From the NCBI RefSeq assembly GCF_963675165.1, contig NC_087381.1, forward strand, positions 7,410,419 to 7,474,418: DNA of 64,000 bases, written 5' to 3'. The stretch's first letter is position 1. Each line of letters opens with the position of its first letter. This document shows, in pieces, positions 1-64,000 of this stretch. The notes under the pieces were generated by a model. That model was given only the letters and a program-made list of their open reading frames with translations. It ran no database searches and had not been told where the DNA came from. The translations under genes were made by a program, and so were the position numbers. The DNA comes from Halichondria panicea (taxonomy: Eukaryota > Porifera > Demospongiae > Suberitida > Halichondriidae).

Positions 1-116
1 TTACGAATTTGAAGAGCAGTTTTCTCTTCGATTTATTGAGGTTGAAGGCACTACTTTACCTAGTACCCTTGTACTCGATCCATCTGTCAGTAACAACAAT
101 TTTGGACAATAAAGGT
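1..116 (+). pseudogene. Broken Calx-beta exon fragment
   Basis: The plus strand reads YEFEEQFSLRFIE followed by LVLDP. This matches the second half of gene 1's Calx-beta exon at 16586-16810, which lies on the minus strand. Just before the end of the exon, two bases present in the intact copy (the TC of AACATCACA) are missing. The frame then runs into a TAA, although the splice donor GGTAAA survives. The window starts inside the exon, so its 5' part is not visible. It is the outermost piece of an inverted, decayed duplicate of gene 1 that runs through about 3.9 kb. Confidence 0.7.
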
Positions 117-828
117 AAAATGATGAATGTACTGCATGTATGAACAGTATATGCTATTGGAATGTTTGCTAACCAAGTACCAAGATGTATCCGTAAGTCA
201 AGCGGTTAAGTAATGCTACCCAGCCTGTTATCCCTTTACCAGTCAAATTGTTGTAAATTTTACAACAATCTGGGAAGGAGCGTGTTATCAACTTGTGAAT
301 GTTGCATGATATTGGATTCTGTGGCAGATTGGATAGTATCATGAAGCGATTATCCTTTGAAGTTCTGCTGAGCTGTTCAATTAGGACACTTAAAAAAAAA
401 GGTTTAAAACAAGCTATACAGCATGTAGAACTGAGTAGTATCCATTGGCAGACCCTCTGGACTATCTTGGTAGCCATAGAATATTTTCGAAGAGGAAGCA
501 GCAAGCCATTTGTGTACACAGGCACTTCACAAGTGGACACAAGCTCTACAATAGTCTACATGCTTGCTAAGCAGCTTAGTTGACCAGAGTGCAGCTTTTA
601 GAGGCCACACATACTTCCATCGAGGCAGCAGCAAGGCATAAAATCGATGGTTAGTTTGTGCACAGCATTGACCCACGCCCATCTCTACAAGCCATAGCCA
701 CTTCATTGGGGGCGGCGATAACATCAAGCTAATTTGGTGGGTTGGGCTCAGATGCAAACTAAAGTGATGCAAACTAAAGTGATGGAACTGTTCCAGGTTC
801 CAGATTGTGTGCGGCTGACCTGTAAAGG
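117..828. other. No gene seen
   Basis: Only short chance reading frames are present, with no splice-flanked domain exon. A direct repeat of about 14 bp (GATGCAAACTAAAGT, twice) occurs near 750-782. This would be intron or decayed intergenic DNA of the duplicate copy. Confidence 0.4.
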
Positions 829-1578
829 CAGTGGCGTATCCAGCTAGGGGCTCAGGGTGCTCAAGCACCCCCCTAAGCTTAACATTAATTACTGCAACTT
901 ACTGGATAGCTGGGAGCTGAGCCTGAGCTTGCACTACAGAGCTAGCTAGAGCTCGCAGAAGAGTTTTATACTGTTGGAGACCACACCCTTCAGATATCCA
1001 AGTTTCCTGAGCATGCGTACTGTGACTTATTAATACCACAAAAATTAATAGTACAAGCCAAGAGTCTGCATCAGGAGGTTGTTCCCTGTCAGTGTCTATA
1101 TAATTCAGAAAGCACCAGCAGAGGACTAGAAACTAGACTACGAGGTAGAGGACAAAGAATCTTAAACAATGGTTTTGATACAGATTTTCTTGGTGATATA
1201 CATGTAGTATAATTATTGTGCACTCTGCCTGTCACTAGCTGCTCAGCAGAGAGGCCGTCTTTCAGTGGTCTGAAGAGAATAAAGACAGCAGTACAATCAC
1301 ACACAGAACGATCGACTAACTGGACTAACTTCTACACATACACCATAACATACCTGTAGATAGTGATAATAGCTATAGAGATGAGTCAATTGTAGCATAT
1401 AATACTCTATCTATGGTTGTAGGCAATGCATGGTAGAGTTGATATCATTGTGACTGTTCTTTATCAAGGTGTCGCAGTAGAGGTGGGTGTGGCTTCCGGT
1501 GCGTGGGCTGACCTCAAAAATTTCGCGCTGTCGCGCGACCTGAGCACTCTCCTACTGATATTCCTAGAAACGCCACTG
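829..1578. mobile_element. Non-autonomous TIR element, CAGTGGCGTA family
   Basis: The element starts CAGTGGCGTATCCAG and ends CGCCACTG, so its ends are inverted repeats. It is flanked on both sides by AAAGG (824-828 and 1579-1583), a 5-bp target duplication. It has no coding capacity that I can see. The same ends with 5-bp duplications occur at 12570-13212, 18775-19111 and 44185-44627. Confidence 0.7.
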
Positions 1579-1703
1579 AAAGGGGTATATAATTATAGTG
1601 AGTGAATACTAATGGTGGATGATGATGTATAATTTTTGTCCAGCATGTTACAGGACTGTTCCCTTGATTCTGCTTATGTATTATTATAACGTACTTCTTT
1701 CAG

Positions 1704-1890
1704 TGGTTGAGTGTCTTCTTCATTCTCAATGGTAGCATTTCCTATTCTCCTGACATGGATGCCACTTACAGCTGTGACACTGGATACTTCTTGGATGTGT
1801 CTCAGGGTAGCAGAGTGAGAACTTGCACGTATAATTATGATCCAATAGACTCAATGGGAGTGTGGAGTGGACAGGAGCCTCGCTGTGTTA
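1704..1890 (+). pseudogene. Degenerate CCP (sushi) exon
   Basis: After a splice acceptor (TTTCAG) the frame gives VECLL. A shift of frame then leads to NGSISYSPD, SCDTGYFLD, RVRTC and VWSGQEPRCV, a recognisable CCP module of gene 1 type. About eight residues between SPD and the second Cys are missing compared with the gene 1 CCPs. The only downstream donor leaves a gap of about 30 bases to the next usable exon, too short for an intron. It is probably not part of a working transcript. Confidence 0.6.
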
Positions 1891-1920
1891 GTACGTCATT
1901 GAAATAATTATACTAAAAAG

Positions 1921-2804
1921 ATAACTACGAGCGTTCATTGATGTTGTATGCAAGTATACAGTGTGAAGACCTGTCACCTCTTGGGAATGGATCCATCTTG
2001 TATCACATTGGCACCTCTTTCCTGGGAACCATAGCAATGTATACGTGTGAGGATGGGTTCTTCCTAGATGGGGATAATGAGAGGAACTGTACCACTGGAG
2101 AGGCAGGAAGTAGAATGGTGTGGGTGTGGACTGGCCAAGAACTACAATGTGTCCGTAAGTAATTTTCCATGCGGTTGCATTATAATAGCCTTTAATCACA
2201 TAATGTTATCACATGTACAGCTTTGTGTAATGATCTTCCACCACTCGCTAATGGAATGATCATCTACAATGCGTCTGAAGGACCACATAGGACAGTTGCT
2301 ACGTACACTTGTGATGAAGGGTTCAAGCTTCTAGGAGATGAGATAAGGACATGTGAAGATGGAGTGTGGGCGGAAGCTAGTCCTCTTCAGTGTGCACAAG
2401 AAGGTGTGCTGCGATACGTGAACATTATAGATCCCTATATATAACAGCATCACTGTGTGCTCACACTGCATGGGCATGCATAGTGTATACATCTGAAGCA
2501 CCATGCATGCACTTATCTGTATCAAATTTACTGTTATCTCAGAGTATACTCAAAGCCATTCGTGAATATAGGGAACATGTATATAGTTATGTGTATGTTT
2601 TTAGCTCAAAACAGGACTTAAGATCAACTTACTTATATGTATATTTTTATTGCAGCTCCAGGTGCTGTTATTGGCATTGTGATTGGATCATTGGGTCTTA
2701 TAGTTGCTCTATTGGTGGTCGTCATTTTACTGATTGCTCTGAGATATTGGAGGTATAAATCAAAGACCTTGGGTATCAATGAAAATAGTCCACCAGATAT
2801 GTGA
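1921..2804 (+). CDS. CCP protein with C-terminal transmembrane anchor (3' exons)
   Basis: Three exons join in phase 1. Exon 1921-2154 is a CCP with IQCEDLSPLGNGSI, YTCEDGFFLDG and a closing CVR; its start is uncertain because the acceptor is weak. Exon 2221-2403 is a CCP with LCNDLPPLANGMI, TYTCDEGF and LQCAQE. Exon 2656-2804 holds a hydrophobic segment of about 25 residues, beginning GAVIGIVIGSLGL, then a basic RYWRYKSK stop-transfer stretch and a short cytosolic tail ending PPDM before TGA. This is a type I membrane topology with CCPs outside. None of the minus-strand relatives ends in a membrane anchor; they end in the ITIH-like module. The 5' exons are missing or decayed, so expression is unproven. 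An ATTAAA at about 3158 could serve as poly(A) signal. Confidence 0.65.
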
Positions 2805-3390
2805 CTTTAGTTTCTCTGTATTACTAATGCCAGCCTTGACTGTACTTAATGATTGCTGTACGTCCCTCCCCTCTCACCTTGCATGCAGGAGGCCTGATGT
2901 TGCTGATGAGCTTCCTGACCATGCATATCTATGATTATATAAATGTATTTCAAGGGGGAATTTAGAAACTTCCACTGGAAACCCTAAACCCTCTACAGCA
3001 TGGAATGATGCTTCAGAGGTGCAGTTTGAACTAACACCCTGTGAGGCTTATGGGCCTGTGACTGAGTCCCCATGCACGTTGATAGCTGAACAATGTATAA
3101 ATGCACAGGATATTATAGTTGTGAACTGATGTACTCTTCCATTAACATAATATTTTTATTAAAGCTTGTACAGTTTGCCATGCCCTTATAATTATTAAGT
3201 TGTATTCACTTAACTGGCTATTAATTTTCGAAGGGTACAGTCATTGCATAGCAATATTGAAAATGTCACACTCAAAACGTTCTCGTATAGCCAACAAACG
3301 CTCAGCTGCATGATTTTAGTTATAAATTATTATCGCATATGACTCCAACGAGGAGAACATTATAATTATTTATATATAGTATAATAGTGA
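2805..3390 (+). other. 3' flank of the CCP-membrane gene
   Basis: Likely 3' untranslated and downstream sequence. No domain exon was recognised. The ATTAAA hexamer at 3158-3163 lies about 350 bases after the stop codon. Confidence 0.35.
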
Positions 3391-3425
3391 CTGCTGCCAC
3401 CTACACATGCAACGAGGGCTATATT
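3391..3425 (+). pseudogene. CCP exon scrap
   Basis: About 35 bases read TAATYTCNEGY on the plus strand, the second-cysteine region of a CCP module. No complete exon surrounds it. Confidence 0.4.
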
Positions 3426-3589
3426 ATGTATAATTATGTTTTGGGTAGCCTCCTTCACGGGCCTGGGAGAGGGGACAACGGGACGAGGGGATGAGGCTGA
3501 TGTTGGGGATGTTACAAGGACATGCTGTTCCTGGGAATGAATTTAAACGATTTCAATTGGGAGGGGAGGCAGACAGATGCATTGTAAAT

Positions 3590-3850
3590 TAATCACGATG
3601 GAGCTTGTAAGAATATTGAAGTTTCCCTGGACCAGCGTAGTGCATCTATTGTGATGATGTTTCTGTTACGGATTATAATAAGGCTGCTGGAATAACCGTT
3701 CGAAGCTTCCGTAATCGTGTGAGGATCGTGGTTCCCAACTGTGCCGATATCGATCTTGTGATGTTGGTGTCATGTCTGAACACAAACCTTCTGGAGCAAA
3801 TCAAGCACTATAGTTAGAATGAGATCATCTTCCACGCTGCACTGTTTAGG
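3590..3850 (+). pseudogene. Decayed copy of the ITIH-like terminal exon
   Basis: The plus strand carries CKNIEVSLDQ, ITVRSF-like and NRVRIVVPNCADIDLVM segments in shifted frames. It is close to identical to part of terminal module B (7984-8541), which lies on the minus strand. Several frameshifts and a lost Cys show it is dead. It belongs to the same inverted duplicate as 1-116. Confidence 0.7.
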
Positions 3851-4149
3851 GAATTCTTATTGTGGTTATTTGGCTTCGTATAGTTGTCATGAATTATCCA
3901 TAATATCATTACACACATTATATACACAATGATGAATTGTTTACTGCTGCATAGTGCACAGGAATTGGAAGCTACCCAAGGTCATTCCATTGAGTACTAT
4001 AGGCCATCTGCCTGTAATATACGTTGAACACACATGCATGATGATAATAATAAATGAACAAACTAGTTATCAACAATCACTTGGACAATAGGTAACCCAA
4101 TCACACACATCCTTGTCAATATTTTTCAGTATTGAAGCAAAAGGAGTGC

Positions 4150-4440
4150 CATAGCAACCATAGAACTTTGATCAAAGGAATGGGTGGTGGTTTTGGACAG
4201 ATGCATGGCCATGGCATTTGCCCACATTACATAATGTTTACCACTGACCAGATGCAGGAATTGGAAGCTACCCAAGGTCACCCCATTGAGTTACTAGGCC
4301 ATCTGCCTGTTGGTTTGCTCTAAGATAATTATAATGCTTCATTGTGCACATTGATTGATGATTGTATTAGATAGCCCATAGGAGAATGCTATATTGTGCG
4401 GGACAGATGCTTCGAGTTGTGTTGACTGTAAATTCTGAAT
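4150..4440 (+). repeat. Inverted duplicate of 20050-20345
   Basis: The reverse complement of about 20050-20345 matches this stretch, including GAAGCTACCCAAGGTCA, the CATCTGCCTGT end and GCGGGACAGATG. Together with 5470-5960 against 19290-19790 it shows that the 5' flank of gene 1 was copied here in inverted orientation. Confidence 0.7.
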
Positions 4441-5182
4441 GTAAATAGCCTTTTTTGTATCGGTTAGATCATAATGTAAATTGTTATATGTCATAATTAT
4501 ATTATGGAATGGATTTATACTCATCATAAATCTAAACCATCAGAGTGTCCCTATCAAAGCAAGGTTTTGACATTTTGGTTTTGACATTTTGGTTGGAGGG
4601 TGGCCGGTGGCCTCAGGTCTCAAAAGGTCACTTTCCCATGCACAGTGCAGTGGTTCCTTTGATCTCAGATTGAGGTCAAAATGCAACAAACATTTTATAA
4701 ATCATGGGGTACAATTTGTGGGACATGATTATGGTTAACCGTGCATGCTATTTTAATACCAACACAACAACAATTATAATATAATTATTACATCTCTAAA
4801 TTGCAATTGCAACTATTAGACCGTGACTTAGGTTCAAGTATCAAGACTATAATTATAGCTGTACAGTAACATGCTCATGACTTTGAAACGATTGTCGTAA
4901 TTCAGGTTCTCTCCCACTTTAGTGCTGATCAGATGATCTCCTGCCAATTCACTTTAGCTAAAAGTAGTCACATGACCATGCTATATAACTTAATCTACAT
5001 GTAAGAGTGAGTGTGCTTTAAAAGTTAATTGCAATAATTATTGTTTAATGCACACCGTTTCGAAAAAGTAGACATTGAATAACATGGATTCAAAGGTAGC
5101 CAGACAAAACCAGATAATCCACATTCTGTGTCAATAGTTTGTAAAATAATCTTCGAATATAATAATATCCTATACTCAGGTT

Positions 5183-5228
5183 GTCTCATGAATCAGCCGT
5201 CCAAAGAAGGGCGGCTGATTCATGAGAC
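5183..5228. repeat. Perfect hairpin
   Basis: GTCTCATGAATCAGCCG is followed by a loop of about a dozen bases and then its exact reverse complement. No flanking target duplication was identified. Confidence 0.7.
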
Positions 5229-5469
5229 TAATAATTATATAGTCCTTGATTTCATGTTTTTTGCATTAATGTACATTTTTAAGGGGCTAAGGATTGATCC
5301 TTGGGGAACTCCTGATGATACATTTGTCCAGTTTGATGTACAGTTGTCTCTTGTTTTCTTTTAGTCAAGAAAGCTTGAAACCAGTTTAGTGTGTTGCTTT
5401 GTATTCCAGCTTTCAGAAGGCTCCTCTTGTGACACAATATATATATATAAGGCTATAACTTTACCACAA

Positions 5470-5592
5470 AACAGGAACATGCATCATTATGGCTTCATTT
5501 CCTGTGGTAGGCTGTCATGCATTTTAGTCATTTCCATCCCTTCAGTCAGTCATTATCTGCTCTGAGCAGGTATCACAAGAGTTGAGGCCAAG
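5470..5592 (+). promoter_or_regulatory. Copied 5' flank of gene 1 (possible promoter)
   Basis: Directly precedes an ATG exon and is conserved, inverted, with 19634-19760 upstream of gene 1. The shared part contains the palindrome CTGCTCTGAGCAG and GTCAGTCATTATC. No TATA box is obvious. Function is inferred from position and conservation only. Confidence 0.35.
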
Positions 5593-5644
5593 ATGGAACG
5601 TTTGCTACTGTCACTGGCTATCTTTTACATCAGCACATCAGTTG
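5593..5644 (+). pseudogene. Orphan signal-peptide exon
   Basis: ATG opens a 52-base exon encoding MERLLLSLAIFYISTSV and ending at donor G|GTATGC. It differs from gene 1's first exon (19582-19633, minus) at only two residues and has the same length and phase. No fitting exon follows on the plus strand; the next domain exon, at 6601-6741, is on the minus strand. It appears to be the first exon of a lost copy. Confidence 0.7.
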
Positions 5645-5960
5645 GTATGCTCAAAGTAGCTATATACAATAGATAGAAGTATTTCATGGAGTTTGAAAAA
5701 AGGCAACCTATAATTATAGAATAACTATGTTTTTGTGTGTGTACTAAGTAATTGCTTGTTTAATCCCATGCATGCTTGTGTATACTGCATGCAGTTATAC
5801 AATAAGCAATAGGTTAAGCTGCTCAGCCACTCAATTATCTTATGCCTTGAGCCATATAGCTGCATGTACGAGGGATACAGTAAAGCTGACTGCATGTGTG
5901 CATGTGTGTGTCGATTCCAGCTGTAACTGCTCAACGGTTGCAAAACTAATACCGTATAGC
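5645..5960 (+). repeat. Inverted duplicate of gene 1 intron 1
   Basis: Matches the reverse complement of about 19290-19580, including CGAGGGATACAGTAAAGCTG and AGCTGTAACTGCTCAACGG. The same motif block recurs upstream of gene 2 at about 32604-32712, so it is an old element of these 5' regions. Confidence 0.6.
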
Positions 5961-6532
5961 TAGAAATTTCTGCGGCCCAAAAATTCTGCGAATTCTGCGA
6001 ATGAATCAGAAATATTATACACAAATGCTTATTAACCACGCCTAATTTAACAGTTGAAAGTTTAATATTATCCGCAGAAGGTCTTTTTTACAGCTATTGG
6101 CAGAATTTTGGGCCCCATAAATTTCTAGCTATAATATATACAGTAGAGTAAACAATAGAACTTCGAACTACACGTATTTTCGAACGATTTAGCACCACGG
6201 TAAGCAAAAACAAACAGCGTTATGCAGAATCTGACCCTACACAAGCCGACTTACATGCCTTAGGAACAAGCTGGGTTGAATAGCAACGTCGTAGCTCTTG
6301 CAATGATGAAGTAATAATCCAGAAAACAAAAGTGTGCGATAGTTGGAATTTCGAAAAAAGTAATGCATCCCCGAACCGAGGTACTTGCCGCTTTAATTAG
6401 CTAATATCGAGCTTCCCATCAGCTTTAGTATGTCCTATTTAGTATGTAGTGAACATAAGCAACACTAAAATTACTTCACGCTACTCAAAACAAACAATAA
6501 ACTTTCGAACAGTAAGTGCTGAATCAGCACTT
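5961..6532. other. No gene seen
   Basis: AT-rich sequence. An imperfect inverted repeat built on TAGAAATT(T)...GGCCC occurs at about 5958-6135, possibly a decayed short element. No domain exon. Confidence 0.3.
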
Positions 6533-6851
6533 TTAACACCCACGTGGATGGTTGTATAAAATCTGCTGTATAACATTCCAGGCCAAAAATTGACACTGAC
6601 CTATGCACTGGAAGCATTGACCACCATCATCGTAATACAGTCCTTCATTATTATTGACACAACAGTCTTCAGCATTGGAAGAAGGTGCCAAAGCAGCAGT
6701 ACAGTCAGGATCAGTGAAGCATCCTCTGAATTGAGCCTGAGCTGCAAAGATATAATAGATATAGATCTATAGCTATTGAGCATGTCTTACCAGCAGAAGT
6801 GGAAATGAGCAAGGTGAGCAATGTCAGTAGGAGCTGATTTGAAACTCCCAT
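6533..6851 (-). CDS. Small secreted Cys-rich protein
   Basis: Exon 6791-6851 encodes MGVSNQLLLTLLTLLISTSA, a clear signal peptide, and ends at donor GTAAGA in phase 1. Exon 6601-6741 then encodes AQAQFRGCFTDPDC, SSNAEDCCVNN and GGQCFQCIG, a small domain with seven cysteines. It is homologous to gene 1's second exon (18603-18752). After CIG there is a possible donor (GTCAGT), but no further exon was found. If the donor is not used, the frame runs on for about 20 residues to a TAA at 6533. The gene is therefore either a free-standing secreted mini-protein or the 5' stub of a lost gene 1 copy. The Cys-rich domain was not recognised. Confidence 0.55.
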
Positions 6852-7488
6852 TCTGGTTTGCTTTTTTCCCTGCTGTATACACTATCTATCTAGATTTCTA
6901 CTGTGAAAGCAGCTCTATCCATAACTATTCTATATACCAGGTATTTGTCATGTGCAGGAAGTTAAAGCTTTCAGTAGCTAGATCTACTGTGTTAGTCACT
7001 TTATATAATTATGGGATAAGAATAAGAATATGGTTTATCAGAGGACCAAAATAACATAATGCTTTCTTGCAAAATTATTTGTGTTGGCTAATGGGTTGTT
7101 TTAGCATTGCCCTGTATCAACACATCATGCTCTGGTGGAGCCTGTAGGTATAACCAAACAGTGCATGTTACGTATAGACAATACTAAATAAACGTTTGAT
7201 CTACGTCAATATTTGCTGTCTACTCACTGCGTGTACCGTAAAGCGCCATGAAATGCAAATTATATGGACTAACAGATCTTGACAAACAATAATTATAATA
7301 CTTATAAATTTTATTTAACTGAATAGCTAACCATACACTCACATCATCAAGAACAATTTTATAATAATGATTCAAACGTTCATCAGAATAATTATAGCAT
7401 TACTCACATTCACTCATGTACAAACTTAATGTTAATTCTGTAGTTTTTCGACTAAATCTATACACACAATTATTGCACAAAAGTTGTG
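6852..7488. other. Intergenic; 3' flank of terminal module B
   Basis: No exon seen. On the minus strand an AATAAA hexamer lies at 7310-7315, about 175 bases past the stop codon of module B, and could be its poly(A) signal. Confidence 0.4.
7310..7315 (-). terminator. Candidate poly(A) signal AATAAA
   Basis: Canonical hexamer on the minus strand downstream of the TAA at 7489-7491. Position only; such hexamers are common in AT-rich DNA. Confidence 0.35.
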
Positions 7489-8541
7489 TTAGGCTGCACA
7501 TCTGGACTCCTCGAAATGGCTGTAGCTGAAGTCAGTGGCGTACGGTGTTTCCACTCTGTAGTCAGTGTACTCCCCGAATATCACTGGACTGTTGACTGTA
7601 TCGTCGAGGATCTCGTACAGAGGAGCGGCCTGGTTTTGTCCAGCATAGAGACAGTACTCCATCTTGTGCTCCCAGGTTAGAGGCCAGAGCCAGCCGACAA
7701 AAGATCGCTGTGGCTCGTTGGGATGGTTGGTGGTTACGACATAGTAGCCGTCGCTGTTGACTCCATCCTGCACAGGTCCAGTGTAGGGCTGTACTTGGAT
7801 AGGGACGTTCCAGAATTGACCTGCACAATAAAAATAATAATTATTGTACTATCGGAAACATATCAGCATCAATCAACACTTTTACACATCGTAAATCACC
7901 CACATGACTGTAGATTACCATCTTTCTATACCCCTATAATTATACCTATATAACTATACATAGATACTATAATTCCTACTCACCCAGCAATCCGTGCGAC
8001 CGTTCAGCAAGGTCCAGTCCTCTAGCAATCACGAACCGAATATTATTAGCGTGGAAAATGATTTCATTCTCGTCAGTGCTTGCTCTGCTCCAGAAGGTTG
8101 TGTTCAGACATGACACCCACATCACAAGATCGATATCGGCACAGTTGGGAACCACGATCCTCACACGACTACGGAACCTTCGAACGGTTATTCCAGCATT
8201 TATGTAATCCGTAACAGTGACGTTATCAATAGATGCACTGCACTGGTCCAGGGAAACTTCAATATTCCTACAATTTCCATTTGCATCTGTAGCTCGCACG
8301 TATATGGCGTCAACGATGTTGATATCCTCATTTGGTATAACTCTAGCATAGCGAGCGTTCACGCTGACACAAGCGTCACTGACAAGATTGAACAAACCAC
8401 CGTCGTCACCGTGCACCTCAAAGCATAGATTAATAGGGTCGTTCTCTCCAACATTCATGATCAAAGTCTTGTCGGGCACGTTTAGTGGCACGGAGAAGAG
8501 AGGGTCTCCAGATACGGTATCGTTGACTGTCATCAAGGTAA
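7489..8541 (-). CDS. Terminal ITIH-like module B (alternative last exons?)
   Basis: Two exons, 7984-8541 and 7489-7820, are joined in phase 1 through GLLG|QFWNVPIQV and end with TAA. The first opens behind an acceptor in phase 1 with TLMTVNDTVSGDPLFSVPLN. It contains LCFEVHG, NLVSDACVSVN, RVRIVVPNC, LVMWVSC and SHGLLG; the second has YCLYAGQNQ and a short tail ending SRCAA. It parallels module A (8809-9788) exon for exon. It has no signal-peptide or CCP exons of its own, because module A lies between it and the CCP array. Splicing from the last CCP exon (9963-10181) straight into 8541 would keep the frame and give a 1790-residue protein with a different end. A separate gene with an unrecognised 5' exon is the alternative. 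Confidence 0.65.
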
Positions 8542-8808
8542 CTGTAGAAATGCATGAGAAATATATACATATATAGTGTGTGGATCATGACTACCATACA
8601 ATCGTATACACACAGTGCACAAATATTATAAAGAGATGCACAAGCGCCTGCGCCAGTACGATTTAGGAGAAAGCAATATCATTGAAGCACACACCACACA
8701 GCATACGTAATTCAATAATACTATTATAGACTAGCTATAAAAAGTTCTAGTACATAACTACAAGTTTTACCATCGGAAAAATGTTAAACAGTAAATTGAA
8801 AGGTTCAA

Positions 8809-9788
8809 CTACAAACACATATTAGAATCGAATTGATTGTACGCGAAATCGGTTTCGAACTGTCCGGAAACAATATAGTCGGTGTAAATTCCCTCGATCA
8901 CTGGTCCATTAGCAGGACCAGCCGGCACCTCGTACACACTACCAGCGTGCCCATCTCCGGCATACAGACAATACATTCGTCTTTCGTATTCCCAGCTAGG
9001 GAATCGCAACCAGGCAATAAATTGCCTAGGGGAATCGCCTGGGGAATTGATAATTACGCTGAAGGTGGCAACGTCATCTTCGACTTGAGGCTCTGTGAAA
9101 GGTCCGTTATAAGGCACCACTTGGATAGGGATATTCCAGAATTGGCCTGTGGAAATGAGTAAAAATATAATGTAATCAGTGATCACAATCTACGTATGAT
9201 TATACAATAACTCACCGAGAATACCGTGTGATTCTTCACGGAGATTCAGTCCGCGGGCAACCACAAAACGAATTGCCTCTCCTTGGAAAGTGAATTCGGT
9301 TCCATCAGCGTTAGTACGATTGGTGCTCCAGAAAGTTTGCGTCTGACACATGACCCACATGACCAATCCTCTAGTAGAGCCGCAGTTTGGAACAGCTATA
9401 CGCACTCTGGAAGGATACTTTCTCACCATAATATCGTTCATCGAATACATATCATTAATCACCACACCGTCCACTGTAGCCGTACACTGATCCAGCAACA
9501 CTTCGATATTGTGACAAGACCCGTTGCTATCAACTGCTCGAACTGAAATATCATCAACAATGTTTATATCTTCCCCAGCGGCAATTTGTTGGTAGTGAGC
9601 ATTAACACTGACGCAATCGTCACTCACAAGGTTAAAGTAAGCGTCTGAACTGCCATGAACTTCGAAACAGAGATGAATAAGATCGTCTTCCCCCAGTGGC
9701 ATTATAGCTGACTTGTTTTGAACATAGAGGGGAACGGTCATCAGGGGGTCTCCAATCACAGTGTCGTTGACTCGAACGACGTTGATAA
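8809..9788 (-). CDS. Gene 1 terminal ITIH-like module A (last two exons)
   Basis: Exons 9216-9788 and 8809-9146 join as HGILG|QFWNIPIQV. The module opens VNDTVIGDPLMTVPL and continues with LCFEVHG, NLVSDDCVSVN, a Cys-containing ATVDGV region, RVRIAVPNC, LVMWVMC, FVVARGLNL and SHGILGQFW. The last exon has YCLYAGDG and VIEGIYTDYIV and ends NMCL before TAG. The order Asp-Pro site, NLVSD..C.SVN, HGL-GQF, G-Y-x-DY matches my recollection of ITIH C-terminal domains (DPHF, NLVSDP, HGL-GQF, DGHYKDY). Autocleavage at Asp-Pro is therefore possible but inferred. Confidence 0.65.
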
Positions 9789-12700
9789 CTGCGTGTGTGT
9801 GTGTGCGTGTGCGCGCGTGCGCGTCTATGTGCATGTACAAGGTATGTAAATGTCCATGTGGTACTGTGCAAGGGAAATGATGTGTTGTACTGGTATATAA
9901 TATAATGTACTCGTATAATTATAATAGCTATTATAAACAACATTTGTCATACTATCACTTACGGACACATCTTGGAGGCAGGTTAGTGAACACTCCCACA
10001 GCATCGCCGTTCAAATCGTCAATACAGGTTCTCGTCTCAGATCCTCCCTGGGTAATATCCAGCCTAAAGCCGTCATTGCAAGTGTAAGTGGCCACGGTGC
10101 CCAGGTCATAGTTAGACGTGGTGTCGGGAGCGTAGGTGATCATACCATTGGTAACTTGTTCAAGGGGAAGACACTCAATGGCTGCATAGGAATAATTTCA
10201 TGGTCATACAATCCTGTAATTATGTAAGTACATGCATTGAGCGAATAAATAATTAGAATAAGCTGACAACTTACGGATACATGCTGGCGCTTGCCCACTA
10301 AACACTCCCTCTGCATCATTGTCCAAATCATCAAAACAAGTTCTAGTCACAGATCCCCCTAGAGAGAGGTCCAGAACAAACCCAGCATTACAGTCGTAAG
10401 TAGCCACAGTGCCCAGATCATAGTTAAATGTGGTGTCGGGAGCGTAGGTGATGAATCCGTTGGCAATGGTCGTTAGAGGAGAACACTCAACAGCTGTGTG
10501 TACAGAAAAGAGAACAAGTGTAAGCAGTATGTACTTGCACTAACAGTACTAGCGGGTTATTTTTGTATTGTGGAAATTTTCGTAGATTTCATATTGAAGA
10601 GCATCATACGAAAATTAAAACTACGAAATTATTCTAGACTCAACGTCACTATTCTGAGTTGTAAGAAAATGTAGGTTTTGTGTGTTAGCACCAAACAATG
10701 GTTAATGGCAGCCAGGGCAACTACTCTTGGGATTAATACGGGGGTATCCCTTTTCTCACACTACCAGCTCGGGCTTGAGCACAGCATTTATTGTGCCCCT
10801 CGTTGTGATCTTTAGGTGAGGCATAGCCTCTTAAAGTTTACCCGTTCGGGTAGCGTGGCTTCACACGCCTTGGCACGCTACTGAACGGGTGGTGGCTTTA
10901 CATCGCCTTGTATTTGGGCCCAAGTTATTAGTTTATGGATTGGTGCTCACCTCTTGCCAAGTGGTCTGAATATTTAAATGAGATTGTTCGTACGAAAATT
11001 TGCACTAACGAAAATTACCCGCTATTATACGGTACATAAAATAGCGGCAAGAATATTCCAAGAAGTTCATGATGGATAACTTACGGATACAGCTTGGCTC
11101 CTGACCACTCCACACTCCAATCGCATCCATTCCATTATCGTCAATACATGTTCGTACTTGACTAGCCGCAGTTACATCAAGAAAGAACCCAGCATCACAA
11201 GTGTAGGTTGCATCAGTTCCCAGATCAAAATTAGGGGAGATATCGGGAGAGTAGGAGATCATGCCATTAGTAAAGGTCGGTAGAAGAAGACACTCGATGG
11301 CTGTGTGTACAGAAGAGTTAATAATAATAATAATAGCGATACAATGGGAAAATTGCAGTAGTAAACCATTATATTGATTACCAACTAAATTCTGACAACT
11401 TACGGATACATGCTGGTGCTTGTCCACTAAACAATTATTGTGCCCCCCGTTGTGATCTTTAGGTGAGTCATAGCCTCTTAAGGTTTACCCGCTCGGGTAA
11501 ACCTTAAGAGACTATGAGTAGGTGTACATAAAGTCAGACGTACATGAGGCTATATAATTATACACCAATGCTAAAATCAGAAAATTGTTGACATTGGACC
11601 ACATAGTTATGGCTGTTCAACCCACCCCCTCCCCATGGTTTAATCAATGGTTCAGTTACTCTTCAAGCTGCCATAACTGGATCCAATTTCAACGATTTTA
11701 TGACTTTCTGAAAGCTTAGAAAGAGACGTTTTAAGATAGACAATTATTTGGCCACCATACATGCATGGAGTTCCAAAATCCTGACAAAAATCGACAGCTA
11801 GTTTGAGACAGATGATAATAAGACAGTACTTACGGACACAGGTTGGTTGTGAGCCAGTGAACTCTCCTAGATCGTCCAATCCATTATCATCTTCACAAGT
11901 TCTGACCTCATTTCCGACAGATAAGTCCAAGAAAAACCCGTCATTGCAAATGTAAGTGGCAGTTGTTCCAAGCATGTAGTTAGGAGTCATGTCTGGACCA
12001 TATTCAATCCTGCCATTTGGTATGCCAGGTAGAGGGGTGCACTGAATGCCTGTAAACAATATTTTTTGAAGGATCATACAGTCTTTTTTGTTAGTTATTC
12101 TGGGATCTCATAAATTATACCACACTTATGTCACCACTAATTGATCTCATTGGTCAACAGCTGTAGGATATATAGAATATTAGCATACAGCCCAGGCATG
12201 CACAGTTTTTCAAGTTGTTTTTTAGTTGTTCAAGAAAGTAAGCAAAGAGAAAAGAGCCATGCTTGACGGTACTAAGACTCAAAGCGACGGCAGAAACAGG
12301 GAAGGTGCTCTCCAACAAGATGGCTAAGCTTCCATGGGTCCATGGGTGCGATTTAGATACATTTTTTCGAAGAAGAGCTTGCAACTCCAGTAAGGGACGT
12401 CAAATGGTCAACACTTGGGCCAAGGAAGCTCTTGAGCATCTGTAGGAGTCGACATGTTGCTCAACTAGCTCTTTGACGGCTGCAAAATTCGGCATAGTCT
12501 TGTTCTTTTTGCAGTCTGCATCGTGGATTGAATTGTTGCTAGGGGGAGATCCTTTTATAGTGCTGCGGTCAGTGGCGTAGGTAGAGGGGGGCTGACGGGG
12601 CTAGAGCCCCCCCTTTTGTGCTCCATCAACTCCAACTACCATAAGACCTCGATTTAAGGCGACCCTCCAAATATGCAACACCCAGGAGCTTCAGCAATTT

Positions 12701-15700
12701 TCTGACCTCTAAAAGTAGCGACAGCTGCATTGACAATTATTTTTTAATGTCGCGTTCTAAATAGAGGTAAATGTAGCCACTCCCTAGCCTCGATTGTAGC
12801 CCACTGGAAAATCAGTGTTTTTAAGCGACCTAAAATCGAGGCAAGTAGACTCTGTAAAGTTACCTCCAATTAGATGCGACCCTCTAAATATGCGACACCA
12901 GGACTTCAATATAATTTTTCAACCTCCAAAAGATGCGACCTCTGGCTTCGTAATTATTAAAAAGTGTCGCTTTAAATTGAGATCTTACGATAAGCTTGAA
13001 TCACTGTGATCTGTCAATCTATTCTGCACTGTACGCATGCATATATAGTTACTAGAATGATGTCATTCAATGGAATGTGGGCAGGGCCATCTAATGCGCA
13101 TGCTGATTGCTGAGGGAAAGTGATGACCTTTTTTTGGATGTTATTCAACGCCTGCTCTGGCCCTACTCAACAACCGATTTGTATACTTCTCAAAATCCTG
13201 GCTACGCCACTGGCGGTCGGGTGGTATAAGTCAGATATGCCACACCTACTCGGAGGATATGTACCCATATATCCTCCGCTACCATGGTTACATATCCCCC
13301 GGCTACGCATCAGAGTAACCACGGTAGCGGAGGATATGGGTGCATATCCTCCTCTTAGGTGTGGTATATCCTATACTTATAATTATGTATCCCAATTTCA
13401 AAAATAAATTGGGTGTCTCATAATTATATTGTATGTTCTGATGATAGAGATCTATAAGCTGCAGTACTTACGAACACAAGCAGGCTCCTGGTCACTAAAC
13501 ACTCCCACAGCATCATTGTCTCCATCGTCAATACACGTCCTCACTTCAACACCAATGGAGGTATCTAAAGTGTAGCCCTCATTGCAGCTATAAGTTGCTG
13601 TAGTACCGAGCTCAAAGTTAGGGGTCACGTCTGTAGCATAGACGATCATTCCATTGGTGAAAACGGGCAGAACACGACACTCAATAGCTGTATTAAGAAT
13701 AAAGAACACGTCAAATGAAATCCCACAACAAATTATTATGCTACGTACATTTAAAGCTAGGGCATCTGCAATTAATCTCAATCTGGACAATTATACTTAC
13801 GGATACATCTTGGTGCTTGTCCACTAAATACTCCCTCTGCATCATTGTCCAAATCATCAAAACAAGTTCTAGTCATAGATCCCCCTAGGGAGAGGTCCAG
13901 AGCAAACCCAGTGTCACAGTCATAAGTAGCCACAGTGCCCAGATCATAGTTAGGTGTGATGTCGGGAGCATAGGTGATGACTCCATTGGTAATGGCCGTT
14001 AGAGGAGAACACTGAATGACTGTACAATAGTTAGCCATAATGTTATCCAAAAAATGCAGTGGAGGTATAAATTATAATAATTTTTATAGGGACATATCTC
14101 ACTTACGGATACATCTTGGAGCCTGTCCACTAAACACTCCCTCTGCATCATTATCCTCATCATCCACACAAGTTCTAGTCATAGATCCCCCTAGGGAGAG
14201 GTCCAGAAAAAACCCAGCGTCACACTCATAAGTAGCCACAGTGTCCAGATCATAGTTAAATGCGATGTCGGGAGCGTAGGTGATGGCTCCATTGGTAATA
14301 GGGTCGAGGGGAAGACACTCAATTGCTGTAAAAACAAACTGTAAATGGTAAATGTAAAATGCAATAGCAAGGTTACTTAACAAGTGCAGCTTCATAAATT
14401 AAGAACACAATAACTACGCACAAATGAACCTTGACCTACAGATACCACCATCACTGTTAACCTTATTGGGCAGTCTTGAAAGCTGGCAATGACTGGCAAT
14501 GAAATTATTCAGTAATGTATACGTATGTATGACTTACGAATACATCTTGGAGCTTGGTTATCAAACTCTCCAATAGCATCCAGTCCATCATCATCCACAC
14601 AAGTTCTCATCTCAGATCCCCCTAGAGAGAGGTCCAGAAAAAACCCAGCGTCACACTCATAAGTAGCCACGGTGTCCAGATCATAGTTAGATGTGGTGTC
14701 GGGAGCGTAGGTGATGACTCCATTGGTAATAGGGTCGAGGGGAGGACACTCAATGGCTGTGAATGGTAAAATGTACAATGCAATGGCAAGGTTACTTAAC
14801 AAGTACAGCTTCATAAATTAAGAACACAATAACTACGCACAAATAAACCTTGACCTACGGATAGCCATACTGGCCACCATCCCATAATCAGTAAATAAAT
14901 GTATATAATTATATGACTTACGGATACATGTTGGAGCTTGGTTATCAAACTCTCCAATAGCATCCAGTCCATCATCATCCACACAAGTTCTAAAGGTAGA
15001 TCCCCCTTGGGAGAGGTCCAGAAAAAACCCAGGGTTACAGACGTGAAAGGCCACAGTGCCCAGGTCATAGTTAGGTGTGGTGTCGATAGCGTAGGTGATA
15101 ACTCCATTGATAATAGGGTCGAGGGGAAGACACTCAATAGCTGTGTGTACAGAAGAGTTAACAATAATAGCTGTACAGTGGGAAAATTGCAGTAGTAAAC
15201 TATTATATATGGATACCAGACTAAATTGCATGTTGTCTTTTTAAAAGCTGACAACTTACGGATACATATTGGAGCTTGTCCACTAAACACTCCCTCTGCA
15301 TCATTGTCCTCATCATCCACACAAGTTCTAGTCTCAGATCCCCCTAGGGAGAGGTCAAGAAAATACCCAGCGTCACAGGCATAAGTAGCCACAGTGCTCA
15401 GATCATAGTTAGGTGTGGTGTCGGGAGCGTAGGTGATGACTCCATTCTCAATTCCATCGAGGGGATTACACAGAATGGCTGCATCGGACAAAGATTGTCA
15501 GTATTCTTAGAATGCAAGTTTGCAGCTTTCATCTCACTAGTGAAGTAATAACTTACGTTGACACGTTGGTGGTACTCCACTGAAAGTGCTGTCACTCTGA
15601 CAAACTCTGATCACATTTCCGATAAGAACGAACCCAGGGAAACAGATGTGCTCAGCGTTAGTTCCCTCGAGGTATGGAGCCATCGTGTCAGGTGAGTACT

Positions 15701-18700
15701 CAATACGACCATTAACAAGCAATTCCAACTCTTGACAAACAACTACGGGAGAAAAAAAATGTTGTATATCACTTGCAAAAAAATCTGCATCCCCAAGTTT
15801 GAGCACACGTCCTCTCAAACACCAGTCAAACTGGCTGTGTCATTGAACTACTGGCAATTGCTACATGTTGTGAGTATAACCATGAAACCACAGCGAAGTA
15901 TGACTGTAGGCGCAAATCTGCGTACTACGCAAACGAAACAGAAACTTAAATTTTGCCTCTACTGTATGAGTAGCTAAAATTACAGCATAGTGTGTATATA
16001 CATGTACATACCTTCGTCCTCGATGATGGTAGCGTTGGCAGTGCCTGGACTCAGGGACACTCTCTCCCCACTAATGATGGTTAGTGTACCTTGAAACATT
16101 TCATTATTCTCAAATATTGTATCATTGATCAATTCAACTGCGATCTGTATGGTTTGCATGCCTGCGCTCAGAATGATTGGCATGTTCATAATCGAAGTGT
16201 AGTCCACACCAGCCATAGCAGCAAAATCTGTGTGTGTGGGTGTGTGTGATGTGTGTGTGTGTGTGTGTGTGTGTGAGTGGGTGGGTGGTAAAGGTAAACG
16301 TGTGCATCAAGACTCTTACCTGCTATCAAACCGTCCACAGTTGAGAAGGACAACTCAATATCTCTGTCTAATATATGGCCACTAGTTACTCCCACAGTGA
16401 ATATCATTGGTCCTTCGTCCTCCCTGGCAGAGTATGGCGGGTTGATAAAACCAACAGTCACCTCTGTATGGGTTAAGTAATTATAGTAATGTATTGTGTG
16501 TACATGATTGTATCCAACTGTCACCTCTGTACGTACATGTAATGATTAGCAATAATAAAACCAAGGAATCACCACTACAATTTACCGGTATCGTCCAAAA
16601 TTGTGATGTTACTGCGAGCTGGATCGAGCACAAGGTTGTCAGGTAAACTAGTGCCTTCAAGTTCAATAAATCGCAGAGAAAACTGCTCTTCAAATTCGTA
16701 ACGGTTGTCCTCTGTTATCTCAACCATGAAGCAACTTCGACGACTAGTATCACTAAAGAACAAAAAATAGGCGAAACGGGCTCCGGTCACTTCCGTATAG
16801 TCATCTCCATCTGTGAATCAAACAGAATGCAATACACAGCAATGTAGTATGCATCTCACAAACTATACCTGCTGTGCCTCGTACAGTTTCAACTCCAATA
16901 CTGACGGTTAATGTTCCTAATGGAGTGTTTTCTGGAGGTTCAAACATTACCACGCACACTTCCTGCGTTCCAATTCCTTCGTTAACTATGTACGAGGTTC
17001 GCTCGAAGCCAATGCGGAATCCTGAAAGGTTAGTATTAATTACTACTAATTATATTAGTTATAACTCACGGTCATCATCTTCAATAATGATGAAGAATTC
17101 GGGATATTGGGGGAGGGTCTCAAACCCTGGGAACATTCCATCAGTGGGTAGACTTAGTCTGAGTTGAGCAGCTTCTGTTATCTCAGGCAGTTCGTCCGCA
17201 AATATATCAAAATCTACAAACACATTATTCTCCTCTGGTTCTATTGATCGCAAAGTTGATGATGGAATAAAGAAATCATTGTCCTCTCCGCCAGCTGAGG
17301 GAGTTGCAGTTCCAAGTCCCTCTGGAGCAGTTTGGAACAAATTAACCACAAAGCTGATGGTTTGTTCAGTGACATTGCCTGCTCCTTTGATAATTTGAAT
17401 GTTAGGAGTAGCTTCTACCTCTGGATATGTTGTATTTGGTAGGGCAAATCCAATAAAGATATCTGCATGTGTACATGATTGCATTAATTTGTTATTAACT
17501 CATCTACATAATATGCTTTAACCCACCATCGTTGTCTATAATGTCGATGCGAATTATATCGCCGCCATTGCTTTCAATTGAAGCTAATGGTGGCACATTA
17601 TCTGGATCTTGAAAAGTTAAAGTAACCACAAAATACTCCAAGGCTTCGTCAATTAGATCATCATATATCAGTACATCTCCAGCCAAAAGAATCTCTCCAC
17701 CAGCAGTAAAATTCAGTGTGATGGGTGTAGTAAAGAAATCTATCCTGCCTTCAACTACAGTCAGAGTGATAATAATGATTATTGAATTACAAAGAAACCT
17801 TACAGCTTACTAGTGTTAGCTCTTGCAAATGGTCTGGTAGTTGGTAGAGGTCTAAAATCTTCAGTAGCGATCATGGGTGTCAGAACTAGTGAGATATCGG
17901 AGGCCAGTTCTACCTCATTGGACACTGTCACCTCAACGGCGATCTCTCTTCTACCCTCATCCACAACTCTGTCGCTTTCTCTCAGCCGAAAAACGAGGGC
18001 TAATAATAAAATTAATTTGATTTGCGTATATAATTTGCATAATTTTGGTTACCTGTGCTATCCTGTATAATGAACTCCTGCCTACTCCGAAAGAAAACAT
18101 TTGGCAAAGATGAATCAAAAAGTGCTCGGTTAGCATTGGCCACATTAAGCAGTGCCAACTCCAACACAAAAGTCTCATCTGGTTCCAATGCCACTCTGTC
18201 TGCTTGGAAGGTGATGGAGGTAGTTCCGCCAGGGTTGAGAGGTAGAGAAACAACACTCTGACCTATACCAAACTCCTCCTCTGAAGCTGTTAGTGTGGAA
18301 GTAAGCAACATAAACTCCATTATCTATTTCTATTACTATAACAATACCTGTTCCTTCCCCATTGTAGTCAATGGCCATCCTAAGCTGTGCATTAGATGGA
18401 CCCTTGAAGTATGCAAACGGAACATTATAAGGAAATTGGGCCTCTGGATTAGTGAAGGTGTCCGAGCCAAAGCCGTACACTGCAAATAATTATAGATACA
18501 ATCACTATACACACCAGTATAATTATATGGACAGTATGCATTATTATATGTTTGTGAATGTAAAGCAAAACTTTGATAAATATTCTAGCTATTCACACTT
18601 ACCTATGCACTGGAAGCATTGACCACCATCACTAGTAGTGTAAGACATTCCAGCATCATTATTGACACAACAGTCCTCAGCATTGGAAGAAAATCCCCCC

Positions 18701-19633
18701 ACAACAGGAGTAGCACAGTCAGAATCAGTGAAGCATGCCAATTGGGCTTGAACTGTATGCAATGTAACCGATATCAGGAGTGTAGTCAGGATTTTTTGGA
18801 AGAGGGGCAAAACTTGTCAGCCGCGCCTTTCGTCATAACTTAACTTCTCTACTTAGTTGGGTTTGGCCTGATGTTCTATCGGCAAAGAGGAAGCTAGTTT
18901 AGCAAAGAACAAGAACTGTCTAAATTTAGACCAGAATAGCTCACAGTTTAGGGAATAAATCGTTTTGTTTGCCTACTAGCTAGCTAACTGCAGCAAGATT
19001 CGGAAGAAAGGGGGTGCTCAGCAGATACACTAACCTGAGCTGAGTAGTAGAGATCCAGAAAAAGGGGGGGCATTTGCCCTCTTTGCCACCCCCTGCATGG
19101 CTACGCCACTGGATATGTACATGCACGTAATAATACATTCAAAATATATAACGAGTGATGCAAGCTGCACTGCGCTAGCTATGTTAATGCCTCTCGCCAT
19201 GTTTTGTTTTACTCAAAGGTTGTAGAATGTTATACAATTATGTGAAAGATAGTTTGCTTTGTGTTATAATTATTGCAGTCATTATAGAAGAGGAGCTCTA
19301 TAGTTTGCAACTGTTAAGCAGTTACAGCTAGAATCGACAGTCAGATTTACCATATCCATCGTGCGGTTACACCTCAAGGCATATAATAATATTATACAGA
19401 AAATAATTGAGCAGCTTAACCTTTTACTTATTATAACTGCAGTACACACATGCATGCATGAAAAACTAAACAAGTAGTACACATACACACACACAAACAT
19501 AGTATATATATATATATATAGGTTGCCTTTTTTCAGACTTTATAATATTAGGGTTACTCTCTGTAGCTACTTTAAGCATACCAGCTGATGTGCTGATGAG
19601 AAAGATAGCCAGTGACAGTAGCAAACGTTCCAT
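8809..19633 (-). CDS. Gene 1: secreted Calx-beta/CCP protein with ITIH-like C-terminus
   Basis: Exons from 5' to 3' are 19582-19633, 18603-18752, 18348-18479, 18053-18286, 17811-17999, 17527-17754, 17070-17462, 16869-17021, 16586-16810, 16320-16463, 16012-16227, eleven CCP exons between 15742 and 9963, then 9216-9788 and 8809-9146. All introns are GT-AG and all internal exons are multiples of three in phase 1. The total is 5394 bases: 1797 codons plus TAG, with no stop or shift. The order is signal peptide (MERLLLSLAIFLISTSA), Cys-rich exon, about five Calx-beta-like modules, 11 CCPs, ITIH-like module. There is no membrane anchor, so it should be a secreted, disulphide-rich extracellular protein. 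Ligand and role cannot be read from sequence; matrix, adhesion or recognition is the family-based inference. The model is mine and has no transcript support. Confidence 0.8.
9963..15742 (-). CDS. Gene 1 CCP (sushi) array, 11 exons
   Basis: One CCP per exon: 15557-15742, 15260-15478, 14922-15140, 14538-14756, 14107-14325, 13801-14019, 13472-13687, 11834-12049, 11085-11300, 10275-10493 and 9963-10181. The pattern is IEC..L..ITNGVITYAPD, NYDLGTVATY.CDAGFFLDLS, RTC..D...D..GVFSGQAP.CIR, with the four CCP cysteines and the Trp position mostly replaced by Phe. Lengths of 186, 216 or 219 bases, all phase 1, let exons be skipped or duplicated without breaking the frame. The middle exons are nearly identical to each other, which points to recent exon duplication. 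Confidence 0.85.
10551..11028. mobile_element. TIR element, GCGGGTAATTTTCG family
   Basis: Lies in the intron between two CCP exons. It starts AGCGGGTTATTTTTG and ends CGAAAATTACCCGCTA, inverted to each other. A second copy is at about 61983-62178. The inside holds the GTTGTGATCTTTAGGTGAG block that recurs at 11432-11520. Confidence 0.6.
11404..11431 (-). pseudogene. CCP exon remnant (3' end only)
   Basis: A donor (CC|GTAAGT) and the last nine or so codons of a gene 1-type CCP (ending CIR) are present. The rest is replaced by the repeat at 11432-11520. The array once had, or partly gained, a twelfth exon here. Confidence 0.65.
11432..11520. repeat. Copy of an internal repeat block with hairpin
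   Basis: Shares GTTGTGATCTTTAGGTGAG and CATAGCCTCTTAA with 10796-10880. AGGTTTACCCG and CGGGTAAACCT form a hairpin around CTCGGGT. Confidence 0.6.
12138..12540. repeat. Dispersed repeat shared with 22.7-23.0 kb
   Basis: TTGATCTCATTGGTCAACA, CAGGCATGCACAG and AAGCTCTTCTTCGAAA-like segments occur inverted in the 3' flanks of genes 2-4 (for example 22750-23000). The plus-strand open frame at 12263-12445 lies inside the repeat and shows no domain. Confidence 0.45.
12570..13212. mobile_element. TIR element, CAGTGGCGTA family, with a nested element
   Basis: Ends are CAGTGGCGTAGG and GGCTACGCCACTG. The flanking 5-bp duplication GCGGT lies at 12565-12569 and 13213-13217. It sits in a gene 1 intron. 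A second element (12642-12988) lies inside it. Confidence 0.75.
12642..12988. mobile_element. Nested TIR element (TAAGACCTCGATTTAAGGCGAC)
   Basis: The left end TAAGACCTCGATTTAAGGCG and the right end CGCTTTAAATTGAGATCTTA are inverted repeats. Several GCGAC/GTCGC motifs lie inside. It is inserted in the 12570-13212 element and is therefore younger. Confidence 0.6.
13224..13380. repeat. Long inverted repeat (hairpin element)
   Basis: Arms of about 65 bases (GCCACACCTACTCGGAGGAT through CTCCGCTACCATGGTTA) are mirrored to the right with few differences, around a spacer of about 25 bases. Confidence 0.65.
16012..18479 (-). CDS. Gene 1 Calx-beta-like region, nine exons
   Basis: The clearest modules are split over two exons. 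16869-17021 plus 16586-16810 reads RIGFERTSYIVNEGIGTQEV, then DDYTEV, FMVEITEDN and NITILDD. 16320-16463 plus 16012-16227 reads VGFINPPYSAREDEG, then GVDYTS, VELINDTIFE and ATIIEDEG. These show the usual Calx-beta signs: V-x-F start, ED/NEG, xDY, a D..E strand and I.DD at the end. Exons 18348-18479 with 18053-18286, 17811-17999 with 17527-17754, and the long 17070-17462 are more divergent but keep the EPDE or DEALE stretch and the closing I-x-D[DN]. These folds often bind Ca2+; individual binding residues were not assigned. Confidence 0.7.
16221..16281. repeat. (TG)n microsatellite in gene 1 intron
   Basis: A GT/TG run of about 45 bases with a few interruptions, directly upstream (minus strand) of the acceptor of exon 16012-16227. 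Confidence 0.8.
18603..18752 (-). CDS. Gene 1 exon 2: Cys-rich N-terminal segment
   Basis: Encodes VQAQLACFTDSDC, SSNAEDCCVNN and GGQCFQCIG, with the same cysteine pattern as 6601-6741. It lies directly after the signal peptide and before the Calx-beta region. Reading past the donor would give only KCE and a stop, so a short secreted isoform by intron retention is conceivable. The domain was not recognised. Confidence 0.75.
   Translation of the reverse strand, partial: FKPNWHASLILTVLLLLWGDFLPMLRTVVSIMMLECLTLLVMVVNASSA
18775..19111. mobile_element. TIR element, CAGTGGCGTA family, in gene 1 intron 1
   Basis: Left end CAGGAGTGTAGTCAGGA, right end TGGCTACGCCACTG. The target duplication GATAT lies at 18770-18774 and 19112-19116. 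Only 22 bases separate it from exon 2. Confidence 0.7.
19582..19633 (-). CDS. Gene 1 exon 1: signal peptide
   Basis: ATG at 19633; MERLLLSLAIFLISTSA, then donor G|GTATGC in phase 1. The exon length and residues are conserved in the orphan copy at 5593-5644, which supports this start. Confidence 0.85.
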
Positions 19634-19790
19634 CTTGGTCTCAACTCTTTCAATTTGTGATACCTGCTCAGAGCAGATAATGACTGACAGGAGGAATGGA
19701 AATGGCTAAAATGCAACAGCCTTCATGTATTGCACTTCACCACAGGAAATGAAGCCACAATGATGCATTCACTGCATGTGTTGTGGTAAT
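19634..19790 (-). promoter_or_regulatory. Gene 1 5' flank, conserved in inverted copy
   Basis: Immediately upstream of the ATG. It shares the palindrome CTGCTCAGAGCAG, CATTTCCAT and CTTCATTTCCTGTGGT with 5470-5592. No TATA box or initiator could be assigned. Confidence 0.35.
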
Positions 19791-21051
19791 TAAGTTTTAA
19801 CCTCAGGCACATTGTGTCAGACAGCAATATATCTAAGCAACCAACACTGGCTTTAACCTATGAAATGTTATACATGCAGAGCTACGAGACTGTATTGGAA
19901 TTGAAATGCATCATTAATTATTAGTAATTGGGGTATGTGTTTTATTATAAAACTGATGACTATAATTATAAGTAAAGCAAACTGGTCTTACAACGTATTT
20001 TTTAACTAATGCAAATGGCTGCTGAATTATTATACTGGCAGTGAAAACACTTCAAAGCAGGTTAAAGTTACTCGAACCATCTGTCCCGCACAATAGCATT
20101 CACCCATGGGCTACCTAATACAATCATCATTGAACATCAATCAGTGCAAGAATGTTGCACAATGAAGCATTATCTTAGAGCAAACCAACAGGCAGATGGC
20201 CTATAGTACTCAATGGGGTGACCTTGGGTAGCTTCCAATTCCTGTGGCAAGTGGTAAACAACTTATCATTGTGTAATGTGGGCAAACGACATCTGTCCAA
20301 AACCACCACCCATTCCTTTGGTCAAAGTTCTACTAACAACACACTCTTATCAGGTTGCTTAGCTTCCATGGAAACTTTTGTCAACCTCTTTGATCATAAG
20401 ACTGTGACTATTATTAGAGTGCATAGGTGGAATAATTATAATGGACCATCCCTGAGACTACTACTATGCAATAGACTCAGTGCTAGTAGACTGGCTATTA
20501 TCGACATCAATCAATTTGCACCTTCAATTTAAGAGGTGTTAAGTACACAAACGTTGTTAAAAGCTACACTCTTAATTGTATAGGTACACATGCAGATTAG
20601 CATGGAGTAAAACACAATTCAACAACAGGTATTGCTCACCTTTCTCACAATGATTAGTAAAATAAGGTTCCCTTTTATTGTTAGAAAGTTGACATACTGC
20701 CACCATATCTGCACAATGATGGTATAGTCCCAAGTATTCATTGTGTAGTATAGCTGTCTAAATTCATCACCTCTCAAGCAGCAAAACTCATTCTCCCTTA
20801 AACAAGATTCTCAGTAGCTAGAGCATTCACCACGTGCATTGACATAACGGACACAATAACTTTTACTATAATTATAATTACCTTAACATTATGGGGGATG
20901 ATCGTGAATCTATAAAGCTAAAACAGAATTTGTTGTCGCCTTCGAAGATCAGTAGCCTATTATTTTTTAACCACTGTCTCAGTAACAGTTAAAGCGGTCC
21001 ATGAAAGTGTCTATTGCGCTCAAACAGTTCATTTTTGTGTCACACAACCGA

Positions 21052-21101
<50 letters not shown>

Positions 21102-22042
21102 AATCATTCTACCCCTGCTGCGCTCGCGCACGCACAGCATAATAATAATACTAATGCCTGACAGTCTAACATCAATGGAAATTCTATACACACTCTGACC
21201 AGATGCCAAATTGGAAATGACTAACTAACACACCCAAAACAGATGGCTGGGCAATTTCAAAGGAATCAGTAAAGTTGAGATATTAGCCAGCTGCTTTGTC
21301 CACCATATTGGCATTCTTAGACCAATCTGTGGTCAAAGTAGCATCACTGTTTACACTAACTGTGTGGGTGGCAGTGGTGTGACACAACACTGTCATAGAC
21401 ATTGTGAAACCTCGAATAACATCTCAAGGTGGTCCATTCCTTCGTAACAATAGTTCTCTCTCTACAGACTCCTTCCCCCATGCAAATTATACCCATGCAG
21501 TTTAACTCAGTCCTAAACACATGAAGTTTCACTTTTAGCCGAAGTAACTGTACAGTAACAGTATAATCGTAACTCATTCAAACCTGTGCATTTCAGCCTC
21601 AGAATTTCACTATTGAATGACAATGTGAAGGTATGAACTCACCAGTTTATAACAAGTGTGTCCCCCTTTGACTTATTAAAGTTGTTCAACTTGAACTATA
21701 CACACAATTGATGTTGTTATCATTATTGTGAAGCTTTAATAATTATTCACAGCTACCAGCAGCAGTGCATGCATGTTCAGCTGTGAATCACAAATGTTGC
21801 GGCCTACATGGGGACACATACAATACACTGTGTTAAAATAATGTCAAGAGAGTGACTGAGTAAACATAATGGTGTGCAGGTAGGCCTACAGTAGGTATAT
21901 GTGCACCTTATGCAAGCATTAGACTATGTGTACAGCTAGTAACGTTCCAAGAGAAACAGCTTGTTAGCGTGTGGGTGGGGCTCAGAATGCAAATGAGGAA
22001 TATGAATAGTGGGTATGGAGGGTACATAAGTTCCTCAACATT
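19791..22042. other. Intergenic upstream of gene 1, no gene
   Basis: Contains the inverted-duplicate partner (20050-20345) of 4150-4440 and an (AC)n run of about 45 bases at 21054-21100. Open frames here lack domains and splice context. This is most likely the regulatory and spacer DNA between gene 1 and the 3' end of gene 2. Confidence 0.45.
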
Positions 22043-22641
22043 GAGTCCCACCTACGCAATAATTACATGCAGTGTTTACATGCAATGATGTCAGTGTTCA
22101 CAGTGATGCACATTGAAACCAGTGATACGGTGATACTGGTGTTCACCAGTGTTTACAATGATGTCAGTGTTTGCAGTGATGCCAGTGTTTGCAGTGCGAA
22201 CACTGGCATCACTGCGAACACTGAGGTATCACTGCAAACACTGGCACCACTGCAAACACTGGCAATCACTGGTGAACACCAGTATCATCGTATCTGTTAG
22301 AGGAAGTAATTGATCAAGTGGTAAACCACAAGTGTAGTGATTAGGTGAACTCTTCACTTAGACTGTACATCTAGATTATTCTAGTTAATGAACTTTGACG
22401 AACTAGGTAGAACATTCTAGAGTTATATGTGTTCTGTATATAAGTTCTTGAGTTTTGTGCAAGCTAGGTTATGATTAGGTTATGAATGTTATGCTGTTTC
22501 TGTTGTCTACTGCTGTTATTAAGTTACAAGAACAAAGTGTGACTAGTGTCAACTGCGATATCTGCGAACAGTATCACCGGTTTCGAACACTGACATCATT
22601 GCATGTAAACACTGCATGTAATTATTGCGTAGGCGGGACTC
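22043..22641. mobile_element. TIR element rich in CACTGGCATCACTG repeats
   Basis: Starts GAGTCCCACCTACGCAATAA and ends with the same sequence inverted. The inverted ends extend about 60 bases (ATTACATGCAGTGTTTACAT). Inside, 22080-22280 is a dense mirror of GTGTTTGCAGTGATGCCA units. It has no coding capacity. Confidence 0.65.
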
Positions 22642-23415
22642 TGTAATTTATAATTATTATGGATCCATCTTACATGAGACATCAACCTCAACACTATAAT
22701 ACAATAATCATGCATGTCTGTATATAAATGTCATTGGGGAGATCAAGTTGTTTTCTCAATCAAGTTGTAACTTGGGTTTTGGCTTGAGCTTGCAAGCTGT
22801 TCCTTTTTACGTTTCTACTGCATGTAGCTTTGTATCTTGCAATTGCTTCGAGTAGTCAGAGACTTTGACATAGTCTTAGTACAAGCATGGCTCCTTTCTG
22901 TTTGCTTACAGAAAAAGCTTGAAAAACACTTTGAAATCTGTGCATGCCTGGGGCTGTATGTTTATTGTAACAACATGTTGACCAATGAGATCAATTTGTG
23001 GTAACGTGTAAGTGTTGTATAAAAGATACTGCATGCATGCCCATGATCTAACCATTACTTATTAGTCAAATCTATGGTCCATGGTTACTATAATTTATAA
23101 CGGCTTAGATACTGTTTTAGAATTACATCACGGCCGGGATACTAAAACAAGCCCTTTTGGGCTTCCAAACCACGTAGAAACTTCTTATTATAGAACACTA
23201 ATTTGTCATGCACAGAAGTGATCAACACAGTTCACATAACTAGTATAATTATAGTCAAACTTCTCTCTTACAAAACACACACACAAATTAACACACAAAA
23301 AGGAATAGCTACTAATTATTAGAGTTAATTAGTATAATAGTAGGATAAAGTATCTTTATATCTACACTATACATTAACTGTTAGTTATGTTAGTTCAAAC
23401 TTGAATGTAACACTC
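22642..23415 (-). repeat. 3' flank of gene 2, shared by genes 2, 3 and 4
   Basis: From about 22915 on, the sequence is nearly identical to 38840-39306 and 54480-54967. It includes GAAATCTGTGCATGCCTGGG and the palindrome AAGCCCTTTTGGGCTT. It marks the right end of the tandem duplication unit. Confidence 0.75.
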
Positions 23416-24522
23416 TCACCCAATAACCACGGAGTTGCATCTTCTCTCGTTAAAGTGAGTAAAAGCAAAATCAGTACCATAGGCTGTATCCACAATATAG
23501 TCTGCATACGTGCCCTCAATCACAGGGTCGTTAGGACTCTCAACCTCGTACACGGGCCCAGCTTGTTGGTTCCCAGTGTAGAGGCAATATTCCCGTCGAT
23601 ATTCCCAGGTGAGAGGGTACAGCCAAGCAGTGAATTCGCGCCTCTCATTGGGATGTTCAATCGTAACTTGGTAAAGATTGTCAATGGATGCGGATGATCG
23701 AATGAACCCTGTGAATGGCTCCACGAGGATTGGGATGTTCCAAAACTGGCCTGTAGTGATGTAATACAGTAGAAGAGTCAATTTAGGCAATGCATGGACT
23801 GTAACCTATGCCGTTATAATTATTATAATTAGATAAGATAGAAGGGTCATTATAACTATTAAGGAAGTAATAATTATTATTGTCACACACACAATTTGTC
23901 AATAATAAATTGTAGGACTCACCAATTATTCCGTGTGATCTTTCTCGTAGATTAAAACCTCTTGCTATCACGAACTTGATCATGTCAGCTTGAAACGTCA
24001 GCTCTGCTCCATTGTTGTCAGTACGGAATGTGCTCCAGAATGTACTCTGACGACAGAATACCCACATCACCAGATTGACATCTTCGCAATTTGGGACCAT
24101 GATACGAACGCGATTAGTATACCTTCGAATGCTGATCCCATTGGCCTGATACATATCAGGAATATTTGCTCCATCAACACTTGCAGTGCATACACCACCT
24201 TCGTTCAGGGCAACTCTAATGTTCCTACACCCTCCTACATTATCTGTGGCTCGCACGTGAATATTATCAATGATATTTATGTCTTCTCGTGGTTCGTTGG
24301 GTTGTACTAGCTCGTAATGTACATTCACGCTAATGCATTCATCACTCACAAGGTTAACGAAAGCATCTCTGCGACCGTGAAGCTCATAGCATAGATTTAT
24401 GATATCGTTGGGGCCTATATTATTATTGATGCTGGCTTCAAAGAAAGATGTCTTGTTATCAATGTTGAGAGGTACAGTCATCAGTGGATCTCCAATAGCC
24501 GTATCATTCACAAAATTATTAA
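23416..24522 (-). CDS. Gene 2 ITIH-like module C
   Basis: Exons 23923-24522 and 23416-23750 join as HGIIG|QFWNIPILV. Motifs are VNDTAIGDPLMTVPLNI, LCYELHG, NLVSDECISVN, EDINIIDN, RVRIMVPNC and WVFCRQSTFWS, then YCLYTGNQ and VIEGTYADYIV, ending CNSVVIG before TGA. It is nearly identical to modules D and E and fully open. The GDPL site is kept. Confidence 0.7.
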
Positions 24523-27500
24523 CTGAAGAAGAAAAACAACAATTTATGACCAGCTATCTAATGTGCTTGTATAATTATACATCAATCATACTAACAGTGC
24601 ATGATGCATTCTCCAAGCTTTGGACTAGTTATAACTGTGAGACTATAATCTGTAATTATTACCGTATATTTCTAATTTATCGGACAGCAAAAAATAATTA
24701 TTTTGGAAATTGTCCGGGTATAATTGGAACAGAGAGCATGCGAACTGTCCAGAATATTTAGAACAAGCAAGCAGCTGCATGCGAGCTAGCTAAGTTTAAT
24801 AGAACAGGGTACAACTGAATAGTTTGCACTAGCTATCTAAAACTAGCTACTCAAAGCTATCTCACTGCAGCACTCTAAGTCTTACTTGCCGTCTATGAAT
24901 GACTCAACTTTTCAAGGTATTGTCCGGATATTTAGAACAAATGTAATATTAAAGTACTGGGAGTGTCTGTTGTATTAGAACAACGAAAATTGCCCAAAAG
25001 AGTGTCTGGGGTAATTAGAAGTGTCCGATAAATTAGAAGATATACGGTATATGACATAATCAGTAGGAAAGGCAATGGTTACTATCATTGCCTTTCTAGG
25101 GCTAGCTTGCTTAGCATACTCTCAAAACATTGTACAAATTTAAAGTACATTAGAAAAAGAAATAAAGAAAAAAAACTTTTTTTTTAATAATTTTTTAATT
25201 GCGTTTTATTATTAGCGCGTACTTAATTTAGCGTAAATTAGCTAAAATTAGTAATAACATTTTTCTTAGCCCTCGAAATTAGTTTACGAATTAAATTTTA
25301 CAAGACAAGACAGTATGTCCAAATGGTATTTTTGATTACACGATCACATGCATACAATCGGTCGCAGCCCCCTTGCCAACTATAAGCAACAGACACAGCT
25401 AGCTAGTCAGGTGTTATAAGCTCAGTAAGCAAGAGCATAATAACATAGCCTTACAGTTATTCAGTATAATTTATATTGTAACGTAAGCAGACACCTTAGG
25501 AATGTCACATGAAGGATGATGCACGTCCAACCTCCTCTGGCGCAGGCCTAGTTGGGGACGAGGCTAGGCTAGTCTAGGGTTATTTTCTAAAGCGCTGTTG
25601 TCTGGATCCGAGATTAAGGCTATAGGCTGCATGCATATCTCCAGATGTGAAAGGAACCAGTAAGTACATGCTTTGCCCCAAACTAGAAGGCTTGAAGTCA
25701 GTCATTCATAGTGTGTTCTATGCTGCTGTGTGCCAAGTTATGCATTAATGTCAAAGAACTGCTTTGCAAACACTGTTATTTGTATGGCACTGACCTTGAA
25801 TGTTGTTTGAATGTTGTTAGAATTATAGATCCTTGTAATTGTTAGCTTGTTACGACGCTGATGGTGAATAGCTTGCTTTAACAACTTTATGCCACTTTGA
25901 CCCACATTCTTAATTTAAAGTGCTAATCATGTTAACCCTGTTTTCTCATTACATCTTAGCTAGCTCTAAAAAATCTTAACCCGAAATAAAGAAAATCTGT
26001 TCTCAAAATTATTAATGAGGCTGTGTCTTACAATATTTTGAGTCTTCGTTGGTAGCTTCGGGGCATAAAGTATGGCGCTCCATTTGTTTCATTATTCAAT
26101 AGTGAAAAATATTGTCAATGGCGAAATATGTTGACAATGATGTAATGTGATTGTCAATACTTGGGTTACCTATTGTCAATGATTATCCGATTCATTGTCA
26201 ATAACTATCGTCATGTTTGTCAATAATTGGGTGCCTATTGTCAATAATTATCCGATTCATTGTCAATAAACTATCGTGATGTTGTCAATAATTGGGTTGC
26301 CTGTTGTCAATGATTATCTGATTCATTGTCAATAATATCGTCATGTTTGTCAATAATTGTTGGAATTATTGTCAATAATTATCATCATTATTGTCAATGA
26401 TTGCTCAATTTTATTGTCAATAATTATCATCATTATTGTCAATGATTGCTCAATTTTATTGTCAATAATTATCATCATTTATTGTCAATGATTGTTCAAA
26501 GTATTGCCAATAATTATTCACCCGTTTTTATTCGATGTCCCTGCTCCATTCCGGAATGGGTCACCATATTTTACTGCGCATGCGCATGAACTACCAAGAG
26601 CCACGTGGCAGGAGTTGACTCACTGTACACGTACACAAAAAGACCAGAGATTAAAGACTTACTGCAATTAACTCACGACCTCCCCAGAACACGTACTGCA
26701 GGAAGCTTTAGCAAGGGTCTTGAAGTCGAATGGCAGCCAACGAGCAGAAAGCTTACTATATATGTACATAGCTAGCTGGCCTAGTGTAGTATAATTTAAT
26801 TTATATATATCAGAGTTATTTTACCTGAGCTTCCTGCTCGTTGGCTGCCATTNNNNNNNNNNNNNNNNNNNNNNNNNNNNNNNNNNNNNNNNNNNNNNNN
26901 NNNNNNNNNNNNNNNNNNNNNNNNNNNNNNNNNNNNNNNNNNNNNNNNNNNNNNNNNNNNNNNNNNNNNNNNNNNNNNNNNNNNNNNNNNNNNNNNNNNN
27001 NNNNNNNNNNNNNNNNNNNNNNNNNNNNNNNNNNNNNNNNNNNNNNNNNNNNGCAGAAAGCTTACTATATATGTACATAGCTAGCTGGGCCTAGTGTAGT
27101 ATAATTTAATTTATATATATCAGAGTTATTTTACCTGAGCTTCCTGCTCGTTGGCTGCCATTCGACTTCAAGACCCTTGCTAAAGCTTCCTGCAGTACGT
27201 GTTCTGGGGAGGTCGTGAGTTAATTGCAGTAAGTCTTTAATCTCTGGTCTTTTTGTGTACGTGTACAGTGAGTCAACTCCTGCCACGTGGCTCTTGGTAG
27301 TTTATGCGCATGCGCAGTAAAATATGGTGACCCATTCCGGAATGGAGCAGGGACATCGAATAAAAACGGGTGAATAATTATTGGCAATACTTTGAACAAT
27401 CATTAACAATAAATGATGATAATTATTGACAATAAAATTGAGCAATCATTGACAATAATGATGATAATTATTGACAATAAAATTGAGCAATCATTGACAA

Positions 27501-30500
27501 TAATGATGATAATTATTGACAATAATTCCAACAATTATTGACAAACATGACGATATTATTGACACAATGAATCAGATAATCATTGACAACAGGCAACCCA
27601 ATTATTGACAACATCACGATAGTTTATTGACAATGAATCGGATAATTATTGACAATAGGCACCCAATTATTGACAAACATGACGATAGTTATTGACAATG
27701 AATCGGATAATCATTGACAATAGGTAACCCAAGTATTGACAATCACATTACATCATTGTCAACATATTTCACCATTGACAATATTTTTCACTATTGAATA
27801 ATGAAACAAATGGAGCGCCATAATAAAGCAATACTTTATTGACATTATTATTGTGCACCATAAAATGGTTTGCTTTCCCAGAGCCTAGATCAAAAAGTCT
27901 TACGTTCACACACAGGAGGCTCATCAGACCATGTCATTGAGCCTAAGCACGTTCGAATTCGAGGTCCGACCAGATGGAAGCCATCATTACATCTATGAGT
28001 AGCCAATGTTCCCCCATCATAATCAGGAGTAAAATCAGGACCATATGTAATAACTCCGTTTGAAAGGGTTGCCAGTGGTGGACATTGCACTGTAGAGGAG
28101 AATCATTTTATATGACACAAAAGACTGCATGAGCAACACGAGCTGATAATACATGTATGCATACACACATTGTTCAGTGGCAAGAATACAGCTGCATCAA
28201 TTATGAACGGCTAGCACATCGCAAACGGTTGGCTTGATTACACACAACTTGCGTGTGCATATTCACCCTCACAGACGCATAAAAATGCAAAGCATGCACA
28301 TGCAGAGACAACATAAATTTCGACATGACATCAAAATGAAGTTGAAGTGCAGGAAAATAATTTATAAAATGAGGGTGTGCTATTATAAAATTAACTTTCT
28401 CAGAGCCTAACGTACCGATGCACACAGGTGGAAAGCGATTCTATAACCCTCCGACTTCACACTCTCGAGTCTCAAATCCGGACAGACGGTAACCATCATT
28501 ACAGGTGTAAGTAGCAATTGCACCCACATCAAAATCAGCAGTCCGCATATCAGGACCATATGTAATAGATCCGTTTGGAATGAATGGCAGTGGTGAACAT
28601 ACCTCCACTGTAAAGGAGAATAATCTATGTATGAAGGAGAATAATTTGCACAAAAGATTGGGCAACACACGCAGATAACATACAACAAGAGGATTTTGGG
28701 GAAGGTAGCAAGTATTTTTTGGTATAATCCACTCAAACGCACAAAGCAACACCAATATCCCAACCCTTATACCGCAAACATGAACAGATAAAACAAGAGA
28801 GAGTGGAAATTGCACGTACACTGGTTTTTTTGCTAGCTTGAGCAAGGAAACGACCACCAATAAACGATGCCGCCCCCATCGCTATCCATAATATAATATT
28901 ATAGCTAAACTTTGTCATGGGTCAGGTTCAGGTACAAATTAGCATTTTAGCTACTCAGGTCGGCATAATTTATATTGACTGACACTGGCGGTCAAAGCTA
29001 CATAAAGCTACTAGGTATTAATTAACACATGACAGGCATAATTAAAGTCACTAATTTGTAACTGGATAATTCCAGGGCCGTAGCCACCAGTCAGGTTAGT
29101 CAGGTTTCAACCTGACCACTTTTTCCGAGGTGAATAGGCAATGGTCGTCATTACAGTAACACATAATGTACCAAAATAATGTGCAGTGAACTCCTGCAGT
29201 GCAAAACATGCAAGCATGCTAGGACTATAATTTTATAAGTGATCAAGACTATTAGTCTATAAGTGTTGCATGCTATCATTGCTATGGTGAGAGAGAATCC
29301 CTTCCTAGTCTTCCAGACCAAGCTCACCATCCAGCTAATCATTTGTTTTTCCCCAAGCAATCATTTGGAAAGTCCAAACCAGTTCTGTGGTCTTGCTAAA
29401 TAAAACTTTGCTGTTTCTTCATCATGATGAGAGTCAAGATGTTGTTCTGTAACATTATTTTGTGTTAGGGCTAAGTTTTAAAGCTAAACTAGCCTCGAGA
29501 CCAGGCCGATTAAAATACGTATTTTAATCGGCCTAGATTTGAGGCTAAAGCTAAACAGTCAGTAGACAAGGGGCGTAACCAACGACACAGGAAGTGGGCG
29601 TGGCCTCGGAAAAGTCACCGCGCTATGCGCACCGATTTGTAACCTGACCACTCTAAAGTTGGTGGCTACGGCCCTGAATTCGCATTAGTGCGCCAAAATG
29701 TGCTGCCACACCCACTTCCGGTCCCAGTGATTGTCCAGTTTTCAGTATAATTATCTGGTAAGCCTGGTCAAAGACTTGGAAAAATGATGCTCTCTCTCAA
29801 CATTCACATTTGAAAATTGTGCGTCCTCAAAAACGCTGAAGGCAGAGCTCATGCGGAGCAATGCCATTACAACACCACGTCCATGGCATTTAATTAACTT
29901 TAACTGAGTTCACCCTCACACCCCTGAGTTTATACACCATACACCACTAACTTTATCCTTAAATTGATTGAACTATCCTGCCCTAGACAAACTAGCTTGA
30001 GAGAAGAGATCCAGGAGTTAAAATCATGTGGCTCTATATATAGAAACTGACTCTGCATGAGCAATTAATAAGGCTGTGGGGGGTATGTGCGTTTGGTCCC
30101 ACTGTTAGTGCTAGGGCTTACTAATCTCTAGCTCTGTTGGAGACTGTTCTACCACATTTCTAATTCGCTTATAATCACTTCTACCATAGAGCTACATAGC
30201 TGTCACACGTGAGCAAACACTGTCATATGCAACGATATCCTCATTAGCGACCTAATGAGACCTGTCGTATCTTCCTCGGCATTGTGTAGGGATTCGTTTC
30301 ACTTGCCCGATAATATCACATGCGCACCTGCGATTATCAATCCATAACTTTCGACGTTGTAGCGCAAGACAATAATTAATTATGATAACTTTCTGAGAGC
30401 CTAATGAATCTTACGTAGTTCACATGCAGCTAGCATGCATACCTGCTTGTTCTAACTATTCCGGACATCTCCCTTGTGCTATAAAGATCTGTTCCAATCA

Positions 30501-32521
30501 TACCAAGCTACAACTCACTCAACTGTTTCAACTTTTCTCTTCGTGTCGCTCTGCTCATTAATTCCTATAAATAGATAGAAGCTTCAGTTCAATATTTCCT
30601 GGCCTACCTAAGCTAGTATGGCCTAATCGTGTATGATGAAGTTCTCAGCAGTTTTTATTAATATTTTCGGTCGTGGCCGTTATTACGTTGTCATTGACAG
30701 AGTGCAATTACTTGACAGGTAATTGCACTCTGTCAATGACGACGTGCAATTCTGGACCAGATGTGATACGGGATTATGTAATAGCTCCGTTTGGAATGGA
30801 TTATGTAATAGCTCCGTTTGGAATGGATTATGTAATAGCTCCGTTTGGAATGGGTGGCAGTGCTGGACATCGCCTTGTAAGGGATATTATGTGTTGGGGT
30901 GAATAACTATATACAAATACATTGTCCACAAGCTGACAACCAAGCAGACAAAAATTATACCTTAAACATTACTCCACAAAACTATATATTATTATTGCTT
31001 TATGAGTGCCCCTGCTGATATGACAGTTATAATAAGTATAGTGGGATGACAGGGTGCTTCATCAGTATATAATTATTATTATGATCTTGAACTATGCACA
31101 CAACCATATTATGGTATTTGACAACTTACGAATGCAACTATAGTAGCCGGTGGAGAGAAAACAGTAAAAACCACAAATTCTCCACCTCCTAACTGGACTA
31201 CCCTGGTTGTACATATGCCGCTAGTATTCACTCTCACATATGTGAAGCCCTCATTGCATGTGTAGGTGGCAACAGTCCCTATAAATCTGAACTCCTCGTC
31301 GGGATCATATGTGATAACTCCATTTTCCAGAGGAGGGTGATCTTGACAAATTGCTGCAAATTACACATAGGTATATATAGTGCAAATTTAACACTGATAA
31401 AAGAACGATGTTATACCTATATATAATTATACACTTACGTATGCAATTTGGTTCTGGATCGGTCCAAAATGGAGTGTCGGAAATCGAAGGATTTGCAATG
31501 CATTCCCTTTGCAAGGTACCATTTGGAATGAAAGCAAAACTATTAAGGCACTGATATGTTGCAATGGTGCCCGGAACTCTCGACACAGGATCATATGAAA
31601 TACCACCTGACAAGCCTCTGAAGTTTAAATCCGCACCATCGTTGAGTAGAGGACATTGTCCTGAATATAGAAAGAGAATTTATTATGCATAATAATTTGT
31701 ATATGTAAGTTATAGCTATACTATGGTTCTAGGGAATTATGGCAGTAAGCAAGGGCCTAGCAACTGCATGAAAATAATATTACTACTGTTTTAGCATAGA
31801 TTTAGCCATAATTATTATTATGACAGTCACAATAAACATTTGATCACTTACTTTCACAAGTTCGATTCCGGATGTCCCAATTAACGCTAATTAGTACACC
31901 AAATTCTAAATTTTGTTGGCAAAGATCAAATGACTGTCCAGATACGCCAAACATTGGAAGACTACAGGTATACTCAGCACGGGTACCACCACTATATCCA
32001 CTGGCAGGGGGGTCTTCGTTTGTCCGTACAATATTAGTACTGTATTCTATGTTAAAGATGGCCGGCGGGAATAGTTCTTCCAAAACGTCGGCCTCACACA
32101 GCAGAACTGCATAATTGATGATTCATGCATAATAAATAATAGCTATAATGGGTAAAGCATCGTACCTCTACACGTTGGCTCCTCTCCTGTCCAAAATGGT
32201 TGTAGAGTGACTGGATTGAAATTACATACTCTTGTACGACTTCCTGAGTTTCCAAAGTTTCCAAAGCCGCTTTCGCCATCGCAGTCAGAATACGTGGCTG
32301 TAGTGAATTGTCTCAGCACAGGCGCATCAGGATCGTACGAAATAGTTAAACCAAAGTCTGGATTAGATGGCGTTAACCTGGGGCATTGAGCTGTGTTGGG
32401 AAAACAAAATCCATTATCATGCAGAAGTAAAACATGTACTCTTACCTTGACATTGATGATTGTAAGCTGCTAAGAGCACAAGGAAAATCGCAGGAAATTT
32501 GAGATGCAGAAATTTGGCCAT
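23416..32521 (-). CDS. Gene 2: secreted CCP protein with ITIH-like C-terminus
   Basis: Exons are 32446-32521 (signal peptide MAKFLHLKFPAIFLVLLAA), then CCPs 32166-32390, 31852-32106, 31439-31660, 31130-31353, 28416-28607 and 27904-28089, then module C at 23923-24522 and 23416-23750. There are no Calx-beta exons. Exon 31130-31353 has a 2-base insertion against its intact copy at 45307-45528 (224 versus 222 bases), and exon 28416-28607 has an in-frame TAG. Because all junctions are phase 1, leaving out these two exons gives an open frame from ATG to stop. A foldback transposon with an assembly gap lies in the last long intron. It could be a working gene that skips two dead exons, or a young pseudogene. 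Confidence 0.65.
24660..25053. mobile_element. TIR element, AATTTATCGGACA family
   Basis: Left ACCGTATATTTCTAATTTAT plus CGGACA, right TGTCCGATAAATTAGAAG plus ATATACGGTAT, inverted to each other. Related and more decayed pieces lie at about 43838-44890 and at 61545-63690. It has no coding capacity. Confidence 0.65.
25054..26070. other. Intronic or intergenic, no exon seen
   Basis: Lies in gene 2's long intron between module C and CCP 27904-28089. A stretch of A- and T-runs (25135-25230) recurs at about 60995-61110. In genes 3 and 4 this position holds two more CCP exons, which are absent here. Confidence 0.4.
26071..27822. mobile_element. Large foldback element with assembly gap
   Basis: The arms (about 26071-26740 and 27155-27822) are reverse complements over about 670 bases, starting TATGGCGCTCCATTTG. 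They consist largely of degenerate ATTGTCAATAATTATC units. It is flanked by ATAAAG at 26065-26070 and 27823-27828, probably a 6-bp target duplication. The short central part is interrupted by 200 Ns. It has no coding capacity. Confidence 0.75.
26853..27052. other. 200-base assembly gap, probably spurious
   Basis: Exactly 200 Ns. The 109 bases before the gap (26744-26852) and the 110 bases after it (27053-27162) are the same sequence in the same direction, differing by one G. The contigs therefore most likely overlap and the gap is not real. Confidence 0.75.
28416..28607 (-). pseudogene. Gene 2 CCP exon with in-frame stop
   Basis: A CCP (VEVCSPLP, NGSITYGPD, TYTCNDGYRLS, ETREC) breaks at GGL-TAG, where the copy at 42961-43146 reads GGRWNR. 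Splice sites are intact and the length is 192 bases, so it could be skipped. Confidence 0.7.
29073..29676. mobile_element. TIR element, CAGGGCCGTAGCCACCA, with empty site in gene 3 copy
   Basis: Ends are CAGGGCCGTAGCCACC and GGTGGCTACGGCCCTG, with a 5-bp duplication AATTC on both sides. The duplicated region in gene 3 (inverted, about 42600-42640) runs through without the element, which shows it inserted after the duplication. A 58-bp mini-element (29490-29547) sits inside it. Confidence 0.8.
29490..29547. mobile_element. 58-bp palindromic mini-element, copy 1
   Basis: Starts TAGCCTCG, ends GAGGCTA, and is nearly one palindrome centred on AATACGTATT. It is flanked by AAGCTAAAC at 29481-29489 and 29548-29556, a perfect 9-bp target duplication. 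Other copies are at 49045-49102 and 51791-51842. Confidence 0.8.
30741..30885 (-). pseudogene. Dead CCP exon with triplicated 28-bp segment
   Basis: On the minus strand the start of a CCP (CPALPPIPNGAIT-like) is recognisable. The 28-base unit GATTATGTAATAGCTCCGTT onward (plus strand) occurs three times in a row, creating repeated stops. It lies between CCP exons 28416-28607 and 31130-31353 of gene 2. A more decayed counterpart is near 45030-45110. Confidence 0.55.
31130..32390 (-). CDS. Gene 2 N-terminal CCP exons 1-4
   Basis: 32166-32390 (AQCPRLTPSN, ATYSDCDG, FWTGEEPTC), 31852-32106 (LLCEADVLEE, AEYTCSLPMF, NWDIRNRTC), 31439-31660 (GQCPLLNDG, ATYQCLNSF, FWTDPEPNC) and 31130-31353 (ICQDHPPLENG, ATYTCNEGF). 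They are longer and more divergent than gene 1's CCPs. The fourth is shifted by a 2-base insertion near its end. Confidence 0.75.
32446..32521 (-). CDS. Gene 2 signal-peptide exon
   Basis: ATG at 32521; MAKFLHLKFPAIFLVLLAAY, then NHQCQ and donor G|GTAAGA in phase 1. The exon is conserved base for base in gene 3 (46661-46736). Confidence 0.85.
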
Positions 32522-33452
32522 GGCTTCCAACAATGCAAAGAATATACAACAGGTTGTATATTCTCTTTCAAAGAGAGAGCCTCAGCTGAACTGATCTTAT
32601 TATGCCTCGAGGCGTAGCCGCACGAGGGATACGGTAAAGCTGAGCTGACTGTGTGTGTGTGTGTGTGTCTGTGTGTGTGTCTGTTCCAGCTGTAACTGCT
32701 CAACGGTTGCAATGCGACGAAAGCTAACAGCTTCTATAGGCTTCTAGCCACGTTCTCTTGGATTTTGATTCGTGGATTAGCAAACTAAAGCTTCTTTCTC
32801 GAGTTATGGCTAGTTTGACTCACATTGAAGGCTGTTGCAGTCTCTTCAGAATCTTTCATAGCATCATCTGTCCGCACAAACTTTCTATTCAACATATGAG
32901 TTGGCCTTGCACTAAAGCGCTAGCTTTTTGTTAGCTACAATACTCAGAAAATATCTGTTAAAACAGCTAGCTAGCTAGCAGTAGCCATTTGTGAAAATTG
33001 ATCTCTTTGGACACACCCTTTAATTATTCCTGTGGATGTAATGCGCATGCGCGCTCATTCCCCATGTGTGAGAAATAATATCCAAGATCCAGATCCAGAT
33101 CCTCCTGGCAGAATCATCTTTGTCTTGAAGGCCTGGTAAGCCACAAAACACTACCATATAACAATATAGATAACAATATGCATGTACACAGGTCTTTTCT
33201 TCTTAGATATTATATACACTGAACTACACAGATCCTGGAAGAATCAATTTTCTTCTTTCTTGAGGTCCTGGTAAGCCACATAATACAGCAATAGATGCAT
33301 GTAAATAAGTCTTTTCTTCTCAGTGACTTTATATAGATAAGCTAACTTTAATATTCATTATAGAAACTAATATAACACTCTAATACTTTTCAGCGAAAGC
33401 AAAAACATGGCGAGAGGCATTAGCACAGCGCCAGCTTGAACACTAGTTCTAT
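32522..33452 (-). promoter_or_regulatory. Gene 2 upstream region (possible promoter), lost from gene 3
   Basis: Contains the CGAGGGATACGGTAAAGCTG and AGCTGTAACTGCTCAACGG block shared with the 5' region of gene 1. It also contains the TCTCGAGTTATGGCTAG block found again at 60130 and, in part, at 63880. About 32600-33446 is absent from the gene 3 copy, where GATCTTATT runs straight into CTATCAGTG. Regulatory function is inferred from position. Confidence 0.4.
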
Positions 33453-34859
33453 CAGTGTTGCAAGTTTTATAGCAGTAAGTGACAGGAAACTCTATATACA
33501 TAACCACAAAAATGAAATGAGATGAGCCTGATGGTCTGTAAAGTGGGTGTGTACATATATAATTATTGTGACATTGAACACAGCAGGACAGGAAGCATAA
33601 TAATAATAATTATTGCACAGGATGCAAACAGTGTATGGAGGAGAGCTGTACATTCAAAGACTACTGTTTAGGTCTACACCAGTCCACCAAAAAAACATGT
33701 TAAGTTGAATTATAATAATTATGACCCTATTATAAGGAAATTGTTGTCCCTCCTATAGTGCATGAGGGATTGTATACTATAGCACTGCATGTATATACTG
33801 TATAGCAGGTTATTTTGAAAATATTCTATCGCAATAGATTCATCATCACTATATATTCTGAGCTGTACAAATATTTAAAACGATGGGTAGTTCATATGAC
33901 AAAATTACCCCCTATACGATGACATGCAGTATATTATCACACTGCATGCATGTATATCACAGTGCTTTTATATCAGTGTTGACCCTATAACCCTATGTAA
34001 TGCTTACACTCAAGCATGTTTCACAATAATTATTTATACAGTTAAAACATTCAACCAATCTATATAGCACCCTACCATGCATCCACCCCTCAACCAGAGC
34101 CATAATGATGTGCTGTTGCTTAACAATATCTCTTTGATAGCAAACCCTCAGTTGACACAAGTTCTCATTATCTCCGGTGGTTTATTGGGATTGGGAATTG
34201 TTGTCCGTTCTAGCGGGTAATGTATCTGTACTCAGCACCTTATACGGTGTCCCCTTTTATATAATTATACCCAGTATATAACACAGGCTTCATTTCATGA
34301 TGTATATAATTATGTATATACATGCACATGTAATTATCTATTATTGTTATTTATGACACTTTTGCACCGGCCTATCGATGGCAAGCCCCACCTCCCCCAG
34401 TACGGGCATATAGGTCCTCGGGGCATAGGTGGGGATTTGAAACATACATAATTCACATCGATCTGCATGGGGCAACCTCGATGTCAATAAGTGCAATGAT
34501 CAGCTAGTACCTGGCAATATAGTTATTGCGCAAATCAATAATTGCCCTGCTTCTGATCAAATCCCCACATATAATTATGCCCGTACTGGGGCAGGTTGGG
34601 CTTCCCATTGATAGGTGCATTACACCCTAGCACGTTTCAGTAACTCAGTGTTCTATCATCCATCCCCCCAATGTACCACAGTTAAGTGCTGTTGCTTTTA
34701 ACAACTCTTTCATACCAACCTCAGTTGACACAAGTCTCTACATTGTCTTTTAGACATCTGTAAGTCTCCCCACTTATTGGGGCGAGCGAAGCAAGTCCCT
34801 TCCTAGTGATGGACGTTGCAATTTTGTCTGTGTGTGTGTGTGTGTGTGTCATGGACCGG
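33453..34859. repeat. Segmental duplication, partner 46816-48155
   Basis: Near-identical over about 1.4 kb, in the same orientation, up to ACCGG at the transposon border. It includes an inverted-repeat element (34363-34619) whose left arm is deleted in the partner. No gene was recognised. Confidence 0.8.
34363..34619. mobile_element. Short inverted-repeat element
   Basis: Left TGCACCGGCCTATCGATGG, then AAGCCCCACCT and CAGTACGGGCATA; right is the same inverted (TGCCCGTACTGGGGC, CCCATTGATAGGTGCA). Arms of about 55 bases; no coding capacity. Confidence 0.6.
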
Positions 34860-35045
34860 TGTCATAGGATAGAACCTCCGGGCGACAGTTTCTCCCCCGG
34901 AGCCTGCGGTCTTAGGACAATGCCTCCCCCCCGGTGGTTTCGTCCTAGGACAGAATCCCCGCCCCCAGGATATATCATCCGGGTACATGTACCCTGTCAA
35001 AACCTGTCAAGGCTTTAGTATAATAAGTGTGCGCTTGCATGCGAA

Positions 35046-37965
35046 ATGTATAGACTGTTAGCAATCAGAATGGCTACTCAACAAGAGTATGAGGACATAC
35101 TGCTGTACAAGACTGCTGCCAGCAATGCTGGCCAGAAGAAATACAGAGACGGGCTTTCCACTAATGACAAGAGAAGTATAAGAGACAAAGCTCAAAGATA
35201 TGCTCTGCAGCAACAATGCTTATACCTGCCTGAGAAGGACAGCACTGGCATGCATAGAATGAGAAGAGTTGTGGTGAAGCAAGAGGAGAAAAGCAGGATA
35301 CTAAACATGTGCCACGGTGGACTGGATGGGATGCATTTTGGGAGAGACAAGACCTATGGAAAGGTATATTTATAATCATATCTTATAAAGTATAATTATA
35401 ATCTGTTTCATGCATGTAGGTTGCTCAGGATTTCTACTGGAAAGGCCTACATGCTGACGTCATACAGCTCTGCAAGCACTGCGACAAATGCCAACGAACG
35501 AATCACCAACTGCAGAAGCCCAGAGCAGAACTACACCCCATCCCTGTGACAAAGGTCTGGTAAAGAGTTGGTATTGACTTGGTAGGACCTCTACCTGAAA
35601 CAAGCTCTGGAAACAAGTACATTATCACCCTTTCAGACTATTTCTCTAAGTGGCCTGAGGCTGCCCCACTCCCATCAAAATCAGCAGAAGGTGTAGCAAA
35701 ATTTCTGTTTGACACATTTTGCAGGCATGGGTGGCCAAAAGTGATTCAATCAGACCAAGGAAGAGAGTTTGTCAACGAAATCAACACCCGATTTTTTCAG
35801 TTGACTGACATACAGCACTGCGTATCAAGTGCTTACCACCCACAAACAAATGGCCTTGATGAACACTTCAACCAGACTCTAGTGAACACTCTCAAGAAGG
35901 TAATCGATTCTAGTACTGATGACTGGGATCAGCATCTCTCTGCTGCTCTTTATGCCTATCGCATATCAAAACAGGTAAAATTTTAATTATTATATCATGC
36001 ATGCATATGTTATTTTTTGATTGTAGGCGTCATCAAAGTACACACCCTTTTTCCTAATGTTCAATCGCCACCCGCGGAAAGCTGTTACTTTTGATATGGA
36101 TCAACGAGATGGTGCCGACGCTATAGAAGATAGAGGAGATGCTGACCAATTAAGTGGAGAGGAGACTGAAAATGAAGAAGACGGAGAAGACATGGATGGA
36201 ATTCTCCAAAGGTTGATGGAAATTCGTGACCGCTGTCACCTCAATGCCAAGGAGAACATTGCTGCTGCACAGCAAAAACAGAAGCAGCAGTATGACAACA
36301 AGCATAACTCTTTGAAGGTATTATTTTATATAGCAAACTTTAGCTTATTTTTTTCCATTTTTGTCGTAGAGTTATCCAGTTGGCAGCAGTGTCATGCTAA
36401 AGAATATGGCCAATTCTCATCGAATGGGAGGGAAAATGGACTGCACCTGGAAAGGTCCATATATTGTCCATAAGATCCTTGACAAGGGTAGATACGAGTT
36501 GCAGTCTGGGAGCGGCAAAGTATTGAAAAAGTGTTACAATGGGGTACTGCTAAAGGAATACTACTCTCCAGGTAAAGTGTGGCTAGCAATAACCTCCTTC
36601 TGTCGTGTTCCTTGCTATATAATTATGCTTAAAACATTTTACAGAAACCAACGATGAAGAAAACACTCTTCCTGGCTCTGAAGACAACCACTCTTCTCCA
36701 GTCAAATCACCTCCTAAGAATAAACGAATGCCTGACGTACCCTCTCAAAATCCTGACCTACCCTCTCAAAAGCCTGACCTACCCTCTCAAAAGCCTGATA
36801 TACCCTCTCAAAAGCCTGATGTACCCTCTCAAAAGCCTGATATACCCTTTCAAAAGCCTGATGTACCCTTTCAAAAGCCTGACCTACCCTCTCAAAAGCC
36901 TGATGTACCCTCTCAAAAGCCTGATGTACCCTCTCAAAAACCTGACCTACCCTCTCAAAAGCCTGACCTACCCTCTCAAAAGCAAGATAAGCGTGATAAG
37001 CGTCCTCTTGACACAAAAGATCCTTGCAAGTCACCTCCTAGGAAGAAACAAAAGAGTCAGGTAATAATATATAATTATCATAACATGTCTATTTTCTTGG
37101 TAGAATATTCTGTATAAGCTGTGTATATATCTTGTACAATTCTTAGACTTCTGTGTATATGATTATAGGGAACGATGTGGCTGAAGACCCTAGATCTAAA
37201 CCTCTTTGACAAACAAGTGTGTTGAGTGCAATAGGTGGTATGCTCTCCGACAAGCATATATGCGTGCAGCCCACCAGTTATTATCGATGCAATTCCTTAA
37301 GTTTGAAGGCTGCTATAATACTCTCTTGGCCCAATTAAAGGCATTTCCACCAGTTTCCAATAATCAAGGCCCAGGTAAGACAACGTTTATGTAATTATGA
37401 TAACTTTACTTGTACACGTGCAGCTGTGCAAATCTTCTTTGTTGAAGAACGACAGCACTGGATTGCCACTTCTCTGTTTAAGGGTGAACTGTATTTGTAC
37501 GACAGCTGCTTCAATGGAACGCTTTCCCCAAGTACTGAGCTCCAGATAGCACAAGTGTATAGCCCATTAATTCAATGCAATGGGCTGTTGATTTCTGTGG
37601 TGGCTCTCCAGCAGCAAGAGGGTGCTAACAACTGCGGACTATTTAGTATTGCTGCTGCATATCACGCTGCTATGAACGATAATGTGGATTCTCTAGTGTT
37701 TGATGAGGCCAAAATGAGAGCACATCTCATTAAGTGCTTTGAGAAGGGCAAACTCTCACGGTTCCCTCGCACAAAGAAAGTGATGCCCAAAAGACCAACA
37801 CCACAAACCATTGCCATTACAATATACTGCATGTGCAAGAGACCGGACTCTTTTGAGGATATGGTCATGTGTGACAAATGTAGTGAGTGGTATCACTATC
37901 GCTGTGCCAAAATTCGCAAAGAACCAATAGGTAATTGGTTTTGTTCTGGTTGCATCACTTTATGA
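35046..37965 (+). pseudogene. Ginger-like transposase 1: integrase, Ulp1 protease, PHD finger
   Basis: Exons are 35046-35363, 35420-35974, 36027-36317, 36370-36571, 36645-37060, 37169-37374 and 37424-37965. The order is an H2C2-type finger (HFGRDKTYGK, CKHCDKCQ), a DDE core (LSDYFSKWPEA, SDQGREF, and E of NGLDEHFNQ exactly 35 residues later), GPY/F (WKGPYIV), and twelve 7-residue repeats of the PSQKPDL type. A Ulp1-type protease follows, with RQHWIA, YLYDS and QQQEGANNCGLF giving His, Asp, Gln and Cys. A C-terminal PHD finger closes it (YCMCKRPD, MCDKCSEWYH, CSGC). It is inactivated by a TAA at 35561-35563, where the relative has a His codon, and by frameshifting in exon 37169-37374. Introns in a transposase fit a DNA transposon, not a retroelement. 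Confidence 0.75.
36728..36981 (+). repeat. 21-bp tandem repeat coding PSQKPD[LVI]
   Basis: Twelve units of CCTGACCTACCCTCTCAAAAG with single changes, in frame, forming the linker between integrase and protease. Confidence 0.85.
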
Positions 37966-38262
37966 TTTGTGCACTTTTGGTTATATTTATTGTACTTCTT
38001 TCTCTTGCATTGTTGTATATATTGAGTATTGAGATCTATAACATAATAGATACAGCATCTATTGCATCTAGTTAGGCTTTGTCTATGGCTGTTTACTTCG
38101 TAGCCTAGACTAGTCCTCTCAGATTACCTGTGGACTGACTTTCACCTGCACCGCAGAATGGGGGAGCTCTGGTCCTGGGGTAGGAGCTTTTGTCCTAGGA
38201 CAGAAACTCCGGGGGGAGGATTTATCCTAAGGACGGAACCCCCCCCGGGATATACCAAATGA

Positions 38263-38677
38263 TGCGGAATTTCTTAGGCAAAAAGATGATATACATTCTT
38301 AGTCTTGAATATTAATGGTTAGAAAGTTACAGTTTTAACTAACAGCAGCCAGTTTCTAAAAGTGGGGAATATCTGCATTTTTTTATTAACTCAATCTCAG
38401 AAGCCATAAAATTAATTATTGTTTACAAACCCAAAATTTTTTCTGAGATACCATTCTTCCTCATACATTACCAAGTTTCGTGCAATTCTGAAGACGTCAC
38501 ATTTTGAATTGATATGGAATGACCCAAAAAAGAGATAGCTAAGTGCTGATTTTTGGCTCAAAAAGTAATTCACTCGAAATGAAACAGGTACATTAATATA
38601 ATTATGTACTCTCAGATTACGATATGAATGGTACCACTGCCCAGCCCAAAACAGACCACTATACCTGCACAATATCA

Positions 38678-38722
<45 letters not shown>

Positions 38723-38838
38723 CTAGTTTACCTGCAACACTGCACATTGTATGATTGCAACACTAGCTTGTTTGATTCAGTGACTATCTCCTGGCACACC
38801 TTAATTCCTGCAACAATAAGAGGTGCATGCTGGCAAAT
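38263..38838. repeat. Half of a foldback element, then shared 3' flank
   Basis: 38263-38530 equals the right half of the foldback at 53117-54182; the left half is missing here. An (AC)n run lies at 38684-38719. No gene seen. Confidence 0.6.
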
Positions 38839-39306
38839 GAAAAACACCTTGAAATCTGTGCATGCCTGGGGCTGTATGTTTATCGTAACAACTGTTGACC
38901 AATGAGATCAATTTGTGGTAATGTGTAAGTGTGGTATAAAGATACTGCACGCACGCCCATGATCTAACCATTACTTATTATAGTCAAATCTATGGTCCAT
39001 GGTTACTGTAAATAACGGCTTAGATACTGTTTTAGGATTACATCACGGCCGGGATACTAAAACAAGCCCTTTTGGGCTTCCAAATCACGTAGAAACTTCT
39101 TATTATAGAACACTAATTTGTCATGCACAGAAGTGATCAACACAGATCACATAACAATTAAGACTAGTAGTCAAACTTCTCTCTTACAAAACACACACAC
39201 ACAAATTAACACACAAAAAGGAATAGCTACTAAACTATATAATTATTAGTATAATAGTAGGATAAAGTATCTTTATATCTACACTATACATTAACTGTTA
39301 GTTGTG

Positions 39307-40420
39307 TTAGTTCAAAGTAACACTCTCACCGGACCCAGTAACCACGGAGTTGCATCTTCCCTCGTTAAAGTGAGTAAAAGCAAAATCAGTACCATAGGCT
39401 GTGTCCACGATATAGTCTGCATACGTGCCCTCAATCACAGGGTCGTTAGGACTAACAACCTCGTGCACGGACCCAGCTTGTTGATTCCCAGCATAGAGGC
39501 AATATTCCTGTCGGTATTCCCAGGTGAGACGGTACAGCCAAGCAGTGAATTCGCGCCTCTCATTGGGATGTTGAATCGTAACTTGGTAAAGATTGTCAGT
39601 GGATGCGGATGATCGAATGGAACCTGTGAATGGCTCCACGAGGATTGGGATGTTCCAAAACTGGCCTGTAGTGTAGTAGAAGAGTCAATTTAGGCAATGC
39701 ATGGTAAACATAATTATTTATAATACTGCATGTTGTATTATAATTATAGCCTTAGATAAGATAGAAGGGTCATTATAACTGGGAATTAATATTATTGTCA
39801 CACATAGAACTCACCAATTATTCCGTGTGATGATTCTCGTAGATTAAAACCTCTTGCTATCACGAACTTAATCATGTCAGCTTGAAACGTCAGCTCTGCT
39901 CCATTGTTGTCAGTACGGAATGTGCTCCAGAATGTACTCTGACGACAGAATACCCACATCACCAGATTGACATCTTCGCAATTTGGGACCATGATACGAA
40001 CGCGATTAGTATACCTTCGAATGCTGATCCCATTTGCCTGATACATATCAGCAATATTTGCTCCATCAACACTTGCAGTGCACACACCACCTTCGTTCAG
40101 GGCAACTCCAATGTTCCTACACCCTCCTACATTATCTGTGGCTCGCACGTGAATATTATCGATGATATTTATGTCTTCTCGTGGTTCGTTGGGTTGTACT
40201 AGCTCGTAATGTGCATTCACGCTAATGCATTCATCACTCACAAGGTTAACGAAAGCATCTCTGCGACCGTGAAGCTCATAGCATAGATTTATGATATCGT
40301 TGGGGCCTATATTATTGTTGATGCTGGCTTCAAAGAAAGATGTCTTGTCAGCAATGTTGAGAGGTACAGTCATAAGGGGATCTCCAATAGCCGTATCATT
40401 CACAATCACAAAATCACCAA
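39307..40420 (-). CDS. Gene 3 ITIH-like module D
   Basis: Open exons 39815-40420 and 39307-39665 with VIVNDTAIGDPLMTVPL, NLVSDECISVN, RVRIMVPNC, HGIIG|QFW and VIEGTYADYIV. The tail reads on past the position where modules C and E stop, to CNSVVTGSGESVTLN, because the local sequence was altered. It is nearly identical to modules C and E. Confidence 0.65.
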
Positions 40421-40908
40421 CTGAAGAACAAAAACAACAATTTATGACCAGCTATCTAATGTGCCTGTACAGCTATCTAATGTGCCTGTACATCAATCAT
40501 ACTAACAGTGCATGATGCATTCTCCAAGCTTTGGACTAGTTATACAACTGTGAGACTATAATTATTAAAATTATGACATACTAGTATCGAGTATAATTAC
40601 AATCATAATTATGGCTCTATCCTGTATAAACCTTAGCCTATGTATAAGCAGGCCACTCTATAGATCTATAATGAAGACAAGTTCACAAGTCCCATGCACT
40701 TTCCGGAAATGCATAGTATGTGTTTGGACCTGTGTTAGCAGGTGACCTTAGCTCTATATATAATGCAGTCGGGTCTCGACCAGTGTTAGCCATACCATCT
40801 TTATATGTACATGTACTGTTTGAACAATATCAACTTCGGCTAATAATTATCATGAACAAATATGATTGATAGTTGGAGTCTGCTCAAGGGTGACTACAGT
40901 TTGCTCAC

Positions 40909-42024
40909 CGCACATCCCAGCTGATCCAGTCCAATTTCCCATGAATTCTCCACAAATGACAGGTGTTTGAGAAACGCCAATACATGTCCGAACTCTTGAT
41001 CCTGTTAGTACAAATCCTTCTCGGCACGTTTGATTAGCCGTGGTACCATCTTGTATTTGGGGTTCATCAGAATAAACTACCTCTCCATTTATTATCTCCA
41101 GGATCTCACAGGTAATTCCTATATAATCAGAGAACAATCAAGTAATACAGAAATAGTACACAATGTCTTTCAGTTACAGTGATTATCAACATTATAAAGT
41201 TAAATGCTGTGCACTCTGTCTATTAAAAAGTGCTGTAGATAGTTGATCTGCAATTATGTACCAACTTTTCACTGATTTCAGTGTGTATATATTATATATA
41301 TACTCCAGTAAGTGGAACTTTTTATAACTCTCAGGCTATCATTTATACACACTTCTCTTTAATAATTATAGGCAAAGCCCTTGTCATATATAGCCTGTTT
41401 CTTACTTCCACACGGCTCTGGTGCAGCTCCAGACCATGTGCCTGAAGGCTGACACTCCCTCAACGTAGCACCAGCTGGGAGACAATAACCCTCGGGTGCA
41501 TTGCACTGATAAACAGCCTCGGTACCCACGGGGAAAGTTAGGAGAGGCCCCGAAGAGTATGTGATCATTCCATTTGGAAACATGGGAAGCGGAGGACACC
41601 CAATTGCTGTTAGGGAAAGAATAGTAAAGAATACTTGATACACAGCATCATTGCTAAGCCTAACAGAGAAATGTATATATTTCAAATAATTTGTTTTGTA
41701 AAATTAATGTATCCTGACAATTCACAACACTATAATTATAACTCTGACTCTACTGTAACAATGATCATGCACTTATTCACCAGTAATTATTTGCTTTCCC
41801 GATCATAAAAATAAAAATAATCTTACGTTGGCACACAGGAGGCTGGCCAGACCATATCCCTCCGGCTAAACACAGTTGACTCTCAGATCCAACCAGTATG
41901 AAACCAGCGTTACAGGTATATAAAGCCAGTGTTCCCTGATCAAAATAAGCAGCAGAACTAGGAGTAAAAGTAGGACCATATGTAAGAACTCCGTTTGGAA
42001 TGGGTTGCAGTGCTGGACATCGCG
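40909..42024 (-). CDS. Gene 3 CCP exons next to module D
   Basis: 41827-42024 (ARCPALQPIPNGVLTYGP, LYTCNAGFILVG, WSGQPPVCQR), 41406-41606 (GCPPLPMFPNGMITYSSG, VYQCNAPEGYC, WSGAAPEPCG) and 40909-41118 (ITCEILEIINGEVVY, NQTCREGFVLTG, NWTGSAGMCG). The last two correspond to 57103-57303 and 56611-56820 of gene 4. Confidence 0.75.
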
Positions 42025-42276
42025 CTGTAAAGGAGTTGTGTATAAATATGGTGAAATTATACACATAAAGAATTGTGCAACACGAGTTGATACCTTAACA
42101 CAAATTGTGGCGAGAATATAGCATGAACAACGATCGGCTAGCACATTGCAAACTTCACAGACGCATAAAATGCAAAGCATGCGCAAGTACAGGCAGAGAT
42201 AATAAAAATGTTACGTTTCATGCACGCTTGGCACATGCATGCATTTTAAAATTAACTTTCTCAGAGCCTAACGTAC

Positions 42277-42444
42277 CGAGGCACACAGGAGGCAGGCGAT
42301 TTCATCTCCCTCCGAGTACACACTCTCGAGTCTCAAATCCGGACAGACGGTAACCATCATTACAGGTGTGAGTAGCAATTGTACCCACATCAAAATCAAC
42401 AGTCATATCAGGACCATATGTAATAGATCCGTTTGAAATAGCAA
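42277..42444 (-). pseudogene. Truncated CCP exon at an inversion edge
   Basis: The 3' part of a CCP (NGSITYGPD onward) with TGA where its copy has TGG (GGRWNR). Its 5' part is cut off at about 42444, where inverted DNA begins. Confidence 0.65.
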
Positions 42445-43340
42445 GTATTTTTTGAGGATGCACAATTTTCGAATATATGGTTGTGAATGTTGAGAGAGAG
42501 CATCACTTCCAAATCTTTGACCAGGCTTACCAGATAATTATACTGAAAACCCGACAACCACCGGGACTGGAAGTGGGCGTGGCAGCACATTTTGGTGCAC
42601 TAATGCGCATTTCTATCAGTTACAAATTGGTGACTATAATTATGCCTGTCATGCGTTAATTAATACCTAGTAATTATTATTGTGAATATCGATGGGGGCG
42701 GCATCGTTTATTGGTGGTCGTTTCCTTGCTCAAGCCAGCAAAAAAACCAGTGTACGTGCAATTTCCACTCTCTCTTGTTTTATCTGTTCATGTTTGCGGT
42801 ATAAGGGTTAATTGGGATATTGGTGTTGCTTTGTGCGTTTGAGTGGATTATACACTTGCTACCTTCCCCAAAATCCTCTTGTTGTATGTTATCTGCGTGT
42901 GTTGCCCAATCTTTTCTGCAAAATTATTCTCCTTCATACATAGATTATTCTCCTTTACAGTGGAGGTATGTCCACCACTATCCATTTCAAACGGATCTAT
43001 TACATATGGTCCTGATATGACTGCTGATTTTGATGTGGGTACAATTGCTACTTACACCTGTAATGATGGTTACCGTCTGTCCGGATTTGAGACTCGAGAG
43101 TGTGTACTCGGAGGGAGATGGAATCGCCTGCCTCCTGTGTGCATCGGTACGTTAGGCTCTGAGAAAGTTAATTTTATAAAATGCATGCATGTGCCAAGCG
43201 TGCATGAAATGTAACATTTTTATTATCTCTGCCTGTACTTGCGCATGCTTTGCATTTTATGCGTCTGTGAAGTTTGCAATTTTTCCCATGTTTCCAAATG
43301 GTGTTGTAATGGCATTGCTCCGCATGAGCTCTGCTTTCAG
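42440..43340 (+). other. Inverted segment within the gene 3 unit
   Basis: Relative to gene 2's unit (28.4-29.85 kb) this piece is reversed. The blocks at 42690-42960 and 42450-42620 match the reverse complement of 28617-28890 and 29690-29830. On both sides colinear order resumes. Part of the CCP exon and its intron is present twice in opposite directions (42105-42444 and 42995-43270). Confidence 0.7.
42961..43146 (+). pseudogene. Intact-looking CCP exon on the wrong strand
   Basis: A full CCP with both splice sites (VEVCPPLSISNGSITYGPD, TYTCNDGYRLS, WNRLPPVCI), but on the plus strand inside a minus-strand gene. It lies in the inverted segment and cannot join gene 3's transcript. Confidence 0.75.
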
Positions 43341-45306
43341 CTTTTTTCACACCCCTGAGTTTATACACCATACATAGCTTTATCTTAAATCGATTGAACT
43401 ATCGTGCCCTAGACAAACTAGCTTGAGAGAAGAGATCCAGGAGTTAAAATCATGTGGCTCTATTTATAGAAACTGAGTCTGCATGAGCAAACGACTAGCG
43501 TTTGGCCCCACTGTTAGTGCTAGGGCTTACTAATCTCTAGCTCTGTTGGAGACTGTTCTACCACATTTCTAATTCGCTTCTACCATAAAGCCACATAGCT
43601 GTCACACGTGAGCAAACACTATCATGTGCAACGATATCCTCATTAGCGACCTAATGAGACCTGTCGTATCTTCTTCGGCATTGTGTAGGGATTCACTTCA
43701 CTTGTCCTGATGATATCACATGCGCACCTGCGATTATCAAATCCATAACTTTCGACGTTGTAACAATAATGATAACTTTCTGAGAGCCTAATAAATCTTA
43801 CGTACCGAAGCATACAGGATAGTATGATTGGAACAGCTCTTTATAGCACAAGGGAGATGTCCGGAATAGTTAGAACAAGCAGGTATGCCAGCTGCGTGTG
43901 AACTAGCTAGATTAAATAGTAGCACGTACAGTGTGTGTCTGAATAGTTGCAATAATATAGCTATCTAAACTATAACTAATCCTCAAAGCTATCTAACAAA
44001 ATTCTTTATAGTTATGAAGCTACATATTTTCACAGGTAGATTTGTTTGCATTTTCACTGTTTAGTTTGTTTTGCTGGTATTATAAATTTTGCTATCCTGC
44101 TCAAGCTTATATTGTTTCTAAGTACTTGCAAATGGTTTTAATGAGATTCATTGCATTTTCCAATTATCTGAAAGTACATATTCTAGGGGCGTAGCCAGGA
44201 TTTGGGAGAGGGGGGTGCTGAATGAATGGATGTTACGAATTACCAGTGTCTCTATGGAGATGCACCAGAGATTACCTATCTCAGATTCTGTATCTATATC
44301 AGGTTCAGCTTGTGAATCAGCAGGACAGGGTGGCAAGCCACTTGCAGATCAGCTACAGTGTAAAGAGTGACATGGTGATAGCTAGCTAAACAGTCTGCAA
44401 CTCTGTGGGGGACCTGGTTTTGCTCTGCACATGTGCACTGGAATTAATATTTGGAGGTGGAGCTTACTGGAGGTGGAGCTGAACTAGCATGGAGGTGGAG
44501 TTTCGAGTTGAATCACGCTAGTTCTGCTAACTAGCTAGTTTAATAGTAACAGGAACTTGTGGAGCAGATTCTGAGGCAAGAGGGGGGTGCTGGAGCACCC
44601 TCTGCACCCTTCTGGCTACGCCACTGCATTCTTGCGATTTTACTCTCATTCGCAGAAATAGCAGAAATTAATACTCGCAAAAATATATTACAGTAACTGT
44701 GAAACTCTTGCTATAGCTACATGTATGAAGCTACGTTGCTTGGAATGTATCAAAATTATTGTCCGGATATTAGTAGAACAAAATATAATATTAAAGCAAC
44801 AGAATGTCCCCTGTATTAAAACAACGAAAATTTCCGAGAAAAGTTTCTGGGATATTCTAATTAGAAGCTTGTGATAAAAATTAGAGGACAATTAATAGTA
44901 TGGCTAAGAGTGAAATATGGGATTAATAGCACGAGTAGCCATACTATTGATTGTTAATCATTGGTGATGCAGTTTTAAGGACATTTTTAGCTGCAGTTTC
45001 AGTAAATAAAATAGCCGCGGAACGTGCGATCATCAAGGCAGTAATTGCACATCGTAATGACGACGTGCAATTACTGATACGCGATTAATCACTGTACGAA
45101 TCACAGTGAATAATAAGACAACATGCGATTATACCTTAAATCCCTTTGTTCTACAAAAATATCCAGTCCTCTATAATAATAATATAGCTCATTTATGAGT
45201 GCCCTGCCGATATGACAGTGTATGACAAGGTGCTTCATCAGTATAATAATTATTATGATCTTAAACTATGCACAACCATATTATTTATAGGTAATTGACA
45301 ACTTAC
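43341..45306. other. Gene 3 intron with transposon debris
   Basis: 43340-43800 matches 29909-30420 of gene 2's intron. A decayed AATTTATCGGACA-family element (about 43838-44890) follows and is split by the TIR element 44185-44627. No exon recognised. Confidence 0.5.
44185..44627. mobile_element. TIR element, CAGTGGCGTA family
   Basis: Left AGGGGCGTAGCCAGGATTTG, right CTGGCTACGCCACTGC. The target duplication ATTCT lies at 44180-44184 and 44628-44632. It is nested in an older TIR element. Confidence 0.7.
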
Positions 45307-46815
45307 GAATGCAACTAGTAGCCAGTGGAGAGAAAACATTAAAAACCACAAATTCTCCACCTCCTAACTCGACTACCCTGGTCAAACATGTGCCGCTAGT
45401 ATCCACTCCCACGTATGTGAAGCCCTCGTTGCATGTGTAGGTGGCAACAGTCCCTATAAATCTGAACTCCTCGTTGGGATCATATGTGATAACTCCATTT
45501 TCCAGAGGACGATGATCCTGACAAATTGCTGCAAACGTATGAAAAGGTACACCATAATAATAAGTAGCAGGAACTGACTGATATAAATTATAGGTATACA
45601 AATTTGTACTATTATAGTGCAAATTTGACACTGAGAAGAAATCACGATGTTATACCTATATAATTATATACACTTACGTATGCAATTTGGTTCTGGTTCG
45701 GTCCAAAATGGAGTGTCGGAAATCAAAGGATCTGCAATGCATTCCCTTTCCAAGGTACCATTTGGAATGAAAGCAATATTATTGAGGCACTGATATCTTG
45801 CAATGGTGCCCGGAACTCTCGACACAGGATCATATGAAATACCACCTGACAAGCCTCTGAAGTTTAAATCCGCACCACCGTCGAGTATAGGACATTGTCC
45901 TGAATATAGAAAGAGAATTTATTATGCATAATAATTTGTATATGGAAGTTATAGCTATACTATGGTTCTAGGGAATTATGGCAGTAAGCAAGGGCCTAGC
46001 AACTGCATGAAAATAATATTACTATTGTTGTAGCATAGATTTAGCCATAATTATTATTATGACAGTCACAATAAACATTTGATCACTTACTTTCACAAGT
46101 TCGATTCCGGATGTCCCAATTAACGCTAATTAGTACACCAAATTCTAAATTTTGTTGGCAAAGATCAAATGACTGTCCAGATACGCCAAACATTGGAAGA
46201 CTACAGGTATACTCAGCACGGGTACCACCACTATATCCACTGGTAGGGGGGTCTTCGTTTGTTGTTAAAGATGGCCGGCGGGAATAGTTCTTCCAAAACG
46301 TCGGCCTCACACAGCAGAACTGCATAATTGATGATTCATGCATAATAAATAATAGCTATAATGGGTAAAGCATCGTACATCTACACGTTGGCTCCTCTCC
46401 TGTCCAAAATGGTTGTAGAGTGACTGGATTGAAATTACATACTCTTGTACGACTTCCTGAGTTTCCAAAGTTTACAAAACCGCTTTCGCCATCGCAGTCA
46501 GAATACGTGGCTGTAGTGAATTGTCTCAGCACAGGCGCATCAGGATCGTACGAAATATAGTTAAACCAAAGTCTGGATTAGATGGCGTTAACCTGGGGCA
46601 TTGAGCTGTGTTGGGAAAACAAAATCCATTATCATGCAGAAGTAAAACATGTACTCTTACCTTGACATTGATGATTGTAAGCTGCTAAGAGCACAAGGAA
46701 AATCGCAGGAAATTTGAGATGCAGAAATTTGGCCATGGCTTCCAACAATGCAAAGAATATACAACAGGTTGTATATTCTCTTTCAAAGAGAGAGCCTCAG
46801 CTGAACTGATCTTAT

Positions 46816-48155
46816 TCTATCAGTGTTGCAAGTTTTATAGCAGTAAGTGACAGGAAACTCTATATACATAACCACAAAAATGAAATGAGATGAGCCTGAT
46901 GGTCTGTAAAGTGGGTGTGTACATATATAATTATTGTGACATTGAACACAGCAGGACAGGAAGCATAATAATAATTATTATTGTGCAGGATGCAAACAGT
47001 GTATGGAGGAGAGCTGTACATTCAAAGACTACTGTTTAGGTCTACACCAGTCCACCAAAAAAACATGTTAAGTTGAATTATAATAATTATGACCCTATTA
47101 TAAGGAAATTGTTGTCCCTCCTATAGTGCATGAGGGATTGTATACTATAGCACTGCATGTATATACTGTATAGCAGGTTATTTTGAAAATATTCTATCGC
47201 AATAGATTCATCATCACTATATATTCTGAGCTGTACAAATATTTAAAACGATGGGTAGTTCATATGACAAAATTACCCCCTATACGATGACATGCAGTAT
47301 ATTATCACACTGCATGCATGTATCACAGTGCTTTTATATCAGTGTTGACCCTATAACCCTATGTAATGCTTACACTCAAGCATGTTTCACAATAATTATT
47401 TATACAGTTAAAACATTCAACCAATCTATATAGCACCCTACCATGCATCCACCCCTCAACCAGAGCCATAATGATGTGCTGTTGCTTAACAATATCTCTT
47501 TGATAGCAAACCCTCAGTTGACACAAGTCCTCATTATCTCCGGTGGTTTATTGGGATTGGGAATTGTTGTCCGTTCTAGCGGGTAATGTATCTGTACTCA
47601 GCACTTATACGGTGTCCCCTTTTATATAATTATACCCAGTATATAACACAGGCTTCATTTCATGATGTATATATGCATGCACATGCAATTATCTATTATT
47701 GTTGTTGGGCATATAGGTCCTCGGGGCATAGGTGGGGATTTGAAACATACATAATTCACATCGATCTGCATGGGGCAACCTCGATGTCAATAAGTGCAAT
47801 GATCAGCTAGTACCTGGCGATATAGTTATTGCGCAAATCAATAATTGCCCTGCTTCTGATCAAATCCCCACATATAATTATGCCCGTACTGGGGCAGGTT
47901 GGGCTTCCCATTGATAGGTGCATTACACCCTAGCACGTTTCAGTAACTCAGTGTTCTATCATCCATCCCCCCAATGTACCACAGCTAAGTGCTGTTGCTT
48001 TTAATTCATACCAACCTCAGTTGACACAAGTCTCTACATTGTCTCTTAGACATCTGTAAGTCTCCCCACTTATTGGGGCGAGCGAAGCGAGTCCCTTCCT
48101 AGCGATGGACGTTGCAATTTTGTCTGTGTGTGTGTGTGTGTGTGTCATGGACCGG
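46816..48155. repeat. Segmental duplication, partner 33453-34859
   Basis: Same sequence and orientation, ending at the same ACCGG transposon target. The left arm of the inverted-repeat element seen at 34363 is missing here. No gene. Confidence 0.8.
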
Positions 48156-49044
48156 TGTCATAAAATTTTGGGCCCCCCATGTTTAGGCCCCCCCTGGGCC
48201 TAGAATTTTAAAATTTTGGGCCCCCCGGGCCTAGAATGTTAACAGTTTACGCCCCCAGGGGGCCTAAACTGTTAACATTCTAGGCCCCTCACTGTGAGAT
48301 TAGGCCCCCCTCTTTTCTGCAGGAACAAAAAGCGCTTACGGACTTACTATGACTTTTCTGGCTATTAGCTGACTTATCTATGCTGCATGATACTAATGGA
48401 CAAAGCAAAGGGAGTGCTATGACACTATGACTTCTGGCTATTAGCTGACTTATCTATGCATGATATACTAATGGACAAAGCAAAGGGAGTGCTATAACAC
48501 TATGACTTCTAGCTATTAGTTATCTGTGAACCCTCACCTCAGATCCTGTCAGAGAGTGTATAAAAGTAGCAAATATGTTAGCAGGCATGTTACTAAATCT
48601 ACCATGGAATCCAAAAGTGAAGAAAGATTTACCTTTGAAGTTATTCATGCTCTCATAAGCAGGAACGAGTACCCTTCATCCTTTAGTAAAGAAGACAAGC
48701 GTTCCCTGAGGCGGAGAGTTAAATGCTTTGATGCAGTGGATGGAGAATTGTACTATGTTGGATCTACCCGTAAGAGACAGTTGCCATAAATTACCTAGAT
48801 ATTATACATATAGTTATCGCTATATATTTGTGTCTACATACTGTTACATGCAGTATTACATTTTCAAAAAAGGTGATGAGAAGAGGCTTGTTGTGGAAGA
48901 CAAGGAGCAGAGGAAAAGGATTATAGGAGCAATCCATGATCCAAGTCATATGGGAGTCAACAGAACATTGGACATGATCACAGCCAAGTATTACTGGCCT
49001 GGTCAAACAAATGAAGTCAAAGAATATGTAAGTGAAGCCGGACT

Positions 49045-49102
49045 TAGCCTCGATTCCAGGCCGATTAAAATACGTATTTTAATCGGCCTTGAATCGAGGC
49101 TA
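49045..49102. mobile_element. 58-bp palindromic mini-element, copy 2
   Basis: TAGCCTCGATTCCAGGCC to GGCCTTGAATCGAGGCTA, centred on AATACGTATT. It is flanked by AGCCGGACT at 49036-49044 and 49103-49111, a perfect 9-bp duplication. It lies inside an intron of Ginger-like transposon 2, just after the splice donor. Confidence 0.85.
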
Positions 49103-50307
49103 AGCCGGACTTTACTATAGTATTTCTTTTAGTGTATTTGCATGATCTACTTATTTCTTATAGGTGAAAACATGTACCAAGTGCCAGTGTACCAATCCTA
49201 GACTACTAAAACCAGCATCGACTCTCCACCCAATACCAGTGACACCAAAGATTTGGCATACAGTTGGGATGGATTTGATTGGCCCTCTGACAGAGACACC
49301 CAGGGGCAACAAGTATGTCATAACGCTCACTGACTATTTCAGCAAGTGGGCGGAAGCAGCCCCACTACCATGGAGACAAGACAGCACATGGAGTAGCTAA
49401 ATTCCTTTATTCTGTAAGTGCACTATAGCAATAATTATTATGCACATCATTTACAGCAAATCAATCTCTCTTAATAGGTTATGTGCAGAATGGGCTGTGC
49501 AGAAGTCATCATCACTGACCAGGGTCGGGAATTCGTCAACTCACTCTCAGCCCAGTTGTACCAGAAAACCAACACCCAGCATAGAATCACTAGCGCTTAC
49601 CACCCTCAGACAAATGGATTAACTGAGCGGTTTAACCAGACTCTTTCTAGGTGTTTGGCTAAGACTGTGAATGACAACCAAGATAACTGGGACGAGAAGA
49701 TCAACACGATTCTCATGGGGTATAGGGCATCACGTCAGGCATCGATTAAGCATTCTCCTTACTTCATGCTCTTCCAAGCTGAGATGCGTTTGCCGATTGA
49801 TAGTGAGCTACTGCCCGGTCAGCCTGAAGAAAGAACCCCAGAAGAAGTTATTGAGCATCTTTTGAAGAGCCGTGAAGAAGTGTTCACAACAGCTGAAGCC
49901 AACATCAAGTCAGCACAAGGCAAACAAAAAGAAACGTATGACAGAAAACACCAGCAAGTCAGCACACTTAGCGTGGGTATGAAGGTTTTGCTGGAGAATA
50001 CTGCTCAAAAGCAGAGGAAGGGAGGAAAACTGGACTCAAGATGGCTAGGGCCATATTTCATCAACCGAGATTTAGGTAAGTTATTATTATTATTTTAGTG
50101 ATAATAGTTATATCTATACAGCCTGTATGTTATACAGCTAAAATGAATTCACATGCACTATATATATAATTAGATATATATTATATGTATATATAGGTAA
50201 GGGCTTATATGAGCTAAAAAACCTTTCTGGTCAAATACTCAAGAAGAAGGCGAATGTCTGTCGGCTGAAGTTGTTTAATGAAAGGAGCTTGTCTAGAGGC
50301 AATAAAC

Positions 50308-50570
50308 AGCCACCAGAAGGCGATCGGCCACCAGAGAGAGACGACCAACAGCCACCAGAGAGAGACGACCCACAGCCACCAGAGAGAGACGACCCACAGC
50401 CACCAGAGAGAGACGACCCACAGCCACCAGAGAGAGACGACCCACAGCCACCAAAGGGAGACGACCCACAGCCACCAAAGAGAGACGGCCCACAGCCACC
50501 AGAGAGAGACGACCAACAGCCACCAAAGAAAGACGACCCAAAGAAAGAGGACCCACAGCCACCAAAGAGA
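50308..50570 (+). repeat. 24-bp tandem repeat coding PPERDDPQ
   Basis: About ten imperfect in-frame units (CCACCAGAGAGAGACGACCC plus ACAG) forming the linker between integrase and protease. The unit differs from that of transposon 1 although the position is the same. Confidence 0.85.
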
Positions 50571-51703
50571 GACCCTAAGTCAAACAAATGTAAGACTAAG
50601 GATGTTTTCAAGAAGGTGAGTGTTGTGTCTCAATCAATTATCTTTTGTCTGTTACTGTACCTTTACTGTACTATTCTTACCTTATCATAGACCGAAGTAC
50701 AGTGGGTCAATGAGCTCTCTCTCACGGCACATGACAGAGAGATACTACTCGCCCCAACAGGCATGCTGTCTGACAAGCATGTGGATGCTGCAATGATGCT
50801 TTTAAGTGGCCAATTCTCCAAAACATCTGGGTTGCAATCGTCACTTAAAGTGCAGTTTCGTCTTGGTTTTCGCCCAATTGATTTGGACAAGCGCACGAGG
50901 GTTCAAGGTGAGTTATGTAACTGTCTCAAGATTATGAAACAATTCTTTTTATTATATATTAGGAGTGCAGATACTGTTTGTGCCAGAACGTCATCACTGG
51001 ATCCTGACAAGTTGTATTGAAGGCAGTGTCTATGTGTATGACAGCCTGCAGACAGGCACTAAGGAATTTCCTAGATCTGTAGAAAATCAACTACTCCAGC
51101 TCTACCATCCAACACTTAGTCCACCACAACGTCAAGAAATTGGTTTACTGGCAGAGTGTCCGCCTGTCCAACAACAACAAGAGTCATATGACTGTGGCTT
51201 ATTTGCTATTGCATGGGCGTACCACCTCTTAGTTGGAGACTCTTTAAACACGCTGACACTGGACCAGCAAAAACTCAGACGGCATTTGGTAAGGTGCTTT
51301 GAAAAGAAGAAACTATCAAGGTTCCCAAAATCAAGGCAGGAGACCCCTCGAAGTGAGATAGTGTGGGTATCTGTAGTAGCTTCGTGCTACCAGTGCATAA
51401 GGCCTGACTCGTGGAACGACATGGTGCAGTGTGATGGCTGCGACAGGTGGTACCACATGAAGTGTGCACGTATAAAGAAAGCTCCATTCAGTGACTGGCA
51501 CTGTAAAGACTGCAAATAGACTGCAAATAGATAGCTAGTTTTTCTGTTGTTGTACTTGTTCAAGTTTTGAGATGTATCATAATAACCGCTGAGATACTTT
51601 TAATAGGGGGGGGCCTAAACTTTTAAGAGGGGGCCCAGAATTTTAAAATTCTAGGTCCGGGGGGGCCCAATCTCATGGGGGGCCTAAAATTTTATGACAC
51701 CGG

Positions 51704-53116
51704 CACGATATTTGTTTTTTTGTACTTGTGACCCTTTACCAACTTTACGTGAACGCTGCGCATGGGCACAAGAGCTAGCTACACTCAGGATAGCCTAGAT
51801 TCCAAGCCACTGAGAAAGGCGAGGGGGCTGGAGTCGAGGCTACACTCAGGAACCAAGGCTCAGACAAGACACAGAGACTCTTGAGGCTACAAGCACGCCT
51901 ACAGCAGGTCAAAGCAGCTCAGATGGGGACCTTCTGAGCTTAAGATCACACAGGCACGCCTGCAGGAGGTCACAGCAGCTTACTTGCCATGTTTCACTTC
52001 CAAGTCTTGTGTTTTTGTGATAATAAACCTGCTAGCTCACCAGGACAAAACATAGATCAAAACCAGTCACTACGGCAGGTCAGAGCAGCTCAGATGGAGA
52101 CTTCTGAAGTTGCACAGGCACCTTTAGACAATACAGCACTACGGCAGGTCAGACCAGCTCAGATGGAAACTTCTCAGGCCACACAGGCACGCTTACAACA
52201 GGTCAGAGTAGCTTACTTACCCGGCAAGGATTGTTCACAGTATACTATCTTGTAAATTGGGTCCAGCAAGAAGTGATAATAATTATATCCTTGCTCCTCA
52301 TGTTAGTTTGTATAGCCAGCTCTTTCATGCTGAACTTTCACTCATACATATGTTTCACCTTGATGTTACACCACAGTCAAAGACCACAACGTACAACCCT
52401 ACACCACTCGAATAATTGTCACGGGTATACAGCTGGCACAGTCATATCTAATCCACTGAATCAGACTACACGGTTTATATTTGTTACTAATTTCATTTTA
52501 TTTGATAAATAAACTTACACATCATGCACTGTACTGTACAACAAATACACAAATTGCTTGCTCGCCCCAAACATGCTCTGCATGCTCCTAGTCATAATAT
52601 ACTTGGGTGGATTCTTACTATCATGCCCACAATTGGAACTTATCATGCTTCCAATTGTTAAGTGGTAAGCCAGGGCAGCTGTCTAGCTTCCACATTATTG
52701 TTAGCTACTGAGAACACAGTATAGCACATGCTTTTGGGAACAATAATCTGATCAGTGTGGAAGCAATGTGGTTACTCTCATGCTTCCACCTGTGCAACAC
52801 AACAGCTCACAATTGGTTTATCACAATAATTAAAGAACAGATGTACTGGGGTTAGCTTAATGATGTATAGTGAGCCAGTGAAACCTCTGTAAACCACATT
52901 ACAATTAAGGCAGACAAGAATGCCTGATATTGTTGACTGCTAATGGGCAGACATTTACTCAGACACTCTGGCTCTATTGCTGGTTGCCCCATACAATACA
53001 TACATAAGGAACCCATGCACCCTAAACAGAAGCAAAATTTAATATGCAATCTTGTGTTGTACTTTTTTTCAGATACCTGTCAGGCTGTACAGGTATACTT
53101 CCATGATTGCCTGATC
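51704..53116. other. Region right of transposon 2; minisatellite, no gene
   Basis: 51853-52215 holds imperfect 60-70 base units coding RLQQVRAAQMETS-like repeats in shifting frames. Such repeats resemble the N-terminal repeats I recall from helicase-bearing transposons, but no helicase is present. The rest has no domain. Confidence 0.4.
51791..51842. mobile_element. 52-bp mini-element, copy 3
   Basis: TAGCCTAGATTCCAAGCC to GGGCTGGAGTCGAGGCTA. It is flanked by CACTCAGGA at 51782-51790 and 51843-51851, again a perfect 9-bp duplication. The ends match copies 1 and 2; the core differs. Confidence 0.8.
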
Positions 53117-54182
53117 GCAAAAGGGTCATTCCATATCAATTCACCGAAATTTAAAACGTGACGTCTTCAGAATTGCACGAAACTTGGTATATGTATGAGG
53201 AATGTTATGATAACATCTCAGAAAAAATTTTGGATTTGTAAACAATATGACTGTTGAGGTCTTTCTTAGATAGACAGTTCTATAGCTAGCCAGTAGCCTA
53301 GGCAATTAATGTAACCTAGTCTATACTAGCGATTTACTTCAACTTAATACTCATAAAGATTTTTACCATGTGGTGCAGAGACCAACAACAAACTAAAAAA
53401 ATAGAGCATGGGGAGACACAGATAATTATGGACATGGAGATTTCTAGAACATTCCACTGATACATGTAGATTGCACAAGAGCACATGACAAACGTAAGTA
53501 GAACAGACATAACAGAGATCACATGAGAGGTGATAGTGTAAATCAGTTAGAAACTGTTAATATTGCATTCATACATCCAGATAAAAAATGCAGAAATTCC
53601 CAACTTTTAGAAACTGGCTGCTGTTAGTTAAACTGTAACTTTCTAACCATTAACATTCAAGACTAAGAATGTATATCATCTTGTTGCCCCAACCACGAAT
53701 ATTGCCTAAATCACACTACATCCCACAACATATCTCATGATCCCATTGGAATCCCAGAACCAAACTTGTCACGCTTCAAGATAATGGTATGAGGAACATG
53801 ATACACAAAAAATTACAGGAAAAAACAGCGCTTTTTGAGAAGCCAGAGTTCAAAGGACACTAATTAGATGCAATACCTAAAATTTATCAAGTGAAGCCGT
53901 ACAACATACCAAATGATGCGAAATTTCTTAGGCAAAAAGATGATATATATTCTTAGTCTTGAATATTAATGGTTAGAAAGTTACAGTTTTAACTAACAGC
54001 AGCCAGTTTCTAAAAGTGGGGAATATCTGCATTTTTTTATTAACTCAATCTCAGAAGCCATAAAATTAATTATTGTTTACAAGCCCAAAATTTTTTCTGA
54101 GATACCATTCCTCATACATTACCAAGTTTCGTGCAATTCTGAAGACGTCACGTTTTGAATTGATATGGAATGACCCAAAAAA
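53117..54182. mobile_element. Nested foldback element (TGGGTCATTCCATATCAATTC ends)
   Basis: Outer arms 53117-53250 and 54062-54182 (GGGTCATTCCATATCAATTC, GTGACGTCTTCAGAATTGCA) and inner arms 53585-53697 and 53935-54035 (AGAAACTGGCTGCTGTTAGT) are inverted to each other. It has no coding capacity. Only the right half exists next to transposon 1. Confidence 0.65.
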
Positions 54183-54967
54183 GAGATAGCTAAGTGCTGA
54201 TTTGGCTCAAAAAGTAATTCACTCGAAATGAAACAGGTACATTAATATAATTATGTACTCTCAGATTACGATATGAATGGTACCACTGCCCAGCCCAAAA
54301 TAGACCACTGTACCTGCACAATATCATACTGCACACACACACACACACACACACACTAGCTAGTTTACCTGCAACACTGCACATTGTATGATTGCAACAC
54401 TAGCTTGTTTGATTCAGTGACTATCTCCTGGCACACCTTAATTCCTACAACAATAAGAGGTGCATGCTGGCAAATGAAAAACACCTTGAAATCTGTGCAT
54501 GCCTGGGGCTGTATGTTTATCGTAACAACTGTTGACCAATGAGATCAATTTGTGGTAACGTGTAAGTGTGGTATAAAGATACTGCAACGCACGCCCATGA
54601 TCTAACCATTACTTATTATAGTCAAATCTATGGTCCATGGTTACTGTAAATAACGGCTTAGATACTGTTTTAGGATTACATCACGGCCAGGATACTAAAA
54701 CAAGCCCTTTTGGGCTTCCAAATCACGTAGAAACTTCTTATTATAGAACACTAATTTGTCATGCACAGAAGTGATCAACACAGATCACAAAACAATTAAG
54801 ACTAGTAGTCAAACTTCTCTCTTACAAAACACACACACACAAATTAACACACAAAAAGGAATAGCTACTAATTATTAGAGTTAGTATAATAGTAGGATAA
54901 AGTATCTTTATATCTACACTATACATTAACTGTTAGTTGTGTCAGTTCAAACTTGAATGTAACACTC
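54183..54967 (-). repeat. 3' flank of gene 4, shared with genes 2 and 3
   Basis: Near-identical to 38531-39306 and, from 54480, to 22915-23415. Contains an (AC)n run at about 54333-54357. Confidence 0.75.
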
Positions 54968-56082
54968 TCACCCAAAAACCACGGAGTTGCATCTTCCCTC
55001 GTTAAAGTGAGTAAAAGCAAAATCAGTACCATAGGCTGTGTCCACGATATAGTCTGCATACGTGCCCTCGATCACAGGGTCGTTAGGACTAACAACCTCG
55101 TACACAGACCCAGCTTGTTGGTTCCCAGCGTAGAGGCAATATTCCTGTCGGTATTCCCAGGTGAGACGGTACAGCCAAGCAGTGAATTCGCGACTCTCAT
55201 TGGGATGTTGAATCGTAACTTGGTAAAGATTGTCAGTGGATGCGGATGATCGAATGGACCCTGTGAATGGCTCCACGAGGATTGGGATATTCCAGAACTG
55301 GCCTGTAGTGTAGTAGAAGAGTCAATTTAGGCAATGCATGGTAAACATGACTGTTGTATTATAAAGCCTATACCGTTATATTATAATTATAGCCTTAGAT
55401 AAGATAGAAGGGTCATTATAACTGTTAAGGAATTAATATTATTGTCACACACACAATTTGTTAATAATAAAGTAGAACTCACCAATTATTCCATGTGATG
55501 TTTCTCGGAGATTAAAACCTCTTGCTATCACGAACTTGATCATGTCAGCTTGAAACGTCAGCTCTGCTCCATTGTTGTCAGTACGGAATGTGCTCCAGAA
55601 TGTACTCTCACGACAGAATACCCACATCACCAGATTGACATTTTCACAATTTGGGACCATGATACGAACGCGATTAGTATACCTTCGAATGCTGATCCCA
55701 TTTGCCTGATACATATCAGCAATATTTACTCCATCAACACTTGCAGCGCACACACCACCTTCGTTCAGGGCAACTCCAATGTTCCTACACCCTCCTACAT
55801 TATCTGTGGCTCGCACGTGAATATTATTGATGATATTTATGTCTTCTCGTGGTTCATTGGGTTGTACTAGCTCGTAATGTGCATTCACGCTAATGCATTC
55901 ATCACTCACAAGGTTAACAAAAGCATTTCTGCGACCGTGAAGCTCATAGCATAGATTTATGATATCATTGGGGCCTATATTATTGTTGATGCTGGCTTCA
56001 AAGAAAGATGTCTTGTTGAGAATGTTGAGAGGTACAGTCATCAGTGGATCTCCAATAGCCGTATCATTCACAACAGTACCAT
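54968..56082 (-). CDS. Gene 4 ITIH-like module E
   Basis: Exons 55483-56082 and 54968-55302 with TVVNDTAIGDPLMTVPLNI, LCYELHG, NLVSDECISVN, RVRIMVPNC, WVFCRESTFWS, HGIIG|QFWNIPILV and VIEGTYADYIV, ending CNSVVFG before TGA. Fully open. Confidence 0.7.
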
Positions 56083-59000
56083 CTGAAAAACAAAAACAAC
56101 AATTATGCCCGACTATAGCTAATACAATGAACTGTGCTTGTATAATACCAAAGCTTTGGACTAGTTACAACTGTGAGACTATAATCATGCGTTCATGTCC
56201 AACAATACGCTGGGGCCTATAGTGACATAGTATATCGAGAATAGAATTATAATTATGGTGTTCTATCTTGTATAACCCTATTAGCAGGTCACTCTCTAGA
56301 TCTATAATACAGTTGACAAGCCCCACTCTCCATAGCATGATATATAGTGTTCGAACCAGTGACCCTCTTTAATACAGTTGACAAGCCCCACTCTCCATAG
56401 CATGATTGTGTTCGGACCAGTGACCCTCTATAATACAGTTGACAAGCCCCACTCTCCATAGCATGATAGTGTTTGGGCCAGTGACCCTCTATATCATAAT
56501 GCAGCCAGGTTAAGAGGCCCCAAGCGCATGTGCTTTGGCCAGAGTTAGCCAGCTACCATATTTATACGTACTGTTAGTTTGTGAGTGACTACAGTTTGAT
56601 GATTACTTACCGCACATCCCATTTTCTCCAGTCCAATTTCCCATGACCTCTCCACAAATGACAGGTGTTTGAGAAACGGCATTACATGTCCGAACTCTTG
56701 ATCCTCTTAGTACAAATCCTTCTCGACACGTTTGATTAACCGTGGTACCGTCTTGTATTGTGGGTCCATCAGAATTAATTACCTCTCCATTTATTATTAC
56801 CAGGATCTCACAGGTAATTCCTATATAATCAGAGAAGAGTCAAGTAAACTGGTGCAATACAGAAATAGTACACAATGTCTTTCAGTTACAGTGATTATCA
56901 ACATTATAAAGTTAAATGCTGTGCACTCTGTCTATTAAAAAGTGCTGTAGATAGTCGATCTGCAATTATGTACCAACTTTTCACTGATTTCAGTGGGTAT
57001 CTGGAACCTTTTCAATAACTCTCAGGCTATCATTTATACATACTTCTCTTCAATAATTATAGGCAAAGCCCTTGTCATAATATTATTTAGCCTGATTCTT
57101 ACTTCCACACGGCTCTGGTGGTGCAGCTCCAGACCATATGCCTGAAGGCTCACACTCCCTCAAGGTAGCAGCTGAGAGACAATAGCCCTCGGGTGCATTG
57201 CACTCATAAACGGCCGTGGTACCGATGGGAAAGTTAGGAGAGGGCCCCGAGGAGTACGTGATCATTCCATTTGGAAACATGGGAAGCGGAGGACACTGGA
57301 TAGCTGTTAGGGAGACCATATAATGCAGTGTGAATTACCTGAATTCAAAGTTTCCTCTAGTGAGGGGAAGGGGTGAACCTTCCCCCCCAAAAATGTTGTA
57401 GAATAATGACATCATTACATTAGTACTACATGTCATCATGTTGGTTAATGTGATCAACTCAAGGTAGATCTACTGTGATGCGTTAGGTTAAGCATGATGT
57501 AATCAACAAAAGTGGGCGTAGCCAAACATTTTGCAACGCGCTTAGGCGCGCCCAAATCCAGTACCCATATTGTAATTAGGTTCGTTGTCAACGCCGTACG
57601 ATATAAATCCGTTGGGAAGGTTCGGTAGAGGTGTACATTGAGCTGGTACAGAAAACAAAAATCGCAATTTTATTGAGGGTTCTCATAATAAAACTTATCA
57701 CCCCCCCTTCTATCACATCTTCTCTAAGTATACTTGCATCAGTTAAAGGTAATGGCTTCCCTTGTATTACAAGTAATATACGTAATAGACGAAAAAAATT
57801 TTCCCCGACTTACGAACACAAGTTGGTGCCGTTTGATCCCACACTCCTATTGGACTGTTTGGATCACTGCTCCTCACACATGTTCGTATTCTGGGCCCCA
57901 CCCGAGTGTAACCAGGCTCATTGCATTCATGTATAGCCATTGTCGTGAGTTCAAAGTTTGGAGTCATGTCTTCCATATAAGTGATGACACCATTGGTCAG
58001 GTCCGGCAGCAGCGGACACTCAATACCTGAAACGTGATATGCGAAACATCCGACACAAATGAAAGGCCAAATACCACTGATAAAATTATTTCCTATATAT
58101 ACATGTAGCACCCTAAACTGTACTTTAACTTGTTTGCACTGTCAGGCCTGATAAAAATTCATAAGTGAATACAAGACCACTTAAACTTACGTTGACAGAA
58201 GAAGTCAGGTCCTACCCAGGTTCCAATGATGCTCGTATCGTCATCTACCCTACACTCCTTGCGACCAATGGGAATGAATCCTTCATCACATTCCAGAGTG
58301 GCCACTGTTCCCACGTCAAAGTCAGGGGTATTGTCAGGTGAGTAGGATATACGACCATTGTCAGGGTTTTCGAGCAACAAGCAACCTGGTCCTGTGGGAA
58401 TATAATTATAACAACAATAAAAGCAGGGAATTGTTTCTTTATAAATCATAATTATAATGTGTGCGTGACAATTTATTCTCACGTTGGCAAGTAGGCATTT
58501 CTCCAGACCATGTGAGGGAGCCGGTACAATTTCTTGTCATTGATCCAATAAGGACAAAGCCAGCAATACACGTGTGGGTTGCCACGGTACCCACATCGTA
58601 ATTAGGTGTTTCATCAAAGCCGTACGATATAAATCCGTTGGGGAGGTTCGGTAGAGGTGTACATTGAGCTGGTAGAGAAAACAAAAATTGCAATTTTATT
58701 GAAAATAAAACTTATCATCACCCCCCCCCCCCCTCCATCACATCTTACATACGCTCTATAAGTATACTTGCATCAGTTAAAGGTAATGGCTTCCCTTGTA
58801 TTACAAGTAATACACGTAATACTTTATAGACGGATATAAATTTTCCCCGACTTACGAACACAAGTTGGTGCCGTTTGATCCCACACTCCTATTGGACTGT
58901 TTGGATCACTGCTCCTCACACATGTTCGTATTCTGGGCCCCACCCGAGTGTAACCAGGCTCATTGCATTCATGTATAGCCATTGTCGTGAGTTCAAAGTT

Positions 59001-61448
59001 TGGAGTCATGTCTTCCATATAAGTGATGACACCATTGGTCAGGTCCGGCAGCAGCGGACACTCAATACCTGAAACGTGATATGCAATTATAGTGAAACAT
59101 CCGACACAAATGAAAGGCCAAATACCACTGATAAAATTATTTCCTATATATACATGTAACACCCTAAACTGTACTTTAACATATACGGTAACTATAATAT
59201 GCACAAATGTATTAGACGATTCAAAAAAGACTATGCGACAAATGTAATCACAGAGATAAATTTATGAGGTATAGAATTATTCTCACGTTGGCAAGTAGGC
59301 ATTTCTCCAGACCATGTGAGGGAGCCGGTACAATTTCTTGTCATTGATCCAATAAGGACAAAGCCAGCAATACACGTGTGGGTTGCCACGGTACCCACAT
59401 CGTAATTAGGTGTTTCGTCAAAGCCGTACGATATAAATCCGTTGGGAAGGTTCGGTAGAGGTGTACATTGAGCTGGTAGAGGAAACAAAAATTGCAATTT
59501 TATTGAAAATAAAACTTATCATCACCCCCCCCCCCTCCATCACATATTACATACGCTCTATAAGTATACTTGCATCAGTTAAAGGTAATGGCTTCCCTTG
59601 TATTACAAGTAATACACGTAATACTTTATAGACGGATATAAATTTCCCTGACTTACGAACACAAGTTGGTGCCGTTTGATCCCACACTCCTATTAGACTG
59701 TTTGGATCACTGCTCCTCACACATGTTCGTATTCTGGGCCCCACCCGAGTGTAACCAGGCTCATTGCATTCATGTATAGCCATTGTCGTGAGTTCAAAGT
59801 TTGGAGTCATGTCTTCCATATAAGTGATGACACCATTGACCAGGTCCGGCAGCAGCGGACACTCAATGGCTACAAATAATGGAACGTGATATGCAATTAT
59901 AGTGAAATATCCTAAGGCCAAACTATTGATGGTACCATGTGTGCTTAACCTCAAACGAAAGGACAACCTCCCCAAGCCTCGATCTCTTTGTGAAACAATT
60001 ATTGTCATGATTTCAACTTACGTCGACATTCCGGTATTTGAAATGTTAATGCATATGTGATAAACGACTCGACTTCATGCAGGCAGTTAACGTTGAGTTT
60101 CTATAGGCTTGTAGTCACGTTTTCAATTTGTGGAATTGCAAAACAATGCTTTGTTCTCGAGTTATGGCTAGTTTTACTTCTTTTGAAGGCTGTTGGACTT
60201 TCAGACTCTTGCGTAGCAAAATCTGTTGATACAACTTAGCTACTCCACTTAGTACTTAGCTCTGCACTAGAACGCTAGCTGCAAGAGTGAGAAAAGAGCT
60301 GCAAAGCCACACTGTTAAATAATTATCTCATTTAGCTGTCCAGGTTGATTATTTCCCACTCCTTTTTTCTGCTCTAATTCCCTGCATGTAATTTATATTT
60401 AAGAATAGTAGTCTGCTAGCACTAGTGCTGTAGCTTAAATGCTATTAATCTTTGGCGTCTCTATCGAGGAGTCAGCACCCGGGGTACTTTCATTTTAGTA
60501 ATTAGCTACTGCAGTGGCCACAATTGTGGCCCGCAGCGTACTCAGGTATATTAAGGTATATTAAGGACTGGGACCTTGCTGGATCAGCTAAAACTCAGCC
60601 AGGCCACAACTTTGATTATGTTTTGGGTGTAAAAATTCAGTTTAGCTACTCATCTTTTTTAGTTTTATAAACACGGCGTTCTAAACATTCCTTTTATAGC
60701 TCTAATTCTTAGTGTAGTAGGTAGTTGAAAGGCTTATGCAGACATTTCCCTTACATACGCTGGCACACAGGAATCTGGCTAGACCATATCCCTGTGTATA
60801 AACACTCTTGAATCTCAGATCCGGTCACCAGAATGAAACCATCGTTACAGGTATGAGTAGCATTTGTACCCACATCAAAATCAGCGTCATACCAGAATCA
60901 TAGGTAATAACTTAAGTTCTTATTAGCACAATACTTTGTAAAGACGAATTTTAAGGTTGAATGGAAAGTTTGGAGTCAGATAGAGATGTAAAAAGGGCTA
61001 ACACTTGCTTAGTATACTCTCAAACTTACATTATACAGAAGTACATTAGAAAAAAGAAAAAATTCTTTTTAATGATAATTATTCCTAATTTATGTTTTAT
61101 TATTAGTGCGTATCAAAGGCGTACGAGAGAAGAGGGCATGCAACAGCTTGCAAGCAAAAACTGCATGTAAGTGGGCGGTGGAATTTACTGGAAAAGTATA
61201 AAAATATAGATGTGTCTGATTTGATTTAAAGTACATGTAGCAGATAGCTATATACGTACGTTGGCACACACGAGTGACGCCGGACCATCTCCTTGAGGGT
61301 AAACACACTCGAGCCTCAGGTCCGACAGTCAGAACGGAACCTTCATTACAGGTATGGGTAGCCACTGTATCCACATCATAATCAGCAATCATATCAGGAC
61401 CATATGTAATAACTCCGTTTGGAATAGGTGGCAGTGGTGGACATTGCG
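54968..61448 (-). CDS. Gene 4: CCP protein with ITIH-like C-terminus (5' end not found)
   Basis: Exons from 5' to 3' are 61260-61448, 59657-59869, 59287-59472, 58856-59068, 58483-58668, 58191-58391, 57814-58026, 57103-57303 and 56611-56820 (nine CCPs), then module E at 55483-56082 and 54968-55302. Every exon is a multiple of three in phase 1 with GT-AG borders and no stop, so this part is intact. CCPs follow AQCTPLPNLPNGFISYG, THTCIAGFVLIG, WSGEMPTCQR or IECPLLPDLTNGVITY, IHECNEPGYTRVG, WDQTAPTCVR. No signal peptide exon was found up to 64000. Dead CCP pieces at 60759-60910 and 61740-61806 lie upstream. It is probably secreted, like genes 1 and 2. Confidence 0.7.
56308..56500. repeat. Tandem repeat, about 63 bp, three units
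   Basis: Three units of ACAGTTGACAAGCCCCACTC plus TCCATAGCATGAT...CCAGTGACCCTCT in gene 4's intron between module E and the last CCP. Confidence 0.8.
57561..57642 (-). pseudogene. CCP exon remnant (5' part)
   Basis: Acceptor and start of a CTPLPNLPNGFISYG-type CCP, cut off after about 80 bases. It equals the 5' part of 58483-58668. Confidence 0.7.
57814..59869 (-). CDS. Gene 4 recently duplicated CCP exon block
   Basis: Type X (IECPLLPDLTNGVITY) occurs at 57814-58026, 58856-59068 and 59657-59869. Type Z (QCTPLPNLPNGFISYG) occurs at 58483-58668 and 59287-59472. A single type Y (GCLLLENPDNGRISYS) lies at 58191-58391. Introns between copies are also almost identical, differing mainly in C-run length, so the exon pair was duplicated very recently. 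Confidence 0.8.
59870..61259. other. Gene 4 intron with exon scraps
   Basis: 60022-60045 is the 3' end of a CCP exon (PECRR plus donor GTAAGT, minus). About 60100-60280 is a copy of the TCTCGAGTTATGGCTAG block that lies upstream of gene 2. 60995-61110 repeats 25110-25230. No further intact exon. Confidence 0.45.
60759..60910 (-). pseudogene. 5'-truncated CCP exon
   Basis: Reads DFDVGTNATHTCNDGFILV, GSEIQEC and PVCQ with a donor, but the acceptor and first-cysteine part are missing. It lies between two intact gene 4 exons. Confidence 0.7.
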
Positions 61449-64000
61449 CTGTAAAGGAAATGATGCTGTTAGGCTTAATTACTACAAATAAGATTACTAT
61501 TGTGCAACTCAAGGTGTCAAAATGTGAGTACTGTATAATTATACAGTCTAATTTATCGGACAGCAAAAATAGAAGTTTTCTGGATAGATTGGAACAGATC
61601 TTTATAGCACAAGGAGATATCCAGAATATAGTTAGAGCATGCAGGCATGCCAGCTGGGTGTGAACTAGCTAGAGTTCAATAGTAGTACGTACAGTGTGCG
61701 TCTGAATAGTTGCACTATAATTATAATAGCTAATAATAATTAGCAACGGTATCGCGAGCGTAGGAGATCAGTCCATTAGCAATCTCTGGCAGTGAAAGAC
61801 AATTTCTGCAAACACAATGTGCTTAGTTTACTTAGTGTGTCAGCTAGAGTGAGTACTCAATTGCATAGAGCCACAATTATGCATGCAATTATAATTAATA
61901 ATTGTTGCCGTCGGTGAAGACTAGCTATAGACACTTGCTATGCACTACAGCACAGTATTGTAACAAAAGAGAGCTCAAACCGTATAGCGGGTAATTTTCA
62001 GGGGACAAAATATTTGTAGTTTAGCAATATTTAGACATTTCATGGGATAATATTTTCGTGGTTGCTGCTTGCACTGCAGGTAAAGGTAGTCAAGGTCGCT
62101 TCATTCCTGGGTAAATATTTGTGGTCAGAGCTTCAACCACGAAAACTATGAATACTTTATCCCCCGAAAATTACCGCTACAGTGCATCCAGTCTAGAGAG
62201 TAGAATACAAAAATTGGTGAGTAGTTGTACTTAGATGTATCTCAAGATTGGAACATTTCTAAGAAATTGTGCTGATACCATTGTATAGGTAAAAGAATAA
62301 GCTACAACATGATTCAAAAATATTTCCCCAAAAGTTGTTGTAGTGGGAAATAATTTTAGGAGATAATGGGGGTGATCGTAAAAAAATGTACGTAACATCA
62401 ATTATCTCTGGAACTAAAGTATTTTTGGAAACATTTTTCTTATCAAAAGTTAGACAATTTATTTAAGCTTACTCCATGTAATTTTTAGACCTTAGCCGTG
62501 AGATTTTCTTCAAATCTCTCCCTAACCGAAACGGCACTAAAAACTAGCAATTTTGAGCACTGCGGAGGATGTGTAGATATTTAAGTAACATCGAATCTTT
62601 CATAAGATAGCCAAACTATCTATAGATGTTGTGACAAAGTTCCAAACCTTAGCCAGAAACCGTTGGCCTTTTCTCTCCCTAACCGATTACCCACTATAAC
62701 AATTGGGTACTGTTTTATTAATCACCACAAACCCACCACCTTATGTTGTCATGGAAACAATTTTGGACATGTTGTAGCTTATTCATTAGCCTACACAATG
62801 GTATCAGCAGATTTTCTTAAAAATGTTCCAATCATAAGATATTTACATTTAAGTACCACTACTCACACATTTTTGGTATTCTACTCTTTAGACTGGATGC
62901 ACTGTAGCTATACGGTAAGGGTGTCTTTATCAGTAAGATCGAAGTTGAAACTGCATATGATTTTTATTCCAAGATGCAGCTCTAGTTTTGCAAAGCCAAA
63001 ATTCCTGTAGCCTCACCCACTGCTGACTAGGCAATAATAAAATTGCACAATATGCAGTTCTGAGTGCAATAATGGCCTTAGCTACAGAATGATGTCACTC
63101 CTGAGTCTCGCATAGGTTGCGCATGTGCAGCGAGGTATACGTGTGTGTGAGAAAGTAAGAATTTGAATTTCTAAAGCGGATTATATGGACAGCCAGCTCT
63201 AAATGAGACAAATTGTACTCTTTTTGTGAAGAAACAAGACAAACCAACTCTGCTGAGGTGAATGAGCTGCAACGGTTGAAGTATAAGACCAGGAATCTCA
63301 ATACTGCAAGAACAACAAGCACCGGGTGAACCGATGGAGAATAGCCAGAAGTTTTCCACTTCCACTCGAGAAAATTGAAAAATAAAATCTAGATGGAGTG
63401 TTGCAGCTATTTTTTAGCACTGTTAAGAAAGAGAATGGAGAGAGCTATGAACCATGCAACTTGAACAATTTGCATGCAGTTGTTCTAAAATTATCCAAAA
63501 AGTTGAGATTCTTTCCAAGCAACGTAGCTTTTATAGCCATCATGCAAGAGTGCTGCAGTTATACTGAGATAGCTAGCTTGTTCTATTTCGGACATTTCAT
63601 GTTCTATAAAAATCTGTTTCAATTATATACGCGAAAAATATTCCATTTTTTGCTGTCCGATAAATTAATTATACCGTATAATTATAACCATAAAATTATA
63701 ATAAGCTACTAAGGGCCTGAGGGTCTCATAATCCCATACTATAATAGTGACTGTTGGACGAGGCCTGATTTAGAATAGCGCTATAATTAACAAGCTATAG
63801 GCTATACAAAAAAGACTCTGCAACCAACAGGTCTCAAGCAACGTTAAAGCTTTGCTCTGGATACATAAAAAAAAACTCACATTGAAGGCCGCCTTTGTCT
63901 CTTGAGAATCATGCGTAGCAAAAACTGCTAATAGAAAGTTACTATTCTACTTAGTTAGCTCTGCACTGGAGCACTAGCTATTGGTAGCTTGCAAGAGTGA
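61449..64000. other. Upstream of gene 4; TIR-flanked DNA, no gene called
   Basis: CTAATTTATCGGACAGCAAA at about 61548 and its inverse near 63650, each followed by about 100 matching bases, suggest a decayed element of about 2.1 kb. It contains a GCGGGTAATTTTCG-family element at 61983-62178. A CCP exon scrap (minus, NGLISYA) lies at 61740-61806. The TCACATTGAAGGC block from the upstream region of gene 2 recurs at 63880. Short open frames near 63100-63360 look signal-like but have no supporting context. Confidence 0.4.
61983..62178. mobile_element. TIR element, GCGGGTAATTTTCG family, copy 2
   Basis: Left TATAGCGGGTAATTTTCAGG, right CCCGAAAATTACCGCTACA, inverted to each other. Same ends as 10551-11028. 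Confidence 0.6.

Follow-up and report, generated by a model that had tools for sequence, protein, structure and literature searches.

Sponge aggregation factors combine Calx-beta repeats with VWD and Wreath domains, and SUSD2/MUC4-type proteins have a NIDO-AMOP-VWD architecture. The heavy chains of inter-alpha-trypsin inhibitor (ITIH) are reported to be esterified by way of the C-terminal Asp to chondroitin sulfate and subsequently transferred to hyaluronan (PMC4661386); the C-terminal domain of ITIH (PF06668, ITI_HC_C) is predicted to be a VWD-like beta-sandwich (PMC10880436), sharing this topology with the VWD domains (PF00094) of FCGBP, MUC2 and SUSD2. Here we describe a family of modules, found at the end of probably secreted proteins of the demosponge Halichondria panicea, whose homology to the ITIH C-terminal domain, as a divergent relative, is supported by profile comparison. 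The starting point was a window of 64,000 nucleotides, the whole stretch of DNA analysed (contig NC_087381.1, positions 7,410,419 to 7,474,418).

Five two-exon modules, A to E, all on the minus strand, were located within the window, where the initial annotation had placed them. Exon 1 and exon 2 lie at 7984-8541 and 7489-7820 in module A, 9216-9788 and 8809-9146 in B, 23923-24522 and 23416-23750 in C, 39815-40420 and 39307-39665 in D, 55483-56082 and 54968-55302 in E; the acceptors of the first exons were picked by eye, each second exon ends with a stop codon, and the limits previously claimed for C and E were recovered unchanged. GDPL is present in all five (8498-8509, 9742-9753, 24482-24493, 40374-40385 and 56042-56053, respectively), as are NLVSD-x-C-x-SVN, RVRI-x-VPNC and SHG[IL][IL]GQFW, the last being split by a phase-1 intron (donor GTGAG, acceptor CAG). 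Only the fifth motif, G-x-Y-x-DYIV, falls short of the full sharing that had been asserted, being found in four modules, while A reads GEYTDYRV.

The modules resemble the ITIH C-terminus in their C-terminal position and, as judged from provisional ITIH sequences, in the order GDP / LCF / LVxD / VN / HGLLGQF / C / IxGxYxDYxV. Spacing is also similar, GDP and HGLLG being 154-186 residues apart in the modules and 157 in the provisional ITIH3 sequence. Eight Cys are near-invariant in the module; two of them align with both Cys of the provisional ITIH sequences, while about six are extra with respect to ITIH.

A profile built from 23 members scored 57.2 against ITIH, compared with a mean of 14.4 and a maximum of 24.5 for 200 shuffles and with 14.3 for the reversed alignment. 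Profile-profile comparison gave a probability of 96.7 and an E-value, for a single comparison, of 4.1e-10; the ITIH letters used in these tests were provisional ones, to which Pfam assigns 235-253 bits. The module HMM scored 24.6, 21.1 and 14.4 bits on the three ITIH sequences, the match on ITIH2 being a single stretch from LCF to HGLIGQF. Local profile alignment spans the region from HGLLGQF to DYIV; pairing of GDPL with GDPH comes from a forced global alignment only, in which LCF also falls on LCF and NLVSD on LVxD.

In Pfam scans of 11 members, ITI_HC_C was the commonest match, found in 5 of them, with a best E-value of 0.0035 among 24,736 families; it was the sole match in four and second to Pterin_bind in the fifth (L012). 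No member reached the curated cut-off of PF06668, the best scoring 17.4 against 27 bits, and modules B and C had no Pfam match. The module consensus matched DUF7385 (E 0.055) about as well as ITI_HC_C (E 0.054). The Pfam ITI_HC_C model leaves out GDPH, LCF, LVxD and DYIV. Searching the genome with PF06668 yielded nothing at E 0.001 and, at E 3.27, a single weak hit that lies on a different contig, a result which is not evidence against homology, since the module copies themselves failed in that search. The proposed relationship to ITIH is supported by the profile-profile score, but with the Pfam cut-off missed and with one motif, RVRI-x-VPNC, for which no ITIH counterpart was seen, the other four having one. 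A sequence search of the PDB, with module C and with an 11-member profile, gave no match, and no title on ITIH-like domains in sponges was found in a literature search that covered a minority of subscription papers.

That the module is an ordinary VWD domain, or that its motifs resemble those of ITIH by chance, appears very improbable. GDP is found near the start of VWD domains as well, and the best local alignment places SHGLLGQFW near the GLIGNYNG of VWD, without reaching significance. Against five VWDs of the same genome, however, the module scores 15.3, inside the range of 100 shuffles (maximum 22.7), and no VWD match emerged from the Pfam scans of the 11 members. VWD as the parent family is thus unsupported, and the comparison with both families that the initial annotation had suggested turns out significant for ITIH alone.

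Among the matches listed, the module family comprises 45, fragments included, on three contigs (C1, C5 and C14). Exon 1 of module C matches the four other modules of the window and many more places in the genome, the best other copy at 8.1e-128, and dN/dS ranges from 0.095 to 0.313 across eight groups of close copies, one of which is a single pair; the resemblance among modules is, on both grounds, more than chance would give. Module A was considered as a possible relic behind B, a notion rejected by its dN/dS, which is 0.095 for the first exon and 0.132 for the second. In a tree of module copies grouping follows architecture, the labels of L001-L006, L012, L018 and L020 being assumed from their relatives. 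In bacterial and archaeal contigs 31 stretches fit the motif pattern, none of which is a relative by tblastn.

A stop codon follows the last Cys by 1-14 codons in all 22 second exons read, indicating that the module is probably a secreted C-terminal cap. A donor-like GTGAGAG stretch occurs at or just ahead of the stop in C, D, E and L001, and a further exon behind the stop is possible in this group.

As to the domains which precede the module, Pfam matched three of ten ORFs scanned in the A/B gene, all three on the minus strand: the last CCP (Sushi) ahead of module B at 9958-10197 (PF00084, E 5.6e-6), a second CCP at 15540-15839 (PF00084, E 8.6e-6) and part of a Calx-beta domain at 16578-16817 (PF03160, E 6.8e-8). 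More CCP-like ORFs of this gene were recognized by eye within 10207-15497; the one at 14836-15240 has no Pfam match at E 0.1. The ORF at 18592-18816, also on the minus strand and without a Pfam match, shows by eye a signal-peptide-like start and a Cys-rich part, and is likely the 5' coding exon. Upstream of C, D and E, CCP-like exons were identified by eye, so that Pfam bears out the reported CCP and Calx-beta context for the A/B gene, and inspection a CCP-like context for the other three.

Other copies feature different partners. In L021 and L022, on contig C1, the module is preceded by NIDO and VWD domains, and in L022 additionally by a sub-threshold AMOP and by EGF; these proteins resemble the SUSD2/MUC4 type, but terminate in the module where that type has its membrane anchor. 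The non-ITIH architecture that had been proposed is found in more than one form. Among the matches listed, VIT falls on contigs C9, C12, C13 and C16, never in the same gene or on the same contig as a module, and no VWA was detected in the 20 ORFs scanned with Pfam.

The Asp-Pro site, which the initial annotation described as kept, is indeed present in all but one of the 31 copies that can be read, or 30. Only L020 departs from it, with GQPF, and this copy seems damaged; L023 and L036 likewise seem damaged, yet carry GDPL. Since the 27-copy alignment had been selected by an expression demanding GDP and HG, its 27/27 is conditional, and the count free of this condition is 27 of 28 (one GQPF) plus L023, L035 and L036. 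GDPL codons vary silently. Near-invariance of the dipeptide argues for some use of the bond. What is not kept is the following His: none of the 31 copies has it, and in each of the 30 GDP copies the residue at this place is Leu or Val, whereas canonical VWDs of the same genome read GDPH in nine out of nine cases (L021-L023, L031-L034, L041 and L043). In FCGBP, a His-to-Asn change is reported to inhibit cleavage at GDPH (PMC10880436), and by analogy cleavage chemistry in the module is doubtful. The His of LCxExHG is a poor candidate as a substitute, being H in 22 of 27 copies, Y in 3 and R in 2. The HGLLG motif shows no such variation, its His being present in 27 of 27, but the selecting expression had required it there.

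Processing of the ITIH kind could make use of the conserved bond: cleavage of the chain at Asp-Pro would remove the module as a pro-domain and expose a C-terminal Asp, which would then form an ester with a glycan or protein partner. The six residues before GDP are devoid of Cys in 27 out of 27 copies, so that the cut pieces would be separable, as in ITIH; the pro-domains of HC1 and HC2 are given as 239 and 244 residues (PMC7170535), and 11 matches were obtained for the chondroitin-synthase family PF05679, of which six score 228-404 bits. Weighed against the universal loss of the motif His, the location of the listed module and VIT matches on different contigs and a search for the Link module, run with no positive control, that found none, we regard such processing as quite unlikely. 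Hydrolysis independent of His, nicking and stabilizing the domain while the pieces stay together, as after GDPH cleavage in the FCGBP VWD, would also fit the conservation of Asp-Pro, and in NOTCH3, a different protein context, Asp-Pro bonds are described as cleaved with no protease (PMC8390697). The FCGBP mutant speaks against it, however, as does the lack of a Cys before the site to hold the first strand, and we deem it unlikely. Release or linkage of the CCP chain at Asp-Pro, as originally suggested, is accordingly possible but not favoured: because Asp-Pro is kept but the His is lost, a permanent cap is the likelier role for the tail than a linker that cuts itself.

The module might also be identical, or closely related, to the Wreath domain already known from the aggregation factors of sponges, a tentative identification to which we give limited credence and which is compatible with the explanation preferred below. 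Calx-beta-like repeats lie, by eye, directly ahead of the module in L027 and L030, and the module genes would share with aggregation factors a special C-terminal domain and an arrangement as clustered duplicated genes. CCP chains are not known from aggregation-factor genes. No paper on a Wreath domain of sponges was found in the same literature search. Were the identification correct, the link to ITIH alone would be new.

We consider it probable that the module is related, though divergently, to the ITIH C-terminal domain and that it caps the end of secreted modular proteins, a domain in which Asp-Pro is mainly structural and not efficiently self-cleaved. Profile homology, a stop right after the domain, selection and more than one N-terminal architecture are observed. 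The eight Cys suggest a single disulfide-braced folding unit, which, through disulfide or non-covalent contacts, may anchor the CCP/Calx-beta chain within the matrix or oligomerize it there. Asp-Pro would have been retained from the common ancestor of the module and ITIH lines, efficient self-cleavage being improbable in the absence of the motif His. Overall, the observation of the initial annotation is confirmed, and its interpretation partly supported.

A relative of the ITIH terminal domain that occurs without VIT and follows CCP, Calx-beta or NIDO-VWD cores would mean that the domain has a history distinct from that of ITIH itself. Copies that retain Asp-Pro but have lost the His form a natural series, allowing a direct test of the roles of the His and of the bond. 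Speculatively, and with little probability, the pro-domain of ITIH may be older than ITIH itself. Early animals would have shuffled it as a module for C-terminal attachment; with its Asp-Pro, still lacking the His, cut or activated, it would have bound recognition chains of CCP and Calx-beta covalently to glycans or proteins of the matrix in place of a membrane anchor, and ITIH would later have adopted it, gaining the His.

The initial annotation had described five two-exon modules (A-E) in the window; motif search followed by exon assembly confirmed them and placed all five on the minus strand. In each module exon 1 contains GDPL and terminates at SHG[IL][IL]G with a GTGAG donor, exon 2 starts with (G)QFW after CAG and ends with a stop, and the intervening intron is of phase 1; exon 1 acceptors were picked by eye. 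Near 3650-3847, on the plus strand and thus opposite to modules A-E, there is what is left of a further A-type exon 1, incomplete, degraded and interrupted by a stop.

Searching the genome (G000) with exon 1 of module C resulted in 45 matches, including fragments and the query itself, exclusively located on contigs C1, C5 and C14. The analysis covered 26 match-bearing stretches (20 plus 6) and four longer C1 stretches. A set of 28 modules was collected, those of the window included; the 23 exceeding 250 residues are 37-94% identical to module C. Across eight groups of close copies, one of them a single pair, dN/dS ranges from 0.095 to 0.313. An N-D-[ST] glycosylation sequon is found at the module start in 26 copies out of 28 (24500-24511 in the window, for example), its Asn six residues ahead of the Asp of Asp-Pro. 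In all 22 recognised second exons the stop falls 1-14 codons past the last Cys, and a C-terminal position of the module follows from the sequence; the proteins bearing it are probably secreted. Because a GTGAGAG donor-like stretch occurs at, or just ahead of, the stop in C, D, E and the copy at L001, an additional exon may follow in this group.

On its own, the Pfam evidence for kinship with the ITIH heavy-chain C-terminal domain (ITI_HC_C, PF06668) is borderline. Module A matched this family with an E-value of 0.055, and modules B and C had no Pfam match; among 11 members scanned, five matched ITI_HC_C (best E 0.0035), none above the 27-bit cut-off. DUF7385 was matched by two of the 11, and VIN3_C and Pterin_bind by one each, the latter ranking first, ahead of ITI_HC_C, at L012. 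The module consensus scored equally against DUF7385 and ITI_HC_C, while its reversed control matched nothing. Counting ITI_HC_C as the only family, the best E-value would by our arithmetic be about 1e-7, but this family is not an independent prior, because the initial annotation had picked it from the same motifs.

A direct comparison was made with the C-termini of ITIH1, ITIH2 and ITIH3, as reconstructed sequences, which score 235, 253 and 244 bits against Pfam, from profile position 1 or 2 to 189. The model spans residues 35-37 to 221-223 of these sequences and so leaves out GDPH, LCF, LVxD and the DYIV at the end. In profile-profile comparison, the 11-member alignment reached a probability of 96.7 (E 4.1e-10), aligning from just ahead of HGLLGQF through DYIV. 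The 23-member alignment scored 57.2; 200 column shuffles averaged 14.4 (sd 2.5) and never exceeded 24.5, and reversing the alignment gave 14.3. The module HMM matched ITIH2 in a single stretch, from LCF to HGLIGQF (20.2 bits). Forced global alignment paired GDPL with GDPH, LCF with LCF, NLVSD with LVxD, HGLLGQF with HGLLGQF and the end motif with IDGxYxDYIV; no clear ITIH counterpart was found for RVRI-x-VPNC. Against five canonical VWDs of the same genome, the module profile gave no match, scoring 15.3 with 100 shuffles reaching 22.7, while ITIH scored 23.8, slightly over the 21.7 of its own shuffles. The proposed kinship is supported for ITIH at the profile level, and neither for VWD nor at the Pfam cut-off. 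The module might also correspond to the Wreath domain published for sponge aggregation factors.

In the gene carrying A and B, three of ten ORFs scanned matched Pfam, with Calx-beta and Sushi parts. At L025-L030, Calx-beta-like and/or CCP-like exons were seen by eye ahead of the module, with an EGF-like one at L025; tandem blocks of duplicated CCP exons are visible at L028. On C1, Pfam domains lie upstream of the module on the same strand, and probably in one gene with it: IgGFc_binding, NIDO and VWD at L021; NIDO, a sub-threshold AMOP, VWD and EGF at L022. By eye, L041 and L043 have a core similar to the NIDO/VWD/EGF one of L021, with a hydrophobic, membrane-anchor-like end replacing the module. 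A long Thr/Pro-rich mucin-like repeat (L043 5613-6818) appears in the ORF list of the NIDO-VWD-EGF region. VIT domains, the mark of ITIH, are found on contigs C9, C12, C13 and C16, where module matches are absent among those listed. The chondroitin-synthase family PF05679 had 11 matches, six at 228-404 bits; no Link module was found, in a search run without a positive control. A Cys-rich motif, CFTDxDC...DCC...GGQCFQCIG, recurs on the minus strand of the window at 18592-18816, where a signal-like start precedes it and Pfam has no match, and at 6536-6766.

A and B follow one CCP chain in tandem (7489-9788), each with its own stop, and paired first exons also occur at L002, L003 and L004; for the A-type copy at L002, the stretch yielded no second exon. 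Both types evolve under selection, with low dN/dS, and neither AATAAA nor ATTAAA occurs in the 1,300 bases downstream of the B stop. A and B are possibly alternative C-termini.

ITIH is cut at Asp-Pro, and the initial annotation held this site to be kept. This is true of GDP, followed by Leu or Val in 27 of 28 copies (the exception, GQPF at L020, is apparently broken) and by Leu in three copies read later (L023, L035 and L036, two of which look broken), but not of the His of GDPH, absent from all 31. GDPH is kept in all nine VWDs read by eye (L021-L023, L031-L034, L041, L043). Codons at the GDP motif vary silently, and none of 27 first exons encodes a Cys within six residues ahead of it. According to PMC10880436, cleavage of the FCGBP GDPH is prevented by Asp-to-Ala and Asp-to-Asn and inhibited by His-to-Asn changes, and ITIH3, 5 and 6 have their GDPH between strands 1 and 2 of a sandwich for which a VWD-like topology is predicted. 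Cutting of the module with covalent transfer is possible but rather unlikely, and less likely than a fixed cap. The strict conservation of Asp-Pro calls for a reason and speaks against an uncut cap, as does NOTCH3, whose Asp-Pro bonds are described as cleaved without a protease (PMC8390697). On balance, we lean towards the module being a fixed, disulfide-braced C-terminal cap with an ITIH-C/VWD-like fold, which would keep the recognition chain in the matrix.
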